The translations under genes and the position numbers were made by a program. A stretch of DNA of 64,000 bases. Source: Sphingomonas hengshuiensis (lineage in GTDB: Bacteria; Pseudomonadota; Alphaproteobacteria; Sphingomonadales; Sphingomonadaceae). The stretch spans positions 3,286,001 through 3,350,000 of the forward strand of contig NZ_CP010836.1 of NCBI RefSeq assembly GCF_000935025.1. The letters run 5' to 3'. This document shows, piece by piece, positions 1 to 64,000 of this stretch. Below the pieces are notes generated by a model. The model saw only the letters and a list, made by a program, of their open reading frames with translations. It did not search any database and was not told where the DNA came from. Position 1 is the stretch's first letter; each line of letters starts with the position of its first letter.

Positions 1-2389
1 GCGGCAGTGCGTAGCGGAACGCCTTGCCCGCCCGCCAGCTCGCGTAAAGCCGCGGCTCGCGGGCACCCGCGGCCACCTTCGCCGGCTTGCGCGCCTGATT
101 GGCCGCATAAAGCTCGCGCTGGTACGGATTGAGCGTGAAGCCGAGGCCGCCGTCGAAGAAATTGTCCGAGCCATAGCGCGTGCCATCGGCCAGCGTGACG
201 CCCTCCAGCGTGCCGGTGCGGACATGGATCGCGCGTTCGGGTCCGCTATAGCGCAAAATAATCCGGTCGCTCTGGCCGCCCGAGGTCGCCACGATCGCGT
301 TCTCGCCCGGTGCCAACCGCACACGCGGCCACACGCAGACATAGTCGGCGCACGCCGCGCTCCCCAGCGACCGCCCGTTGACGGTCAGTTCCGCCGCAGC
401 GAAGTTCGAATAGGCGCGCACGTCGATCACCGGATAGGCGCGATCGACATAGCGGCGCCCGGTCAGATACAGCACCGGCGCCTTGCTCCACGCCGCCTTG
501 TAGAACCAGAAGGCGTCCTTCCGGACACTGCGGTCGAAGGTCACCAGCCCCTTGGTATTGATGTCGCTACTGTCGCCTTCCTCGCGCAGGTCGCTGGTCG
601 CGTCGAACATCTGCCAGACCCAGCTGCCCCACAGGAAATCGAGCGGCTTGAGTTCCTTCCACGACAATTCATGGACCCCCGCCTGGATTTCCTCGGCCTG
701 GGGGCGATAGATGCTCTCGATCTTGCCGCCATCGACATTGTCGGTGTGCTGGGTGATCGCGCCGCCGGCCCCATATTCGCCGACCCCCACCGGCAGCGTC
801 GGATTCTCGCGGTGATAGCCCTGCATCACCGGGCCCAGCCGCGCGGCATCGGCGACGCGGCCCGACGTGTACCAGCCATAATAGAGATTATAGGCGACCG
901 TATCCGCGGTCCCGGCGGTACGATCGCGCCCGTCGTCCTTCTCGCCGGGGAGCACTTCGCAGCACGCGGCGATCGTCGTCGGGCGGGTCGGGTCCTCGCG
1001 CTTGGCGACCGCGTCCAGCGCCTGCATCAACGGGCGCGCGTTCGACGGAGTCAGCCCCTTCGATGCCCAGTTGGTGATTTCATTGCCGATCGACCACACG
1101 CCCACCGAGGGGTGGTTATAGTTCTGGCGGATCAGCTCGACCATCTGCGCTTCGGCATTGGCCTTCATCGCGGGCGGCGTATCGGCCTGGCCCGGGATCG
1201 AGGCGAGGTTGACCAGCCCGAGCTCGGCCCACAGCACCATGCCGTTGCGGTCGGCGAGGTCGAAGAAGGGCGTGGCGTGGTTATAATGCGCCAGCCGGAT
1301 CGAATTGGCGCCGAGTTCCTCGATCAGCGCCATGTCCTGTTCGTAATCGGCCTGGGTCAGCGCCCAGCCCTTGTCCTGCCGGTCCTGATGCCGGTTGACG
1401 CCGTTCAGCCGCATCGGGCGACCGTTGAGAAGGAACCCCTTGTCGGCGTCGACCGCGACCGTGCGCAGCCCGAGCGGCTGTTCGACGCGGTCGAGCAGCG
1501 TGCCGGCGCGATCGACCAGCTCGACACTGGTGCGATAGAGATAGGGATCGTCGAGCCCGTTCCAGCGCCGCGGCCTGGCGATCGTCAGCGCCGTTTCGCG
1601 CTCGGTGATCGCGCCCGCGGCGAGGTCCAACCGCTGTTCGCTGCGCGCGACCTCCCGCCCCGCGCCGTCCGCGATGCGCGTGCGCAAAGTGACGCGCCCC
1701 GCCAGGCCCGAATTGCGCAGCCGCGTCCGCACCGCGACCGTGGCGGCGGCGTCGTCGAGGCTGGTCACGCGACCATAGATTCCGGGGCCGCCATGATCGA
1801 GCATATCGATATGCGCCTGCCCGGTCACGATCAGCGACACCGGGCGATACAGCCCGCCATACATGAAGAAGTCGCCCGAGATCGGCACGACGAACTCGGT
1901 CGCGCTGCCCGGCTCGGGCTTCGAATTATCGACCTTCACGGTCAGGATGTTGTTGCCCGGGCGCACTGCGTCGGTCGCATCGACACGGAAGCGGCTGAAC
2001 GCGCCTTCGTGGCGCCCGAGCTTGCGGCCATTGACCCAGACATCGGCGACGATGCTCGCCGCATCGAATTGCAGGTGGACCCGCTTGCCCCTAGCGATCG
2101 CCGGAAGCGTGAAGCGCAGCCGATACCAGCCAATCCCGCGGGTCGTGTTCGCGTCGGCGCGGCGGGTGACGCCGTAATTGCCGACCTTGTTCCAGGTGTG
2201 CGGCACCGCGACGCGCTCCCAGCCCGCATCGTCGAACCCGGCGGCAGTGGCATCGCCCCCGGTCTCGCCCAGATGGAAGCGCCAGCCCTCGGCAAGCACC
2301 GTCTCGGTGCGACCCTGCGCAAGGGCAGCGGGCGTGCCCAAAGCGAGCAGGAACAGCAGCGCCGTCGCCAGCATCCGGTGCAGCATCAT
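1..2389 (-). CDS. Glycoside hydrolase family 2 enzyme (beta-galactosidase/beta-glucuronidase type), C-terminus cut by window edge
   Basis: About 796 residues are visible and the frame stays open at base 1. A signal peptide ends near ALAQ (residue 25). It is followed by the GH2 jelly-roll domain (FHLGE, the HTWN motif, GIGWYR, VWVNGRKLG), an Ig-like domain, and the TIM barrel beginning around LRLNGVNRHQD. The likely acid/base Glu is E437 in SIGNEI and the nucleophile is E538 in GVGEYG. The start ATGATG overlaps the stop of the upstream esterase (ATGA), so the two are translationally coupled. The family hydrolyses terminal beta-galactosides, beta-glucuronides or beta-galacturonides. The sequence alone does not settle which, although the uronate-rich context makes a uronidase plausible. 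Secreted, probably periplasmic. Confidence 0.88.
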   Translation of the reverse strand, partial: MMLHRMLATALLFLLALGTPAALAQGRTETVLAEGWRFHLGETGGDATAAGFDDAGWERVAVPHTWNKVGNYGVTRRADANTTRGIGWYRLRFTLPAIARGKRVHLQFDAASIVADVWVNGRKLGRHEGAFSRFRVDATDAVRPGNNILTVKVDNSKPEPGSATEFVVPISGDFFMYGGLYRPVSLIVTGQAHIDMLDHGGPGIYGRVTSLDDAAATVAVRTRLRNSGLAGRVTLRTRIADGAGREVARSEQRLDLAAGAITERETALTIARPRRWNGLDDPYLYRTSVELVDRAGTLLDRVEQPLGLRTVAVDADKGFLLNGRPMRLNGVNRHQDRQDKGWALTQADYEQDMALIEELGANSIRLAHYNHATPFFDLADRNGMVLWAELGLVNLASIPGQADTPPAMKANAEAQMVELIRQNYNHPSVGVWSIGNEITNWASKGLTPSNARPLMQALDAVAKREDPTRPTTIAACCEVLPGEKDDGRDRTAGTADTVAYNLYYGWYTSGRVADAARLGPVMQGYHRENPTLPVGVGEYGAGGAITQHTDNVDGGKIESIYRPQAEEIQAGVHELSWKELKPLDFLWGSWVWQMFDATSDLREEGDSSDINTKGLVTFDRSVRKDAFWFYKAAWSKAPVLYLTGRRYVDRAYPVIDVRAYSNFAAAELTVNGRSLGSAACADYVCVWPRVRLAPGENAIVATSGGQSDRIILRYSGPERAIHVRTGTLEGVTLADGTRYGSDNFFDGGLGFTLNPYQRELYAANQARKPAKVAAGAREPRLYASWRAGKAFRYALP

Positions 2390-3678
2390 TTTCTCCTGTT
2401 GCCGAGCGCGTCGGGCCCGAGCCAATGGTCGGCGAACGCGATGAAATTCCCCCAGTCGGACGCCGTCAGCGCATGCAGCCCGGTGCGGAGGTGATAGCCG
2501 ATCCGCGAGCGGACCGGGGTATCCGGCGCCGGCATCTCGACGCTGTCGAGCCCGCCCGCGCCGAGCAGGCGATAGACCGAGTCGGCGCCCTTGGCAGCGA
2601 GGAACTCGCCCCGGGGATCGCTCCACCAGTCCTCGCTCGCGCTGGCGATATAGACCGGGCGCGGCGCGACCAGCGCGATCAGTTCATGCGCGTCGACCGG
2701 CAGTGCGTCCTCGCGCATCGCATAGGTCTTGAACCGCGGCGCGAACCAGTAATTGTTCATCACGCGGATCGTCTCGCCGAAATCGCGGCGATACAGCGAT
2801 GCGCCGCCCTCACCCGAATCATTCGCGATCACCATCGCGAAGCGTTCGTCGCGCGCCCCGGCCCACAGCGCCGCCTTGCCATAGCGCGAATGGCCGAACA
2901 CGATCACGCGCCGCGCGTCGACGCCGCGATCGGTCGCCAGATAGTCATAGGCCCGGCTCAGCCCCCATGCCCACACCGAGATCGCGCCCCAATGCGCGGG
3001 GTCGGAGGCGTTGGTGCCGAAACCGGGCTGAATGCTGTCGCCGCGCTTGTTCTCGTCGTCGGGATACAGGTCGCCGGTGCAATAAGTCGCGACGCCATAG
3101 CCGGCCTTGAGGATCGCCTCGATCGGCCATTCCGCCGCGTCGATGCCGCGCGATTGCGCGGTGGCGCTGCCCTTGCGGATGCCGGTCGCGGGCGTGACCC
3201 AGCTTGGGGTGATGGCGATCGCCGGATCGGCGGCGACCGCCTGGTTGCCGTGGAAATTGGGGCCGACGAACACCGGCACCCGGCCCGTGGCGTGCGCGGG
3301 CAGATAGAGCAGCACGCGCATCTGCGGCCCGTCGCGGCGACCGTCGAGCAGGATCGTCACCTGCCGCCGCACCGCCAGCCCGTCGAGCGCGGCGCCCTGT
3401 TCGTCGATCACATAACGTTGCTGCCGAAGCGGCGCGGGCGCCACGCCGTAGATCGACTGTTCGAACAGATGCAGCAGTTCCGCCCGCCGCTTGCGCCACC
3501 CGCGCGCATCGGTGACCGCCCGCCCATCCTGCGCGACCAGCGCGGCGGGAAGCGTGTAGGCGCCCACCCGCGCCTCGTCGGAATTGCCGTCGAGCTGCGC
3601 CGACGCGACCCCCGCCCAGCCCAGCGCCAGCGTGCAGAGCAGCGCCCCCAGCGGCGATCGACGTGTCGGAAGCTTCAG
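2386..3678 (-). CDS. CE15-type glucuronoyl esterase-like protein, probable CTG start
   Basis: 430 residues. A signal peptide (KLPTRRSPLGALLCTLALG, then VASAQ) is followed by an alpha/beta hydrolase. The nucleophile elbow GHSRYGK places the catalytic serine near S264. The acidic residue probably lies in NDSGEGGAS, and the catalytic histidine is near H402 in TGLHALTASDW. This matches CE15 enzymes, which cleave 4-O-methyl-glucuronate esters linking glycans to lignin or other alcohols. No ATG or GTG lies in frame before the signal peptide. A TTG at 3768 would add 30 residues in front of it and has no ribosome binding site, whereas the CTG at 3678 follows GGGGAGGAG at a usable distance. The stop overlaps the GH2 start. 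Confidence 0.82.
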   Translation of the reverse strand: MKLPTRRSPLGALLCTLALGWAGVASAQLDGNSDEARVGAYTLPAALVAQDGRAVTDARGWRKRRAELLHLFEQSIYGVAPAPLRQQRYVIDEQGAALDGLAVRRQVTILLDGRRDGPQMRVLLYLPAHATGRVPVFVGPNFHGNQAVAADPAIAITPSWVTPATGIRKGSATAQSRGIDAAEWPIEAILKAGYGVATYCTGDLYPDDENKRGDSIQPGFGTNASDPAHWGAISVWAWGLSRAYDYLATDRGVDARRVIVFGHSRYGKAALWAGARDERFAMVIANDSGEGGASLYRRDFGETIRVMNNYWFAPRFKTYAMREDALPVDAHELIALVAPRPVYIASASEDWWSDPRGEFLAAKGADSVYRLLGAGGLDSVEMPAPDTPVRSRIGYHLRTGLHALTASDWGNFIAFADHWLGPDALGNRRK

Positions 3679-3681
3679 CGT

Positions 3682-3690
3682 CTCCTCCCC
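3682..3690 (-). promoter_or_regulatory. Strong Shine-Dalgarno deciding a CTG start for the CE15 gene
   Basis: Read on the minus strand this is GGGGAGGAG, followed by ACG and then CTG at 3678. The CTG is immediately followed by a classic signal peptide. No in-frame ATG or GTG precedes it. Confidence 0.5.
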
Positions 3691-3820
3691 TCGCAGCGTC
3701 TTATTGGGCCTTGCGCCAAGGCGCCGCGCTGCCTCGTCACCGATTAATCCCGTTGCCAATCCAGTCAAGCATTCATACGATGATCATACGTCTTTCAAGG
3801 ACGATCGGAGAGGAAGAAGC

Positions 3821-5215
3821 ATGCGCCGTCGTGAACTTTGCCGGATGATGATGGCGACCGGAGCGCTTGCCGCGCTCCCGAGTTTCGCCCGCGCGACGGG
3901 TGAGGTGGTGCAGCTCCGGTTCGACCCGAACCGCACCGGCGCCACGATCCCGCGCGACTTCGTCGGCCTGTCGTTCGAACGCGCCCAGCTCTCGAACCCC
4001 GGCTATTTCTCGCCCGCCAACACGGCGCTGGTCGGGCTGGTCCGCGGGCTGTCGACTGCCGGCAATCTGCGCCTCGGCGGATCGTCGGGCGAGCATACCG
4101 CCTATATCGGCGACACCACCCGCCCGCCGCCGTTCGAGATTTTCGGTCCCGAGCACAACAAGACGATCAAGGAGGGCATGTTCGTCTCGACCGCGGCGCT
4201 GCGCACGCTGCGCGGTTTCCTCGATGCGACCGGCTGGAACTGCCTCTACGGGCTCAACCTCGCGCATGCGACCCCCGAACAGGCGGCGCGCGAGGCGGCG
4301 GACGTCCAGCGCATCCTCGGCCCGCGCCTGCTCGCGCTCCAGATCGGCAACGAGCCCGACGCCTTCCGCAATCGCTTCCGCCCCGCCGAATGGGGGCCGC
4401 GCGACTTTCTGGCGGAGTGGGATCGCTTCCACGCCGCAATCGCCGCAGCCGCGCCGGGAGTGAAATTCGCCGGGCCCGATATTTCGAACAAGCTCGACTA
4501 TCTGACTGCGTTCGCGGGCGTCGCGCACCTTTATCCCGATCTCCTCATGCTCACCGGCCATTATTACGCGATGGGCCCCGCCGGCTCGCCCGACGCGACG
4601 CTCGACCAGCTGATGGCGCCCGATCCCAAGACGACGACGCTCCCGCTGGCGGGGGTCGAGACCGTGCAGGCAGCGGTGCGCACCGCCCGCCTGCCCTATC
4701 GCATGGCGGAGGGGAATAGCTGCTGGGACGGCGGCAAGAGCGGCGTCTCCGACGTCCATGCCGCGGCGATCTGGGGCGCCGACACGATGCTGCGGTTCGC
4801 GCAGCGCGGCTGGATCGGCGTCAACTGGCACGGCGGCGGCAACGGCATTTATGCGCCGATCGTGGGCGCGCCCTCGAGCGGCTTCACGCGGCGCCCGCTC
4901 TATTTCGGCACCCAGTTCGCGCAGGCGCTCGACGGCGCGACTTTCCTCGATACCGGCGCGACTCCCGCCGACCCGTATCTGGGCTATTACGCCCTGCGCC
5001 AGGGCGGGCGCACCCGGATCGCCGTGATCAACAAGCGCGACGCGGCAGTGACGGTACAACTGCCCGGCCTGCCGGAGGCGAAGCGGACGGTGCTGACCGG
5101 CCCCTCGGCAACCGCGCGCGACGCGACGACGCTGACAACCCGCTCGGAGCGCCCGGCACGGACGGTGGTGATTCCGCCGCTGACCGCAATGCTGTTCACG
5201 CTGGTACGTCGATGA
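3821..5215 (+). CDS. GH79 beta-glucuronidase, Tat-exported
   Basis: 464 residues. The start at 3821 follows GGAGAGGAAG. The N-terminus has RRRELCRMMMATGALAAL, a twin-arginine-like signal. The mature protein is a (beta/alpha)8 barrel of the GH79 type plus a C-terminal beta domain. The likely acid/base is E178 in QIGNEPD and the nucleophile is E297 in YRMAEGNS. GH79 enzymes remove beta-linked glucuronic acid or 4-O-methyl-glucuronic acid, for example from arabinogalactan protein. The released glucuronate would feed UxaC encoded downstream. It overlaps the following GH95 gene by ATGA. It is divergent from the CE15/GH2 pair, so the short gap 3679-3820 should hold two promoters. Confidence 0.88.
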   Translation: MRRRELCRMMMATGALAALPSFARATGEVVQLRFDPNRTGATIPRDFVGLSFERAQLSNPGYFSPANTALVGLVRGLSTAGNLRLGGSSGEHTAYIGDTTRPPPFEIFGPEHNKTIKEGMFVSTAALRTLRGFLDATGWNCLYGLNLAHATPEQAAREAADVQRILGPRLLALQIGNEPDAFRNRFRPAEWGPRDFLAEWDRFHAAIAAAAPGVKFAGPDISNKLDYLTAFAGVAHLYPDLLMLTGHYYAMGPAGSPDATLDQLMAPDPKTTTLPLAGVETVQAAVRTARLPYRMAEGNSCWDGGKSGVSDVHAAAIWGADTMLRFAQRGWIGVNWHGGGNGIYAPIVGAPSSGFTRRPLYFGTQFAQALDGATFLDTGATPADPYLGYYALRQGGRTRIAVINKRDAAVTVQLPGLPEAKRTVLTGPSATARDATTLTTRSERPARTVVIPPLTAMLFTLVRR

Positions 5216-7575
5216 ACCCGCTCCTCTCGCGCCGCGCCGCGATCAAGGCCGGCACCGGCGTCGCGCTCGCCACCGCCCTGCCCGTCCGCGCAGCCCCCGC
5301 CGCCGCGGACTCGAACCTCTTATGGTATGAAGCCCCCGCCAGCGAATGGGTGCAGGCGCTGCCGCTCGGCAATGGCCGGCTGGGCGCGATGGTGTTCGGC
5401 GGCATCGCCAGTGAACGCATCCAGCTCAACGAGGACAGTTTCTTCGCCGGCTCCCCCTATGACGGCACCAACCCCAGGGCGGGCGCCGGCCTGCCGCGCG
5501 TGCGCGAACTGGTGTGGGCGGGGCAGTATCAGGAGGCGCAGGCGCTCGCCGACGAGACGCTGGTCGCGCGCCCCCCGCGCCAGATGTCGTACCAGCCGAT
5601 CGGCGACCTGCTGCTGCTGTTCCCCGGCATCGAGAATGCCCAGAATTATCGGCGATCGCTCGACCTCGACGGGGCGATCGCGACCACGCGGTTCAAGATC
5701 CGCACCGTCACCCATCTTCGTGAGGCATTCGCGTCCGCCACCGATCGCGTGATCGCGCTGCGGCTGAGCAGCGACGCGCCGAGCGGTGCGGTCAACGTCA
5801 CCCTGGCGCTGTCGACCCCGCAGGATGCCGAGATCGGCGTCGAGGGCAACGACACCCTCGTCCTGCGCGGCATCGGGCCGGGGCAGCATGGCGTGCCCGG
5901 CGGAATACGCTTCGAGACGCGCGTCCATGTCCGCCGCATCGGGGGGCGCCAGACCGTCGGGCGCGACGGCATCCGCATCGAGGATGCCGACGACGTCGTG
6001 CTGCTCGTCGCCACCGCGACCAGCTTTCGCCGGTTCGACGATATCGGCGGCGATCCTTCGGCGATCGCGCGCGCTGACATCGCTGCCGCAAGCGCCAAGA
6101 GCTGGCCCGATCTGCTCGCCGCGCACCAGGCCGAGCACCGGCGGCTGTTCCGTCGCGTGTCGATCGACCTGGGCCGCAGCCCCGCCGCCGACCTGCCGAC
6201 CGACCAGCGCATCGCGCGCTCCGCCGATCTCGACGACCCCGCGCTCGCCGCGCTCTACTACCAATATGGCCGCTATCTGCTGATCAGCTGCTCGCGCCCG
6301 GGCGCCCAGCCCGCGAACCTGCAAGGCATATGGAACGAGCGGACCGCGCCGCCCTGGGAGTCCAAATGGACGCTCAACATCAATGCCGAGATGAATTACT
6401 GGCTCGCCGACAGCGCGAATCTTGGCGAGCTGGTCGAACCCCTGCTGCGCATGACCGAGGATCTCGCAATCACCGGCCAGCGCAGCGCGCGCAACGACTG
6501 GGGCGCCCGCGGCTGGGTGGCGTATCACAATACCGACCTGTTCCGGCAGGCGACGGTCAATTCCTCGGCGCTCTACGGCATGTGGCCGATGGGCGGCGCG
6601 TGGCTGCTGAGCACGCTGTGGGACCATTGGGACTATGCGCGCGACCCGGCCTTCCTCGCGCGGCTCTATCCGCTGATGGCGTCGTCCTGCCTTTTCTACC
6701 TCGACGCGCTGACGCCGCATCCGCGCACCGGCGAACTGGTGATGAACCCATCCAACTCGCCCGAAAATGCGCACCATCCCGGCGTGTCGATCTGCGCCGG
6801 GCCCGCGATGGACAGCCAATTGCTGCGCGACCTGTTCGCCCGCACGATCGCTGCGTCGACGCTGCTCGGCAAGGATTCCGGACTGCGCGCCGAAATCGCC
6901 GCCGCGCGGGCAAAGCTCCCCCCCGACCGAGTCGGCAAGGCGGGCCAGTTGCAGGAATGGTTCGAGGATTGGGACATGGAGGCGCCCGAGATCAACCACC
7001 GCCACGTCAGCCATCTCTACGCGCTATATCCCGGCGACCAGATCTCGCTCCAGCGCACCCCGGCGCTGGCAAAGGCGGCGCAGCGCTCGCTCGAAATCCG
7101 CGGCGACGACGCGACCGGCTGGGGCCTCGCCTGGCGGATCAACCTGTGGGCGCGGCTCGATCAACGCGAGCGTGCGTACAAGGTGCTCAAGATGCTGCTC
7201 CAGCCGGGCCGCACCTATCCCAACATGTTCGACGCACACCCGCCCTTCCAGATCGACGGCAATCTCGGCGGTGCGGCGGGGATCGGGCAGATGCTGGTGC
7301 AGAGCCATTCGGACATGCTCCACCTGCTGCCCGCGCTGCCGCGGCTCTGGCCGAGCGGTCGCGTCACCGGGCTGCGCGCGCGCGGCAATGTCGGCGTCGA
7401 CCTCAACTGGTCAGGCGGCGCGCTCGCTGAAGCGGTGCTGACCGCCGGCACCGACGGCGATCTCCGCATCCGGTCGCGCGACGCGGCGCTCGACGTCACG
7501 CTGCGCCGGGGTGATCGGGTGCGCGTGACCCATGGCCCCGCCGGGCTGCGCGCGACGCGGCTGCCGCGCGGCTAG
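5212..7575 (+). CDS. GH95 alpha-L-fucosidase / alpha-L-galactosidase
   Basis: 787 residues, the usual GH95 length. The N-terminus LLSRRAAIKAGTGVALA is Tat-like. The N-terminal beta domain begins with LPLGNGRLGAMVFGG. The helical barrel carries the family residues N389 and N391 in NINAEMNYW, E593 before the HRHVSHLY motif, and D682 in FQIDGNLGG, matching the Asn/Glu/Asp set known from bifidobacterial AfcA. GH95 enzymes release alpha-1,2-L-fucose or alpha-L-galactose by inversion. The gene is coupled to the upstream GH79 by an ATGA overlap. Its stop TAG shares the palindrome CTAG with the stop of the convergent GH29 gene. Confidence 0.93.
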   Translation: MNPLLSRRAAIKAGTGVALATALPVRAAPAAADSNLLWYEAPASEWVQALPLGNGRLGAMVFGGIASERIQLNEDSFFAGSPYDGTNPRAGAGLPRVRELVWAGQYQEAQALADETLVARPPRQMSYQPIGDLLLLFPGIENAQNYRRSLDLDGAIATTRFKIRTVTHLREAFASATDRVIALRLSSDAPSGAVNVTLALSTPQDAEIGVEGNDTLVLRGIGPGQHGVPGGIRFETRVHVRRIGGRQTVGRDGIRIEDADDVVLLVATATSFRRFDDIGGDPSAIARADIAAASAKSWPDLLAAHQAEHRRLFRRVSIDLGRSPAADLPTDQRIARSADLDDPALAALYYQYGRYLLISCSRPGAQPANLQGIWNERTAPPWESKWTLNINAEMNYWLADSANLGELVEPLLRMTEDLAITGQRSARNDWGARGWVAYHNTDLFRQATVNSSALYGMWPMGGAWLLSTLWDHWDYARDPAFLARLYPLMASSCLFYLDALTPHPRTGELVMNPSNSPENAHHPGVSICAGPAMDSQLLRDLFARTIAASTLLGKDSGLRAEIAAARAKLPPDRVGKAGQLQEWFEDWDMEAPEINHRHVSHLYALYPGDQISLQRTPALAKAAQRSLEIRGDDATGWGLAWRINLWARLDQRERAYKVLKMLLQPGRTYPNMFDAHPPFQIDGNLGGAAGIGQMLVQSHSDMLHLLPALPRLWPSGRVTGLRARGNVGVDLNWSGGALAEAVLTAGTDGDLRIRSRDAALDVTLRRGDRVRVTHGPAGLRATRLPRG

Positions 7576-8978
7576 TCGACGGTGCCGACGCCGTAGCGCT
7601 TCCACTCCGGGCGGATCAGATGGTGATCGACGAACGCCGGCCCGTCGCACTCGACGGCGATCACCGTGGTCGGCGAATCGGGTGCCGCCTCGGGCAGCCC
7701 GGTCAGGCGCAGCGACACGGCGTCCTGGGTGAAGCGCACCGCCTCGCCCGTCTTGAGCAACCGCGCCGACAGCGCCTTTGCGCGCACGCCGCCCACCGCC
7801 ACCACCGTCTCGCGTCCCGGGAACGCACGCGCCACTGCGTCGGGGGTCCGCGACGGCCAGAAATAGACGTGGACGTAGAGCGTGTTCCCCGCGGCGGTGA
7901 AATTGGTGTAGTTGCCGAACGCATCGGCGGCGCGTCCCCGCGCGCCATAGATCGCGGCGCCGTTGGTCTTCAGCCAGGCGCCGACTTCGCCAAGCACGCG
8001 CACCGATTCCGCCGGCACGTCGCCCGCCGCATCGGGGCCGATGTTGAGCAGGTAATTGCCGCCCTGCTGGACGCACAGCGTCAGGTCGTTGACGATCCGC
8101 TTCGTGCTTTTCCATTCGTCGTCGGCGCGCTGATAGCCCCAGCCGAGGTTCATCGTCTCGCACGTCTCCCACGCCCGCTTGTCCGCCGCCACCTTGTGCT
8201 CCGGCGTCGAGAAATCGCCGGGAAGCCCGTTGCGATTGTTGACGACGATCTGCGGCTGGAGATCGAACACCATCGCATTCATCGCATCCGCGCGCCATTG
8301 CTCGGGGCTGAGCGGCAGGGTCACGTCGTACCAGAGGATGTCGATCGTCCCGTAGTTTGTCAGCAATTCGCGGAGCAACCCATGGGTATACGCCACGAAG
8401 CGTTCGCGCGCGGCGGGATCGGTCGCGCAGGTCTCGCCATCGGGGTGGTGCCAATCCATCAGCGAGTAATAGAGCCCGACCCGCAGCCCCTCGGCGCGCG
8501 CCGCCTCGACGAACTCGCGAACCAGGTCGCGGCGCGGGCCCTGCTTCGCCGCATTGTAATCGGTGAGCTTGCTGTCCCACAGGCAGAAGCCCTCGTGATG
8601 CTTGGCCGTGAGCACCATGTATTTCTGGCCGGCACGTTTCGCGAGGCGGGCCCATTCGCGCGCGCAGCCGGGCCTGGGCTGGAAGTGGCGCGCGAGCCGC
8701 TCATAGTCGGGAATGGGTATGCCCTCAGATTCCAGCACCCATTCCTGGCGACCCAGGACGCTGTACAGCCCCCAATGGATGAACATCCCGAACCGCGCTT
8801 CGTGCCACCAGCGCATGCGATCGGCGCGCGTGCGCTCCTGATAGGCGAGGAGCGCGGGTCCCCCACTCGTCTGCGGTGCCCCGTGTTCCTGCGGCAGTGC
8901 CGACGCCCCGAACGGCAACGCCACCGCAGCCCCGGTTGCGCCGCTCAGGAAACCGCGACGTGCGACACGATGATCCAT
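7572..8978 (-). CDS. GH29 alpha-L-fucosidase
   Basis: 468 residues. The start at 8978 is chosen because AGAGGAG precedes it and a Tat-type signal (DHRVARRGFLSGATGAAV) follows; a frame continuing upstream has no such support. The barrel shows the GH29 hallmarks WWHEARFGMFIHWG, TAKHHEGFCLW and YYSLMDWH. The likely nucleophile is D218 in IDILWYDV. Retaining exo-fucosidase, probably periplasmic. Having both GH29 and GH95 suggests fucose (or L-galactose) in more than one linkage. It converges on GH95 with a 4-base stop overlap and lies downstream of the TonB receptor gene on the same strand. Confidence 0.92.
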   Translation of the reverse strand: MDHRVARRGFLSGATGAAVALPFGASALPQEHGAPQTSGGPALLAYQERTRADRMRWWHEARFGMFIHWGLYSVLGRQEWVLESEGIPIPDYERLARHFQPRPGCAREWARLAKRAGQKYMVLTAKHHEGFCLWDSKLTDYNAAKQGPRRDLVREFVEAARAEGLRVGLYYSLMDWHHPDGETCATDPAARERFVAYTHGLLRELLTNYGTIDILWYDVTLPLSPEQWRADAMNAMVFDLQPQIVVNNRNGLPGDFSTPEHKVAADKRAWETCETMNLGWGYQRADDEWKSTKRIVNDLTLCVQQGGNYLLNIGPDAAGDVPAESVRVLGEVGAWLKTNGAAIYGARGRAADAFGNYTNFTAAGNTLYVHVYFWPSRTPDAVARAFPGRETVVAVGGVRAKALSARLLKTGEAVRFTQDAVSLRLTGLPEAAPDSPTTVIAVECDGPAFVDHHLIRPEWKRYGVGTVD

Positions 8979-9001
8979 CCCGCGCTCCTCTGAAATCAAC
9001 A

Positions 9002-9030
9002 AAGCCCGGCCCGATCGAGGGGCCAGGCTT
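9002..9030 (-). terminator. Hairpin before the GH29 gene (terminator or attenuator)
   Basis: The arms AAGCCCGGCCC (9002-9012) and GGGCCAGGCTT (9020-9030) pair with one mismatch. On the minus strand the hairpin is followed by a weak T-rich run (TTTGTTGATTT). It ends about 20 bases before the GH29 start, so it could end the receptor transcript or modulate GH29 expression. Confidence 0.4.
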
Positions 9031-9085
9031 CGCCACTCACACGTTCGATCTAGAGTCCTGATGACGTCGCGTTCCCCACCCCCTA

Positions 9086-9153
9086 CCGTTCGCCCTGAGC
9101 TTGTCGAAGGGCAGTGAGACGCACCGCGCTTCGACAGGCTCGGCACGAACGGG
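9086..9153. repeat. Interspersed palindromic element (sphingomonad-type REP)
   Basis: The imperfect arms CGTTCGCCCTGAGCTTGTCG and CTTCGACAGGCTCGGCACGA face each other around a short spacer. Elements of this sequence type are commonly scattered between genes in sphingomonad genomes. It sits 3' of the receptor gene. Confidence 0.7.
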
Positions 9154-9174
9154 TTTAGGTGTCGTCGTCACGAT

Positions 9175-12051
9175 CTAGAAACGGACCGCGACGCCGGCCG
9201 AGAATTTCCGCCCGCTATAGGTGCTGTACAGCGAGTCCTCGCGGTTCGAATCGACGTAGAAGCCAAGCTCCTGGTTGGTGAGGTTCTGTGCCTCGAGACG
9301 CAGCTGGACGCTGGGCGTGATCTGGTACGAAGCCGTGGCGTCGACGAAGACCGCCGCGATATTCCCCTGCACGTCGCTGCCCGCGCGGCCCGACGGCACG
9401 CGCAGCAGGAACTTGTCGCGCCACGACGCACTGCCCCGGATGCTGAACTTGCTGTCTTCGTAATAGAGCGTGCCGTTGGCGGTATATTTGGACAGGTTGA
9501 CCAACGTCGCCTGGATCGGCGTCAGGCACGCGGAGTCGTTGCAGTACGAGATGTCCGAATCGGCATAGGTGAAGTTGGCCAGCGCGCCGAGATTCGACAG
9601 GAAGCCGGGCAGGAATTCGAACCCCGACTGGATGTTGACTTCGACGCCCTTCAGCACGCCGCCCGGGGTGTTGTTCTTGGTCGAAAAGGTGAATTCGGTA
9701 TCGGCAGTGTTCCCCGACCCCGCGAGCAGCGACAGCGGCAGCCCGGTCTGGCCGAACGGGACGTTCACCTGCTTGGTCTGGATGAAGCTGTCGATGTCCT
9801 TGTAAAAGCCGCCGATCGCGATGATCCCGGTCCGCCCGAAATAATATTCCAGGCTGACATCGGCGGTCTTGGCGCGGATCGGGTCGAGCAGGAAATTGCC
9901 CGCCGACACGGTGCGCGTGTTCTGCGCGATCGTGACATTGCCCGGGATCAGGTCGCCCAGCTCGGGCCGGGTCATCACCTTCGCCGCGGCAAGGCGGAAG
10001 ATCAGCTTGTCGCTCAGGTCGAAGGTCAGCGTCGCGGAGGGCAGCCAGTCTTCATAGGTGCGGACCAGCGTGGTCGGCACGCCGTTGATCGAGCCGAACC
10101 CTTCCTGCGTGGTATGGACGTAGCGCACGCCGATATTGCCGCGCATCGGCACGAGCAGGTCGCCGGTAAAGTCGAGCATGCCATAGCCGCCCTTCACCCG
10201 CTCCTTCAGCGATCCCTGCTGCGGATCGTTGAGGGCATAGGCGCCGGTCTGGTTCTCGAAATTGAACACCGAGTTGAACTTGGCATAGTCGGGCGCGGCC
10301 CAGCTCGAGATGGTATCGACCGGCAGCGTGCGCCCGAAATCGCCGATCGGCGTGGTCAATTGCGCGATCGTCGTGCCGGCGGGGAGGCTGGGCGCGAGGT
10401 TCTGCGTCACGCGGTCGCGGCTCCAGCGCTGATATTCGGCCTCGCGATACGATCCGCCGACGCGCAGCTTGATGCCCTCGATCAGGTCGAGCGCGCCGTT
10501 GAGCTCTCCCGTGAAGTTGTTCGATTCGTCGCGGCTGCGCTGCATCGCCAGCGTGCCGTTGACCGTGCCGTCCGCGGACGGCGGCCCGAACCCGAAATTG
10601 GCCGGGTTGTCGACATCGATCCCCCAGTTGATCGCCGGGAAGCGGCGGTCGCCGCGGAAATCGAACGAGAAATTGTTCACATTGTTCGCGAATGTCGCGA
10701 TCTGGGTGCGCACCGGCTTGTCATAGATGGTGCGCGACATGCCGATAAAGCCGTCGAGGACAAAGCCCCCGAAATCGCGCGATCCCGACAGGTTCACCTG
10801 GCTGAACGTCGTCGTATATTTGCTGTAGGTCAGGTCGTTGGTGATATCGACGCCGTTGAAGCGGCCATAAAGCAGCGTGCCGTTCGCATCGCGCTGCGCC
10901 TCCAGCACCGAGGTTTCGGCGCTGCCATGCTGGCCGGCATTGCGCGAGAAGGACAGCGCGGTGATCGTCTGGTCGCTCCGGGTGACGTCATAGCGCGAGA
11001 ACAGGCCGTCCAGCGCGAAATGGGTAACGTCGTCCGGTCGCGCTTCCAGCGTCAGCGTGGCACCGAACCGCGAATAATCCTGGTCCGAACGGACGAGGCG
11101 CGGGCTGCGCGGGATGAAGGTGCCGGCATTGTCGACCAGCTCGTAATTGGCGGCGTTGGTCGCCGAATTGGGCAGGCGCGGGTTGCCGGTGGAGCAGTTG
11201 GCGGCGTTGCTCCCATTGAGCGCGCTGTTGCCCGGGCTTTGCGGCGTATAGCCGGCGGGCGAGCAGAAGCGGTTGAGCCGCCCGCTGATCACGTCGACCG
11301 CGGACCAGCCTTCCTCGCGGGTGTAGCGCTTGGTCCAGGCGGCGGAGGCGGCGATGCCGAAGCTGTCGTCGAGGAACTTCTTCGAGATCAGCCCGGTGAC
11401 GCGCGGGCTGAACTTGCGGCGCAAATCGTCATAGGTCCCCTGCGCGCTCGCCGCGAGGGTGAAATCCTGCGCGGAGGCCAGCGGCCGCGGCGTCTGGAGG
11501 TCGACCGTCGCGCCGAGCGAGCCCTCCTCGATATCCGCCGACATCGTCTTGCGCACCGTCAGCGAGCTGAACAATTCCGAGGCGAAGGTGCTGAAGTCGA
11601 ACGAGCGCGACGAGACATAGCCCGAGCGGATGTCCGACGAGCCCGCCGAGCTGGCGCCTTCCATCCCGTTCAGCCGGACGCGGGTGAACTGCGCACCAAG
11701 GCCGCGGACCGAGATCGTCTTGCCTTCGCCGCCATCGCCGCGGGTGATCGCGACGCCGGGCAGGCGCTGCATCGATTCGGCCAGGTTCGAATCGGGGAAC
11801 TTGCCGACATCCTCGGCAGTGATCGTGTCGACGACGCCGACTTCGCGGCGCTTGATCGCCAGCGCATCGCTCAGCGACGCGCGAAATCCGGTGACGATGA
11901 TTTCTTCCTGCGCGTCCTGGGCGGGTTCGGCGGGGACAGCCGGATCGGAAGGCGTGCCGGTCTGCGCAAGCGCCGGAAACGAGACTGCGAGTCCGATCGC
12001 CAGCGCCGTGGCCGACACGGTTGCACGCACAGAATCCTTACGCGAAATCAT
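9175..12051 (-). CDS. TonB-dependent outer-membrane receptor for glycan fragments
   Basis: 958 residues. The signal peptide ends near ALAQ (residue 30). An acidic linker leads to EEIIVTGFRASLSDAL, a TonB-box-like segment opening the plug (about 50-180; DVGKFPDSNLAESMQRLPGV, then ISVRGLGAQFTRVRLNG). A 22-strand barrel follows, ending in aromatic F (GRKFSAGVAVRF). This plug type is typical of the large carbohydrate-associated receptors of Caulobacter, Xanthomonas and Sphingomonas. There is no SusD partner. Role: TonB-driven import of oligosaccharides released by the neighbouring enzymes. It is divergent from GH28, with three operator-like sites between them. Confidence 0.92.
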   Translation of the reverse strand: MISRKDSVRATVSATALAIGLAVSFPALAQTGTPSDPAVPAEPAQDAQEEIIVTGFRASLSDALAIKRREVGVVDTITAEDVGKFPDSNLAESMQRLPGVAITRGDGGEGKTISVRGLGAQFTRVRLNGMEGASSAGSSDIRSGYVSSRSFDFSTFASELFSSLTVRKTMSADIEEGSLGATVDLQTPRPLASAQDFTLAASAQGTYDDLRRKFSPRVTGLISKKFLDDSFGIAASAAWTKRYTREEGWSAVDVISGRLNRFCSPAGYTPQSPGNSALNGSNAANCSTGNPRLPNSATNAANYELVDNAGTFIPRSPRLVRSDQDYSRFGATLTLEARPDDVTHFALDGLFSRYDVTRSDQTITALSFSRNAGQHGSAETSVLEAQRDANGTLLYGRFNGVDITNDLTYSKYTTTFSQVNLSGSRDFGGFVLDGFIGMSRTIYDKPVRTQIATFANNVNNFSFDFRGDRRFPAINWGIDVDNPANFGFGPPSADGTVNGTLAMQRSRDESNNFTGELNGALDLIEGIKLRVGGSYREAEYQRWSRDRVTQNLAPSLPAGTTIAQLTTPIGDFGRTLPVDTISSWAAPDYAKFNSVFNFENQTGAYALNDPQQGSLKERVKGGYGMLDFTGDLLVPMRGNIGVRYVHTTQEGFGSINGVPTTLVRTYEDWLPSATLTFDLSDKLIFRLAAAKVMTRPELGDLIPGNVTIAQNTRTVSAGNFLLDPIRAKTADVSLEYYFGRTGIIAIGGFYKDIDSFIQTKQVNVPFGQTGLPLSLLAGSGNTADTEFTFSTKNNTPGGVLKGVEVNIQSGFEFLPGFLSNLGALANFTYADSDISYCNDSACLTPIQATLVNLSKYTANGTLYYEDSKFSIRGSASWRDKFLLRVPSGRAGSDVQGNIAAVFVDATASYQITPSVQLRLEAQNLTNQELGFYVDSNREDSLYSTYSGRKFSAGVAVRF

Positions 12052-12083
12052 CGAAAATCCTCCCCCTCGTTGTTTTGCTCAAC

Positions 12084-12130
12084 TTGTCGGTAGACAAACC
12101 TGTAAGACAGATTAACCTGTAAGACAACAT
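12084..12130. promoter_or_regulatory. Cluster of three GntR-type operator sites between receptor and GH28
   Basis: The three sites are TTGTCGGTAGACAA (12084-12097), ACCTGTAAGACAGAT (12099-12113) and ACCTGTAAGACAACAT (12116-12131 region). They match the palindrome CCTGTAATACAGG at 17869 in front of the uronate transporter. They occupy the middle of the divergent promoter region. Confidence 0.65.
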
Positions 12131-12175
12131 ACAAATTTGCCGGCGATATCAAGCCGGGACAGGAGAGAATGCGCC

Positions 12176-13543
12176 ATGGATCCGACACGCCGCGAAGCGT
12201 TGCAGTTAGCCTCGAGCGCGCTGCTCTGCGCGCTGCCCGCCCTCCCCGCGCTCGCGGCGCCGAGGCGGCGTGTCGACATCCGGCGCCACGGCGCGGTCGC
12301 GGACGGAGCCAGCGTGAACACCGTCGCGATCCAGAAGACGATCGATGCCTGCGCGGCGGCGGGCGGCGGCGTGATCGTGGTGCCGCGCGGGGTGTTCGTC
12401 ACCGGATCGATCGTGCTCAAGCCCGGTGTCGGGCTCGAATTGAGCAAGGGCGCGGTGCTCAAGGGCTCGGCCAATCTCGCGGATTACCCGCTGGTGCTGC
12501 GCCGCTTCGTCGAGGTCTATCCCGAGGCACTGCGCATGGCGATGATCAACGCCACCGGCAATCACGGGCTGCGCATCACCGGTGAGGGTACGCTCGACGG
12601 CAATGGCGATCCGTTCTGGCGGAAGTTCTTCACCATGCCCGAAGAACATGTCGGCACGACCAAGGTCTATTACCCCTTCCCCCAGATCGCCTTCATCCAG
12701 GATTGCGACGACGTGCTGATCAGCGGCGTCACGTTCAAGGATGCCGCGTTCTGGAACCTCCATATGTATCGCTGCCGGCGCTCGATCATCGAGGATTGCG
12801 CATATGAAGTGCCGCACGACATCCGCGCGCCGAGCAGCGACGCGATCGACCTCGACAGCTGCCAGGACATCACCGTGCGCCGCTGCCGCTTCTCGGTCGA
12901 CGATGATTGCATCGCGCTGAAAGGGACGCAGGGCCCCGCCGCAGCGGGCTATGCCGACGCGCCGCCGGTCGAGCGCATCCATATCCACGACTGTATCTTC
13001 GAATATGGCCTGGGCTGCGTCACCTTCGGCAGCAACGGCACCGTGATGCGCGACATCCGCGTCGAGCGGATCACCAATGTCGGGGACATCCCGACGATCC
13101 GCTTCAAAATCCGCCCCGACACGCCGGGCCAGGTCTATGAGCGGCTGCACGTCCGCGGCGTGCGCCTCGCAGAAGCGCCCCAGCCGGTCAGCTTCTGGCA
13201 CCGCGGCGAGGTGTTCTACGGCTATAACCGACCCAATTTCAGCGCCGACGATCCCGCAATCGGCCTGATCGTCAACGCCCGCCTCACCCACGGCACCAAG
13301 GTCCCGGCCAAGCCGCCGGGCGCGATCATCCGCGACGTGGTGATCGAGGACGTGAAGGGCACGACGCGCGGCTTCGGCACTATCAGCGGCAATGCGACGA
13401 CCGCGATCTCCAACTTCACGCTGCGCGACATCGACGTGACGCTGACCGACTCGACACGGACGAAGCTGATCGCCAAGGGTGTGCCGGGACTGAAGCTGGA
13501 GAATGTCCGGGTGAACGGGAAGCCGGCCGAGGTGGAGGCTTAA
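12176..13543 (+). CDS. GH28 polygalacturonase family protein
   Basis: 455 residues. The ATG at 12176 is favoured because AGGAGAG lies 8 bases upstream; a Tat-like signal (DPTRREALQLASSALL) follows. The right-handed beta-helix begins with the DIRRHGAVADGAS entry motif. The catalytic aspartates lie in SSDAIDLDSC (D222, D225) and VDDDCIALKG (D242-D244). The long beta-helix with FWHRGEVFYGYN near the C-terminus is an unusual insertion. The family cleaves alpha-linked galacturonic acid by inversion; here exo-action on uronate side chains is plausible. Expression is probably controlled by the operator cluster just upstream. Confidence 0.88.
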   Translation: MDPTRREALQLASSALLCALPALPALAAPRRRVDIRRHGAVADGASVNTVAIQKTIDACAAAGGGVIVVPRGVFVTGSIVLKPGVGLELSKGAVLKGSANLADYPLVLRRFVEVYPEALRMAMINATGNHGLRITGEGTLDGNGDPFWRKFFTMPEEHVGTTKVYYPFPQIAFIQDCDDVLISGVTFKDAAFWNLHMYRCRRSIIEDCAYEVPHDIRAPSSDAIDLDSCQDITVRRCRFSVDDDCIALKGTQGPAAAGYADAPPVERIHIHDCIFEYGLGCVTFGSNGTVMRDIRVERITNVGDIPTIRFKIRPDTPGQVYERLHVRGVRLAEAPQPVSFWHRGEVFYGYNRPNFSADDPAIGLIVNARLTHGTKVPAKPPGAIIRDVVIEDVKGTTRGFGTISGNATTAISNFTLRDIDVTLTDSTRTKLIAKGVPGLKLENVRVNGKPAEVEA

Positions 13544-13545
13544 GC

Positions 13546-13678
13546 TCCCTCTCCCGATGGGAGAGGGAGGGAGCCGACGAAGTCGGCGGAAGGGTGAGGG
13601 TGCGTGGACGATGTGTCACCCTCACCCTTCCCACGCGCTACGCGCGCGGGCCCCTTCCCTCTCCCATCGGGAGAGGGA
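13546..13678. repeat. Intergenic inverted-repeat region
   Basis: Two copies of a CTCCCTCTCCC-GATGGGAGAGGGAG palindrome (13546-13571 and about 13654-13679) flank a second inverted pair, GGGTGAGGGTG and CACCCTCACCC. The region separates the convergent GH28 and uxaC genes, so it could act as a bidirectional terminator. It looks like an interspersed repeat unit rather than unique sequence. Confidence 0.65.
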
Positions 13679-13685
13679 GATACTC

Positions 13686-15110
13686 TCACAGCCGATACGC
13701 CGCCTTGACCAGGTTATACGCCAGGTCCTTCGCCACCGCGAACGCCTCGTCGCGCTCGAGGCGGTGTTCGGCGACCAGCCGGCCGAGATAGGCGCAATCG
13801 ACGCGGCGGCTCAGATCGTGCCGCGCGGGAATCGAGAAAAACGCCCGCGTGTCGTCGTTGAACCCGACGGTGTTGTAGAAGCCGCCGGTCTCGGTCACCT
13901 GCTCGCGGAACCGCATCATCCCCTCGGGGCTGTCGTGGAACCACCATGCCGGCCCGATCCGCAGCGCGGGATAATGGCCGGCGAGCGGCGCGATTTCGCG
14001 GGCATAGGTGCTTTCGTCGAGCGTGAAGAGGATGATCGTCAGGTCGCGCCGGTTGCCGAACGCATTGAGCAGCGGCTTGAGCGCGCGGACATATTCGGTC
14101 GGCGACGGCCAGTCGTCGCCCTTGGCCTCGCCAAAGGTCCCGGTGACGGCGGGGTTCTGGCTGCGCAGCGCGCCCGGATGGATCTGCATCACCAGCCCGT
14201 CGTCGACGCTCATCCGGGCCATTTCGGTGAGCATCTGGCCACGGAAGCGCTCGGCGTCGCTGCCGCTCGCCTGTCCGGCGGCGACGCGGGCATAGAGCGC
14301 CGCCGCCTCTTCCTGCGGCAGATTCTCAGTATGCGCGGTCGGGTGGCCGTGATCGGTCGAGGTCGCGCCGCCCTGCTCGATGAAATAGCGCCGGCGCTGG
14401 CGCAGCGCGGCGAGATAGCCTTGCCACGTCCCGACATCCTCGCCGGTGATCCGCCCGAGCATGGGCAGGTCCTCGACGAAGCGCGGATGGTCGGGGTCGG
14501 TGACGTTGTCGGGGCGGAACGCCGTCATCACCCGCCCGCTCCAGCCGCTCGCCCGAACCGCCTTGTGGTGGCGCAGGTCGTCGAGCGGGTCCTCGGTGGT
14601 CGCGATCGCCTCGATCCCGAACCGCTCGAACAACGCGCGCGGCAGGAATTCGGGGCGCTTCAGCTGCGCATCGATCTGGTCGTAGATGCGGTCGGCATTG
14701 GTCGGCGACAGCCGCTCGGTGATCCCGAGGATTTCGTGGAACGCATAATCGAGCCACATCCGGCTGGGCGTGCCGCGCAGCAAATGGAAATTCTCGGCAA
14801 AGCGGCGCCAGATCTTGCGCGTGTCGGTCTCGGTCCAGCCGCCGTCGATCCGCGGGACGCCGAGTTCCTCGAGCGGCACGCCCTGGCTGTACAGCATCCG
14901 GAAGATGTAGTGATCGGGGATGATGAACAGCGTCGCCGGGTCCGGAAACGGCTGGTTCTCGGCGAACCACGACGGATCGGTGTGCCCGTGCGGGCTGATG
15001 ATCGGCAGGTCCTTGACCGAGCGATAAAGGTCGCGCGCGATCGCACGGGTCTCGGGATCGGCGGGGAGCAACCGGTCGGGATGCGGCGCCAGCGGCGCTT
15101 CGATGGTCAT
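13686..15110 (-). CDS. uxaC: Glucuronate isomerase
   Basis: 474 residues, full length for UxaC. The N-terminal ISPHGHTDPSWF motif carries the metal-binding His-x-His of this amidohydrolase-superfamily isomerase. Other recognisable segments are PDHYIFRMLYSQGV, TTEDPLDDL and VGFNDDTRAFFSIPARHD. It interconverts D-glucuronate with D-fructuronate and D-galacturonate with D-tagaturonate in the cytoplasm. It is the last gene of the operon MFS-RraA-SDR-uxaC, starting 4 bases after the SDR stop. UxuA, UxuB, KdgK and KdgA are not in this window and must be encoded elsewhere or replaced. Confidence 0.96.
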   Translation of the reverse strand: MTIEAPLAPHPDRLLPADPETRAIARDLYRSVKDLPIISPHGHTDPSWFAENQPFPDPATLFIIPDHYIFRMLYSQGVPLEELGVPRIDGGWTETDTRKIWRRFAENFHLLRGTPSRMWLDYAFHEILGITERLSPTNADRIYDQIDAQLKRPEFLPRALFERFGIEAIATTEDPLDDLRHHKAVRASGWSGRVMTAFRPDNVTDPDHPRFVEDLPMLGRITGEDVGTWQGYLAALRQRRRYFIEQGGATSTDHGHPTAHTENLPQEEAAALYARVAAGQASGSDAERFRGQMLTEMARMSVDDGLVMQIHPGALRSQNPAVTGTFGEAKGDDWPSPTEYVRALKPLLNAFGNRRDLTIILFTLDESTYAREIAPLAGHYPALRIGPAWWFHDSPEGMMRFREQVTETGGFYNTVGFNDDTRAFFSIPARHDLSRRVDCAYLGRLVAEHRLERDEAFAVAKDLAYNLVKAAYRL

Positions 15111-15114
15111 GGTC

Positions 15115-15873
15115 TCAAAATCCCTGGGAGGCGCCGCCGTCGACCGGCAGCAGGACGCCGGTCACGAACTTCGCGGCGGGCGAGCAAAGATACACTGCGG
15201 CAAGGCCGATATCCTCGGCCTCGCCGAAGCGCTGCATCGGCGTGCGCTGGAGGATGCGCGACGAACGCGCGGGATCGCCGTCCAGCGCCTTGCGCAGCAT
15301 CGCCGATTCGATCCAGCCGGGGGCGATCGCGTTGACGCGCACGCCCTGCCCCGCGACTTCGGTCGACAGCGCACGGACCATCCCGACATAGGCCGATTTC
15401 GCCGCCGAATAGGCGATCACCCCGGGCATCCCGATCAGCGAGGTCATCGACGCCGTGAACAGGATGCTGCCATGCCCCGCCTCGAGCATCCCCGGCAGCA
15501 CGCAGCGCGTCAGATTATGCGCGGCGAGCACATGCGTATCGAGCATCCCGCTGAATTCCTCGACGCTGGTGTCGACCGCCAGCTTCTTGAAATTATGCCC
15601 GGCATTGTTGGCGAGGATCGAGATCGGCCCAATCCGGTCGCGGATTCGCGCGACCAGCTCGGGGATGCTGGCATAGGCGGTGACATCGGCGACTTCCCAA
15701 TGCGCGCCCGCGCCCAGTTCGGCCGCGGCGGCCTCGATCACATCGGCGCGGCGCCCGAGCAGCACGACCTGCGCCCCCGCCGCATGCATCGCGCGCGCCA
15801 TGCCGAGGCCCAGCCCCGATCCGCCGCCGGTGATCAGCGCGACTTCGCCGTCGAGGCGGAAGGCGGCGCTCAC
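15115..15873 (-). CDS. SDR-family oxidoreductase of the uronate operon
   Basis: 252 residues. The GTG start overlaps the RraA stop (GTGA). Classical SDR features are TGGGSGLG for nucleotide binding, NNAG, the catalytic Ser in [10 protein letters not shown], and Y-x-x-x-K in YSAAKSAY. The family and position suggest reduction of a keto-uronate; a likely role is fructuronate reductase in place of UxuB, or a gluconate/2-keto-3-deoxygluconate 5-dehydrogenase like KduD. The sequence does not decide between these. No MDR-type UxuB is present nearby, which favours the first option. Confidence 0.8.
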
Positions 15874-16523
15874 AGGATGCCGTATTGTGCAAAGGCCTGG
15901 GTGCTCGACATGCCGGCGTCGATCGCCCCGCGCACCGTCTTCTCGCCGCGCGCCTTTTCCGCCGCGCGCTCGACCACTTCCTGCTCGACTGCGCGCGGGA
16001 TGACCAGCACACCGTCGAGGTCGCCGAACACCAGGTCGCCGGGCTGGATCGTCACCTGCCCCACTTCGATCGGGCAGCGATACTCGACCACCTTGGTCCG
16101 CACCCCCGAATCCGCGGCATAGCGCCCGCGGCTGAATACCGGCCAGTCCTGCTCCAGTATCTGCGGCGTATCGCGGTGATAGCCGTTGATCACCGCGCCA
16201 TTGGCGCCGCGCTGCCGCGCCGTCGCGGTCAGTATCTCGCCCCAATAGGCACAGCGCATCGCGCCGCCGCTGGCGAGGTAGATGTCCCCCGGCTCGAGCT
16301 GGTCGAGCGCCTCGGTCAGCTTGCCGAACGGTTGCGCCTGCGGGCCATAGACGTCGATCATCAGCACCGGCATCGCCCGCCCGACCAGCTTCATGCCGGG
16401 CAGCATCGGCTGCACCGGCTGCGGCAGGAACTGGTGGACCAGCCCGAGCGTGTCGAGAATGTCCCCCACCACCGGGGTGTAGAGCTCGGTTCGGAACAGG
16501 TCGAAAAGCGCGTCGTCGGTCAT
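15870..16523 (-). CDS. RraA-like / HMG-CHA aldolase-fold protein
   Basis: 217 residues. It has the swivelling alpha/beta fold of the RraA and 4-hydroxy-4-methyl-2-oxoglutarate aldolase family. Family marks are [24 protein letters not shown] (the conserved Arg-Asp pair) and [12 protein letters not shown]. Members bind divalent metal and act as oxaloacetate decarboxylases or retro-aldolases on 2-oxo acids; true RraA inhibits RNase E. Placement between the hexuronate transporter and the SDR suggests a carbohydrate-acid role. It overlaps both neighbours (ATGA and GTGA). Confidence 0.82.
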
Positions 16524-17830
16524 TGGTTTTCCCTGCGGAAGGAGCGGCGCAGGATCAGCGCCATGAGCAATACGGCAAGCGGATAGGCACAGCCCGCGCC
16601 GAGGAAGAGGACCCTGTAATTGCCGCCGGTCGCATCGAGGATGCGCCCCACCGCCATCGCGACGAACATGCCGCAGATGCCGGCGGCGAACCCGCCGATC
16701 CCGATCACCGAGCTTACCGCGCGGGCGGGCAGGGTGTCGGACACGATCGTATAGAGATTGGCCGACAGCCCCTGATGCCCCGCGGCGGCGAGCGCGATCA
16801 GCAGCACCGCGCTCCACATCCCCGAAACGCCGGGCACGAACGCCACGGGCACGGTACACGCCGCCATCCCCGCCATCGCCACGATCCGCGCCGGCACCGC
16901 GGCCATCCCGCGCTGCACCAGCCGCGATGAGATCCAGCCCCCGGCGACGCTGCCGATATCGGCGATCAGATAGATCGTCACCAGCGGCGCGATCGACGCC
17001 ATCATGTTCATGCCGAAGCGCGTGTGGAGAAAGCCCGGCACCCAGTTGAGATAGAACCACCACACCGGGCTGGTCAGCAACATCCCCAGTGCATAGGCGC
17101 AGGTGCCGCGATAGCGGAACAGCGACAGCCACGGCACGCGCGCCACGTCCGGCGCGGCGTCGCTGCGGATATAGGCAAGCTCCTCGGCAGAGACGCGGCG
17201 CTGGCGCTCGGGCACTTCGTAGAAGCGCAGCCACAGCACCAGCCACACCAGCCCCAGCCCCCCGGCGATCAGGAACGCCGCGCGCCACCCGACCCAGGCG
17301 ACCACGAACGGCAGCGAAATCGGCGTGACGATCGCGCCGATATTGCTGCCGGCGTTGAAGATTCCGGTCGCGAAGGCGCGCTCTTTGGCAGGAAACCATT
17401 CGCGGACCGCCTTGATCGAGGCGGGGAAATTGCCGCCCTCGGCAAGCCCCAGCGCCCCGCGCGCGAATTTGAAGCCGAGGACGCTCGACATGAAGCCGTG
17501 CAGCACCGCGCTGACGCTCCACCCCGCGACCGCCAGCCCCAGCCCGCGCCGCACGCCGATCAGGTCCATCATCCGCCCGCCGAACAGATAGCCAAGCGCA
17601 TACAGCAGCGAGAAGGTCGCGACGATGTCGCCATAGTCGGTCTCGGACCAGCCGATCTCGGCGTCGAGCACCGGCTTGAGCAGCCCGAAGATCTGGCGAT
17701 CGATGTAGCAGATCGTCGTCGATGCGAAGAGCAGCGCCACCACCACCCAGCGATAGCGCCCCACCGGCTTCGCGATCGGTGCTATGACCGTCGCGGCGCT
17801 TGCGCTGGCTGGGGGGTTCATCGGAGACAC
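16520..17830 (-). CDS. MFS hexuronate transporter (ExuT/GudP-like, anion:cation symporter family)
   Basis: 436 residues and 12 predicted membrane segments. The first helix ends in [15 protein letters not shown], characteristic of the ACS family. Other marks are [13 protein letters not shown] between helices 2 and 3, and [23 protein letters not shown], almost the textbook ACS signature. It imports glucuronate or galacturonate across the inner membrane. It is the first gene of the four-gene uronate operon, with a perfect 6-1-6 palindromic operator 39 bases before its start. Confidence 0.9.
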
Positions 17831-17868
17831 TTCCTCTCAATGGCGGCATTCCGGCGCGCGGTTGCCAT

Positions 17869-17881
17869 CCTGTAATACAGG
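17869..17881. promoter_or_regulatory. Palindromic operator before the uronate transporter
   Basis: CCTGTAATACAGG is a perfect 6-1-6 palindrome. It lies 39 bases upstream of the MFS start, where a repressor would block the promoter. Related sites occur at 12084-12130 and 17945-17958. Confidence 0.7.
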
Positions 17882-17944
17882 TTTGAACGATGTCGGCGGA
17901 CGACGCAAGGCCATTTTATGCTTTGCACCTCGCGTGCCGCTGCT

Positions 17945-17958
17945 ATCGGTAAGACAGG
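17945..17958. promoter_or_regulatory. Operator-like site before the GntR gene
   Basis: ATCGGTAAGACAGG matches the right part of the palindrome at 17869 and sits 31 bases before the regulator's start. This suggests autoregulation. Confidence 0.55.
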
Positions 17959-17988
17959 TTGAGATCACGCTCGCCGGGAGAAGTGATT

Positions 17989-18738
17989 TTGTCGATCGTA
18001 GAAGAAAGCGGCACCACGCAAGCAAAGAGCGGACTGGTCGATTCGGTCGTTGAGTATCTGCTCGATCATGTCGCCGCACAGGGGCTGCGCGCGGGTTCGC
18101 AACTGCCCAGCGAGGAATCGATCCGCACCGCGCTGGGCGTCAGCCGCCCGGTAGTGCGCGAAGCGATGCGCGCGCTCGCGGGCACCGGGCTGATCGAGAT
18201 GGCGAGCGGAAAGCGGGCAAAGATCGCGCCGATCGAAGGCCAGATGATCTCGCGCGTGATCGGCAACGCCGTGCTGATCGGCCAGGTCGATGCGTCCGAC
18301 ATCCTCGAAGTGCGCCGCGGCATCGAAGTCACGATGGTCACGCTCGCCGCCTCCCGCCGCACCGATGCGGACGCCGCCGCGCTCAATGCGCTCCTCCACG
18401 AAATGTCGGGGCTGCTCGGCCAGCCCGATCGCTATGCGCAGCTCGACATGCAGCTGCACCGGCTGCTGGCACAGGCGACCGGCAACCCGCTTTTCCCTCT
18501 GCTGATCGAGGCGTTCCGCCACCTCATCCAGGCATCGATGGTCGAGGGGCTCGAACGCTGGGCGGCGACGCCGAAGCTCCAGCGGGTCCAGGACCTGCAC
18601 GTCGAAATCGTCAAGGCCGTCGCCGAAAAGGACCCGATCCGCGCCGCACGCGCGATGGAGCAGCATTTCGACGACGCGATCAACGCAATCCTCGGGCCGC
18701 TTGTCGAGGTTGCGGACGACGAGGTCGCGGAGTCGTGA
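17989..18738 (+). CDS. FadR-subfamily GntR transcriptional regulator of the uronate/glycan locus
   Basis: 249 residues from TTG at 17989, chosen because GGGAG lies 8 bases upstream. An earlier in-frame TTG at 17959 abuts the operator and lacks a binding site. The N-terminal winged helix (about 20-85) contains GSQLPSEESIRTALGVSRPVVREAMRAL split across the recognition helix. The C-terminal FCD domain has DMQLHRLLAQATGNP and the later His-bearing helix (LHVEIVKAV, then RAARAMEQHF), which form the metal and ligand site. Family members are usually released from DNA by hexuronates or their breakdown products. It is divergent from the transporter operon. Confidence 0.88.
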   Translation: MSIVEESGTTQAKSGLVDSVVEYLLDHVAAQGLRAGSQLPSEESIRTALGVSRPVVREAMRALAGTGLIEMASGKRAKIAPIEGQMISRVIGNAVLIGQVDASDILEVRRGIEVTMVTLAASRRTDADAAALNALLHEMSGLLGQPDRYAQLDMQLHRLLAQATGNPLFPLLIEAFRHLIQASMVEGLERWAATPKLQRVQDLHVEIVKAVAEKDPIRAARAMEQHFDDAINAILGPLVEVADDEVAES

Positions 18739-18748
18739 ACCGGGATGG

Positions 18749-18779
18749 CCGGGAAGGCCCCAAAGGCGGGCTTTCCCGG
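18749..18779. terminator. Bidirectional hairpin terminator
   Basis: The arms CCGGGAAGGCCC (18749-18760) and GGGCTTTCCCGG (18768-18779) form a 12-base stem with one wobble pair. It lies between the convergent GntR and hydrolase genes. There is no long T-run. Confidence 0.6.
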
Positions 18780-18781
18780 GC

Positions 18782-19564
18782 CTACCCGCTAACCCGTCCC
18801 AGAAACGCCATCACGGCCTTCCACGCCGGCTCCGCGCCCTCGGGATTGCGTGGGCGCAGCAGCGTCGAGGAGCCGTGGATGCCGCCGGTCTTGGGCACGA
18901 ACTGCGTCTTGTCCTTGGCCGGCGCCGCGTCGATCACTGCGCGCGCCGCATCGATTTCCTTGCCGTCCTGCGCCGAGGTGACGAACAGCGGCATCGTGAT
19001 CTTGCCCGCCGCGCGCGCGACCACGCTCCTGTCGTCGAAATACTCGCCCGGCGAGAAGGCGAGCACCGCCTTCACCGCGTCCGGATGCTCGCTGGCCACC
19101 ACCAACGCGAGCGACGCCGAATAGCTGCTCCCCCACAGGATCACCGGCAGCTTCTGCCCCCCGGCCCAGGCGAGCGCCGCCTCCAGATCCTGTTTCGCCG
19201 CCATATACTCGGCGCCGGTCGCGACATGGCCTGTTGCCACGCCCAGCGCCTTGGCGGTGTCGTTGCCCCCGAACATCGCCCCGCCCGCGCGCTGGTCGAT
19301 CCGCAGCGAGGCATAGCCCGCCTGCGCCAGCCGCGGCGCGATCGTCGCATATTCGTCCTTGCCCGATTCGGCCTGGTGGAACAGCAGTATCAGCGCCCTG
19401 GCCTTTTCGGGCCGCGTCGCGACGCCATACACCTTCGCGCCATCGGCGGCGGTCAGCGTCACCGGCTCGGCGGATATGGTCCCCACCGACTCGCTGGCCG
19501 GCGCCTGCGGCCCCGAATGGCACGCCGCGAGCGCCAGCGCGCCCGCCAGCACCGCGCGCCGCAT
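18782..19564 (-). CDS. Lipoprotein alpha/beta hydrolase (dienelactone-hydrolase-like)
   Basis: 260 residues. The lipobox LALAAC makes Cys15 the likely lipidated residue, so the mature protein would be membrane-anchored. The alpha/beta hydrolase fold includes ALILLFHQAESGK (oxyanion region), the nucleophile elbow WGSSYSAS, an aspartate in TSAQDGKE, and GGIHGSS with the likely catalytic His. The substrate is unknown. The ATG overlaps the thiSG stop by one base (TGATG), which implies co-transcription, but no thiamine role is evident. Confidence 0.8.
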   Translation of the reverse strand: MRRAVLAGALALAACHSGPQAPASESVGTISAEPVTLTAADGAKVYGVATRPEKARALILLFHQAESGKDEYATIAPRLAQAGYASLRIDQRAGGAMFGGNDTAKALGVATGHVATGAEYMAAKQDLEAALAWAGGQKLPVILWGSSYSASLALVVASEHPDAVKAVLAFSPGEYFDDRSVVARAAGKITMPLFVTSAQDGKEIDAARAVIDAAPAKDKTQFVPKTGGIHGSSTLLRPRNPEGAEPAWKAVMAFLGRVSG

Positions 19565-20568
19565 CAGATCAGCCCGGCGAGCGGGCTCGACGGATCGGCA
19601 TACATGCGCCGCCCCATCCGCCCGGCGCGGTACGACAGCCGCCCGGCCTCGACCGCAGCCTTCATCGCCGCCGCCATCATCACCGGGTCCTTGGCCTCGG
19701 CGATCGCGGTGTTCATCAGCACCCCGTCGCAGCCCAGTTCCATCGCCACCGCCGCGTCGCTTGCGCTGCCCACGCCGGCATCGACCAGCACCGGCACCTT
19801 CGCGCCCTCGACGATCAGCCGGATCGTCACGCGGTTCTGGATGCCCAGCCCCGATCCGATCGGCGCGCCCAGCGGCATGATCGCGACCGCGCCGACATCC
19901 TCCAGCCGCTTCGCCGCGATCGGATCGTCGACGCAATAGACCATCGGCTTGAAGCCCTCGTTGGCGAGAATTTCCGTGGCACGAAGCGTCTCGACCATGT
20001 CGGGATACAGCGTCCGCGCCTCGCCCAGCACTTCGAGCTTCACCAGCTCCCATCCGCCCGCCTCGCGCGCCAGCCGCAGCGTGCGAATCGCCGATTCGGC
20101 ATCGAAACAACCGGCGGTGTTGGGCAGGTAGGTGATCTTTTTCGGGTCGATATAGTCGGTCAGCATCGGCGCGTTGCGGTCCGACACATTGACCCGGCGC
20201 ACCGCGACGGTGACGATTTCCGCGCCGCTCGCCTCGACCGCGGCGGCGTTCTGGGCAAAGTCCTTATACTTGCCGGTGCCGACGATCAGCCGCGAGCGAA
20301 AGGTCTTGCCCGCGACGGTCCAGCTATCGGCGTCGACCGGCGCGCCATGGTCGCCCCCGCCGACGAAGTGGACGATCTCCAGTTCGTCGCCATCCGCCAC
20401 GCAAACCTGTCCCAAAGTGGAGCGCGGGACGACTTCCAGATTGCGCTCGACGGCGATCTTCTCGGGCACCAGCCCCAGTTGCTCGGCAAGCTGGGCGATG
20501 GTCAGCCCCGCCGTGACGCGCTTGTGTTCGCCGTTCACGACGATGCTGACGGTTCCGTCGGTGTGCAT
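19564..20568 (-). CDS. thiG: ThiS-ThiG fusion (sulfur carrier plus thiazole synthase)
   Basis: 334 residues. Residues 1-75 are the ubiquitin-like sulfur carrier ThiS ([19 protein letters not shown]) ending in VGGGDHG. Residues 80-334 are thiazole synthase ThiG, with GTGKYKDF, the Schiff-base lysine K177 in [10 protein letters not shown], and the phosphate-binding [11 protein letters not shown]. ThiG builds the thiazole moiety of thiamine from deoxyxylulose phosphate, dehydroglycine and ThiS-thiocarboxylate. The ThiS Gly-Gly is internal here, so either the linker is cleaved or a different sulfur route operates. No TPP riboswitch is recognisable in the short region before the start. Confidence 0.93.
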
Positions 20569-20651
20569 GCAGGGTCCTTGGAAAATTTGATCGGGGACGC
20601 AGCCTCATATAGGGAGGGGTCCGCTGCCCCCGCAACCGAAAGGCTTGGCCG

Positions 20652-21086
20652 TTGGCCGATACGATCTTCGTTCTCAACGGTCCCAACCTCAATCTGCTGG
20701 GCCTGCGCGAACCGCATATCTATGGTCACGACACGCTCGACGACATTGCCGGCCGGCTCGAGGATCGCGCACGCGAACTGGGGCTGGAGATCGATTTGCG
20801 CCAGTCGAACCATGAAGGCCATCTGGTCGACTGGCTGCACGAGGCGCAGGCGCGCGGCGCCAAGGCGGTGTTGCTCAACGCCGCCGCATTCACCCACACG
20901 TCGGTCGCGTTGTACGATGCCATAAAGGGTATCACGACGCCGGTGATCGAGGTCCATCTGTCCAACCCGCACGCACGCGAGGAATTTCGTCACCTGAGCT
21001 ATGTCGGCCGCGCCGCGCGCGGAACGATTGCCGGTTTCGGGGCGACTTCCTATCTGCTTGCGCTTGAAGCCGCGGCGCGCATCTGA
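20652..21086 (+). CDS. aroQ: 3-dehydroquinate dehydratase, type II
   Basis: 144 residues from a TTG start. The N-terminus [20 protein letters not shown] carries the flexible-loop residues, including the catalytic Tyr and the Arg. Further conserved segments are [28 protein letters not shown] and [15 protein letters not shown]. It dehydrates 3-dehydroquinate to 3-dehydroshikimate as a dodecamer. It is followed by accB and accC on the same strand, a gene order common in proteobacteria. Confidence 0.95.
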
Positions 21087-21121
21087 CACAGGGCGCGGTT
21101 TCATCCTTAAGAAGGGTCGCA

Positions 21122-21604
21122 ATGCCGGACGAGACTAAGCCATCGGGAGCAATGCAGGTCGATATCGACTTGGTGCGGCAACTTGCCGCGGTGCTCGACG
21201 AGACCCAGCTCACCGAAATCGAAGTGGAGGACGGCGAACGCCGCGTCCGCGTGGCGCGCACCGTAAGCGCGGCGCCCGCGCCGCAATTCTATGCCCCCGC
21301 CCCTGCGGCACCCGCTCCGGCGGCAGCGCCTGCCGCCGCCGAAGTCGCGGCGTCGGCCCCGGCGGTGACGGCCAATGCGGTCAAGTCGCCGATGGTCGGC
21401 ACCGCCTATCTCGCCCCCAATCCGGAGGCGAAGAACTTCGTGACCGTCGGGCAGACGGTCGCCGCCGGCGATACGCTGCTGATCATCGAGGCGATGAAGG
21501 TGATGAACCCGATCCACGCGCCCGCAGCCGGCACCGTCAAGGCGATCCTGATCGCAAGCGGCCAGCCGGTCGAGTTCGACCAGCCCCTCGTCGTCGTCGA
21601 ATAA
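21122..21604 (+). CDS. accB: Biotin carboxyl carrier protein of acetyl-CoA carboxylase
   Basis: 160 residues. The N-terminal region is followed by an Ala/Pro-rich swinging linker (about 50-85). The C-terminal biotinyl domain has the biotinylation motif EAMKVMN (Lys in AMKVM) and the protruding thumb region NPEAKNF. It carries carboxybiotin between AccC and AccAD in fatty acid synthesis. Only 10 bases separate it from accC. Confidence 0.95.
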
Positions 21605-21614
21605 CGGCGCCACG

Positions 21615-22973
21615 ATGCCCGAAATCAAGAAGCTCCTGATCGCCAATCGCGGCGAGATCGCGCTGCGCATCCATCGTGCGTGCCACGAAATGGGGATCAA
21701 GACCGTCGCGGTGCATTCCACCGCCGATTCCGATGCGATGCACGTCCGCCTCGCAGACGAGGCGATCTGCATCGGGCCGCCCTCGGCGACCGAAAGCTAT
21801 CTCAATATCTCGCGGATCATCGCCGCCGCCGAAGTGTCGGGCGCCGATGCGATCCATCCGGGCTATGGCTTCCTGTCGGAAAACGCCCAGTTCGCCGAGA
21901 TCGTCGAGGCGCACGGGATGTTGTTCGTCGGGCCGAAGCCCGAACATATCCGCACGATGGGCGACAAGATCGAGGCCAAGCGCACCGCCGGCGCGCTCGG
22001 CCTGCCGCTCGTCCCCGGCTCGGACGGCCCGATCAGCGACCTTGCCGAGGCAAAGGCGATCGCGGCCAAGGCCGGCTACCCGGTGATCATCAAGGCGGCG
22101 TCGGGCGGCGGCGGGCGCGGCATGAAAGTCTGCACGTCCGAGGACCAGCTCGAAACCCTGATGCAGCAGGCAGGCAGCGAGGCGAAGGCCGCGTTCGGCG
22201 ACGCCACCGTCTATCTCGAAAAATATCTCGGCAATCCACGCCACATCGAATTCCAGGTGTTCGGCGACGGTAACGGCAACGCGATCCATCTCGGCGAGCG
22301 CGACTGCTCGCTCCAGCGCCGCCACCAGAAGGTGCTGGAGGAGGCCCCCTCGCCCGTGCTGGGTGCCGAGGATCGCGCGCGGATGGGCGGGATCGTCGCC
22401 AAGGCGATGGCCGATATGGGCTATCGCGGCGCGGGAACGATCGAGTTCCTGTGGGAAGACGGCGAATTCTACTTCATCGAGATGAACACCCGGCTCCAGG
22501 TCGAACATCCGGTGACCGAGATGATCACCGGGCTCGACCTCGTCCGCGAACAGATTCGCGTCGCCGAGGGGCATGGCCTGTCGGTCACGCAGGACGAGAT
22601 CGAGTTTCGCGGCCACGCGATCGAATGCCGCATCAATGCCGAGGACCCGCGCACCTTCGCGCCGTCGCCGGGCACCGTCACGCATTTCCATGCGCCGGGC
22701 GGGATGCACGTCCGCGTCGATAGCGGCATTTATTCGGGCTACCGGATACCGCCTTATTATGATTCGATGATCGCCAAGCTGATCGTCTATGGCCGCACCC
22801 GCGAAGGCTGCCTGATGCGGCTGCGCCGCGCGCTGGAAGAATTCGTGATCGACGGCGTCAAGACAACGATCCCGCTCCACCAGGCGCTGCTCGACGATCC
22901 CGAGTTCCAGAAGGGCGACTATACGATCAAGTGGCTGGAGGAATGGCTGGCCAAGCAGGACGCCCCGGCTTGA
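21615..22973 (+). CDS. accC: Biotin carboxylase subunit of acetyl-CoA carboxylase
   Basis: 452 residues, typical length. It opens with [15 protein letters not shown]. The ATP-grasp domain has the glycine loop [10 protein letters not shown], the [12 protein letters not shown] segment, and the active-site stretch [14 protein letters not shown]. It catalyses ATP- and bicarbonate-dependent carboxylation of biotin on AccB. The last bases overlap the TTG start of the ArsC-like gene (TTGA). Confidence 0.97.
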
Positions 22974-23305
22974 AAGCCACGATCTACCACAATCCGCGCT
23001 GCTCCAAATCGCGCGAGGCGCTGGCGATCCTCCGGGATGCCGGCGCCGAGGTTGAGGTGGTCGAGTATCTGAAGACCCCGCCGACCCGCGACACTCTCGC
23101 CGCGCTCTATGCCCGTGCGGGGATGACCGCGCGGCAGGGGCTGCGCGTAGCGGAGGACGCCGCCAGGCCGCTCAGGGACGCCGACGACGCCGCGATCCTC
23201 GATGCGATGGCGGCGAACCCGATCCTGATCGAACGCCCGCTCGTCGCCACCGACAAGGGCGTCCGCCTGGGCCGTCCGCCCGAGGCGATCCGCGACATCC
23301 TGTGA
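22970..23305 (+). CDS. arsC: ArsC-family arsenate reductase
   Basis: 111 residues. The start TTG at 22970 gives [15 protein letters not shown], the canonical ArsC N-terminus with the redox Cys in NPRCSKSR. An earlier start in this frame would lie inside accC. It also has [12 protein letters not shown] and the Arg-containing [10 protein letters not shown] segment that binds arsenate. Glutaredoxin-dependent reduction is the family activity, but many chromosomal homologues without an ars operon have other substrates. It overlaps both accC and the next gene. Confidence 0.85.
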
Positions 23306-24762
23306 GCGCGTCGGGCGGAGCCATCGTCCGTCCGGGGCACAACGCCTGGCGCGTCGAGACCGCGAACCGCGTCTCGGTGATCATCGATGCCGAGGATTAT
23401 TTCCGCGCCGCGCGCGACGCGATGCTCGAGGCGAAGCACCAGATCCTGCTGATCGGCTGGGATTTCGACGCGCGCATCCGCCTCGCCGATCGCTCGGACC
23501 GCGTGCCCGAGGCGCCCGAGCATGTCGGCGCGTTCATCACCTGGCTCGCCCGGCGCAACCCGGCGCTCGACATCCACCTGCTCCGCTGGGACATTGGCGC
23601 GCTCAAGACCTTCCTGCGCCCCAGCACGCTCGCCACCACGCTCCGCTGGATGGCGCACAAGCGCATCCACCCCCGGCTCGACAGCACCCACCCCACCGGC
23701 GCATCGCATCACCAGAAGATCGTGGTGATCGACGACTGCATCGCCTTTTGCGGCGGGATCGACATGACCGCGGGCCGATGGGACACGCGCGCGCATCGCG
23801 ACGACGACCCCCGCCGGATCAACCCCGACGGCGCCGCCTATATGCCCTGGCACGACGCGACGACTGCGCTTCAGGGCCCGGTGGCGAAGGCGCTGGGCGA
23901 ACTCTGCCGCGAGCGGTGGGAATTGTCGGGCGGCGCCCCGATCGCCCCGCCCCCGGCGCGCGACGACTGCTGGCCCGACAGCCTGACCCCCGATTTCACC
24001 GACATCCCCGCCGCCATCTCGCGCAGCCACCCCGATATTCCCGGCGTCGAGCCGGTGCGCGAGATCGAGAATCTCTATCTCGACCTCATCGCCGCCGCGA
24101 AGCACAGCATCTATGCCGAGAGCCAGTATTTCGCCTCGCGCCGCATCGCCGAGGCGCTGGCCCTACGGCTCGCCGAGCCCGACGGCCCCGAAATCGTCAT
24201 CATCAACCCCGAACATGCCGATGGCTGGCTCGAGCAAAAGGCGATGGACACCGCCCGCGCCCGGTTGGTGCAGGCGCTGCGCCCGCGCGATCCGCATGGC
24301 CGGCTGCGGCTCTATCACCCCTTCACCGCAGCGGGGCAGGCGATCTACGTCCATGCCAAGGTGCTGGTGGTCGACGATATTGTGCTGCGGATCGGCTCGT
24401 CCAACTTCAACAACCGCTCGCTGCGGCTCGACACCGAATGCGACGTCACGATCGCCTGCGAGACGCCGGGGACCGAGAACAGCGCCCGCATCCGCGCGAT
24501 TCGCAACGGGCTGATCGCCGAGCATCTGGGCTGCACCGACGCACAGGTAAACGATGCGATCGCGTCGGAGGGATCGCTGATCGGCGCAATCGAATCGCTG
24601 CGCGGCGAGGGTCGCACGCTGCGCCCCTATGAAGTCCCCGATCTCGCGGGCGTCACGGCATGGCTCGCCGACAACGAAGTCCTCGACCCCGAAAACCCTC
24701 AGGACCTGTTCGAACCCGTCGCCAGCGGCGGGCTGTTCCGCCGTCTGCGCAGGCCTGCTTAG
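23302..24762 (+). CDS. Phospholipase D-superfamily protein (cardiolipin-synthase-like)
   Basis: 486 residues from a GTG overlapping the arsC stop (GTGA). It has two HKD motifs: SHHQKIVVIDD in the first half, and HAKVLVVDD followed by GSSNFNNRS in the second. The conserved LLIGWDFDARI and DMTAGRWDTRAHRDDD segments resemble bacterial PLD proteins. No membrane helix precedes the catalytic core, unlike typical ClsA. It may transfer or hydrolyse phosphatidyl groups; the actual substrate is uncertain. Confidence 0.85.
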   Translation: MSASGGAIVRPGHNAWRVETANRVSVIIDAEDYFRAARDAMLEAKHQILLIGWDFDARIRLADRSDRVPEAPEHVGAFITWLARRNPALDIHLLRWDIGALKTFLRPSTLATTLRWMAHKRIHPRLDSTHPTGASHHQKIVVIDDCIAFCGGIDMTAGRWDTRAHRDDDPRRINPDGAAYMPWHDATTALQGPVAKALGELCRERWELSGGAPIAPPPARDDCWPDSLTPDFTDIPAAISRSHPDIPGVEPVREIENLYLDLIAAAKHSIYAESQYFASRRIAEALALRLAEPDGPEIVIINPEHADGWLEQKAMDTARARLVQALRPRDPHGRLRLYHPFTAAGQAIYVHAKVLVVDDIVLRIGSSNFNNRSLRLDTECDVTIACETPGTENSARIRAIRNGLIAEHLGCTDAQVNDAIASEGSLIGAIESLRGEGRTLRPYEVPDLAGVTAWLADNEVLDPENPQDLFEPVASGGLFRRLRRPA

Positions 24763-24766
24763 CCCG

Positions 24767-25216
24767 TCACCGATGCCGCCACTCGGCGGTGATATCCTGT
24801 TTCAACCCGTATAGATGCGTCGCGCGCCCGTTGCGGCACGCAATATCGGCGGTGATCCGCATCCAGCGCTCGTCGCCATCGGGCCGCCGGATCTTCGCCT
24901 CAAAGGTGAAGCTCCCCCGCCGCGCGATCGCATCGGCCCGCAGCCGCCCCAGAGTCGCGCGCGACTCTGGGCAATAGAGGTTGAGCACGTCGCGCCGGTC
25001 AAGCGGCGTGCCGGGGGCGATGCCGAACAGGTCGAACACCGCCGTCGACCAGGTCAGGCTCTCGTCGGCAAGGTCACATTGCCACGTCCCGGCCAGCGAC
25101 ACATCATGCGCGACGCTGAAATGCAGGGGAGCCTGCGCCGCAAAGTCCGGCAACTCCAAGGCTTGCGGTTGCGGCACCCATCGGGGCCAAGGGCGAACGA
25201 ACGCGAAAATTCCCAT
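24767..25216 (-). CDS. Stand-alone PAS-domain protein
   Basis: 149 residues. It has a single PAS fold (AGTWQCDLADESLTWS, then VFDLFGIAP) ending in a PAC-type stretch (FEAKIRRPDGDERWMRITAD, then LYGLKQDIT). No kinase, cyclase or DNA-binding output domain follows. The start at 25216 (GIFAFVRPWPRW) is the most upstream Met compatible with the fold; no clear ribosome binding site is seen, so the start is uncertain. It probably senses a small ligand or redox state and signals through a partner. It converges on the PLD gene. Confidence 0.7.
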   Translation of the reverse strand: MGIFAFVRPWPRWVPQPQALELPDFAAQAPLHFSVAHDVSLAGTWQCDLADESLTWSTAVFDLFGIAPGTPLDRRDVLNLYCPESRATLGRLRADAIARRGSFTFEAKIRRPDGDERWMRITADIACRNGRATHLYGLKQDITAEWRHR

Positions 25217-25322
25217 GCCGGGACTCTGGCGCGATGGGCTTAATTTCGAGTTACCCCAACGGGCCGAATGGATCCCATTACAACGCGTGCGCTGTCCGAA
25301 CGGGTCCTCGCGAAGCCGCAGC

Positions 25323-25583
25323 CTAGATACCCGCGACCCTGCGCAGCGCGTTGTTGATGCGAGTCTGCCACCCGTCGCCGCTCTGCTTGAACCATTCGAC
25401 CAAGTCGCGATCCAGGCGGATAGTGACGGGTTGTTTCGGGCTATCGGACTTCGGCCGCCCACGCCGGACAAGCTTGCGTCCTTGGAAGGCATCCGCCTCT
25501 TCGAACCAGGCGTCATCCAGCTCCGGCTTGACGTCATCCGGATCGGTCACGCTGCTCGTGATATCGCTTTCTTTCTTTCTCAT
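25323..25583 (-). CDS. brnA: BrnA-type antitoxin
   Basis: 86 residues from ATG at 25583 (RKKESDITSS). The acidic N-terminal half (SVTDPDDVKPELDDAWF) is followed by a ribbon-helix-helix DNA-binding domain, VTIRLDRDLVEWFKQSG then WQTRINNALRRV, the BrnA signature. It would neutralise BrnT and repress its own operon. The start lies inside brnT with a 50-base overlap in another frame. Confidence 0.85.
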   Translation of the reverse strand: MRKKESDITSSVTDPDDVKPELDDAWFEEADAFQGRKLVRRGRPKSDSPKQPVTIRLDRDLVEWFKQSGDGWQTRINNALRRVAGI

Positions 25584-25818
25584 TGGCCTTCCACATCGTG
25601 ATGATGCGACGCTCGCCGTCGCGAGGCGTCCAAATGACAAGGACCACCACCTCGTCGTTCAGCATACCTACCGTAATGGTCCGCCGCTCCTCGCCGCTGT
25701 GCTTCACATCGGCGCGGGAAAGGTAGAACCCTTCGAAGACCCGCTCTGCATCGGCCAGGTCCAAACCACGCTCTTGCAGTATCCTTGCGCGCTTAGCCTC
25801 GTCGTAACTGTACCGCAT
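25534..25818 (-). CDS. brnT: BrnT-type RNase toxin
   Basis: 94 residues. It has a RelE-like fold with the BrnT pattern: YSYDEAKRARILQERGLDL, AERVFEG, GEERRTITVGML, then RRIITMWKANEKERKRY, where the basic C-terminal residues supply the RNase site. In BrnT proteins this toxin cleaves RNA and is inactivated by BrnA. Together they form a type II toxin-antitoxin module with toxin first, as is usual for brnTA. Confidence 0.88.
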   Translation of the reverse strand: MRYSYDEAKRARILQERGLDLADAERVFEGFYLSRADVKHSGEERRTITVGMLNDEVVVLVIWTPRDGERRIITMWKANEKERKRYHEQRDRSG

Positions 25819-25923
25819 GAGTGATTGATCCCCTTACACGTATCGCGTCCATTTTTCGTTCCCTTGTTCCTGTTCGTTCGCCTCTGTCAGACCTTAGCCA
25901 GAGACAGGGCATCGGCCCATTTC

Positions 25924-25969
25924 TTGTACATACGCCATTCTCACGCCGAAATCAATATCGTACGTACAA
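25924..25969. promoter_or_regulatory. Inverted repeat between brnT and purL
   Basis: The arms TTGTACATACG (25924-25934) and CGTACGTACAA (25959-25969) are inverted with one mismatch. They lie 105-150 bases before the brnT start and 65-110 before purL. This could be an operator for either gene. Confidence 0.35.
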
Positions 25970-26033
25970 TAAGTTGCCAGTCTTTGGACGTGCCGTAGTG
26001 ACGAACCGCCGCGGCATCGCTAAGGGCACGCGC

Positions 26034-28244
<2,211 letters not shown>

Positions 28245-28318
28245 TCGTGGTGCAATAGGGAACAAGCCGGGTTACCGCGCGTCCGATTCGCGATACGATG
28301 CGCGCGGAGGGATTGCGT

Positions 28319-28720
28319 ATGACCATGGCCTATTCGGGAACGTCGCTCGCCGAAACGCTGGGGCTGAAGCCCGGCATCCGGTGCTGGTTCCACAACATGC
28401 CGGAGAATGTGCGCGCAGCGATCGATCCCGAGGGGCTGTCGGTCGAGGAACAGCCGACGGCGTCCGACGGGCTGCAATGCGCGCATCTGTTCGTCACCGA
28501 ACGCGATCGGCTCGCGCGCGAGATGGCGGCGCTGCGCCCGCTGCTGGCGACCAACGGCTTCATCTGGGTGTCCTGGCCGCAACCGGGCGCGACGATGACG
28601 ACCGACCTTAGCCTCGATATCGTCCGCGACGTGGTGCGCCCCGCGGGGCTGCTCGAAAGCGGCCTGTGCGCGGTCGATGCGGAATGGTCGGCGCTCAAGC
28701 TGGTAAATCGTAAAGATTAG
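28319..28720 (+). CDS. DUF3052-family protein
   Basis: 133 residues. The start at 28319 follows GGAGG. The N-terminus YSGTSLAETLGLKPGIRCWF is the DUF3052 pattern. The remaining fold is small alpha/beta with no catalytic motif. Function unknown; family members often sit beside regulators or stress genes. It lies 74 bases after purL and may be cotranscribed. Confidence 0.7.
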   Translation: MTMAYSGTSLAETLGLKPGIRCWFHNMPENVRAAIDPEGLSVEEQPTASDGLQCAHLFVTERDRLAREMAALRPLLATNGFIWVSWPQPGATMTTDLSLDIVRDVVRPAGLLESGLCAVDAEWSALKLVNRKD

Positions 28721-28797
28721 CAAACGCCCTCCTCCGGTTAACTGCGGGATCGCGCATCGCGCGCCCAATCGGCATCGTCACAGTTTAGGGAGTGCGC

Positions 28798-29472
28798 ATG
28801 AACGACCCGGCGGCCGTCCCGTGGCGGCCCTATCCAGACATGACCGATGCAGACCGCGTGGCGCGTGCCACCGCGTTCATGGAGGACCTGCGCCTGCGCC
28901 ACAGCTGCCGAACCTTCGCCGACACGCCGGTTCCGCGCGCAGTGATCGAGGCGGCGGTGCGCGCGGCGGGATCGGCCCCCAGCGGCGCCAACCACCAGCC
29001 CTGGCATTTCGCGCTCGTCTCCTCGCCCGAGGCAAAGGCCGCGATTCGCGTGTCGGCGGAGGAGGAGGAGCGGCGCTTCTACGGCGGCGGCGGCGGCACC
29101 GAATGGCTCGGCGCGATCGCCCCGCTCGGCACGACCGCGGACAAGCCCTATCTCGAAATCGCGCCCTGGCTGATCGTCGTGTTCGGCCAGCGCCGCGGCG
29201 GCCCGAACCCCGATGACCGGCTGCCCAATTATTATGTCACCGAATCGGTCGGAATCGCCTGCGGGATGCTGCTGGCGACGCTGCACCAGGCGGGGGTGGC
29301 GACCTTGGTCCACACCCCCAATCCGATGCGCTTCCTCAACCGCATCTGCGTCCGCCCGGAGGATGAGAAGCCGATAATGCTGATCGCCGCGGGCCACCCC
29401 GCCCCCGACGCGACGATCCCCACCCACGCGCTGCACAGAAAGCCGCTCGATCAGATCGCGAGCTGGCTGTAG
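28798..29472 (+). CDS. Nitroreductase-family flavoenzyme, iodotyrosine-deiodinase-like subgroup
   Basis: 224 residues; AGGGAG precedes the ATG at 28798. FMN-binding segments are RHSCRTF near the N-terminus and SAPSGANHQPWHF. Later, LHQAGVATLVHTPNPMRFLNRI followed by RPEDEKP resembles the active-site lid region of iodotyrosine-deiodinase-like enzymes rather than classical NfsB. It likely reduces a halogenated or quinone-type substrate with a pyridine nucleotide. The physiological substrate is unknown. Confidence 0.82.
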   Translation: MNDPAAVPWRPYPDMTDADRVARATAFMEDLRLRHSCRTFADTPVPRAVIEAAVRAAGSAPSGANHQPWHFALVSSPEAKAAIRVSAEEEERRFYGGGGGTEWLGAIAPLGTTADKPYLEIAPWLIVVFGQRRGGPNPDDRLPNYYVTESVGIACGMLLATLHQAGVATLVHTPNPMRFLNRICVRPEDEKPIMLIAAGHPAPDATIPTHALHRKPLDQIASWL

Positions 29473-29529
29473 ATTCTCGCCGAAGCGGCACCGCCCCGCT
29501 CCCGGTGCACGGAAATCGCATTTGGATCA

Positions 29530-29685
29530 GGCGCTCCCCTCCCTGCAAGGGAGGGGCCGGGGGTGGGTGCGAGGGCGCAGCCCGAGCTTCTGTCCGCGCA
29601 GTTGAAGGCCCCGGTCGGGGCATCGAGCCCCGACCGGGGCCTGACCCACCCCTTGATCCCCTCCCTTGCAGGGAGGGGAGCGCCT
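29530..29685. repeat. Long inverted-repeat element
   Basis: Outer arms GCGCTCCCCTCCCTGCAAGG and CCTTGCAGGGAGGGGAGCGC are nearly perfect complements. A nested hairpin (GGCCCCGGTCGGGGC with GCCCCGACCGGGGCC) and a GGGTGGGT/ACCCACCC pair lie inside. It fills the gap between the nitroreductase and DUF418 genes and looks like an interspersed, hairpin-forming element; it may terminate transcription. Confidence 0.7.
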
Positions 29686-29759
29686 GATCCCTACCCGATC
29701 GCCCCGGCTCCCCGGTGGAAGCACTTCAAACCCGCGAGAATAGAGTCTAGCGTCCGCCG

Positions 29760-31040
29760 GTGAACCACACCGCCGACCAGCACGAACCGACGCACCACGT
29801 CGCAGCACCGGACCGGCTGGTGTCGCTCGACATCGTGCGCGGTGTCGCGGTGCTCGGCATCCTCCTGCTCAACATCGTGAACTTCGCGATGCCCGAGGCG
29901 GCCTATGTCAATCCGCGCGCCTATGGCGGCTGGCACGGCGCCGACCTCGTCGCCTATCTGATCAATTTCGTGCTGTTCGACGGCAAGATGCGCGGGCTGT
30001 TCTCGTTCCTGTTCGGCGCATCGATGCTGCTGGTGATCGATCGCGCGCACGCGGCGGGGCGCCCGGCGGCGCGCGTGCATTTCGCGCGCATGGCGTGGCT
30101 GCTGCTGTTCGGGCTCGCGCATCTGTGGCTGGTGTGGCGCGGCGACATCCTCGTCCATTATGCGCTGATCGGGATGATCGCCTTCACGCTCAGGGGGATG
30201 CGCGTCGAACGCCTGCTCGCGCTCGGCATAACGTTGGTGCTGGCCAACACGCTGTTGTTCGCGACGATGCCGCTGATGGTGTGGCAGCTTTCGCATCCTG
30301 CCGCCGATGCAGCGGAGGCGGCGCGCAACGCCGACGCGCTGCAATCGCTGGTCAGCGCCCTCGGCGTCCCGCCCCCGGCGGAGATCGCCCGCGAACTGGC
30401 GCTGTACCGCAGCGATTACGCCACGATCCTCGCCGATCGCTTCCGTAACGACCTGGCGACTCCGCTCGGCGCGCTCCTGTTCGGCGGTCCGGAGACGCTG
30501 GCCTATATGTTGTTCGGCATGGCCGGGCTGCGCAGCGGCATGCTGCGGGGGGCATGGGCGCCGGCGCGCTATCGCCGCTGGCTGCTGGTCTGCTGGGGGA
30601 TCGCGCTCCCCGGCTATGTCGCGCTCGCCGCCTATCTGGTCGCCTCCGGGTTCGGCCTGTTCGCCGTCGCGCTCGCGGTGCTGACGCTTGCCGCGCCGCT
30701 GCGCCCGCTGATGATTACAGGCTGGGCGTGCCTGATCCTTCTGCTCGCGCGGCGCGGCGGCCCGCTCGCCGCGCGGCTGGCCGCGACGGGGCGGATGGCG
30801 TTCACCAATTACCTCGCGACCAGCCTGATCTGCACGACGCTCTTCTACGGCTATGGCCTTGGCTGGTTCGGGTCGCTGTCGCGCTGGCAGCTCTATCCCG
30901 TCGTCGCGCTGGTCTGGGCGGCGATGCTGCTCTGGTCGCAGCCCTGGCTCGCGCGTTTCCGATTCGGCCCGTTCGAATGGCTGTGGCGCAGCCTCGCCCG
31001 CGCCAGCCTCCAGCCGATGCGAATCGCGCCACCGCAGTAA
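29760..31040 (+). CDS. DUF418 (YeiB-like) integral membrane protein
   Basis: 426 residues from a GTG start. It begins with RLVSLDIVRGVAVLGILLLNIVNF, the family N-terminus. About ten membrane helices follow, and the C-terminal DUF418 domain contains TGRMAFTNYLATSLICTTLFYG. It belongs to the acyltransferase-3-related membrane families. No substrate is established; a role in envelope modification or transport is only a possibility. Confidence 0.85.
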   Translation: MNHTADQHEPTHHVAAPDRLVSLDIVRGVAVLGILLLNIVNFAMPEAAYVNPRAYGGWHGADLVAYLINFVLFDGKMRGLFSFLFGASMLLVIDRAHAAGRPAARVHFARMAWLLLFGLAHLWLVWRGDILVHYALIGMIAFTLRGMRVERLLALGITLVLANTLLFATMPLMVWQLSHPAADAAEAARNADALQSLVSALGVPPPAEIARELALYRSDYATILADRFRNDLATPLGALLFGGPETLAYMLFGMAGLRSGMLRGAWAPARYRRWLLVCWGIALPGYVALAAYLVASGFGLFAVALAVLTLAAPLRPLMITGWACLILLLARRGGPLAARLAATGRMAFTNYLATSLICTTLFYGYGLGWFGSLSRWQLYPVVALVWAAMLLWSQPWLARFRFGPFEWLWRSLARASLQPMRIAPPQ

Positions 31041-31061
31041 TGCGAATGCGTCGCAATACGC

Positions 31062-31082
31062 TTGCGAATCAATCTCAGTCGC
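31062..31082. promoter_or_regulatory. Candidate iron-responsive (Fur-like) site before bfd
   Basis: TTGCGAATCAATCTCAGTCG has the TGCGAAT-type half site seen in alphaproteobacterial Fur boxes. It sits 32 bases before the bfd start. A second TGCGAAT lies at 31041. Confidence 0.35.
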
Positions 31083-31113
31083 GGTAGGTATTGCGAACGA
31101 GAGAGAGGGTCCG

Positions 31114-31284
31114 ATGGTCGTCTGCGTTTGCAATGCAATTCGGGAGAAGGATGTCCGCCAGGCGGCACGCGGCGGGGCAACCAGCGCCTGCCAGGCCTAT
31201 CGCGCGCTCGGCCTCCAGCCCAAATGCGGCCAGTGCGTTCCTTTCGCCCGCGAAATCATCAACGAGGAACGCGCGGCTGCGTGA
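31114..31284 (+). CDS. bfd: Bacterioferritin-associated ferredoxin
   Basis: 56 residues. The four [2Fe-2S] ligands are C4 and C6 (VCVCNAI) and C38 and C41 (KCGQC), the Bfd arrangement. Bfd docks on bacterioferritin and passes electrons through the haem to release stored iron. It is immediately upstream of bfr, consistent with that partnership. An in-frame extension runs back into DUF418, but the ATG at 31114 matches the family start. Confidence 0.93.
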   Translation: MVVCVCNAIREKDVRQAARGGATSACQAYRALGLQPKCGQCVPFAREIINEERAAA

Positions 31285-31286
31285 CA

Positions 31287-31300
31287 TTATCAATTGAGAA
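31287..31300. promoter_or_regulatory. Palindrome before bfr
   Basis: TTATCAATTGAGAA is a near-perfect palindrome 73 bases before the bfr start, directly after bfd. It resembles iron-regulator (Fur or Irr type) binding sites and suggests a separate bfr promoter. Confidence 0.35.
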
Positions 31301-31372
31301 TCGGCGGATTTCTGCGGTTTTCAGCGTGCTGCTTTGCAGCTAAGATAGGCCCCTGCTATTAGGGGTTATGCC

Positions 31373-31855
31373 ATGAAGGGCGACGCGAAGGTCCTCGAAT
31401 TCCTCAACGAGGTCCTCAAGAACGAACTCACTGCGATCAACCAATATTGGTTGCACTATCGCATGCTCGACAATTGGGGCGTCAGGAAGCTCGCCGAGCT
31501 CGAGCGCCACGAATCGATCGACGAGATGAAGCACGCCGACAAGCTGGCGGAGCGCATCCTGTTCCTCGACGGCCTGCCCAATTTCCAGCTCCTCGGCCGG
31601 CTGCGCATCGGTGAGACCGTGGAGGAAATCCTCCGCGCCGATCTCGCGGTGGAAGTCGAGGCGATCGCCATCCTGCGCGACGCGATCCAGCATTGCGAAG
31701 CGGTGCGCGATTATGTCAGCCGCGACCTGTTCGCCCATATCCTCGAAAGCGAGGAAGAACATGTCGACACGCTCGAACGCCAGTTCGACATGATCGCGCG
31801 GATGGGACTCGAAAACTACATCCAGCTCAACAGCAAGGCCGAAGACGCCAGCTAA
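31373..31855 (+). CDS. bfr: Bacterioferritin
   Basis: 160 residues, a four-helix ferritin. Ferroxidase ligands E18, E51 and H54 are present, as are the later Glu and the E-x-x-H pair (ESEEEHVDTL). M52 is the axial haem ligand in ESIDEMKHADK, so this is a haem-type Bfr able to accept electrons from Bfd. The 24-mer stores iron as ferric mineral. Tight pairing with bfd. Confidence 0.97.
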   Translation: MKGDAKVLEFLNEVLKNELTAINQYWLHYRMLDNWGVRKLAELERHESIDEMKHADKLAERILFLDGLPNFQLLGRLRIGETVEEILRADLAVEVEAIAILRDAIQHCEAVRDYVSRDLFAHILESEEEHVDTLERQFDMIARMGLENYIQLNSKAEDAS

Positions 31856-31857
31856 GT

Positions 31858-32280
31858 TCAGGCGCCCGCTGCGGCACGACGGCCAAAGGCGGGGCGGCGC
31901 GAGACCAGCGGATTGGTCTCGCGCTCGAGCAGTTCCAGCGTCGCCTCGAACAACGGGCGCAGCTGCGCGACCAGCGCCAGCGCCTGTGTCGGCGCCTCGT
32001 GCTGCTCGACACAGTCGCGCGCCAGGAATTCGATCGCTTCGGCAAGGTCGGCCAGCGGCTCTGCGCCGAACTGGAGCGCGTCGCCTTTCAGCGTGTGCGC
32101 CGGGATCACCAGCGCGGCGGCATTCTGCGCGCGCATCGCCGCTTCGATCGCCGACACCGACTTGACTCCGTCCTCGCGGAAATAGCCGAGAATGCGCGCA
32201 AAACTGGCGCCAAGCTCCGCCCGGGCCTGCGACAACGCATTCCCCTCCACCAACGGAACCCTGCCAACCGTCGCGTCCAT
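31858..32280 (-). CDS. Hpt-domain phosphotransfer protein
   Basis: 140 residues. It is a single four-helix Hpt domain with phospho-acceptor H62 in IPAHTLKGDALQFGA. There is no kinase or receiver fused to it, and none is encoded nearby. It would relay phosphate between a hybrid kinase and a response regulator encoded elsewhere. Its stop is 2 bases from the convergent bfr stop. Confidence 0.83.
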   Translation of the reverse strand: MDATVGRVPLVEGNALSQARAELGASFARILGYFREDGVKSVSAIEAAMRAQNAAALVIPAHTLKGDALQFGAEPLADLAEAIEFLARDCVEQHEAPTQALALVAQLRPLFEATLELLERETNPLVSRRPAFGRRAAAGA

Positions 32281-32370
32281 TCCTGACTCCGAGCCTTGAG
32301 GCAGAGTCCTTTTAGGCCGCGGCTAGTAAACAGCGTATTGAGAAGCGCCGAAAAGCGCAGTGCCTAGAGC

Positions 32371-33747
32371 TTAATGCTTGTCGTGGTCGAACGGGTTCTT
32401 CGGCGCGCGCAGCGTCAGCCGCACCGGCACCGCGCCGAAATCGAATTCGCGGCGCAGGCTGTTGACCAGATAGCGCTGATAGCTCACCGGCAGCAGGTCG
32501 ACGCGCGTCCCGAACAGGATGAAGCTCGGCGGGCGCGACTTGTTCTGCGTCACATAGCGCGGCTTGATCCGCTTGCCGCCCGGCGCGGGGGGCGGGTTCG
32601 CCTCGATCGCGCGCTCGAACCAGCGGTTGAGCTGGCCGGTGGTGATCCGCCGCGACCATGCCTCGCGCGTCTCGAACGCGACCTTCATCAGCATGTCGAG
32701 CCCCTTGCCCGTCGCCGCCGATACGGTGAGCAAAGGCACGCCCTTGACCTGCGCCAGCCCCTCGTCGAGCGCGCCCTTGACGCCGTTGAACAGCTTGGAC
32801 GGGTCCTCGGCGACATCCCATTTGTTGAGCGCGATGACGAGCGCGCGGCCCTCCTGGAGCACGCGGTCGGCGATCTTGAGGTCCTGCACCTCCATGCCCC
32901 GCGTCGCGTCGAGCAGCAGCACCACGACTTCGGCAAAGTCGACGGCGTGCAGCGCATCGGCGACCGACAGCTTCTCCAGCTTCTCCTGCACCCGCGCCTT
33001 TTTGCGCATGCCCGCCGTGTCGATCAGCCGCACCGCGCGCGGCTTGCCCTCGGCGTCGGTCCAGTCCCAGTCGATCGCGATCGAATCGCGCGTGATCCCC
33101 GCCTCGGGCCCGGTGATCAGCCGATCCTGCCCCAGCAGCTTGTTGATCAGCGTCGACTTGCCCGCATTGGGACGACCGACCACCGCCAGCTTGAGCGGGG
33201 CATCGGGCGATTCGGGGTCCTCCTCGGGCTCTTCCTCGGCGTCCGGGCGATCGATATGCGGGCGCAGCGCCTCGAACAGGTCGACCAGCCCTTCGCCATG
33301 CTCGGCCGAAAACGGGATGGGATCGCCCAGCCCCAGCGCCATCGCCTCGAGGATACCCGATTCGCCCGCGCGCCCCTCGGCCTTGTTCGCCATCAGCACG
33401 ACCGGGCGATCGGTGCTGCGCAGCCAGCGCGAGATTTCCTCGTCGAGCGGCGTCACGCCCGCGCGCGCGTCGATCAGGAACAACGCGACGTCCGAATCGG
33501 CCACCGCCGCCTCGGTCTGCGCGCGCATCCGCCCGGGCAGCGTCGCGGCATCGTCATCCTCATATCCGGCGGTGTCGATGATCCGGAAATCCATCCCCAG
33601 CAACGTCGCCTCGCCCTCGCGCCGGTCGCGCGTCACGCCGGGCTGGTCGTCGACCAGCGCCAGCCGCTTGCCGACCAGGCGGTTGAACAGCGTCGACTTG
33701 CCGACATTGGGGCGACCGATGATCGCGACGGTGGGATTGGGCATCAA
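32371..33747 (-). CDS. der: Ribosome-assembly GTPase Der (EngA)
   Basis: 458 residues with two G domains in tandem: GRPNVGKST near residue 10 and GRPNAGKST near residue 192, each with DTAG and N/TKxD-type motifs (MANKAEGR and ALNKWDVAE). A C-terminal KH-like domain (about 355-458) completes the family architecture. An acidic insert (DAEEEPEEDPESPD) links the two GTPases. Der is needed for 50S subunit maturation. It lies downstream of bamB, as in many proteobacteria. Confidence 0.97.
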   Translation of the reverse strand: MMPNPTVAIIGRPNVGKSTLFNRLVGKRLALVDDQPGVTRDRREGEATLLGMDFRIIDTAGYEDDDAATLPGRMRAQTEAAVADSDVALFLIDARAGVTPLDEEISRWLRSTDRPVVLMANKAEGRAGESGILEAMALGLGDPIPFSAEHGEGLVDLFEALRPHIDRPDAEEEPEEDPESPDAPLKLAVVGRPNAGKSTLINKLLGQDRLITGPEAGITRDSIAIDWDWTDAEGKPRAVRLIDTAGMRKKARVQEKLEKLSVADALHAVDFAEVVVLLLDATRGMEVQDLKIADRVLQEGRALVIALNKWDVAEDPSKLFNGVKGALDEGLAQVKGVPLLTVSAATGKGLDMLMKVAFETREAWSRRITTGQLNRWFERAIEANPPPAPGGKRIKPRYVTQNKSRPPSFILFGTRVDLLPVSYQRYLVNSLRREFDFGAVPVRLTLRAPKNPFDHDKH

Positions 33748-33756
33748 ACTCTACCT

Positions 33757-33780
33757 CTCCCCTCCCGGCGCGGGAGGGAG
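33757..33780. repeat. Short GC-rich palindrome
   Basis: CTCCCCTCCC and GGGAGGGAG arms meet around GGCGC, 10 bases before the der start. It belongs to the same CTCCC-type family as the 13546 and 29530 elements. Confidence 0.5.
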
Positions 33781-33828
33781 TGACGGGGCGCGCGGCATCG
33801 CACCGGGGAACTCAACCACAGGCCGCCG

Positions 33829-33864
33829 GAAAAAGGAACAGGCGGGGCATCGCGCCCCGCCTGT
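33829..33864 (-). terminator. Rho-independent terminator of bamB
   Basis: A perfect 11-base stem, ACAGGCGGGGC (33838-33848) with GCCCCGCCTGT (33854-33864), has a 5-base loop. On the minus strand it is followed by TTCCTTTTT. It lies 42 bases after the bamB stop. Confidence 0.85.
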
Positions 33865-33905
33865 AGCCGATCCGATCATTCGGGCCCCTTGCCGGGGGCA
33901 GCGCG

Positions 33906-35228
33906 TCAGCGATACGCAGTCAGCATACCCTTGGCGTCGAGCACGTACAGCATGTTGCTCGCGACGACCAGCGGCAGCGTCACCGGCGCCTTGGCCTCCA
34001 TCTTCGACAGCACGCTGCCGTCCTTGGGCGAGACAAAGGCGATTTCGCCGCGGGTATTGGCAAGCACCAGCCTGCCGCCCGCCAGAACCGGCCCGATCCA
34101 CGCAATCGGCCCCTTGGACTTCTTGACGTTCTTGTAATGCTGGAGCTGCGCGATCCAGCGCACCTTGCCGCTGCCGCGCGACAGGCACATCAGCCGGGCG
34201 TCGTCGGTCACGACGAACAGCCATTCGCCCGCGACCCACGGGGTCGAGATGCCGGCGATATTCTGTTCCCACATGCGGTTGCCGCTGGCGATGTCCATCG
34301 CCACCATGCGCCCGCCCTGCCCGACGGCATAGACGCGGCCCTGGTCGATCACCGGCTCGGCATCGATGTCCGACAGCGAAGAGACCGAGGTCGACATGCT
34401 CGACTTGGACAGCACATCGCCCCACAGCGACCGGCCATTCTCGTAGCGATAGGCATTGAGCTCGCCCGACGAGAAGCCCGCGATGACGGTGCCCTGCGCC
34501 GACGCCGGCGCCGCGACGCCGAACACGCCCTGCGATTCGAGGCTACCCGAAACCGTCCACGCGATCTCGCCGGTTTCCTGCGTCAGTGCGAAGAGCTGGT
34601 TGTCCTGCGTCACCACATACACATTGCCGCTGGCGATCGTCGGCGATCCGCGCAACGGCCCGCCCGGGCGCTTGTGCCACAGCACCGCACCATCGGCGGC
34701 GTTCAGCGCGACGACGTCGCCCAGCCCGTTGGTGGCATAGACGCGGTCGCCCTCGACGCTGGCGCCGCCGCCGAAGCGCGCGCCCTTATTGCCCTTCTCG
34801 GTCGCGGTCTCGGCGGTCCACAGCGTCGCGCCGGTATCGGCGGCCATCGCATGGACGACGCCGCCGGTGTCGACGACGAACAGCCGGTTGTCCGAAATCA
34901 CCGGCGCCGCCGCCATCCGCTCGCGCTTCGAGGGCTTGGCCACGTCCTTGGACCACACGCGCGTCAGCGTCTCGCCGAGCGCCAGATGCCCCATCGACTT
35001 GGACGCATTGCCGCCGGGCTGGCGCCAGCCGTCATTGGGCTCCGCGGCGGGCAGCAGCACCTCGATGCCCGCCACCGACTTGTCGGCCAGGATGTCGGTT
35101 TCCGACATCAGGATCGGCACGCGATCGCCCAGGACCGGGGTCTTCTTGCCCCCGCCCTTGAACACGCCGCAGCCGCTCACCAGCGCGAGCGCCGCGATCG
35201 CGGCCGTCACCCTCAACTTGTTGTTCAT
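33906..35228 (-). CDS. bamB: Outer-membrane assembly lipoprotein BamB
   Basis: 440 residues. The lipobox LVSGCGVF gives lipidated Cys20. The rest is an eight-bladed PQQ-type beta-propeller, with repeated blades such as GTVIAGFSSGELNAYR, RVYAVGQGGRMVAMD and MLYVLDAKGMLTAYR. BamB helps the BAM complex insert beta-barrel proteins such as the TonB receptor here. It overlaps the upstream TPR protein gene (ATGA). Confidence 0.93.
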   Translation of the reverse strand: MNNKLRVTAAIAALALVSGCGVFKGGGKKTPVLGDRVPILMSETDILADKSVAGIEVLLPAAEPNDGWRQPGGNASKSMGHLALGETLTRVWSKDVAKPSKRERMAAAPVISDNRLFVVDTGGVVHAMAADTGATLWTAETATEKGNKGARFGGGASVEGDRVYATNGLGDVVALNAADGAVLWHKRPGGPLRGSPTIASGNVYVVTQDNQLFALTQETGEIAWTVSGSLESQGVFGVAAPASAQGTVIAGFSSGELNAYRYENGRSLWGDVLSKSSMSTSVSSLSDIDAEPVIDQGRVYAVGQGGRMVAMDIASGNRMWEQNIAGISTPWVAGEWLFVVTDDARLMCLSRGSGKVRWIAQLQHYKNVKKSKGPIAWIGPVLAGGRLVLANTRGEIAFVSPKDGSVLSKMEAKAPVTLPLVVASNMLYVLDAKGMLTAYR

Positions 35229-35935
35229 TGAGCCTTGGTTTCCTTCGACTGATCGATGGCGTCGACACCCAGTACGCCCGCCAGCTGAACCGCCCGTTGA
35301 CGGATCGATTCGGGGATTTTCTCGCCGCCCTGGGCGATCTGGCCGTACAGCTTGCCCGCCTCGGCGGTCTTGCCGGCCTTCAGATAGGCCGCGGCGACCA
35401 TTTCGCCTGCGGTGCCCAGCCAGGGCGAATTGGGATCGGTAAAGGGCTTGAGCCGCTCGATCACCTGCTCGGGCTTGAGCGTGTCGAACTCGGCGGCGGT
35501 CTGGCGGACCAGCGCCATGTCGCGATACGGCTTTTCGAAGCCCGTATCGTTCGCGACCTGGGCAAAGCGTGCCGCCGCGCCCTTGGCGTCCTTCTTCTCC
35601 AGCGCCACATTGCCCAGCGCGATCCGCGCCATCGCGGCATAGCCGTTGTTGCCGCTGGTCGCGATCTTCTCCAGCTCGGGCGCCGCCTTGTCGGGCTGGC
35701 CCTGCTCGATCATCCGCATCGCCGCGTCATAGGCCTCGCCGCGCTTGCCCGCCGCGCTGGTCGCCAGATGCTGCGAATAGAGATATCCTGCCAGCGCCAG
35801 CAGCGCGACCACCACCGCGATCGCGATCCAGCGGCCATAGCGCTGGAAAATGCGCACCGCCTGGTCGCGGCGATACTCTTCGTCGACTTCGCGCAGAAAG
35901 GCTTCGTCAGTCGTGCCGGAGGGGGGAAGCGCCAA
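35225..35935 (-). CDS. YfgM-like membrane-anchored TPR protein
   Basis: 236 residues. The cytoplasmic N-terminus (FLREVDEEYRRDQAVRIFQRYG) is followed by one membrane helix (about 35-53, IAIAVVVALLALAGYL) and a periplasmic tetratricopeptide-like domain. This is the DUF2133/YfgM pattern, in which the protein associates with the SecYEG translocon and periplasmic chaperones. Position directly before bamB matches the yfgM-bamB-der order of many proteobacteria. Confidence 0.87.
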   Translation of the reverse strand: MALPPSGTTDEAFLREVDEEYRRDQAVRIFQRYGRWIAIAVVVALLALAGYLYSQHLATSAAGKRGEAYDAAMRMIEQGQPDKAAPELEKIATSGNNGYAAMARIALGNVALEKKDAKGAAARFAQVANDTGFEKPYRDMALVRQTAAEFDTLKPEQVIERLKPFTDPNSPWLGTAGEMVAAAYLKAGKTAEAGKLYGQIAQGGEKIPESIRQRAVQLAGVLGVDAIDQSKETKAQ

Positions 35936-36001
35936 GATCTACTCCATGGGTGTCATGCGGGGCCGCGGGGCCGGGAGAGGGAATGATTGCTCGGTAGACC
36001 T

Positions 36002-36859
36002 TCAATCGCGTGCCGCATAGACCTGTTCGGGGCCGGGAAAGGCCCGCGAGCGGACTTCGGCGGCATAGGTCGCAACCGCGGCGGAAATGCGGCCAGCCAG
36101 ATCGTCATAGCGCTTCACGAACCGCGCATTGCGCTCGAACATCCCCAGCATGTCGTCGATCACCAATACCTGCCCGTCGCACTGCGCCGATGCGCCGATC
36201 CCGATCACCGGCACCGATACCGCCGCGGTGATTTCATCGGCCAGCGTCTCGACCACGCCCTCGGCGACGATCCCGAACGCGCCCGCCTCCGCAATCGCGC
36301 GGGCGTCGTCGATGATCTGCGCATGTTCGGCGTTGCTCCGCCCGCGCGCGGCATAGCCGCCCAGCGCGTTGACCGCCTGCGGCGTCAGCCCGACATGCCC
36401 CATCACCGGGATGCCGCGCCGGGTGAGGAATTCCACCACCGGCGCCATCGTCGCCCCGCCCTCCAGCTTGACCCCCGCCGCGCCGGTCTCGGCCAGCACG
36501 CGCGAAGCCGACGCGAACGCCGCCTCGGGGCTCGCCTCATAGCTGCCGAACGGCAGGTCGACGATCACCACCGCATGATAGGACCCGCGCACCACCGCCG
36601 CGCCATGCGCGATCATCATGTCCAGCGTGACGGGCAGCGTCGAGGGCAGCCCGTAGATCACCTGCCCCAGGCTGTCGCCGACCAGCAGCATGTCGCAATG
36701 CGCGTCGAGCAGCTGCGCCATCCGCGTGGTGTAGGCGGTCAGCATCACGATCGGCTCTTGCCCCTTGCGGTGGCGGATCGAGGGGATGGTCAGCCGCTTC
36801 ATCGGCGCGGGCGTGGGCGTCGCGCGGCTGGTCGCGGTGTCGATGGTCAGATGAGACAT
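36002..36859 (-). CDS. panB: 3-methyl-2-oxobutanoate hydroxymethyltransferase
   Basis: 285 residues from ATG at 36859 ([10 protein letters not shown]). A TIM barrel with family motifs [33 protein letters not shown] and [10 protein letters not shown], plus the Glu of AEGVVE. It adds a hydroxymethyl group from methylene-tetrahydrofolate to 2-oxoisovalerate, giving ketopantoate for coenzyme A synthesis. Confidence 0.96.
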
Positions 36860-36931
36860 GCGGCGGGCTTTAGCCTTGGCGGAGGCGTGGCGCCAGCGCA
36901 CCCGCTCAATATGCCGTGCAAACTTGACTCC

Positions 36932-36972
36932 ATGTTAGATATTTTTTACATCGAGTCGCATCACACTAACAT
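36932..36972. promoter_or_regulatory. Inverted repeat before the membrane-protein/HTH operon
   Basis: ATGTTAG (36932-36938) and CTAACAT (36966-36972) are exact inverted copies around an AT-rich core (TATTTTTTACAT). They lie just before the 36988 start. They could bind the small HTH regulator encoded at the operon end. Confidence 0.4.
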
Positions 36973-36987
36973 TCGCGGGGATGCGGC

Positions 36988-37404
36988 ATGTCGTTCAAGG
37001 AAAAGATCGCCTGGATTTCGCTCGTCACCACCGTCCTGGTGTGGGGCGGCTTTTACGGGTTCATGCTCGCCACCTATGGCCGCTATCCCGGCGCGGTCTA
37101 TTTCACCGGCTTCTTCGCGGCGGTGACGGCGCAGGCGGTCCTCGCGGCAGGCGCGGCGATCGTCACCGCCCTGCTGGCCCCGCGCGACGCGACCGCCGCC
37201 GCCGACGAGCGCGACAAGGCGATCGCGCGCCGCGCCTATACCATCGCCTACCCGATATTGCTGGTGCTGCTGCTCGGCGTCGTCGCCAGCATCCATCTCG
37301 GCGCCAACCCGGTCCAGATGGCCTATGCCATCATCGCCGCGATCGTGGTCGCCGAGATCGTCCATTACGGCGCGCAGATCGCCGGTTACCGCCGGGGGTA
37401 TTGA
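36988..37404 (+). CDS. Small four-helix membrane protein, paralogue A
   Basis: 138 residues with four predicted membrane helices. A central cytoplasmic loop carries ADERDKAIARRAYT, and the C-terminus ends YRRGY. The next gene encodes a protein of the same layout with DERDRAIARRGRS and GYRRGW, so they look like a duplicated pair that may form a heterodimer. I cannot assign a function. It is the first gene of a three-gene unit ending in an HTH protein. Confidence 0.78.
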   Translation: MSFKEKIAWISLVTTVLVWGGFYGFMLATYGRYPGAVYFTGFFAAVTAQAVLAAGAAIVTALLAPRDATAAADERDKAIARRAYTIAYPILLVLLLGVVASIHLGANPVQMAYAIIAAIVVAEIVHYGAQIAGYRRGY

Positions 37405-37405
37405 G

Positions 37406-37828
37406 ATGGCGTATCGCGAAAAGCTCGCCGGCCTGAATCTGGCCGCGATGGCACTGGTCTATGCCGTCTATTTCACGCTCGTCGCGGTTCGCCCGCCGGT
37501 GGCGCGGCTGATCGACATGCTGTGGCTGTTCGGAATCATCGCGACGGCGCATGCGTTTCTGGTCGGGCTGGGCACCCTGCTGATCCGCTTTTCGGCGGGT
37601 CGGGAAGGCGCGGCCCCCCCGGACGAGCGCGACCGTGCGATTGCGCGCCGCGGTCGCAGCGTCGCCTATCCCATGCTGCTCGCGGGGATCATCCTCGTGG
37701 GGATCGTAATGCCGTTCAGCGAACCGCCCGCCGCGATCGTCAATGCCACGCTGCTCGCCATCGTTATCGCCGAACTGACGCATTACGGCACGGTCCTCAC
37801 CGGCTATCGTCGGGGCTGGCATGGCTGA
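37406..37828 (+). CDS. Small four-helix membrane protein, paralogue B
   Basis: 140 residues; the ATG at 37406 follows the preceding stop by one base. It has four helices and the shared DERDRAIARR loop and YRRG C-terminus. Its 3' end overlaps the HTH gene by 8 bases, so the three genes are translationally linked. Function unknown. Confidence 0.78.
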   Translation: MAYREKLAGLNLAAMALVYAVYFTLVAVRPPVARLIDMLWLFGIIATAHAFLVGLGTLLIRFSAGREGAAPPDERDRAIARRGRSVAYPMLLAGIILVGIVMPFSEPPAAIVNATLLAIVIAELTHYGTVLTGYRRGWHG

Positions 37829-38033
37829 GCCCCGCATCACCAACCAGATCCGCACGCTGCGCTTCCTGGCAGGCGAGATGACCCAGGCCGACCTCGGCAC
37901 CCGCATCGGCGTCACCCGCCAGACGATCGCCGCGATCGAAGCAGGCAAATACTCCCCCACGCTCGAAGCCGCGTTCCGGATAGCGCAGGTCTTCGGCAAG
38001 CCGCTGGAAGAGGTGTTCCAGTGGGTTGGGTAG
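37821..38033 (+). CDS. YozG-like XRE-family HTH regulator
   Basis: 70 residues, essentially one helix-turn-helix: MTQADLGTRIGVTRQTIAAI, then EAGKYSPTLEAAFRIA, then LEEVFQW. This compact form is a frequent companion of small membrane proteins, whose expression it represses. The inverted repeat at 36932-36972 is the obvious candidate target. Confidence 0.88.
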   Translation: MAEPRITNQIRTLRFLAGEMTQADLGTRIGVTRQTIAAIEAGKYSPTLEAAFRIAQVFGKPLEEVFQWVG

Positions 38034-38377
38034 CCGGGCGTGTTAGCGGGGGTGTCGCCTATGGCATCGGGCAAACACAAACACCGTCATCCCCGCGAAG
38101 GCGGGGATCCATTCAGCCATTCCGCTCGACCTAAAAACCGATACCGAGCACCGAATGGATCCTGACTTTCGTCAGGATGACATGGTTTTTGCCAGATGCG
38201 ACCTCCCCCGTCATTTTAGGGCTACCAATGTAGGATTTCAGCTGCTCTGATCCCCGCCGGACGGCCACCGCCGCCCGCGCTCTTTGCACTGTAGATTGCC
38301 GCCGCGAACCGCGTTCTGGACTTTCCCGAATCGAGCCCGCACAATGTCGGCGCGCGCATATCTTGCTCGGAGGTCCG
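38034..38377. other. Intergenic stretch without recognisable gene
   Basis: 344 bases. The first half holds the palindromic element at 38083-38185. The remainder (38186-38377) has short frames only, none with a credible start or family resemblance. A ribosome binding site at 38369 belongs to the next gene. Confidence 0.6.
38083..38185. repeat. Interspersed palindromic element (GTCATCCCCGCGAAGGCGGGGATCC type, in part)
   Basis: CCGTCATCCCCGCGAAGGCG with its partner GGATCCATTC (38084-38114) forms a hairpin. A second hairpin around GGATCCTGACTTTCGTCAGG (38156-38178) ends in GATGAC. The outer GTCATCC and GGATGAC ends, and the GGATCCATTC/GAATGGATCC pair, are inverted. This is a widespread proteobacterial repeat type. 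Confidence 0.75.
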
Positions 38378-38722
38378 GTGACGACGCCTTTCCCGCACGG
38401 CACCGTCCATGAGGCCGGCGACGACCTGCAAGCGGCGCTGCGGGCGGACCTCGGCATTCTCGCCCTGTGGACCGCGCTGACGCCGCTCGGCCGCAACGAA
38501 TTCATCTGCTGGGTCGAAGATGCCAGGCAACCCGCCACCCGCGCCCGGCGCATCGCCCGCACGTGCGAGGAACTGCTCGAAGGCAAGCGCCGCCCCTGTT
38601 GCTGGCCGGGCTGCATCCACCGCACCGACAAGGCGCCAAGTGCGTGGCAACAGGCGGTGCTGATCGAGGGGAAGGGCCGCAAAGGCGCCCAACCCCGCGC
38701 CACCGACCCCTCCAAACCCTAA
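38378..38722 (+). CDS. YdeI/OmpD-associated (OmdA) family protein
   Basis: 114 residues from GTG at 38378, preceded by GGAGG. The conserved core is ALRADLGILALWTALTPLGR, then EFICWVEDARQPATRARRI and GKRRPCCWPGC, typical of the family. Members are linked to stress or bacteriocin tolerance in enterics, but the mechanism is unknown. A 28-base direct repeat begins at its stop codon. Confidence 0.78.
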   Translation: MTTPFPHGTVHEAGDDLQAALRADLGILALWTALTPLGRNEFICWVEDARQPATRARRIARTCEELLEGKRRPCCWPGCIHRTDKAPSAWQQAVLIEGKGRKGAQPRATDPSKP

Positions 38723-38788
38723 ACTTCGTAAACTTCGCCCGCGCGCCGCCGACCCTTCAGAACCCTAAACTTCGTAAACTTCGCCCGC
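38715..38788. repeat. 28-base direct repeat, two copies
   Basis: AACCCTAAACTTCGTAAACT followed by TCGCCCGC occurs at 38715-38742 and again at 38761-38788. The period is 46 bases. The first copy contains the stop of the OmdA-like gene, and the second ends just before the 2OG oxygenase stop. Confidence 0.85.
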
Positions 38789-38796
38789 CGCCCCGA

Positions 38797-39429
38797 TCAC
38801 CGCGCCGACAGGTTCATCGCAATCGAAATCCGGTCGCCCGCCCCCCGATGCGGCCGCACGCCGTGCCGGATCCAGGCCGGAAACAGCACCAGATCGCCGC
38901 GCGACGGCGCGATGCGGTGCTCGACCGGCTGGGGCTGCCCGTCCAGCCCCAGCACGCGAAATCCGGGCAGCGTCATCTGCGGCAGCGGGAATCGCGGGTC
39001 CTCGAGGTACAGCTCGCCGCCCTCGCCCGGCGTCGCGACATAATAGACTGCGGCCCACAGCACGCCGGGATGCGCATGGCTCATGTTGAGCGCGCCGGGG
39101 GGCGAGACATTGGCCCACATCTTGACGTCCCACGCGACGCTCGCCGAATCGCGCCCGTCGAACTGGGACATCCGCTTCGCCAGCCGCACCGCAAGGTCGG
39201 CGAGCCGGGCGGCGGCGGGCCCGCCCCAGCCGAGCATGTCGGTCTTCGAATGCCAGCCGCCGACATTGGAGCGCTCGACCCCCACGCCCTCCCCCTGCTT
39301 CGCCCGGATCGCCGCCTCCAGCGCGACGCTCAGCGGCTCGGAATCGCTGCACCGGCCATGCAGCACCATCGTCTCGAACAGCCCAAGCTGCTCGGCACGC
39401 ACGCGGATCGAGTCGAAGTCGCCAGCCAT
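38797..39429 (-). CDS. 2-oxoglutarate/Fe(II) oxygenase (TIGR02466-like)
   Basis: 210 residues. The double-stranded beta-helix has NMSHAHPGVLWAAVYYV supplying the first metal ligands, GDLVLFPAWIRHGVRPH with the distal His, and RISIAMN with the 2-oxoglutarate Arg. Several members of this family are encoded near prolyl-hydroxylase-like genes; the substrate is unknown. Confidence 0.82.
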   Translation of the reverse strand: MAGDFDSIRVRAEQLGLFETMVLHGRCSDSEPLSVALEAAIRAKQGEGVGVERSNVGGWHSKTDMLGWGGPAAARLADLAVRLAKRMSQFDGRDSASVAWDVKMWANVSPPGALNMSHAHPGVLWAAVYYVATPGEGGELYLEDPRFPLPQMTLPGFRVLGLDGQPQPVEHRIAPSRGDLVLFPAWIRHGVRPHRGAGDRISIAMNLSAR

Positions 39430-39453
39430 GGCTGCGCGCCTAGGCGGGCGCGG

Positions 39454-39894
39454 TTACGAAATCCAGCCGCGCCGCGCCGCATGCCGTGCCAGCGCGATCT
39501 GCACGATGCCGATTGCGACGATGAAGAGCGGGAAGGACACCGCCGTCGCCACGCCCTTCGCCGCGATCATGTCCGTGGCGAGAAAGACATAGCCGAACTG
39601 GACGATCACCGCGGCGAGCGAAGCCCAATACAGCGCCAGCGCATGGCGCGACCGCGCTGCCAGCGCGAGCGAGCCGAGCAGCCCTGCGCCGACTGCGACG
39701 GCATAGTCATAGCTGAACCATCCGGGCAGCGCCGCAGTATAGGCCCTGTCCCAATCGGTGGCGTCGGGCGACATCGCCGCGCCATACAGCAAATGGAGAT
39801 AGAAGGAGAAGCAACCCGCCAGTCCCCACAGCACCAGCAGCGCAACTGCGATCCAATACCAAAGCGACGGTGACTGTCGTGTCTCGAATGCCAT
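39454..39894 (-). CDS. Four-helix membrane protein
   Basis: 146 residues. It has four hydrophobic segments (WYWIAVALLVLWGLAGCFSF at the N-terminus; the others near residues 60-80, 88-108 and 115-137). The family is not recognised. It is probably monocistronic. Confidence 0.68.
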   Translation of the reverse strand: MAFETRQSPSLWYWIAVALLVLWGLAGCFSFYLHLLYGAAMSPDATDWDRAYTAALPGWFSYDYAVAVGAGLLGSLALAARSRHALALYWASLAAVIVQFGYVFLATDMIAAKGVATAVSFPLFIVAIGIVQIALARHAARRGWIS

Positions 39895-39961
39895 GCAATC
39901 CCCCCGGTCCGATGACTTGCACCAGCCTATAGAGGGTCAAGCAGGAATGCCAGCCCGCGCT

Positions 39962-40309
39962 TTACAGCAGCGCCGCCGCGAACCGATCCGGCGCGAACCC
40001 GACCAGCAGCCCGCCGGGATACTCCACCACGGGCCGCTTGATCATCGACGGTTGCGCCAGCATCAGCGCGGTCGCCTTGGCCGCGTCGATCCCGGCCTTG
40101 TCGGCATCGGGCAGCTTGCGGAACGTGGTGCCGTTGCGGTTGAGCAGCGGCTCCCACCCGACCAGCGCGATCCACCGGGCGATGCGCGCGGCGTCGATCC
40201 CGGCGGTCTTGTAATCGTGAAAATCATGCGCGACGCCCTGCGCCTCGAGCCAGCCCCGCGCCTTCTTCATCGTGTCGCACGCCTTGATGCCATAGATGCA
40301 GACGGTCAT
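39962..40309 (-). CDS. YffB-type ArsC-like protein
   Basis: 115 residues. A thioredoxin-like ArsC fold with YGIKACDTMKKA, where the single Cys sits in the CDT motif typical of YffB rather than the CSKSR of true arsenate reductases. It also has the conserved NRNGTTFRKLP and QPSMIKRPVVEY segments. YffB proteins interact with glutathione; a physiological arsenate role is unlikely. Confidence 0.85.
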   Translation of the reverse strand: MTVCIYGIKACDTMKKARGWLEAQGVAHDFHDYKTAGIDAARIARWIALVGWEPLLNRNGTTFRKLPDADKAGIDAAKATALMLAQPSMIKRPVVEYPGGLLVGFAPDRFAAALL

Positions 40310-40386
40310 TGTGCCTCCGGTCCCCTTCGCGGCGACGGTGTCTATCGCCCCGAACGCGCCGTGTCTGCCCTGCTCGGCGCCCGGCG

Positions 40387-40581
40387 TCAGGACGGCGGCA
40401 GATGGTCCGGAGCGCTCTTCCCGGCATCCAGATCCTGCGCGACATTCCGCTCCCGCTGGCCGTCGAGCGGATGCCGGTTGCGCCGCTTCCGCAGGAAGAA
40501 CGCAAAGCCGATCGCGACCACGATCAGGCCAACGACCAGCGTCATCAGGTTGAGCGAGGAAAGAAATCCGTTGGAAGACAT
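40387..40581 (-). CDS. Small single-pass membrane protein
   Basis: 64 residues from ATG at 40581. One membrane helix (LMTLVVGLIVVAIGFAFFL) is followed by a basic stretch and a charged tail. No family assigned. Its codon use resembles that of its neighbours, but short length limits confidence. Confidence 0.55.
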   Translation of the reverse strand: MSSNGFLSSLNLMTLVVGLIVVAIGFAFFLRKRRNRHPLDGQRERNVAQDLDAGKSAPDHLPPS

Positions 40582-40657
40582 TGGCTTACCCTTTATCTGT
40601 CCCCGCCCGGCCATAACGGGCCGGTCACGTCGCCAGTTCCACCGGCCCTGCGCCAGG

Positions 40658-41086
40658 TCAGACCGCATCCCCCAGAAAGCGCCCCAGCGTCACCACCGGC
40701 TGCCGCTCCAGCCCGAGCGCGGCGTAAAAGGCGAGCGCCGCGTCATTGCCCTCGCGCACCATGAGCTGGATCTTGGGCACCCCCCGTTCGCGCAGCCAGC
40801 CCTCGGCGGCGGCCATCAGCGCGCGGCCCGTGCCGCCGCGCCGCCGCTCCGGATGGACGGCGAGATAGTACACCCAGCCGCGATGCCCGTCCGAGCCGAC
40901 CATGACGCTGCCGTCGATCCCCTCGGCGAAGCGCACGACCAGCACCGCCGAACAGGGCCCGTCCACCGCCCGCGCGAAATCGGCGGCGGGATCGTTCCAC
41001 GGCCGCGTCAGCCCGCACGCCTCCCACAACGCAATCACCGCCCCGGCATCGGCGGCGATGGCCTCACTGACCGGAAGTTGCGCCAT
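40658..41086 (-). CDS. YpeA-like GNAT acetyltransferase
   Basis: 142 residues from ATG at 41086. CGLTRPWNDPAADFARA near the N-terminus and the acetyl-CoA loop RRRGGTGRALM are the YpeA hallmarks. The C-terminal GNDAALAFYAALG closes the GNAT fold. Acceptor substrate unknown. Confidence 0.88.
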   Translation of the reverse strand: MAQLPVSEAIAADAGAVIALWEACGLTRPWNDPAADFARAVDGPCSAVLVVRFAEGIDGSVMVGSDGHRGWVYYLAVHPERRRGGTGRALMAAAEGWLRERGVPKIQLMVREGNDAALAFYAALGLERQPVVTLGRFLGDAV

Positions 41087-41149
41087 AACCTTTGTCCCCC
41101 GCCCCTGATCCGCCCGGATAGCCACTGCCAGCACCGCAGGAAAGCCGCG

Positions 41150-41620
41150 CTAGGCTGCGGCCAGCACCCCCAGCAGGACCGTCATCGCGCCCAGCCCCAC
41201 CGACAACCGCGTCCGCAGCGTCATCCAGTCGCCCGGCATCGCCACCACGCGCACCAGCCACCGGTCGACCAGCGGCGACGCCGCCAGCAGCACCCCGATC
41301 GCGACCAGATACCCCGCGGGCCAGTCCCATCCCCACAGCCAGGGCAGCAGCGCCGCCCAGCCGATCAGGCTTGGGAGCACCGCCACGACGAACAGCCACG
41401 GCGCCTCCCTCCCACTCGCCACCGCCGCGCCCCACCACGCGCCGCCGACAAAGCTGAAGATCAGCGCAGCGTAGAACAGCCCGGCGGCAGGCACGACCCA
41501 GCGCATCTCGCCGTCAATCGCAAAGAGCAGCAGCCCCAGCATCTGGGGCAGCAGCCCGGCATAGCCCAGCCAGAGCGCAGTGCGGCCCAACGGTCGAAGG
41601 GGTTCGGGAGGAGTCGTCAT
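41150..41620 (-). CDS. DUF3429 (TMEM69-like) membrane protein
   Basis: 156 residues with about five helices. Conserved FYAALIFSFVGGAWWGAA and the final GDWMTLRTRLSVGL are typical of DUF3429, which also includes mitochondrial TMEM69. Function unknown. Stops 9 bases after the SDR's gene end region upstream on the same strand. Confidence 0.8.
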   Translation of the reverse strand: MTTPPEPLRPLGRTALWLGYAGLLPQMLGLLLFAIDGEMRWVVPAAGLFYAALIFSFVGGAWWGAAVASGREAPWLFVVAVLPSLIGWAALLPWLWGWDWPAGYLVAIGVLLAASPLVDRWLVRVVAMPGDWMTLRTRLSVGLGAMTVLLGVLAAA

Positions 41621-41629
41621 CCTCCCATT

Positions 41630-42334
41630 CTAGGCCGGAATCCGCGCCCCGTCCCACGCGAACACGCCGCCGCTGTCGCCCTCGCCCAGCCCGGCGATCA
41701 CCGACAGGAGATGCCCGGCGCTCGTCTCCGGCGTGAAGAGCTTGCCCGGCGCCACGCGGCTCTGGAACGGCGCCGACAGCCCGGTATCGACCGTGCCGGG
41801 GTGCAGCCCCACTGCGATCGCCGCCGGGCGGGTGCGGCGCAGCTCGATCGCAAGGTTGGCGATCAGCATGTTGAGCGCCGCCTTCGACGCGCGATAGCTG
41901 TGCCACCCGCCCAGCCGGTTGTCGCCGATCGACCCCACCCGCGCCGACAGCGCAGCGAACACGCTCCGCCGGTCGCGGGGCAGCGCGGCGATCAGCGCCG
42001 GCCCGATCGCGTTGGCCCGAAACAGCGCGACCATCGCCTCGGCCTCGAGCGCGGCAAAGCTCTTCTCCGGCGTGAGCCCGGCGCCGTGGAGCATCCCCGT
42101 CGCGACGATCACCAGATCCGCCGGCCCCTCTGCCACGATCCCCTGCGCCGCCGCCGCGATCGAGGCCTCGTCGAGCAGGTGGAACCGGAACGGGCGCACC
42201 CCGTCCGCCAAGGAATCGCCAGCCGCGCGGCTGCCCGCGTAAATCACGCCATAGTCCCCCGACCCCACCAGCGCCGCGACCAGCGCCCGCCCGACCCCGC
42301 CGGATGCGCCCCACACCACGGCGCGGCGTGTCAT
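41630..42334 (-). CDS. SDR-family oxidoreductase
   Basis: 234 residues. The cofactor motif VWGASGGVGRAL starts the Rossmann fold; Y-x-x-x-K is in YRASKAALN. It has a shorter C-terminus than classical SDRs, resembling the CsgA/C-factor group. It overlaps the upstream ABC1 kinase gene (ATGA). Substrate unknown. Confidence 0.83.
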   Translation of the reverse strand: MTRRAVVWGASGGVGRALVAALVGSGDYGVIYAGSRAAGDSLADGVRPFRFHLLDEASIAAAAQGIVAEGPADLVIVATGMLHGAGLTPEKSFAALEAEAMVALFRANAIGPALIAALPRDRRSVFAALSARVGSIGDNRLGGWHSYRASKAALNMLIANLAIELRRTRPAAIAVGLHPGTVDTGLSAPFQSRVAPGKLFTPETSAGHLLSVIAGLGEGDSGGVFAWDGARIPA

Positions 42335-43659
42335 GCCCCGACGTGCCGCAGCACCAGCGCCCGCAGATCAACCCGCGCCCCCAGCCGCGCCGCCAGCAGC
42401 GCAGTGCCGCTGATCTTGCGCTGGAGGAACAGCGTGTCGGTGGGCGGGATGTGCCAGATCGCGCGGTCCGATGCCGCCGACATCGCCTGTTCGCGGATCA
42501 CGCCCAGAAAGCCGCGATCGGCAAAGTCGAACAGCCCCTCGCGCGCCGTCTCGGCCAGCACCACGTCGATCATCCGGTCGACCAGCGGCCCATGCCGCTC
42601 GACCGCCGCCGGGCTCATGAACCCGGCATCCAACGCCGCGCTGCGCACCGCGTCGCGATCGCCCGCAAGGCCTGCCGCGAACAGCGTACGATAGGCCGCG
42701 CTCGTCCCCGGCGCGACCGCCCGCGCCGCGCCAAAATCGAGCAGCACGACTCGCCCGGTCTCGGGCTGATACCGATAATTGGCGAAGTTGGGATCGGTCT
42801 GCATCACCCCGAACGCGAACAGCTCGTCGAGCACCAGCCCGATCAGCAGCCCGGCGAGGCGGTCGCGCTCCGCCTGCGGCGCATCCACCGCCGACTCGAT
42901 CGGGCGCCCCTCGACAAAGCTCATCGCCAGCGCATTGGCCGTCGTGAAGTCGGGCGCCAGCGTCGGCACGACAAAGTCCGCGCTGTCGCCGATCAGCGTC
43001 CGATACGCCTCCATCTGCGCCCCCTCGCGCAGATAGTCGGTCTCCTCATGGAGTTGCAGCTTCGCCTCGGCGAGCAGGGGCGCAATGTCGAGTTCCTTGG
43101 GCAACAGGCCGGAGACGCGGAGCAGCGTCGCGACATTGTCGACATCCGAATCGATGCTCTCGCGCACGCCGGGATACTGGACCTTGATCGCCAGTTCGCG
43201 CCCGTCCTTTGTCCGCGCCCGGTGGACCTGCCCGATCGACGCCGCGGCGACCGGGGTCGCCTCGAAATGCGCAAACCGCGTCCGCCAGTCGCTGCCCCAT
43301 TCCGCCGCGAGCACGCGCTGGAGCTGGGCGGGCGGCATATGATGCGCCCGGTCGCGCAGCCGCGCCATGATGTCGGCCAGCTCGGGCGGCAGCATCTCGC
43401 CCGAATCCATCGAGATCATCTGCCCGAGCTTCATCGCCGCGCCGCGCAAATTGGACAGCCGATCCGCCACCCGCCCGACATTGCCGGGCGTCAGCAGCAT
43501 GTCGCGCATCTTGGGTCGCTCGCCATCGGCCAGCCGCCGCGCGCCCTCCGCCAGCATCCCGCCCGCGACGCCGCTCGCCAGCCGCCCGAACTGCCCCAGC
43601 CGCGACAACCGCCCGCTGGGGATCGCCCGGCCCTTGGCCCGGCTGCTCTCGTCGGTCAC
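42331..43659 (-). CDS. ABC1/AarF-family atypical kinase
   Basis: 442 residues from GTG at 43659, 4 bases after the DUF427 stop. The N-terminus includes GAAMKLGQMISMDSG (the KxGQ motif) and AAASIGQVHRA (the Ala-rich loop), with the lysine in AIKVQYPGV. The catalytic part reads TDPNFANYRYQ and LLDFGAAR, a variant of the usual DPHxGN. UbiB-type members assist quinone synthesis. This shorter cytosolic form lacks the C-terminal membrane helices. Confidence 0.88.
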   Translation of the reverse strand: MTDESSRAKGRAIPSGRLSRLGQFGRLASGVAGGMLAEGARRLADGERPKMRDMLLTPGNVGRVADRLSNLRGAAMKLGQMISMDSGEMLPPELADIMARLRDRAHHMPPAQLQRVLAAEWGSDWRTRFAHFEATPVAAASIGQVHRARTKDGRELAIKVQYPGVRESIDSDVDNVATLLRVSGLLPKELDIAPLLAEAKLQLHEETDYLREGAQMEAYRTLIGDSADFVVPTLAPDFTTANALAMSFVEGRPIESAVDAPQAERDRLAGLLIGLVLDELFAFGVMQTDPNFANYRYQPETGRVVLLDFGAARAVAPGTSAAYRTLFAAGLAGDRDAVRSAALDAGFMSPAAVERHGPLVDRMIDVVLAETAREGLFDFADRGFLGVIREQAMSAASDRAIWHIPPTDTLFLQRKISGTALLAARLGARVDLRALVLRHVGA

Positions 43660-43663
43660 TGCG

Positions 43664-44158
43664 TCACCATCCTCTGCTTCCGGGCACACCCTTGAACGGC
43701 CCCGCCACTGCACTCGTGATCCACCCGCCGTAAAATTCGCCGGGCTGCGGCACCACGGTCTCGCCATCGACCGAGCAGCGGTCGAACGGCGCGGCATAAA
43801 AGGCGACATGATCGCGCAGGATCGCGAAGCCCGGCGTCGGGCTGGGATAGCTCCACCCGACGCGGGGCAGGACGACTCCGTCCACCAGCACGTCCCAATA
43901 GGCCGCCGCGCCCTTCCACTCACAGAACGAACTGCCCTCGGCGCGGCGCAGCACGCCGGGCGCGATGTCGTCGCGGGGGAGGTAATAGCTGGGCGGGTGG
44001 CTGGTCTCCAGCGTGCGGACCGCGCGGCGGGTGTCCGCGATAATCGTGCCACGATGCTCGATCACGATCCGCGCGGCACAGGACTGCGCAATCGCCGGGC
44101 GCGGATAGTCCCACACGCTTTCCTGCCCCGGTGCCACGGGTTCGGGCACGGGCCTCAT
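43664..44158 (-). CDS. DUF427-domain protein
   Basis: 164 residues from ATG at 44158, overlapping the upstream DCC gene stop (ATGA). It is a single beta-rich DUF427 fold: AARIVIEHRGTIIADTRRAV, then YYLPRDDI, CEWKGAAAYWDV, and YPSPTPGFAILRDHVAFYA. A structural family without known reaction. Confidence 0.85.
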   Translation of the reverse strand: MRPVPEPVAPGQESVWDYPRPAIAQSCAARIVIEHRGTIIADTRRAVRTLETSHPPSYYLPRDDIAPGVLRRAEGSSFCEWKGAAAYWDVLVDGVVLPRVGWSYPSPTPGFAILRDHVAFYAAPFDRCSVDGETVVPQPGEFYGGWITSAVAGPFKGVPGSRGW

Positions 44159-44514
44159 CGCCGGTCCAGCCGCGCGACGAGCCGCTGCATCCGGGGCCGC
44201 ACGCGCAGAAAGCCGCGGTACAGCCGCTCCAGCAGCGCCAGCGCCACAGGGTTGCGCGCCGCGATCCCGATCGGCCGAAGCACCGGTATCGCCCGCCACA
44301 TCGCCGCGAACGCCGCCGCACCCGACAGCATCGCGCCGTCCTCACATGCATGGAAGCGCGCCAGCAACGCGCCGCGATCGATCGGGCACGCCGCACCCTC
44401 GGTATCCGCGGCATCGACGAAGCGGATCGCGCCTCGCCGGTCCAGCCGCCGCATCGCCGCAATCTCGCGACGGCACAGCGGGCAGCCTCCGTCATACCAG
44501 ACAATCAGCGACAC
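44155..44514 (-). CDS. DCC-family thiol-disulfide oxidoreductase (DUF393)
   Basis: 119 residues. The N-terminal YDGGCPLCRREI carries the CxxC of the family. The rest is a thioredoxin-like domain followed by helices (NPVALALLERLYRGFLRVRP). Likely cytosolic; partner unknown. First of a run of overlapping minus-strand genes with DUF427 and the ABC1 kinase. Confidence 0.85.
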   Translation of the reverse strand: MSLIVWYDGGCPLCRREIAAMRRLDRRGAIRFVDAADTEGAACPIDRGALLARFHACEDGAMLSGAAAFAAMWRAIPVLRPIGIAARNPVALALLERLYRGFLRVRPRMQRLVARLDRR

Positions 44515-44580
44515 GATTCCTGCCTCACACCCGACCTCACCCCCGATATGGGGATGCGCGAGCGGAAAAGGGAGTGCGGG

Positions 44581-45489
44581 TCAGCCCTGAGCCAGTTCGA
44601 GCAGCTCGATCAATTCGCCCGCCGGCCCGCGCACCGTCGCGCTGCGCCGCCCCGCATACAGCGCGCCGTCGCGGGCACGGGGTTCCGCGATCCACTCCAA
44701 CGCCAGCGCGTCCAGCGAGTCCACCGCGATCGTCACCAGCGCATTGCCGGGCGGCAGTGCGCCCGCCGGGCCGGGTCGCGCGATCGCTCCCTCCGGATAG
44801 CCGTCAATCTCGACCACCGGCATCCGCCCCTTCTGCATCACCGTGATCGACGTCAGATGATCGGCGGGCAGATCGAAAGCGCGGTTGATCATCGAATAGG
44901 GCAGGACATGCGTATCCCCCGCCTCCAGCCGCAACGCGCGCGCATACCAATCGACCGCCGCCGCGCGATCGGGCACCGCCAGGATCGCGATGAACAGGAA
45001 ATCGATCAGCGATTCCGCACGCGGCAGGTCGCAATTGGGCATGTCCTGCGCGACTTCGTTCAGGTACAAAACCTCGCGCCCGCGCCCCGCGACTTGCATC
45101 GGCACGAAAAAAGGCATTCCAGGCAATGCTTTAGGTGGTCCGATCACCTCGAACCCGCTCCCCTCCAGACGCGCGGGCCATCCGAACACGTCCTGCACCG
45201 TCAACTCGAACGCCGACCATCCGAAACTGCGCATCGGCAAGAAACTCGGCGGGAGCGGCGCCTCCACCAGCCGGAACACGCACGGCGCCCCGCTTTGCGG
45301 CTGGAGCGCGATCATCCGGGCACCGGCACTGTCCGGGCACCCCCAGCTTGCAGCCAGTTCGGCGGACACCGTTCCGCGCTCGACCACCGCCAGCCCCAGC
45401 CGCCCGGCATAATCACCCTCCGCCGCGTCGAGATCGGGGACGGTGGTCAGTCCGCCGACGATCCGGCCATGGTTGGCGGGGGCGCTCAT
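44581..45489 (-). CDS. Two-domain VOC (glyoxalase/dioxygenase-fold) protein
   Basis: 302 residues with two vicinal-oxygen-chelate units, GGLTTVPDLDAAEGDYAGRL in the first and LFIAILAVPDRAAAVDWYAR in the second. Metal ligands are not obvious, so catalysis is uncertain. It is the last gene of the 14-gene catabolic operon. A VOC protein also accompanies the itaconate genes of Pseudomonas aeruginosa, where its role is auxiliary. Its ATG overlaps the enoyl-CoA hydratase stop. Confidence 0.82.
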   Translation of the reverse strand: MSAPANHGRIVGGLTTVPDLDAAEGDYAGRLGLAVVERGTVSAELAASWGCPDSAGARMIALQPQSGAPCVFRLVEAPLPPSFLPMRSFGWSAFELTVQDVFGWPARLEGSGFEVIGPPKALPGMPFFVPMQVAGRGREVLYLNEVAQDMPNCDLPRAESLIDFLFIAILAVPDRAAAVDWYARALRLEAGDTHVLPYSMINRAFDLPADHLTSITVMQKGRMPVVEIDGYPEGAIARPGPAGALPPGNALVTIAVDSLDALALEWIAEPRARDGALYAGRRSATVRGPAGELIELLELAQG

Positions 45490-46250
45490 CCGAACACCGG
45501 CGTGCGGCGGTTCAGGAAAGCATCGACGCCCTCGGCGAAGTCGGGGCCTTCGAATGCGGCGTTGAACGCGGCAATCGTGGCCGAATCATCGTCGCTCTGG
45601 CCACGCGCGATGTGGGCGATGATCGCCTTGATCGCCGTGGTGCTGTGCGGCGACGCCTCGGCAATCGTCGCCGCCAGCGCCATCGCCGCCGCCTCGGCAT
45701 CGTCGGCGCGACTATCGGCCAGCCCGATGCGATAGGCCTCGTCGGCATCGATCAGCCCGCCGGTAAACAGCATCCGCTTGGCATGGGCCGGGCCGATCAG
45801 GTCGACCAGCAGCTTGGTATCGTGAAGCGGATAGACCAGCCCCAGCTTGGCGGGCGTAATCCCAAACCGCGCCGCCGGTCCCGCGACGCGCAGGTCGCAC
45901 GCAATCGCCAGCCCGCATCCGCCGCCGATACAGTCCCCGGCCACGGCGGCGATCGTCGGGCGCGGAAAGCCCGCCAGCGCGACTTGCGCGGCGCGGATCG
46001 CCTGCTGATTGCGCACCCGCCATTCGGGATCGCGCGCACCCGTTGCGAACTCGCCAATGTCGGCGCCCGCGCTGAACGCGCCCTCGTTGGCGGCGCCCAG
46101 CACCAGCACCCGGACGCCGCGATCCGCATCCGCCTCGGCCAGCAGCGGGGGCAGCGCCTCCCACATCGCCTGGGTCATCGCGTTGCGCTTCGCCGGGCGG
46201 TCGATCGACAGCCGGGCGATCGCACCCTCGCGCTCCAGCCGCAGCGTCAT
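45486..46250 (-). CDS. Enoyl-CoA hydratase/isomerase
   Basis: 254 residues from ATG at 46250. It has the crotonase fold with ANEGAFSAGADIGEF (oxyanion hole) and AAVAGDCIGGGCGLAIACD. Near the catalytic site, ARFGITPAKLGLVYP carries no standard Glu, so the reaction may be isomerisation or a decarboxylation rather than simple hydration. It acts on a CoA ester made by the CoA-transferases or ligase of the operon. ATGA overlap with the upstream gene. Confidence 0.87.
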   Translation of the reverse strand: MTLRLEREGAIARLSIDRPAKRNAMTQAMWEALPPLLAEADADRGVRVLVLGAANEGAFSAGADIGEFATGARDPEWRVRNQQAIRAAQVALAGFPRPTIAAVAGDCIGGGCGLAIACDLRVAGPAARFGITPAKLGLVYPLHDTKLLVDLIGPAHAKRMLFTGGLIDADEAYRIGLADSRADDAEAAAMALAATIAEASPHSTTAIKAIIAHIARGQSDDDSATIAAFNAAFEGPDFAEGVDAFLNRRTPVFG

Positions 46251-47113
46251 GCCGGTTCCACCCGCGCGAAATGCTCGGCAATCTCGCGCCGCGTCGCGAT
46301 CCAGACCGCCGAATGCGACCGCACATGGCGCAGGAATGCCTCGAACGCCCAGATCCGCCCGGCCCGCCCGATGATGCGCAGGTGCAGCCCCAGCGACATC
46401 ATCTTCGGATTCCCGCCCTCCCCCTCGCGGTACAGCTGGTCGAAGCATGCCTTGGCATAATCGAGCCACTGCTGCGGCGTCATCGCCGGGTCGGTCCACA
46501 TCTTCATGTCGTTGGTGTCGATCTGATAGGGCACGATCACGATCGGCTTGCCCGGCACGGTCTCGCGATCCCAGAAGGGAATATCGCCCGAATAATCGTC
46601 CATGTGATAGGTAAAGCCCTCCTCGATCAGCAGCCGGCGGGTATTGTCGGTGTGGAGGTATCGGCTCAGCCAGCCATAGGGCCGCACGCCGACGCTCCGC
46701 TCGATCGAGGCGACGGCCTTGCGGATGAAGTCGCGCTCCTGCTCCTCGTCCATCTTGAACTGGTGGATCCAGCGCCAGCCATGGCTGACCGGTTCATGCC
46801 CCAGATCGGCGATGGCGCGCGCGATCTCGGGATGGTTTTCCAGGCTCATCGCCGCGACCGTCCAGCTCGCCCGCACGCCATAGTCGCGCAGCAGTCGCAC
46901 GATACGCGGCGCGCCCGCCTTGATCCCGTAGAGATAGTTGGACTCGTTGCCGTAATTGCGGATCGCCGCCTTCAGGTGGATGCCCAGCTCGTCCACCGGC
47001 TCGGGCCCCCGGTCGCCGCGCGCCACGGTCGTCTCCGACCCTTCTTCGACATTGACGACGATCGACAGCGCCATCTTGGCGCGGCCCGGCCAGTCGATCC
47101 GTTCCTCGCGCAT
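46247..47113 (-). CDS. Polysaccharide-deacetylase-fold hydrolase (PuuE/cyclic-imidase-like)
   Basis: 288 residues. The NodB-fold features are ALSIVVNVEEGSE, GNESNYLYGIKAG and the metal-binding EPVSHGWRWIHQF (H111). The 'VSHGWRW' motif and length place it with PuuE allantoinases and bacterial cyclic imide hydrolases rather than chitin deacetylases, and there is no signal peptide. The predicted action is hydrolytic opening of a cyclic amide or imide in the cytoplasm. The amidase two genes away (48228) could then cleave the half-amide. It overlaps its neighbours by 1 and 4 bases. Confidence 0.82.
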   Translation of the reverse strand: MREERIDWPGRAKMALSIVVNVEEGSETTVARGDRGPEPVDELGIHLKAAIRNYGNESNYLYGIKAGAPRIVRLLRDYGVRASWTVAAMSLENHPEIARAIADLGHEPVSHGWRWIHQFKMDEEQERDFIRKAVASIERSVGVRPYGWLSRYLHTDNTRRLLIEEGFTYHMDDYSGDIPFWDRETVPGKPIVIVPYQIDTNDMKMWTDPAMTPQQWLDYAKACFDQLYREGEGGNPKMMSLGLHLRIIGRAGRIWAFEAFLRHVRSHSAVWIATRREIAEHFARVEPA

Positions 47114-47910
47114 CAGTGCATCTCCTCGCCGCCGGACACGTTGATCGCCTCGCCGGTGACATAGACCGCGTCGTCGGACGCCAGCCACGCACAGGCCCCG
47201 GCGGTGTCGCTCGCCAGCCCGGGCCGCCCCAGCGGGTTCCGGCGCTTCATATTCTCGACATAGGCATCGACCGTCGCGAACCCGAGCAGCTTGGAGAAAT
47301 AGGCATTCTGCTCGGCGCCCAGCCCGGTGGTGACATGGTTGGGGCAGATCGCGTTGACCGTGATCCCATGCGCGCCCAGCTCGATCGCGCTGGCGCGGGT
47401 CAGGCCGATCATGCCGTGCTTCGAACTGACATAGGCGGGCAGATGCGGAAAGGCCGATTTCGCCGCCTGGCTGGCGATGTTGACGATCCGCCCGCCCTGC
47501 CCACGCGCAATCATCGCCCGCGCCGCCGCCTGGGTACAATAGAACGCGCCCGACAGGTTGACTGCCAGCGCCCGGTCCCAATCGGCGGGGGCGACGTCGA
47601 GCAAAGGCTGCATCAGGAAGCCGATGCCCGCATTGTTCACGAACACGTCGACGCCGCCGAACGTCTCGACCGTCGCATCGACCAGCGCCGCGCATTCCTC
47701 CGCACGGCTGACATCGCACGCAATCGTCGCGACCTTGGCGCCGCGCCCCCGCAGTTCGTCCGCGACGCCCTCCACCTCGGGCGTGATCGCGCGGTCAGAC
47801 ACGACGCAATTCGCGCCCTCGTCGGCGAAGCGCTGCAGGATCGCCTGCCCCAGCCCCTTCTCGCGCCCCGATCCGGTGACGACGATCGTCTTGCCCGCAA
47901 AGCGGCCCAT
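47113..47910 (-). CDS. SDR-family oxidoreductase
   Basis: 265 residues. It has a Rossmann fold with VTGSGREKGLGQAI (slightly expanded glycine motif), CDVSRAEE, NNAG, and YVSSKHG as the catalytic Tyr/Lys. It resembles 3-oxoacyl-ACP reductase or 3-hydroxyacyl-CoA dehydrogenase types. It overlaps the HapK-like gene (TAATG) and the hydrolase gene (TGATG). Confidence 0.86.
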   Translation of the reverse strand: MGRFAGKTIVVTGSGREKGLGQAILQRFADEGANCVVSDRAITPEVEGVADELRGRGAKVATIACDVSRAEECAALVDATVETFGGVDVFVNNAGIGFLMQPLLDVAPADWDRALAVNLSGAFYCTQAAARAMIARGQGGRIVNIASQAAKSAFPHLPAYVSSKHGMIGLTRASAIELGAHGITVNAICPNHVTTGLGAEQNAYFSKLLGFATVDAYVENMKRRNPLGRPGLASDTAGACAWLASDDAVYVTGEAINVSGGEEMH

Positions 47911-48215
47911 TACAGGTCCTCGGTCAGCATGAATTGCGGGTTGTCGGCAAAGTCGCCGAACGCCGCCGCGACCTTCTGGAATGCCTCGGTCGAAACCTCC
48001 GCGACGAACGGCTCGATCCCGGCAATGTCGATGATCTCGACATAGTCGAACGGTGCCGGCGCGTCCGATCCGAACAGCCCGGTCGTCCGGTGGACGGTGA
48101 AGCCATGGACCGACGACAGCGCGTTGACGCCGGGAATATCGGTGCCCCGCGCCCATGCCTCATAGGCGGCAGGATCGACTCCGGGCTTCAGATTGAACAG
48201 CACGACGATACGCAT
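47910..48215 (-). CDS. REDY-like protein (HapK family)
   Basis: 101 residues. It is a dimeric ferredoxin-like fold: RIVVLFNLKPGVDPAAYEAW, then TTGLFGSDAPAPFDYVEIID. This matches the family named after HapK of the prodigiosin-like cluster of Hahella. No other prodigiosin gene is here, so a pigment role is unlikely. In this operon it may bind or act on an aromatic or pyrrole-like intermediate, or simply be a hydrophobic-ligand protein. Confidence 0.78.
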   Translation of the reverse strand: MRIVVLFNLKPGVDPAAYEAWARGTDIPGVNALSSVHGFTVHRTTGLFGSDAPAPFDYVEIIDIAGIEPFVAEVSTEAFQKVAAAFGDFADNPQFMLTEDL

Positions 48216-48227
48216 CTCGGTCCTCCT

Positions 48228-49535
48228 TCAAAGCAGCATGTCGGGCGGGAAATAGCCCTGGAGCGCGGTGTCGAGCCGGCGTGCCAGCGCGATCAGCCCC
48301 CGCTCGCTCCCCGGCGCGCCGATCAGTTGCACCGCCACCGGCATCCCGTCGCGATCCTGCCCGGCGGGCAGCGTCAGCGCAGGCAGCCCGGCGATGTTGG
48401 CCAGCGCGGTGAACCCCGCCTGCGTCACCGGCGGGCGCGGGGTGTGGGCAAAGGCGACCTGCGGCGCAGTCGGCGTCAGCAGCACGCCGTCGCTGCCGAT
48501 CGCCGCGCGCAGCGTCGCGGCGGTGCGCGCCAGCACCGCCTGCGCCGCCTCCGCCTCGGCCTGAGTCCGCGCGGCGGCATAGCCGAGCAGGAAGCGCAGC
48601 TCCTTGGAGAATCCCTCGGGCGACAGGCCCGCCAGATGCCCGCCCAGTTCGCGCGCCACCGTGACGAACCCCGCCACCCCGACCGCCGCCGCATCGTCGG
48701 CAAGCCGCACCGCCGCGCACGGCATCGGCGCCAGCGCGCGCAGCGCCGCCATCAGCGCCGCATCGATCGCAGGCTCGCACGCCAGCCCGTAAGCGGGCTC
48801 CAGCGTCAGCAGTCGCACCGGCGCCGAAGCGCGTGCATCGACGCCGAGCACCGCAGACACCGCCGCCAGATCGTCGAGCGACCGCGCCAGCGGCCCGATC
48901 GCGTCGAGCGCACGGCTTGCGGGCACCAGCCCCGCGTCCGAAATCACCCCCGCCCCCGGCTTCAACGTGTACAGCCCGCAATAGGCGGCGGGAATCCGCA
49001 CCGATCCCATGGTGTCGGTGCCCAGTGAGACGGTGCATAGCCCGGCCGCAACCGCCGCTGCGCTGCCCCCCGACGACCCACCCGGCGTCCGCGCGGGATC
49101 GTGCGGATTGGCGACGCGCCCGAAAAAGGGATTGTCAGAGGTCGCGCCCAGTGCCGCCTCGTGCATGTTGAGCGTCCCCAGCACGATCGCACCCGCCCCG
49201 CGCAGTGCCGCCACCGCAGTGGCGTCGTCAGGCGCGATCACCCCGCGCCGCGCCCCCATTCCCGCATTCCATTCCAGCCCGGCGACGGCGATATTGGCCT
49301 TCACCGCCACCGGCACGCCCTCCAGCGCGCGCGGCGTGCCGCCCTCGAACCGCGCCTGGCTGACCGCCGCCGCACGCAGCGCGCCCGCCGCATCGACCTG
49401 GATAAAGCTGTGCAGCACGGGGTCGAGCGCCGCGATCCGGTCCAGATGCTGCATCACCACTTCGGCCACGCCGACGGCGCCGGCGCGATAGGCGTCGGTC
49501 AGCCCGGCGATGCTGCTGCGGTGCCACGCACTCAC
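48228..49535 (-). CDS. Amidase-signature hydrolase
   Basis: 435 residues. The Ser-cisSer-Lys triad is visible: K79 in VAVKANIAV, S154 in GGSSGGS and S178 in GTDTMGSVRIP. The spacing of 75 and 24 residues equals that of characterised amidase-signature enzymes. No signal peptide, so cytoplasmic. It would release ammonia from a carboxamide such as a half-amide of a dicarboxylate. Its start overlaps the CoA ligase stop (ATGA). Confidence 0.92.
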   Translation of the reverse strand: MSAWHRSSIAGLTDAYRAGAVGVAEVVMQHLDRIAALDPVLHSFIQVDAAGALRAAAVSQARFEGGTPRALEGVPVAVKANIAVAGLEWNAGMGARRGVIAPDDATAVAALRGAGAIVLGTLNMHEAALGATSDNPFFGRVANPHDPARTPGGSSGGSAAAVAAGLCTVSLGTDTMGSVRIPAAYCGLYTLKPGAGVISDAGLVPASRALDAIGPLARSLDDLAAVSAVLGVDARASAPVRLLTLEPAYGLACEPAIDAALMAALRALAPMPCAAVRLADDAAAVGVAGFVTVARELGGHLAGLSPEGFSKELRFLLGYAAARTQAEAEAAQAVLARTAATLRAAIGSDGVLLTPTAPQVAFAHTPRPPVTQAGFTALANIAGLPALTLPAGQDRDGMPVAVQLIGAPGSERGLIALARRLDTALQGYFPPDMLL

Positions 49536-50905
49536 TTGCCGCGCTCGTCGATCAGCCGGATCGGCTTTTGCCGCACATCGACTTGCGTCGCCGCCGCAGT
49601 GCCTCCCGGCCCGACCAACTCGACCGCAACTTCGACGCCCAGCGACCGGCGGAGCAACTCGCCAAGCTGGGCGATGTCGCTGCCGCCGCGGCTTTCGATC
49701 ACCACGCGCATCGCATCGCGCCCGCCGGCATCGCGCGCGACATAGCAGACGAACTCGCCGGTCAGGTCGCTGCGATTCTCGATCACCCCGCCGATCGCGT
49801 GCGGGAATACGTTGATCCCGCGCAGCTTGACCATGTTGTCGCTGCGCCCGCGAAACCCGGTGATCCGCTTGAACGCCATGCCGGTCTGGTTGGCGCCGGT
49901 GATTTCGTTGGTGATGTCATGCGTGTTGAAGCGGATGCACGGCGCGATGTCGTCCTTGAACAGGCAGGTGACGACCATGTCGCCGGTCTCCCCCGCCGCG
50001 ACCGGCGCGCCGCTCTCGACGTCGAGCAGTTCCAGATACTGCGCGTCTTCCCAGACATACAGGCCGTCGCGCTCCGGCCCTTCGCCCGCGATCGCGCCGG
50101 TATCGCCGACGCCATACCAGTCGAACGCCTTCGCCCCGCCCCACGCCGCCTCGACGCCGCTGCGGTCGTCCATCCCCAGATGGCCGCAGATCATCCGCAC
50201 GTTCATCCGCTCGCGCAGCCCCTCGGCCTCGGCGACTTCGGCGAGCTTGCGGATATAGTCGATGAAGCCGACCAGCACGCTGACGCCGAAATCGGCCATC
50301 AGCCCGACCTGCGCCACCGATCGCGTCTCGATCCCCGTCCCCGCCGACAGGAACAGCGCGTTGGTGAAATGCGTGACGGCCTCGCGGACATAATGCCCGC
50401 CATTGATCATGCCATGGCCATAGACCGACTGGACGACGTCGCTATGCGCCATCCCCTGCCAGCGATACATGCGCCCGACGAGCAGGTTGGTGACTTCGCG
50501 CCCCTTCGGCCCGAACAGCAAAGGCTGGGGCCGCCCGGTGGTGCCCGACGTGGTGTGGAAGATCACCGGCGAGCGGCCCGCATCCTGCCCCAGCCCCGCG
50601 AAATCGCCGAGCGGCGGATGCGCGGCGACCGACGCCATCACGTCGCTCTTGTCATAGACGGGCAGCCTGGTGATGTCCTCCAGCGTGCGGATGTCGCCCG
50701 GCTCGATCCCCTGCGCGCCCCATAGCCGCTGGTAGAACGGTATCTCCCACCCGCGCCGCATCAGCGTGCGGAAGCGCGCATCCTGGAGCGCGTGGAGTTC
50801 GTCGCGGCTCATGCCGGTGTAGCGGCGAACAAAGGCCTCGCCGACCGGGTAATCGGCCAGCATCTGGCGCGCGTCGAACGCTTCGAAATAGCTGGGGAAC
50901 GTCAT
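49532..50905 (-). CDS. PaaK-type aryl/acyl-CoA ligase
   Basis: 457 residues. ANL-superfamily motifs are HTTSGTTGRPQPLLFG (phosphate loop), WYGVGDTGAIAGE and GFRGRSDNMVKLRGINVFP (hinge). It is the phenylacetate-CoA-ligase subtype. It would adenylate and thioesterify an aromatic or other carboxylate. Overlaps the first MmgE/PrpD gene (ATGA). Confidence 0.9.
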   Translation of the reverse strand: MTFPSYFEAFDARQMLADYPVGEAFVRRYTGMSRDELHALQDARFRTLMRRGWEIPFYQRLWGAQGIEPGDIRTLEDITRLPVYDKSDVMASVAAHPPLGDFAGLGQDAGRSPVIFHTTSGTTGRPQPLLFGPKGREVTNLLVGRMYRWQGMAHSDVVQSVYGHGMINGGHYVREAVTHFTNALFLSAGTGIETRSVAQVGLMADFGVSVLVGFIDYIRKLAEVAEAEGLRERMNVRMICGHLGMDDRSGVEAAWGGAKAFDWYGVGDTGAIAGEGPERDGLYVWEDAQYLELLDVESGAPVAAGETGDMVVTCLFKDDIAPCIRFNTHDITNEITGANQTGMAFKRITGFRGRSDNMVKLRGINVFPHAIGGVIENRSDLTGEFVCYVARDAGGRDAMRVVIESRGGSDIAQLGELLRRSLGVEVAVELVGPGGTAAATQVDVRQKPIRLIDERGK

Positions 50906-52209
50906 CGGGGCTCCGGGCGGGTCAGGTAAGAAAGCGAGTCGGCGAACAGCCGGGGGTCGGCATCGTCGGGCGCGAGCTGTGCCGCGAGCGTGCGCTTGGC
51001 GGCGGTCTGCGCCGCGTCCATCGGCGCGTCGGGATGACCCAGCGTGTTGGGGATCGCGCGCTCGATCGCGCTGCCATCGGCGCGGCGCACGATCAGCCGT
51101 TGCGGCGACAGCGCGTTGGGATCGGGATTGGTGTCGGTCGTCAGCGTGAAGCGCGCGGCCAGCGCGACGATCGCCGGATCGGCAAAGGTCTCCGCCGTAA
51201 AGCGGCGCGGATCGATCACCCCGTCCGCCAGCATCAGCGCAGTCAGGAACGGCAGGCACAGCCGCGCATAGCCGGGCGTCATGTCCGGCTGCATCGGGCG
51301 CCCGACCAGCCGGGCGATCAGCGGCGGCGCGACCAGCTCGACTGCCGCGACCCTCTCCGCCCGCACCTCGCCCGCCCGCAACAGCCCGTCCAGCGCGGCA
51401 AGCAGCCCATGGCTGGCCCGGCCCGAGGGATAGGGTTTGATCGAGCATTCGGCGATCCGCCACACGCTGCCGATCGTGTCGGTATAGGTCGCCAGCGCAC
51501 CCGTATCGATCAGCCGGAAATAGCCGAACGGCCCCTCCAGCGCGTCGTGCGGTCCGCTCAGCCCGTGGCGGACCATGTCGACCGCCGTCACCGCCGCCCG
51601 CGCCGCGCCGGCGATTTGCAGCGGCAGCGCGATCGATCCCTCGACATGCGCCTGCATCGTCCCCGCGCATTGCGAATAGGCCAACCCCAGCACGTCGTCG
51701 AACCGCTCGACGCGCTCGATCCGCGCCACCGCCAGCGCTGCGCCGATGCACCCGGCGGTGGCGGGGCGGAAGAAGCGCAACGGGCTTGTCGCCGCGATGC
51801 CCAGCCCCGACGCCACGTCGATCCCCACCGCCAGCGCCGCCAGCGCCTCGTCGGGATCGCACTCGCCGCGCCGATCGATCGCCGCCATCAGCGCCGCCAC
51901 GACGGTCGCAAAGCCATGCACCACCGCGCGCTCGTGCAGCGCGTCCCATTCGAGGCAATGAATGCGAAAGCCATTGACGAATGCCGCCGAGGCCGCCGGC
52001 ATCCGCGCGGCATCGCCCAGCAGCCGGGCATCCTCGCCCGCTCCCCAGCCAGCCGCGAGATTGCGCACCCCCTCGGCCCCCGGCGCCTGCGCGCCCGCCG
52101 CCCCCGTCGCCAGCGTATCGGCCAGCATCGCCAGCGCTGCCCCGCGCACCGCATCGGGCAGCCGATGCTCCGCGCGGGCAAAGTCCAGCAGCCGCCGGGT
52201 CGCGCTCAC
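50902..52209 (-). CDS. MmgE/PrpD family protein 1
   Basis: 435 residues from GTG at 52209. It has the all-helical N-terminal domain with GFRIHCLEWDALHERAVVHG (the family's active-site stretch) and the ferredoxin-like C-terminal lid. MmgE/PrpD enzymes dehydrate 2-methylcitrate or decarboxylate cis-aconitate, or act on related tricarboxylates and dicarboxylates. Overlaps both neighbours. Distinct enough from the next gene to be a subfunctionalised pair or a heteromer. Confidence 0.87.
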   Translation of the reverse strand: MSATRRLLDFARAEHRLPDAVRGAALAMLADTLATGAAGAQAPGAEGVRNLAAGWGAGEDARLLGDAARMPAASAAFVNGFRIHCLEWDALHERAVVHGFATVVAALMAAIDRRGECDPDEALAALAVGIDVASGLGIAATSPLRFFRPATAGCIGAALAVARIERVERFDDVLGLAYSQCAGTMQAHVEGSIALPLQIAGAARAAVTAVDMVRHGLSGPHDALEGPFGYFRLIDTGALATYTDTIGSVWRIAECSIKPYPSGRASHGLLAALDGLLRAGEVRAERVAAVELVAPPLIARLVGRPMQPDMTPGYARLCLPFLTALMLADGVIDPRRFTAETFADPAIVALAARFTLTTDTNPDPNALSPQRLIVRRADGSAIERAIPNTLGHPDAPMDAAQTAAKRTLAAQLAPDDADPRLFADSLSYLTRPEPR

Positions 52210-53447
52210 AACCACTGCGCCACGATCTCGGTCACGTCGCGCACCGCCCGACCCTGCAGCGCCGCATCGATGGCCTGCCCGGCGGCGACGTCGTCCAGCC
52301 CGCCCCACGCCATCAGCGTGCGCGCCTTCTCGACGATCGCATCGCCGTCCATCGGACGCTCGGGATCGCCCAGCGTATCGACCAGCGCCACCACGCCCGC
52401 ATCGCAGGAAACTCGCGCGCCATAATGCGCCGGATAGGCCGCGGTGATCGCGCTCGACTCAGCGACCGTCACCTGCGCGCGCAGCGGCGCCAGTTCGGCA
52501 ATCGCCTCGGGTTCGAAATCCGCAAGCTGCGGCACGCCGCGCGCCACGACGATGGCGATGGCATGCTGAAGCGAGAATTTGGCCTCGACCACCGAGGCCG
52601 GCGACGGGCGGTCGCAAAAGGTGATCGCGTCGCGATAGGTGCCGACATGGACCGGCAGCACCAATTGCCCCTGCGCCCGCAAGGTCAGCGCGGCGTCGAT
52701 CGCGGGGTGGGCGTGGCGGCACGCGCCCCAGGGCTTGAAACTGACCTGTTCGAGCTGCCACCCGTCGCCCAGCGCCAGCGGTTTCGCCCGCGCACAGCTC
52801 GCCGCGAACAGCCCCTGCGGCCCCTCGAGGATATAGCGCGGCCCGGTGATGCCGTTGGCCGCCTCCACCGCCGCCGCTCGGCCCGTGCGCACCGCATGGG
52901 CGAGGTGCCATTGCTTCGCCATCACCGGCTCGTGCCGCATCTGCCACAGCCCGCCCGTGACCGACCCGGCAAGTCCCAGCGCCGACACGCATTGCGCCTC
53001 GTCCGCCCCGATCGCCAGCGCCGCCGTCATCGCCGCGCCAAAGGTGCCTGCGGTCGCGGTGGTGTGCCAGTGGCGGTAATGGTTCGCGTCGAACATCGCG
53101 CCGACCAGAATCATCGCCTCATAGCCGCCGATCGCGGCGTCCAGCGCGGCGTCGAGCGGCGCATCAGGCACGGCGAGCGCGGTCGGCCAGATCACCGGCC
53201 CCGGATGCAGGATCGCGCTGCGATGGATGTCGTCCATCTCCAGCACATTGCCGAGCCAGCCCGCCCGATCGATCGCGCTGCCGCACCCCGCAGCGCGCTG
53301 CACCTCCGCCACCGGGCTGCGCAGCGCCCCCGCGACGCAGCCAAGCCAGTCGAGCAAATGCAGCCGCGCCCGCGCGCGCACGGCCTCCGATTTGGGGCGG
53401 CGGGCGTGGCGGACGATCCGCTCGGTCAGGCTTTCGTCGTCAGCCAT
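52206..53447 (-). CDS. MmgE/PrpD family protein 2
   Basis: 413 residues from ATG at 53447. It carries LGNVLEMDDIHRSAILHPG, the canonical MmgE/PrpD motif with DDxH, and GTFGAAMTAALAIG. More typical of the family than its neighbour. It overlaps the CaiB/BaiF 1 gene by 8 bases and the next gene by GTGA. A MmgE/PrpD protein also stands in the Pseudomonas itaconate locus. Confidence 0.9.
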   Translation of the reverse strand: MADDESLTERIVRHARRPKSEAVRARARLHLLDWLGCVAGALRSPVAEVQRAAGCGSAIDRAGWLGNVLEMDDIHRSAILHPGPVIWPTALAVPDAPLDAALDAAIGGYEAMILVGAMFDANHYRHWHTTATAGTFGAAMTAALAIGADEAQCVSALGLAGSVTGGLWQMRHEPVMAKQWHLAHAVRTGRAAAVEAANGITGPRYILEGPQGLFAASCARAKPLALGDGWQLEQVSFKPWGACRHAHPAIDAALTLRAQGQLVLPVHVGTYRDAITFCDRPSPASVVEAKFSLQHAIAIVVARGVPQLADFEPEAIAELAPLRAQVTVAESSAITAAYPAHYGARVSCDAGVVALVDTLGDPERPMDGDAIVEKARTLMAWGGLDDVAAGQAIDAALQGRAVRDVTEIVAQWL

Positions 53448-54528
53448 GTTCGCCCAGCGCCGGTGCGGGGGCGGGCGTCCAGTCGTCGCCGCCAAAGCGG
53501 ATTGCCGGCGCGATATGGTGCGCGCCCTCCGCCACGCGCGTCAGCCCCCGTTCGGCGAAATGGCGCTCGGCAAAGGCTTCGCGGAAGTCGAGCACGGGCG
53601 AGAAGGCGACGTCGATCCCCGCCATCCACGCCACCCACTGGTCGCGCGTCCGGCTGGCAAAGGTCTCGCGCAGGAACGCGACCAGCGGCGCCTGTTCCGG
53701 TCCGGCAGGCAATGCGGCGACCGGGATCAGGTCCGCGCGCCCCAGCGCCGTCAGCAAATTCGCCGCGAACTTCGGCTCGCGCCCGCCCAGCACGACATGC
53801 AGGCCATCGGCGGTCGCATAAACATTGTAGAAAGCCGCCCCGCCCAGCGACCGCTGCGTCGCCGATCGCGGCGGTTCGCCCCCGCCCAGCGCATCGCCCG
53901 CGACATGCGCGCACCACGGCAGCAGCGCGTCGAGCATCGCAATATCGATATAATCGCCGCGCCCGCTCTTCTCGCGCGCGATCAGCGCCATCAGCACCGC
54001 CGACAGCCCCGTCAGCCCGGCGGCCATGTCGGCAGAGGGCACCCCCGGCACCACCGGCATCGCGTCCGGCCCGTCATTGACCGACAGGAACCCGCTGACC
54101 GCCTGCACCGCCATGTCGTGCCCGGCATGGTGCGACCATTCGCCGCTCTGGCCGAAGGCGGAAATCGAGCAATAGACGATGCGCGGATTGCGCGCCGCGA
54201 CGCTGGCATAGTCGCAGCCCAGCCGCTGCATCACGCCGGGGCGAAACCCTTCGATGAACACGTCGGCGTCGGCGATCAGGTCCCACAACGCCGCCTTGCC
54301 TTCGGCGCTTTTCAGGTCGAGCGCGACGCTGCGCTTGCCGCGATTGAGGTTGCGGAACCACACCGATTGCCCCGCCTCGAACGGCGCCATGGCGCGGGCG
54401 GGGTCGCCCGTGGCGGGCTCGACCTTGGTCACCGCCGCGCCCTGATCGGCCATCATCAGCGACAGCATCGGCCCCGGCAGGAACTGCGACAGGTCGACGA
54501 CCTTGATACCGCTCAGCTTGCCCATCAA
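53440..54528 (-). CDS. CaiB/BaiF (type III) CoA-transferase 1
   Basis: 362 residues. It starts MGKLSGIKVVDLSQFLPGPMLS and has FRNLNRGKRSVALDLKS, YCSISAFGQSG, and AHVAGDALGG. The expected Asp nucleophile lies in GHDMAVQAVSG. The family moves CoA between acids, often from succinyl-CoA. With LeuC/LeuD-like and CitE-like enzymes, a dicarboxylate substrate is plausible. ATGATG start, coupled to the upstream gene. Confidence 0.9.
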   Translation of the reverse strand: MMGKLSGIKVVDLSQFLPGPMLSLMMADQGAAVTKVEPATGDPARAMAPFEAGQSVWFRNLNRGKRSVALDLKSAEGKAALWDLIADADVFIEGFRPGVMQRLGCDYASVAARNPRIVYCSISAFGQSGEWSHHAGHDMAVQAVSGFLSVNDGPDAMPVVPGVPSADMAAGLTGLSAVLMALIAREKSGRGDYIDIAMLDALLPWCAHVAGDALGGGEPPRSATQRSLGGAAFYNVYATADGLHVVLGGREPKFAANLLTALGRADLIPVAALPAGPEQAPLVAFLRETFASRTRDQWVAWMAGIDVAFSPVLDFREAFAERHFAERGLTRVAEGAHHIAPAIRFGGDDWTPAPAPALGEHG

Positions 54529-55712
54529 ATCACGCCACGCGCGCGGAAATCGGCGATCTCGTCGGCGCCGAACCCGGCATCGGCCAGCACCGCGTCGCCA
54601 TCCGCTCCCAGCAGGGGCGCGGCGCGCGCGGGCAGCCGCTCGCCGTCAAGCCGGATCGGATTGGCGAGTACGCGCAGCGCGTCGCGGTCCGGGTGCACGA
54701 CGGTGTCGATCATCCCCGTCGTCGCCAGGAACGGACTGTCCAGCGCCTGCGCCAGGTCGAGCACCGGCGCGACGGGCAGATGCCCCGCCAGCCGCTCGAT
54801 CCAATGCGCCACCGGCTGCGTGCCGAACACGGCGTCGAGCACCTGCGTCAGCGTATCGCGGTTCGCCAGCCGCACCGCGGGGGTAGCGAAGCGCGCATCG
54901 GTGCCAAGGTCGGGGCGCCCGATCCGCTCGACCAACACGTCCCAGAATTTGGGGAGTTGCGCCATGACGAACACCCACCCGTCCGCCGCGCGAAACATCT
55001 GGCTGGGCGTGACCGAGGGGTGGGCCGAGCGGGCGACGCGCGTCGTCACGTCGCCTTCGTTCAGATACCACACCGCCGGATAGGTCGTCTGGTGGACCGC
55101 GGCGGATAGCAGATCGACGTCGATGTCGCGCCCCTGCCCCGTGCGCTGCGCATCGAGCAGCGCAGCGAGCAGCCCGACGCTCATCATCGTGCCCGTCATG
55201 AAATCGACCATCGACAGCCCGAAGCGCGCAGGCGGCCCGTCGGGCTCGCCGGTCAGCGGCATGAACCCTGCCTCGGCCTGCATCAGATAGTCATAGCCCG
55301 GCCAGCGCGCGCGCGCGTTGTCGCGGCCATAGGCGGAAAGGTGCGCGCACACGATCGCGGGATTATGGGCCGCCAGCGCCTGGTAGGTCAGCCCGATCCG
55401 CTCGGGCAGGTCGCCGCGCAGATTGTTGACCACCGCATGGCTGGTCCCCACCAGCCGGTGCAGAATCGCCTGCCCGTCGGCGCTGTTCAGGTCGAGCGTC
55501 AGCGACTTCTTGTTGAGGTTGAAGCTCTGGAAGAACAGGCTTTCGCCCTCGCGCAGGAAATGCGGGCCGACGTGCCGCGCGGTATCGCCCCCGCGCGGCG
55601 TCTCGATCTTGATGACCTCGGCGCCGAGCTGCGCCAGGAACAGCGTGCCATAGGGGCCCGCGCCATATTGCTCGGCGGAAAGGATGCGATAGCCGGCCAG
55701 CGGGAGGCGCAT
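54525..55712 (-). CDS. CaiB/BaiF (type III) CoA-transferase 2
   Basis: 395 residues from ATG at 55712. Similar to its neighbour in fold: RLPLAGYRILSAEQYGAGPY, SFNLNKKSLTLDLNS, then CAHLSAYGRDN and the catalytic-Asp region WPGYDYLMQAEAGFM. Divergent enough for a different acid acceptor. Overlaps the acyl-CoA dehydrogenase gene by one base (TGATG). Confidence 0.9.
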   Translation of the reverse strand: MRLPLAGYRILSAEQYGAGPYGTLFLAQLGAEVIKIETPRGGDTARHVGPHFLREGESLFFQSFNLNKKSLTLDLNSADGQAILHRLVGTSHAVVNNLRGDLPERIGLTYQALAAHNPAIVCAHLSAYGRDNARARWPGYDYLMQAEAGFMPLTGEPDGPPARFGLSMVDFMTGTMMSVGLLAALLDAQRTGQGRDIDVDLLSAAVHQTTYPAVWYLNEGDVTTRVARSAHPSVTPSQMFRAADGWVFVMAQLPKFWDVLVERIGRPDLGTDARFATPAVRLANRDTLTQVLDAVFGTQPVAHWIERLAGHLPVAPVLDLAQALDSPFLATTGMIDTVVHPDRDALRVLANPIRLDGERLPARAAPLLGADGDAVLADAGFGADEIADFRARGVI

Positions 55713-56878
55713 CAGGCGGGGTTCCGCTTCAGCCACTGCCGCGCGATGATCATGCGCTGCATCTCGTTGGTGCCTTCGCCGATGCACATCAGCAGCGCAT
55801 CGCGATAATAGCGCTCGATTTCATATTCCTTGGAGTAGGAATACCCCCCGAAAATGCGCATCGCCTCTTCGGAATTGCGCACCGCGGCCTCGGACGCGAA
55901 GTATTTCGCCATCCCCGCCTCCATGTCGCACCGCTCGCCCCGGTCATAGGCCTGCGCCGCCTGCTCGACGAGCAGCCGCGCCGCCTCTGCCCGCGTCACC
56001 ATCTCGCCCAGCTTGAGCTGGATCGCCTGGTGCTGCGCGATCGGCTTGCCCATCGTCTCGCGGACCTGCGCATATTCGGTCGCCAGCCGCAGCGATCCCA
56101 GCGCCAGCCCGACGCCGCGCGCCGCGACGTTGATCCGGCCCAGTTCCAGCCCGCCGGTCGCCTGGAAGAAACCCTCGCCCTCGACACCGCCGATCAGGTT
56201 GGCGGCGGGCACGCGGTAATCGATGAAGTTCAGCTCGGCGCTGTCGATCGCCTTATAGCCCAGCTTTTCGAACTTCTTGCCGACTTCGAACCCCGGCCCC
56301 TTGGGCACGATGAAGAAGCTCATGCCCTTGTAGCGCGGCTCGGCCTTGGGATCGGTCTTCACGAGCATCGCGAAGCAGCTTCCCTCGACGCCGTTGGTGA
56401 TCCACGTCTTGGTGCCGTTGATCACATAGTCGTCGCCATCGCGCACCGCGACGCTGCGGATGCTTTGCAGGTCGGTGCCCGCATTGGGCTCGGTCAGCGC
56501 CAGGCCGCCACGGATTTCGCCGCTCGCGAACTTGGGCAGCCATTCCTGCTTCTGCGCCTCGGTGCCGAAGCGCTCGACCGCCGCCGCCATGATCAGATGC
56601 GAATTGACGATGCCGGTGATCGCCATCCAATAGGACGAGATGCGCGCGATGATCCGGGCATAGGTCGTCGCGGGCAGCCCCAGCCCGCCATAGTCCTGGC
56701 CGATCGTCGCGCCGAACAGCCCCATATCCTTCATCTGCTCGACCAAGGCGGCGGGCCAGATGTCGTTGTGGTCGTGGTACATCACCACCGGGCGAACCTC
56801 GCGGTCGATCCAGCGGTCGATCGATTCCATCAGTGCGGCTTCGTCGGCGGGGTCGATATGGCGTTGTGCTTGGGTCAT
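55712..56878 (-). CDS. Acyl-CoA dehydrogenase
   Basis: 388 residues from ATG at 56878. Conserved ACAD segments are GLALTEPNAGTDLQS (FAD/substrate), WITNG, and the C-terminal IFGGYSYSKEYEIERYYRD. The catalytic Glu is in GEGTNEMQ. It probably oxidises a short branched or dicarboxyl-CoA with ETF as acceptor. Such a gene is also part of the Pseudomonas itaconate set. Separated by 10 bases from the upstream MaoC gene. Confidence 0.93.
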   Translation of the reverse strand: MTQAQRHIDPADEAALMESIDRWIDREVRPVVMYHDHNDIWPAALVEQMKDMGLFGATIGQDYGGLGLPATTYARIIARISSYWMAITGIVNSHLIMAAAVERFGTEAQKQEWLPKFASGEIRGGLALTEPNAGTDLQSIRSVAVRDGDDYVINGTKTWITNGVEGSCFAMLVKTDPKAEPRYKGMSFFIVPKGPGFEVGKKFEKLGYKAIDSAELNFIDYRVPAANLIGGVEGEGFFQATGGLELGRINVAARGVGLALGSLRLATEYAQVRETMGKPIAQHQAIQLKLGEMVTRAEAARLLVEQAAQAYDRGERCDMEAGMAKYFASEAAVRNSEEAMRIFGGYSYSKEYEIERYYRDALLMCIGEGTNEMQRMIIARQWLKRNPA

Positions 56879-56888
56879 GTCGGCGTCC

Positions 56889-57398
56889 TCAGTCGTCGAC
56901 GGGGCCACAGCCCCGCTTCCAGATCAGCATGGTGCGGCTGAAGGTGCAGACGATGTCGCCATGCTGGTTCCTGCCCGTGGTGCGCACCGTCACGATCCCC
57001 TGTTCGGGGCGCGACTTGGACTCGCGCTTCTCCAGCACTTCGCTTTCGGCATAGAGCGTGTCGCCGGCGAACACGGGGTGGGTCAGCCGGATATTGTCCC
57101 AGCCCAGATTGGCCACCGCCTTCTGGCTGACGTCCGAAACGCTCATCCCCACCATCAGCGCGACGGTGAAGGGGGAGCAGACCAAAGGCTTGCCGAACTC
57201 GGTCTTCTTCGCGAATTCATAGTCGAAATGCGCGGGATGCGTGTTCATCGTCAGCAGCGTGAACCACACATTGTCGGTGTCGGTGATCGTCCGGCCCGGA
57301 CGGTGCTCATAGATATGGCCGACGACGAAATCCTCGAAAGACCGGCCAAAGGTCTCGCGAAAACGCCCCGGACTGACTTCGATGACCCCGTCACGCAT
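56889..57398 (-). CDS. MaoC-family CoA hydratase (mesaconyl-/itaconyl-CoA hydratase-like)
   Basis: 169 residues from ATG at 57398; a TTG two codons earlier (57404) is possible. It has a hot-dog fold with GRTITDTDNVWFTLLTMN, HPAHFDYEFAKKTEFGKPLV, and LTHPVFAGDTLYAESEVL. This pattern is close to the mesaconyl-CoA hydratase and itaconyl-CoA hydratase types, adding water to a branched unsaturated CoA ester. Immediately follows the CitE-type lyase gene, a pairing known from C5-dicarboxylate pathways. Confidence 0.88.
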   Translation of the reverse strand: MRDGVIEVSPGRFRETFGRSFEDFVVGHIYEHRPGRTITDTDNVWFTLLTMNTHPAHFDYEFAKKTEFGKPLVCSPFTVALMVGMSVSDVSQKAVANLGWDNIRLTHPVFAGDTLYAESEVLEKRESKSRPEQGIVTVRTTGRNQHGDIVCTFSRTMLIWKRGCGPVDD

Positions 57399-57400
57399 GG

Positions 57401-58225
57401 TCAATGTTCCGCATTGTTAAGTATCCTCCGAAAGCGGCGCACGATCGGCGCCTCCAGCATCTGACCGTTGAAGCGGATCGCGCGCCCGCCGCCCGCGTCG
57501 AACGCCGCCAGCGCGGCGCGCGCCTCGGCGATCTCGTCGGCGGTGGGGCGCAGGATGGCGTGGATCGGGGCGATCTGCGCGGGGTGGATCGCCGCCTTCG
57601 CGGCAAAGCCCAGCGCCTTTGCGGCGCGCGTCTCCGCCGCCAGCCCCTCGACATTGTCCAGCGTGATAAAGGGTACGTCGATCGCGGGCACGCCGCCTTC
57701 AGCACAGGCAAGCACGAATGCACTGCGCGCATGGACCAGCGGCCCCCATGCCAGCGCGACGCCCAGCTCGGCGGACAGATCGCCGCCGCCGAACATCATC
57801 GCCGCGACGCCGGGCGCCGCCGCGATCGCATGCGCCTCGCGCAGCCCGCGCGCGGTCTCGATCAACGGCACGATGGGCGGGGTCCGATCCTCCAGGATCG
57901 CGCGCAGCATCGCGATTTCCGCCGCACTCTCGACCTTCGGCACCAGCAACAGCCGCGGCATCGTTTCCGCCTCGGCCAGCGCCAGCAGGTCCGCGAGCCC
58001 AGCGCGCGTGGTCAGCCCGTTGATGCGCAGCGCAAAGTCGGCATCCATCGCGCCGATCACCGCCGCGCGCGCCGCGGCCTTGCCCTCGGCGGGCACCGAA
58101 TCCTCAAGGTCGATGCACACCGCATCGGCCCCGCTCGCCAATGCCTTGGCGAACCGGTCGGGCCGTGTGCCGGGCACGAATAATAGTGTCGTCAGGCGAT
58201 CAACGGTTTGCACGGAAACCCCCAA
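57401..58225 (-). CDS. CitE/HpcH-family acyl-CoA lyase (citramalyl-/methylmalyl-CoA lyase-like)
   Basis: 274 residues; start TTG 58225 or GTG 58213, both weakly supported. TIM-barrel motifs are LLFVPGTRPDRFAKAL, CIDLEDSVP (metal-binding Glu/Asp), LLVPKVES and MMFGGGDLSAELG. The family cleaves citramalyl-CoA to pyruvate plus acetyl-CoA, or methylmalyl-CoA to glyoxylate plus propionyl-CoA. First gene of the 14-gene operon. Confidence 0.9.
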   Translation of the reverse strand: MGVSVQTVDRLTTLLFVPGTRPDRFAKALASGADAVCIDLEDSVPAEGKAAARAAVIGAMDADFALRINGLTTRAGLADLLALAEAETMPRLLLVPKVESAAEIAMLRAILEDRTPPIVPLIETARGLREAHAIAAAPGVAAMMFGGGDLSAELGVALAWGPLVHARSAFVLACAEGGVPAIDVPFITLDNVEGLAAETRAAKALGFAAKAAIHPAQIAPIHAILRPTADEIAEARAALAAFDAGGGRAIRFNGQMLEAPIVRRFRRILNNAEH

Positions 58226-58475
58226 GGAAGGCGCCCCAATTCCGCCGTGCTCCCTTCGAAGTCACCGCGACCTGCCGCCGCTATCCGCCAGCCGGTCATT
58301 TCCGCCCGATGATCGCTCGCCGCGCATTTCCGGGCGGGCGGGCGCCCCGCCGAACGTGGCGCGGTCCATGACGGGCCGCGCTTCACCGCCTGCCGATCAA
58401 ACCGCACACGCGCCCTGCCTGCGCGGGCACCGCCGCATATCGCTGGACAGTGACAAGAGGCGCGAAAGGATTACG

Positions 58476-59708
58476 ATGGGCGGGCCGCGTTCGGAATTCA
58501 GGTTGGGCACCAAGCCGCTGGTCGCGGCGGTGCTCGGCGTTGCCTGCGGAGCGTCGCCGCTGCCGTTCAACGTGCTGCCGCTGGTGATGGGGCCGATCCA
58601 CCGCGAGTTCGGATGGGATTTCGCAGTCATCAGCTCGGGCGTCACCATCTTCGGCGTGATCGCCGCGCTGCTCGCCCCGCTCTATGGCGGCGCGGCCGAC
58701 CGTTTCGGGGTGCGCCCGGTCGCGCTGCTGTCGCTGCTCGCCTTCGCGCTGGCATTCGGCGCGTTCTACTTCGTGCCCGCATCGACGACCGGCTGGTTCG
58801 CCTTCTGGGCGGTGCTCGGGCTGATCGGCATCGGCTCGACTCCGGTGACGTGGAGCCGCGCGATCAGCCTGTGGTTCAGCCGCAATCGCGGGCTGGCGCT
58901 CAGCATCATGCTGATGGGCACCAGCCTCGCCGCGCTGGTGGTGCCGCAAATCGCACAGGCGGCGATCGGCGCAGGCGGCTGGCGGCTCGCCTTCCCCGCG
59001 GTCGCGCTGCTGCCGCTGCTGGTCGCGCTGCCCGTCGGCCTGCTCTGGTTTCGCGAGCCGCGCGCGCATGAATGCCCGTCCGAGCTTACCGACGCACAGG
59101 GCAATGTCGCCGGGCTGACGCTGGGGCAGGCGATGCGCGGCTATCGCTTCTGGGTGTTGCTCGCCTCGATCCTGCTGATCGCCTTCGCCTATGGTGGCGC
59201 GCATATCCACATGGCGCAGATCGTGGCGCTGCACGGCTTTCCCCCCGCCGCCGCCGCCAGCGTGATGGGGGTCGTCGCGCTCGGCATCCTGTCGGGCCGG
59301 CTGCTGATCGGCTTCCTGTTCGACCGGCTCTGGGCACCCGCCGTCGCCTTCCCCGCGCTGTTGCTCCCCGCGCTCGCCTGCTGGCTGCTGATGGGTAGTT
59401 CGACCGGGCTCGGCTGGGTGACGGTCGGCGGGTTCCTGCTCGGCTTTGCAGCGGGGACGGAGGCGGACGTGATCGCCTATCTCGCCGCGCGCTATTTCGG
59501 GATGGCGCATTATGGCCGGGTTTATGGCGCACTCTACATGCCGTTCGGCGTCGGCGCCGCGATCTCGCCGATTCTCTATGGCATCGTCCGCGACCGCACC
59601 GGCAGCTACGATGCGATGCTGACGGTAGCCGCGGCGCTGTTCGTCATTGGCGGCGCATTGCTGCTCACGCTGGGCCGCTATCCCAGCGCGCCCGCAAAAG
59701 GAGCCTGA
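58476..59708 (+). CDS. MFS transporter (monocarboxylate/oxalate-formate-antiporter-like)
   Basis: 410 residues and 12 helices; AAAGGA precedes the ATG at 58476. LYGGAADRFGVRPVALLSLL between helices 2 and 3, and GLSIM-like LALSIMLMGTSLAALVVPQI, suggest the organic-acid-transporting MFS branch. It is divergent from the 14-gene operon, so substrate uptake for the pathway is the natural role. Starts the plus-strand set. Confidence 0.85.
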   Translation: MGGPRSEFRLGTKPLVAAVLGVACGASPLPFNVLPLVMGPIHREFGWDFAVISSGVTIFGVIAALLAPLYGGAADRFGVRPVALLSLLAFALAFGAFYFVPASTTGWFAFWAVLGLIGIGSTPVTWSRAISLWFSRNRGLALSIMLMGTSLAALVVPQIAQAAIGAGGWRLAFPAVALLPLLVALPVGLLWFREPRAHECPSELTDAQGNVAGLTLGQAMRGYRFWVLLASILLIAFAYGGAHIHMAQIVALHGFPPAAAASVMGVVALGILSGRLLIGFLFDRLWAPAVAFPALLLPALACWLLMGSSTGLGWVTVGGFLLGFAAGTEADVIAYLAARYFGMAHYGRVYGALYMPFGVGAAISPILYGIVRDRTGSYDAMLTVAAALFVIGGALLLTLGRYPSAPAKGA

Positions 59709-59712
59709 GGCG

Positions 59713-60912
59713 ATGAAACAGGACGTCCCGCCCCCCTATACCGCCGTCACCCAGCACCCGATATTCCCGGTCCCCTCGCATGACGAGGCGGCGCGCTACA
59801 ACTTCCTGGCGAACTTCAACAAATACCTGTCGGGCACCGTCGCTGCGGGCAACAAGCTCGCCTACGAAACCCGCGTCCTGCCCGCGTTCCGCGCCGAGCA
59901 TGGCCGCGAGCCCGCCGACCGGTTCGAAGTGCGCCACGCGATGAACCGCGATCCGTGGCACCGCCTCTGGTCCGCCTGTCGCCGCAATTCGATGGAGATG
60001 CGCCAGCAGAACGGGCGCGCGATCGTGCTGCGCCAGATCGACACGCTCGATGCAAAGGCGCGCCAGTTTAATGAGGGCCGCGACACGCTGGAGCTGGACC
60101 CGTCGGTCGCGGTGCCCCGCTATCAGGGTGCGGTCGACATCCATTGTATGCCCGGCAGCTATCATGGCGAGGAGCGCCCCGGCGACGTCTCCGCCGGCGC
60201 CAATTACGACAGCGGACTGTTCGCCACCACCGGCGGCCAGCTCGGCGCGCTGTCCGATGGCGGCGGGCAGGCGCTGGTGGAATGGATCAAGCGCGAACGC
60301 CCCGGCTGGACGCCGCGCCGCATCCTCGATCTGGGCGCCACGATCGGGCACAATATCGTGCCGCTCGCGCTAGCCTTTCCCGATGCCGAGGTCATCGCGA
60401 TCGACACCGCCGCGCCGGTGCTGCGCTATGGCCATGCCCGCGCGCAGGCGCTGGGCGCGCACACCCTCCGCTTCGTCCAGATGGATGCCGAGGATATGGC
60501 GCGCTTCCCCGAAGGGCATTTCGACTGGGTGCAGACGACGATGTACCTGCACGAACTGTCGGGAAAGGCGCTGCCCCGCATCGTCGCGGAGGGCGTGCGC
60601 GTGCTCGCCCCCGGCGGGCTGATGTTCCATCTGGAGCAGCCGCAATATACGCCCAAAATGCCGCTGTTCGAACAATTCCTGCGCGACTGGGATGCGTTCA
60701 ACAACAACGAGCCCTTCTGGTCGGCGATGCACGCGCTCGACCTGAAACAGATCATGGCCGATGCCGGGCTGCCCCGCGAATGCCAGTTCGTGACCGGGGT
60801 GCGCGCCGTCGCCGACCGATCGATCTTCCCCGATGCACCCGCGCCCGAGGAAGAGGATTATGGCCGCACCGCGGTCTGGAACGCCTATGGCGCATGGAAG
60901 CCCGCAGCATGA
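59713..60912 (+). CDS. SAM-dependent methyltransferase with unusual N-terminal domain
   Basis: 399 residues from ATG at 59713. The C-terminal half is a class I methyltransferase: RRILDLGATIGHNIVPLALA (motif I), EVIAIDTAAP (acidic motif II), then QMDAEDMARFPEGHFDWV. The N-terminal 200 residues (NFLANFNKYLSGTVAAGNKL, then RDPWHRLWSACRRNSMEMRQ) match no family I know. A methylation step inside a dicarboxylate catabolic locus is unexpected. Stop overlaps the next gene (ATGA). Confidence 0.83.
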   Translation: MKQDVPPPYTAVTQHPIFPVPSHDEAARYNFLANFNKYLSGTVAAGNKLAYETRVLPAFRAEHGREPADRFEVRHAMNRDPWHRLWSACRRNSMEMRQQNGRAIVLRQIDTLDAKARQFNEGRDTLELDPSVAVPRYQGAVDIHCMPGSYHGEERPGDVSAGANYDSGLFATTGGQLGALSDGGGQALVEWIKRERPGWTPRRILDLGATIGHNIVPLALAFPDAEVIAIDTAAPVLRYGHARAQALGAHTLRFVQMDAEDMARFPEGHFDWVQTTMYLHELSGKALPRIVAEGVRVLAPGGLMFHLEQPQYTPKMPLFEQFLRDWDAFNNNEPFWSAMHALDLKQIMADAGLPRECQFVTGVRAVADRSIFPDAPAPEEEDYGRTAVWNAYGAWKPAA

Positions 60913-61268
60913 CCGACGACATCGACTGGATCGCCCGCGCCGGTGCCCGCGCCAAGGGGAAGCGCCCCGATTTCCTGGGCGATCCGACGTCCGAACGGAT
61001 GCTGTCGATCCTGCTCGCAGTGGCGGGCGAAGTATCGGTGCTGCGCGAGCGGCTGGACACGGTCGAGCGGCTGCTCGACGCGAAGGGCACGATCGACCGC
61101 GCCGACATCGACGCCTATCGCCCCGATCCCGACGCCGCGTACCAGCGCAGCGTGCTGACCAAGGACTATATCGCGCGGATCATGCGCGGGGTGCAGCAGG
61201 ACATGGAGTCGATGCGGATCGACGAAAAGCCGCTCGCCGAGGTCAGCGCGGAGCTGCGCGAGGGCTGA
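60909..61268 (+). CDS. Small coiled-coil-containing protein
   Basis: 119 residues. A helical stretch with heptad pattern (LLAVAGEVSVLRERLDTVER) is preceded by a basic segment and followed by an acidic tail. No family recognised. It is coupled to the methyltransferase by an ATGA overlap, so it may be a subunit or adaptor of it. Confidence 0.7.
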   Translation: MTDDIDWIARAGARAKGKRPDFLGDPTSERMLSILLAVAGEVSVLRERLDTVERLLDAKGTIDRADIDAYRPDPDAAYQRSVLTKDYIARIMRGVQQDMESMRIDEKPLAEVSAELREG

Positions 61269-61417
61269 GGGGGCCGCGCGGTCATCTGGGCCGCCAGATT
61301 GCGCGGCCCCCGGTCGCTGACCGCAAAAACTATCCGTCCAACGGCCAAACGGGCCAGCTGCCTGGTCGCCCGCCCGCCGCATCGACCAAAGCCCCGCCTC
61401 ACATATCGCCGCTATTT

Positions 61418-61423
61418 GGAGAG
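61418..61423 (+). promoter_or_regulatory. Shine-Dalgarno deciding a CTG start for the LeuC-like gene
   Basis: GGAGAG lies 5 bases before CTG at 61429, which begins the LeuC-family N-terminus SRPRTLFDKIWDAH. No ATG, GTG or TTG is available in frame there; the next ATG is 58 codons later and would remove conserved residues. Confidence 0.55.
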
Positions 61424-61428
61424 TTACG

Positions 61429-62811
61429 CTGTCCCGCCCCCGCACCCTGTTCGACAAGATCTGGGACGCGCACGTCATCGCCCCGCTCGACGCGGGATCG
61501 GCGCTGGTCGCGATCGATCGCGTCTTCCTGCACGAACGCACCGGCGCGGCGGCGCTCAACAGCCTTGCCGCCGCCGGACGCCCGATCCTCGATCCGGCGC
61601 GAGTGTTCTGCGTCATGGACCATATCGTCGACACCCGCCCGGGCCGCGACGACCGCACGCTGATGCCCGGCGGGCAGGCGTTCATCACGGAGACGCGGGC
61701 GGCAGCACGCGCGGCGGGGATCACGCTGTTCGACGTGACCGACGCGGATCAGGGCATCACCCACGTCATCTCGCCCGAACTGGGCGTCGTCCTGCCCGGC
61801 TGCACTTTGGTCGCGCCCGACAGCCACACCTGTACCCAGGGCGCATTCGGGGCGCTGGCCTGGGGGATCGGCACGTCGGAGGCCGAACATGCGATGGCCA
61901 CCGGCACGCTGCGCATCGCCCGCCCGCGCACGATGCGCGTCGCCTTCACCGGCGCGCTTTCGCCGGGCGTGACGCCGAAGGACATGATCCTCGCGCTGAT
62001 CGCCCGCCACGGTGCGGGAAGCGGCAAGGGCCATGCGATCGAGTTTACGGGCAGCGCCGTCACCGCGCTCGACATGGAAGCGCGGATGACGCTGTGCAAC
62101 ATGGCAACCGAGTTTTCCGCCATGACGGGGATGATCGCGCCCGACGCGCGCACCTTCGACTGGCTGCGGGGCCGCCGCTACGCGCCTGCAGGGAGGGCGT
62201 TCGATGCCGCCGTGGCCGCATGGCGGACGCTGGCGAGCGATCCGGGGGCCGTGTTCGATGCCTATATCGCCATCGACGCCGCGACCATCGAGCCGATGGT
62301 GAGTTGGGGCACCTCGCCCGAGCATAGCGCCCCGATCTCGGGCACGGTGCCCGAAGCCGCGCCCGACCGCGCGCTCGCCTATATGGACCTTCGCCCCGGC
62401 CAGCCGCTGCTGGGCCTCGCCATCGACGCGGCGTTCATCGGAAGCTGCACCAACGGCCGCCTCTCCGACCTGCGCCGCGCCGCCGCGCTGTTGCAGGGCC
62501 GCCGGATCGCGCCGGGGCTGAGGGCGCTGTGCGTCCCCGGATCGAGCGCGGTCAAGCGCGCGGCAGAGGCGGAGGGGCTCGACCGCATCTTCCTCGATGC
62601 CGGGTTCGAATGGCGGGAAAGCGGCTGTTCGATGTGCTTCTATGCCGGGGGCGAGAGCTTTGCCCCCGGATCGCGCGTCATATCCTCGACCAACCGCAAT
62701 TTCGAAGGGCGGCAGGGGCCCGGCATCCGCACCCATATCGCCAGCCCCGAGACCGTGGCCGCCAGCGCGCTCGCGGGACACATCGCCGATCCGCGCGCGG
62801 TGACGCAATGA
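61429..62811 (+). CDS. Aconitase-superfamily (LeuC-like) large subunit, probable CTG start
   Basis: 460 residues, about the length of LeuC. Starting at the CTG restores RTLFDKIWDAHVIAPLDAGS. The 4Fe-4S ligands are in GSCTNGR and SGCSMC; substrate-site segments are VAPDSHTCTQGAFGALAWG and TNRNFEGRQGPG. Absence of leuA or leuB nearby and the CoA-ester context suggest it hydrates or isomerises a branched unsaturated dicarboxylate (for example citraconate to citramalate, or a dimethylmaleate) instead of isopropylmalate. Coupled to the LeuD-like gene (ATGA). Confidence 0.88.
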   Translation: MSRPRTLFDKIWDAHVIAPLDAGSALVAIDRVFLHERTGAAALNSLAAAGRPILDPARVFCVMDHIVDTRPGRDDRTLMPGGQAFITETRAAARAAGITLFDVTDADQGITHVISPELGVVLPGCTLVAPDSHTCTQGAFGALAWGIGTSEAEHAMATGTLRIARPRTMRVAFTGALSPGVTPKDMILALIARHGAGSGKGHAIEFTGSAVTALDMEARMTLCNMATEFSAMTGMIAPDARTFDWLRGRRYAPAGRAFDAAVAAWRTLASDPGAVFDAYIAIDAATIEPMVSWGTSPEHSAPISGTVPEAAPDRALAYMDLRPGQPLLGLAIDAAFIGSCTNGRLSDLRRAAALLQGRRIAPGLRALCVPGSSAVKRAAEAEGLDRIFLDAGFEWRESGCSMCFYAGGESFAPGSRVISSTNRNFEGRQGPGIRTHIASPETVAASALAGHIADPRAVTQ

Positions 62812-63428
62812 CGCCCTTCACCACGCTCACCGCTGTCGCCGCGCCGTTGCTGCGCGACAATGTCGATACCGATGCGATCATCCCTTCGCGCGAGATGAAG
62901 AGCACCGCGCGCACCGGGCTGGCCGAAGGGCTGTTCGCGGCGTGGCGCTACCGCTCGCCCGACAGCCGCGCGCCCGATCCCGGCTTCGTGCTCAACCAGC
63001 CCGATTTCGCCGCTGCGCAGATCCTGGTCGGCGGCGCCAATTTCGGGTGCGGGTCCAGCCGCGAACATGCGGTGTGGGCGCTTGCCGAATATGGCTTTCG
63101 CGCCGTGATTGCGCCGGGCTTCGCGCCGATCTTCTTCGGCAACTGCATCCGCAACGGCATCGTCCCCGTGGTGCTGTCCCCTGACGCAGTCACGCAGATC
63201 GCCGAAGCCGCCCCCGGCCCGGTGACGGTGGACCTGCGCGCGCTCCGCGTGTCGCTGGCCGACGGCACCGGCTGGGACTTCGCGCTCGAAGCCGAAGCGC
63301 GGACAATGCTGCTCGAAGGGGTGGATGCGATCGACCTGACGCTGAAGCAGCACGCCCTGATCTCCGCCTTCCACGACCGCGACCGCATGGCGCGGCCCTG
63401 GATTTATCTCGACGAGGCTGCACGATGA
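62808..63428 (+). CDS. LeuD-like small subunit
   Basis: 206 residues. The swivelling domain has LLRDNVDTDAIIPSREMK, GGANFGCGSSREHAVWAL and APIFFGNCIRNGIVP. Works with the LeuC-like protein as a heterodimer. Coupled to both neighbours by ATGA. Confidence 0.9.
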   Translation: MTPFTTLTAVAAPLLRDNVDTDAIIPSREMKSTARTGLAEGLFAAWRYRSPDSRAPDPGFVLNQPDFAAAQILVGGANFGCGSSREHAVWALAEYGFRAVIAPGFAPIFFGNCIRNGIVPVVLSPDAVTQIAEAAPGPVTVDLRALRVSLADGTGWDFALEAEARTMLLEGVDAIDLTLKQHALISAFHDRDRMARPWIYLDEAAR

Positions 63429-63496
63429 CGCGCGTACCTATCAGCAAGGTCGCCCTTGTATTCATGCTCGAAGCTATCGGGACGGGTTCGGCATGA
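63425..63496 (+). CDS. 23-codon ORF bridging LeuD-like and CaiB/BaiF 3
   Basis: The reading frame TRVPISKVALVFMLEAIGTG plus Ser-Ala begins at an ATG overlapping the leuD-like stop and ends in a TGA overlapping the next ATG. Its only role may be translational coupling across the gap, as no other ribosome binding site is evident for the CoA-transferase. Confidence 0.45.
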   Translation: MTRVPISKVALVFMLEAIGTGSA

Positions 63497-64000
63497 GCGT
63501 CCCGGCACCGCTCGCGGGCCTGAAGGTCATCGAGTTCACCCATATGGTGATGGGGCCGGCGGCGGGTGCGATCTTCGCCGCGCTGGGCGCCGAAGTCACC
63601 CGCGTCGAGCCGCTCGGCGGCGACAAGACGCGCACGCTGCTGGGGTCGGGCGCGGGCTATTTCCCGATGTACAACCGGCACAAGGGCAGCATCGCGCTCG
63701 ACCTGAAATCGCCCGAGGGCCGCGCGACCGCGCGCGCGCTGGCGGTGAAGGCCGACATATTGGTCGAGAATTTCCGCCCCGGCGCGCTCGACCGGCTGGG
63801 GTTGGGCTATGACGCGCTCGAACAGGACAATCCCCGACTGATCTATTGCTCGGCCAAGGGCTTCCTGCCCGGCCCGTACGAGAACCGGACCGCGCTGGAC
63901 GAAGTCGCGCAGATGATGGGCGGGCTCGCCTATATGACCGGCCCGCCGGGACGCCCGCTGCGCGCAGGCTCGAGCGTGATCGACGTGGCGGGGGGAATGT
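63493..64000 (+). CDS. CaiB/BaiF CoA-transferase 3, 3' part beyond the window
   Basis: 169 residues are visible from ATG at 63493. LAGLKVIEFTHMVMGPAAGA, YNRHKGSIALDLKS, and YCSAKGFLPGPYENRTALDEV are the family N-terminal features, including the catalytic Asp in DEVAQMMGG. Third type III CoA-transferase of the island, encoded with the LeuC/LeuD-like subunits, so its acid may be their product. Confidence 0.9.
   Translation, partial: MSVPAPLAGLKVIEFTHMVMGPAAGAIFAALGAEVTRVEPLGGDKTRTLLGSGAGYFPMYNRHKGSIALDLKSPEGRATARALAVKADILVENFRPGALDRLGLGYDALEQDNPRLIYCSAKGFLPGPYENRTALDEVAQMMGGLAYMTGPPGRPLRAGSSVIDVAGGM

Follow-up and report, generated by a model that had tools for sequence, protein, structure and literature searches.

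Our analysis confirmed, in a 64,000-nucleotide stretch of Sphingomonas hengshuiensis DNA (the window), a co-conserved block of about 20 genes that is inherited as a unit in many related soil and water bacteria, and which looks like an undescribed degradation route for small nitrogen-containing ring or amide compounds. We put at about one half the probability that this island is catabolic for imide, lactam or amide nitrogen carried on a C4-dicarboxylate backbone. In this set, a front end predicted to release nitrogen is coupled to a back end resembling C5-dicarboxylate metabolism, and an MmgE protein with an apparently altered active site is also included; by virtue of this joining and of the altered MmgE protein, the island would give direct access to enzyme activities not yet described and to a part of environmental nitrogen and carbon turnover that is still missing. 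Many Sphingomonadales and relatives of Steroidobacter have retained its 14-gene core as a block, and this wide retention suggests that the substrate is common in soil and water.

Organization of the island

Gene calls and Pfam/NCBIfam searches delineate 14 minus-strand genes (44581–58225), of which G01 is the last, and a divergent set on the plus strand (Table 1). With the start codons chosen, 11 of the 13 junctions in the 14-gene block overlap by 1–8 bases and the other two are gaps of 10–12 bases, in agreement with the fourteen overlapping genes described in an earlier note on this DNA. The families named there (PuuE-like, amidase, PaaK, the MmgE pair, three CaiB/BaiF proteins, ACAD, MaoC, CitE and LeuC/LeuD) were likewise recovered by Pfam/NCBIfam; absent from it were the VOC protein, the enoyl-CoA hydratase, the SDR and the 101-aa REDY/HapK protein. 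A scan of positions 57900–58700 yielded a single promoter-like site (9/12 matches; shuffles mean 0.0). The last gene, G20, extends 587 bases beyond the window, its part therein being 63493–64000.

Table 1. Genes of the island; positions are those of the window
Gene	Family assignment	Position	Strand	Basis
G01	VOC/glyoxalase-fold protein, 302 aa	44581..45489	-	PF00903, 21.7 bits
G02	Enoyl-CoA hydratase/isomerase (crotonase)	45486..46250	-	PF00378, 146 bits
G03	PuuE-like hydrolase	46247..47113	-	PF01522
G04	SDR oxidoreductase	47113..47910	-	PF13561, 198 bits
G05	REDY-like/HapK small protein, 101 aa	47910..48215	-	PF11639, 53 bits; 2jdj, 29 bits
G06	Amidase-signature amidase	48228..49535	-	PF01425, 270 bits
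G07	PaaK-like acyl-CoA ligase	49532..50905	-	TIGR02155, 152 bits (cut-off 646 unreached)
G08	MmgE/PrpD paralogue a (MmgEa)	50902..52209	-	PF03972/PF19305
G09	MmgE/PrpD paralogue b, probably methylsuccinate-isomerase-like	52206..53447	-	P. aeruginosa comparison
G10	CaiB/BaiF family III, transferase or acyl-CoA racemase	53440..54528	-	PF02515, 356 bits
G11	CaiB/BaiF CoA-transferase	54525..55712	-	PF02515, 370 bits
G12	Acyl-CoA dehydrogenase	55712..56878	-	PF00441, 157 bits
G13	MaoC hydratase, RipB/mesaconyl-CoA hydratase type	56889..57404	-	NF038241; PF19315, 96 bits
G14	CitE-type acyl-CoA lyase (CitE/HpcH), RipC-like	57401..58225	-	NF038242
G15	MFS transporter	58476..59708	+	PF07690, 130 bits
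G16	Class I SAM methyltransferase-domain protein	59713..60912	+	PF13649, 58 bits
G17	Small partner of G16, 119 aa	60909..61268	+	No Pfam match
G18	LeuC-like hydratase large subunit (start codon uncertain)	61423..62811	+	PF00330, 496 bits
G19	LeuD-like hydratase small subunit	62808..63428	+	PF00694, 98 bits
G20	Third CaiB/BaiF CoA-transferase (CoAT3)	63493..64587	+	PF02515, 358 bits

Co-inheritance of the core and the LeuCD module

Using a single gene, MmgEa (G08), we recovered 128 loci and compared the best 80, in which the relatives' genes are codon-model calls with some unreliable starts and shadow frames. All 14 core genes, and with them the imidase-like protein, amidase, CoA enzymes and MmgE pair that the earlier note had grouped, are present in 57 of these best 80, and 56 retain identical order and strand; hence, the grouping goes beyond chance. 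The intact order spans the Alpha- and Gammaproteobacteria. Among the 23 incomplete loci, 15 stop no farther than about 1 kb from the end of their contig (L041 and L078 of these also miss an internal gene), L072 lacks G14 with its contig end reached, L081 misses G09 as its sole core gene, and L058 holds 8 of the 14, being devoid of G03, G06, G07 and G11–G13. Five more (L073, L083, L087, L094 and L098) are short, with room on both sides or, in the case of L094, 0.7 kb on the right. As judged from their neighborhoods, they carry only portions of the MmgE/PaaK/amidase/HapK/SDR half: MmgEa is accompanied by HapK in all five and by the SDR in four, with CoA genes absent nearby. These five loci count against the catabolic reading given above.

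The partial loci, along with the odd subset in L058, would also be in keeping with two unrelated pathways lying side by side, namely an itaconate/methylsuccinate module (G09–G14) and an amide module (G03–G08). Relatives of the MaoC gene (G13), which occur in 19 of 196 genomes as against 9 for G03, in searches whose E-value limits were chosen from earlier scores, point in the same direction. However, we consider such a juxtaposition improbable, given the intact order across two proteobacterial classes, the presence of G07 in the very same nine genomes as G03, and the restriction of MaoC relatives of at least 74% identity to those nine and one other.

In a search with an E-value limit likewise chosen from earlier scores, G20 is found in the same nine genomes at 71–76% identity (a limit set afterwards and not sharp, the next match being at 69%), and is linked to the island on its contig in seven of the nine, its own included. 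Six islands were fetched because G20 shares their contig, and thus display linkage where present rather than its frequency; G15, G16 and G17 each occur in all six. Relatives also have an embedded GntR regulator. The co-conservation of LeuCD that the earlier note proposed to check is borne out by an order search and by these islands, against a reading of LeuCD as an unrelated neighbor, but not by the 80 loci, none of which has G18–G20 within 10-kb flanks that barely extend that far. The module stands alone in a second island, where, as in one relative, it adjoins an HMG-CoA-lyase-like gene. A gene past the window encodes a member of the PEP-mutase/isocitrate-lyase family, whose best-scoring model is methylisocitrate lyase (248 bits against a cut-off of 354); no such gene turned up in the six islands fetched.

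A proposed route and its enzymes

The earlier interpretation as an imide/amide-to-dicarboxylate route is partly supported: gene content, co-inheritance and families, like the fold of G03 and the active-site residues of the MmgE pair, are direct observations, whereas every reaction and the substrate are inferred. G03 is the proposed imide or lactam ring opener and G06 the proposed deamidation enzyme, which would release ammonia to leave a substituted succinic acid. G03 passes the gathering score of the Pfam polysaccharide deacetylase superfamily (PF01522; 44.1 versus 23.1 bits) and attains 252 bits against the PuuE allantoinase model TIGR03212, below its curated cut-off of 424.6; a true PuuE allantoinase is encoded elsewhere in the genome (C1:769063; 482 bits). 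The earlier note had envisaged that structural comparison might reveal a carbohydrate deacetylase, and we rejected such a CE4 assignment, as the closest structural relatives are not carbohydrate esterases. G03 is nearer to PuuE allantoinase than to the imidase-like HpPgdA (222 bits versus 71 for 3qbu, the only proxy for characterized imidases in this comparison) and confidence in its structure model is moderate (mean pLDDT 76, with residues 25–59 below 50), both of which weigh against the catabolic reading. G06 displays Lys, GGSSGGS and GTDTMGSVR motifs, which we take to fill the roles of the amidase catalytic triad. Alignments were limited to orthologs covering 85% of each gene without stops, giving 33–78 rows per gene with the query counted. 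In these, conservation is lowest for G06, with 13% of columns conserved (33 rows) as compared to 47% in G04, and G06 is missing in L041 and L058, where its place is covered; these features, too, tell against that reading.

The nearness of G03 to PuuE, an opener of hydantoin, lends some weight to a possible, though doubtful, alternative in which a different nitrogen bond is attacked: G03 would open a hydantoin, dihydropyrimidine, lactam or oxidized N-heteroaromatic ring (indole or pyridine type), HapK, SDR and PaaK would act on the ring prior to hydrolysis, and the dicarboxylate half would be the tail of an aromatic pathway. The company kept by HapK and the SDR in the partial loci is consistent with this, as are the FAD oxidases, FAD monooxygenase and TonB receptors encoded near island genes; one such oxidase, D16, has no specific relative among solved structures. 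Against it, no ring-cleaving oxygenase was recognized among the 14 core genes, even if the VOC protein G01 could in principle be one, and in Tistrella PuuE stays with MmgE, ACAD and CoA-transferases, not with HapK and SDR. No HapK or G01-type VOC was found on the Tistrella plasmids, which is at odds with the preferred catabolic reading.

In that catabolic reading, G09 would interconvert the C2 epimers of the substituted succinic acid. It is 33% identical to the Pseudomonas aeruginosa methylsuccinate isomerase and retains six of the seven named residues, including the His102/Tyr148 pair. Asn replaces His88, and G09 is absent in G203 and L081, both points speaking against the proposed route. G08 (model mean pLDDT 91) has Tyr148 replaced by Leu, His152 by Arg and Lys202 by Leu in P. 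aeruginosa numbering; its active site thus appears altered, whereas that of G09 is probably methylsuccinate-isomerase-like.

A CoA ester could then be made by G11, with G10 as a transferase or racemase, and oxidized by G12 to a mesaconyl- or itaconyl-type ester, to which G13 would add water, before G14 splits the citramalyl-type ester into a 2-oxo acid (in the simplest case pyruvate) and an acyl-CoA. G10 and G11 are 37% and 33% identical to P. aeruginosa Ict, without attaining an equivalog cut-off; G10 scores 195 bits to 4ed9 and 163 to alpha-methylacyl-CoA racemases, and G11 219 bits against the succinyl-CoA:mesaconate CoA-transferase model (cut-off 700). A benzylsuccinate-type pathway, with two CaiB subunits (BbsEF) and an ACAD, was rejected, as the BbsEF structures are outscored by other family members (G10, 96 bits to 9fn0_A versus that to 4ed9; G11, 112 bits to 9fn0_B versus 227 to 10uh). 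G12 is 35% identical to Mcd and G14 38% identical to the (S)-citramalyl-CoA lyase Ccl of P. aeruginosa, while G13 has no blastp match to its itaconyl-CoA hydratase Ich at E 1e-5. G13 scores 250 bits against NF038241 (RipB/Ich; cut-off 340), and G14 241.5 bits against NF038242 (RipC/Ccl; cut-off 375) and 206 bits to 3qll.

In a second branch, LeuCD (G18/G19) and G20 might handle an unsaturated maleate- or citraconate-type analog, with the HMG-CoA-lyase-like gene of the relative and the second island as part of it. G18 misses the cut-off of TIGR00170 (524 versus 560 bits) and passes that of the PRK12466 subfamily (669 versus 531), and G19 passes TIGR00171 (189 versus 116). LeuD, and LeuC at the level of the subfamily, are the only proteins to exceed a curated cut-off for a proposed activity; the failures of the others and the mismatch of G13 to Ich argue against the catabolic reading. 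G07, G02 and G04 may activate and oxidize a side chain, and the scheme gives no role to G01, G05, G08, G16 and G17.

The MFS transporters and TonB receptors near the island, together with enzymes of the beta-oxidation and lyase kind, make it very improbable that this is a biosynthetic or signaling cluster that makes or modifies an alkylsuccinate or maleimide natural product. The name HapK derives from a pigment cluster, and methyltransferase-domain proteins are present, as would suit such a role, but carrier-protein or synthase families were unmatched among the scanned proteins. A bolder proposal, which we regard as a long shot, is that the island and a plasmid-borne paralog are the first recognized bacterial machinery for completely mineralizing multi-ring pyrrolic compounds (bilins or other products of tetrapyrroles). 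Uptake and splitting of the pigment would fall to TonB receptors and FAD enzymes, and several hydrolases of the PuuE, isochorismatase, nitrilase and amidase types would treat maleimides and succinimides with different substituents; the alkylsuccinates and alkylmaleates thus formed would be burnt in two lower branches, one of acyl-CoA dehydrogenase/MaoC/CitE and the other of LeuCD/CoA-transferase/HMG-CoA-lyase-like type.

Comparison with known systems

Dimethylmaleate hydratase and dimethylmalate lyase belong to nicotinate fermentation, and can be likened by family only to the LeuCD-like hydratases and the isocitrate-lyase-family protein past the window. HapK, SDR and amidase may have a counterpart in the iac (indoleacetate) genes; the available passages of one account state that no function is deducible for IacB, and mention neither "IacH" nor "amidase" (PMC7225977). 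Searches of the literature on the gene combination, tetrapyrrole/maleimide degradation, pJE1 or TomTYG65 returned nothing on the cluster, and the available passages of a tomatine degradation paper that names TomTYG65 make no mention of island genes (PMC10653915). PuuE allantoinase (TIGR03212) shares its fold and about 40% sequence identity with G03, which falls under the family cut-off. From the Yersinia-type RipABC itaconate degradation system, RipB and RipC are the best NCBIfam models for G13 and G14, both below cut-off, and no RipA-type transferase was matched.

The Aspergillus nidulans nicotinate catabolism features the cyclic imidase HxnM, to which the HpPgdA structure is named as closest, and the amidase HxnN (PMC9304392). 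As proposed for the island, a polysaccharide-deacetylase-fold hydrolase is followed by an amidase, with ring opening and then nitrogen release. Unlike HxnM, G03 is closer to PuuE than to the HpPgdA structure, and the HxnM/HxnN route yields 2-hydroxyglutarate without the CoA steps predicted here. A close system, known from P. aeruginosa and Cupriavidus necator, is the itaconate/methylsuccinate degradation cluster (PMC12290011; region L126), which has in common with the island, within a single operon, an MmgE isomerase, acyl-CoA dehydrogenase, CaiB CoA-transferase, CitE lyase, VOC protein and MaoC-type hydratase, the P. aeruginosa proteins being 33–38% identical to G09–G12 and G14. In the stretch fetched, that cluster is devoid of an imidase, amidase, PaaK ligase, HapK, SDR and LeuCD; it has one MmgE protein and one CoA-transferase, whereas the island has more of both, its Ich is unmatched to G13, its VOC protein has 126 aa as opposed to 302, and it uses a TRAP transporter where the island has MFS and TonB proteins.

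Core block and its conservation

In the 5.23-Mb, two-contig source genome, gene calling followed by Pfam and NCBIfam family assignment recovered the layout that an earlier sequence-only note had described, namely 14 overlapping minus-strand genes with further genes on the other strand: 11 of the 13 junctions within the core block overlap, a count that depends on the chosen start codons, and six plus-strand genes follow. The window corresponds to G000:C1:3286001-3350000. The methyltransferase-domain gene paired with a small family-less one is seen three times in the stretches read of this genome, and also in six related islands.

Features of the window, the source genome and Tistrella mobilis plasmid pTM2 (percentages, matches to window counterparts)
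Feature	Location	Strand	Content
Core block, G14 to G01	57401-58225 down to 44581-45489	minus	14 genes: CitE-type lyase, MaoC hydratase, acyl-CoA dehydrogenase, CaiB/BaiF x2, MmgE/PrpD x2, PaaK-like ligase, amidase, HapK-like, SDR, PuuE-like hydrolase, enoyl-CoA hydratase, VOC
G15-G20	after core; G20 runs beyond window, end 64587	plus	6 genes: MFS, methyltransferase-domain protein, 119-aa protein, LeuC, LeuD, third CaiB/BaiF
G08 (MmgEa)	50902-52209	minus	MmgE/PrpD
Methyltransferase-domain and small-protein pair	59713-61268; L003:1239-3061		
Flavin amine oxidase with cytochrome c	L003:11436-13524		twin-arginine-like leader on oxidase
Second island (L122, L123)	G000:C1:5045829-5063212 (about 5.046-5.063 Mb)		methyltransferase-domain, small protein, HapK, SDR, MmgE, GntR, LeuCD, CoA-transferase, HMG-CoA-lyase-like, PuuE-like x2, LeuCD2
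pTM2, place 1			PuuE (64%), TRAP, MmgEa (45%), acyl-CoA dehydrogenase (70%), CoA-transferases (57%, 52%)
pTM2, place 2			CitE (44%), MaoC (75%); adjoining amidase (28%) and Amdase-family gene
pTM2, place 3			MmgEb (48%), PaaK (60%), amidase (45%)

The gene-neighborhood comparison that the note had proposed used an alignment of 14 G08 relatives as the query and covered 80 named genome loci, the best 80 of 128. It bears out the proposed grouping: by tblastn, 57 of these 80 retain the complete core, keeping the PuuE-like hydrolase, amidase, MmgE pair and CoA enzymes together, 60 have at least 12 core genes, and 56 preserve exact order and strand; in L096 the core, in the same order and strand, includes an additional dehydrogenase. 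Among the carriers are Sphingomonas, Sphingobium, Blastomonas, Novosphingobium, Erythrobacter, Sphingorhabdus, Peristeroidobacter and the gammaproteobacterium Steroidobacter. Among the same best 80 of 128, the hydrolase (G03) is present in 69, the amidase (G06) in 73, the acyl-CoA dehydrogenase (G12) in 65 and the lyase (G14) in 61, many absences being contig ends. Real exceptions are L058 (8 of 14 genes; hydrolase, amidase, ligase, dehydrogenase and MaoC missing), L041 (no amidase), L081 (no MmgEb, G09) and five loci (L073, L083, L087, L094, L098) with only a partial MmgE-PaaK-amidase-HapK-SDR half. Several part-only loci adjoin ribosomal-protein and ATP-synthase genes; the short versions in L083, L087, L094 and L098 neighbor ribosomal-protein genes and a murJ-like gene.

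Conservation within the block is uneven: columns at least 98% conserved make up 53% of the hydrolase, 52% of the acyl-CoA dehydrogenase, 47% of the PaaK-like ligase (G07) and the SDR, 45% of MaoC (G13), about 20% of the HapK-like and VOC proteins and 13% of the amidase. As the loci were picked via G08, a separate presence profile was drawn over 196 genomes of the order (source genome counted; E limits per gene). The hydrolase (E 1e-90) and the ligase (1e-120) occur in an identical nine, representing nine genera of a single family; G08 (1e-90) occurs in 17, these nine plus eight with 45-51% relatives; MaoC (1e-60) in 19, with at least 74% identity in the nine plus one; and G20 (1e-90) in 38, at no less than 71% in the nine and at 57-69% in the other 29.

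Extended island and paralogous clusters

The distance from G20 to the core is no more than about 45 kb in seven of the nine genomes, the window's own counted, and roughly 400 kb in another; in the last, the genes are scattered. Six islands were fetched from genomes with this linkage. All of G01-G20 were found in all six, save G09 (five of six), and LeuC and LeuD, part of the earlier note's gene set, are thus present with the core in each of these six. Every one of the six also carries a protein of the isochorismatase family (68-74% to D05) and two further PuuE-like proteins (about 30% to D02), as well as an aldehyde dehydrogenase, an FAD oxidase and a TonB receptor (32-36%, 42-47% and 25-27%, respectively). 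The island read in detail (genome G238) has an additional nitrilase-family protein, and an HMG-CoA-lyase-like gene adjoining LeuD and the third CoA-transferase (CoAT3). Beyond the window, the source genome encodes isochorismatases, one PuuE-like, one Amdase-family, one IclR and one isocitrate-lyase-family protein, a second LeuCD and HyuAB. Of these, HyuAB was found in two of the six fetched islands, while matches to the genes for Amdase, IclR, isocitrate lyase and the second LeuCD were found in none.

Of the 67 loci in which G10 and G09 were both identified, 63 have an opposite-strand GntR regulator between the two genes. The window lacks one at that position; the source genome has the IclR gene downstream in its place. 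The flavin amine oxidase in stretch L003 stands beside a small cytochrome c, with an FAD oxidase further along, an arrangement as in periplasmic nicotine oxidation.

The second island in the same genome matches 20 of the 31 proteins of the cluster on plasmid pJE1 (Sphingomonas sp. JE1) at 60-90% identity and is, as judged from these matches, its counterpart; within the window and the 55 kb beyond it, 24 of the 31 find a match of some kind, at 28-87%. Plasmid pTomTYG65b bears a cluster similar to that of pJE1, and since one of these plasmids is typed conjugative and the other mobilizable, the pathway family appears transferable. On pTM2 the counterparts are split over three places, and neither HapK nor the G01-type VOC has a match on the Tistrella plasmids. 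In G08, Tyr148, His152 and Lys202 are all substituted, a subtype common to Tistrella and the second island; on sequence grounds, G08-type MmgE/PrpD proteins are classed as an uncharacterised subclass, frequently adjoining HapK and SDR.

Proposed route and known systems

From the observed gene content, conservation, fold and residues we infer, as the reading fitting most of the data, an imide-, lactam- or amide-to-succinate route. The PuuE-like hydrolase and the amidase would hydrolyze the substrate to a substituted succinate, which G09 would epimerize; CoA transfer by G11 and G10 would then precede dehydrogenation by G12, hydration by G13 and cleavage by G14, with LeuCD and the CoA-transferase forming a parallel branch acting on an unsaturated acid. 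The several different C-N hydrolases surrounding the core suggest that the substrate carries at least two nitrogens, and hence the tetrapyrrole origin floated in the earlier note stays alive as a speculative option.

Curated cut-offs for the proposed activities were reached only by LeuD and the LeuC subfamily model, and searches of open-licence PMC papers turned up no account of the gene combination. We did not assign the island to the itaconate/methylsuccinate cluster because a test for the Pseudomonas aeruginosa-type hydratase was negative. Its likeness to that route lies in the way of working, to which the island adds a nitrogen-releasing front end.
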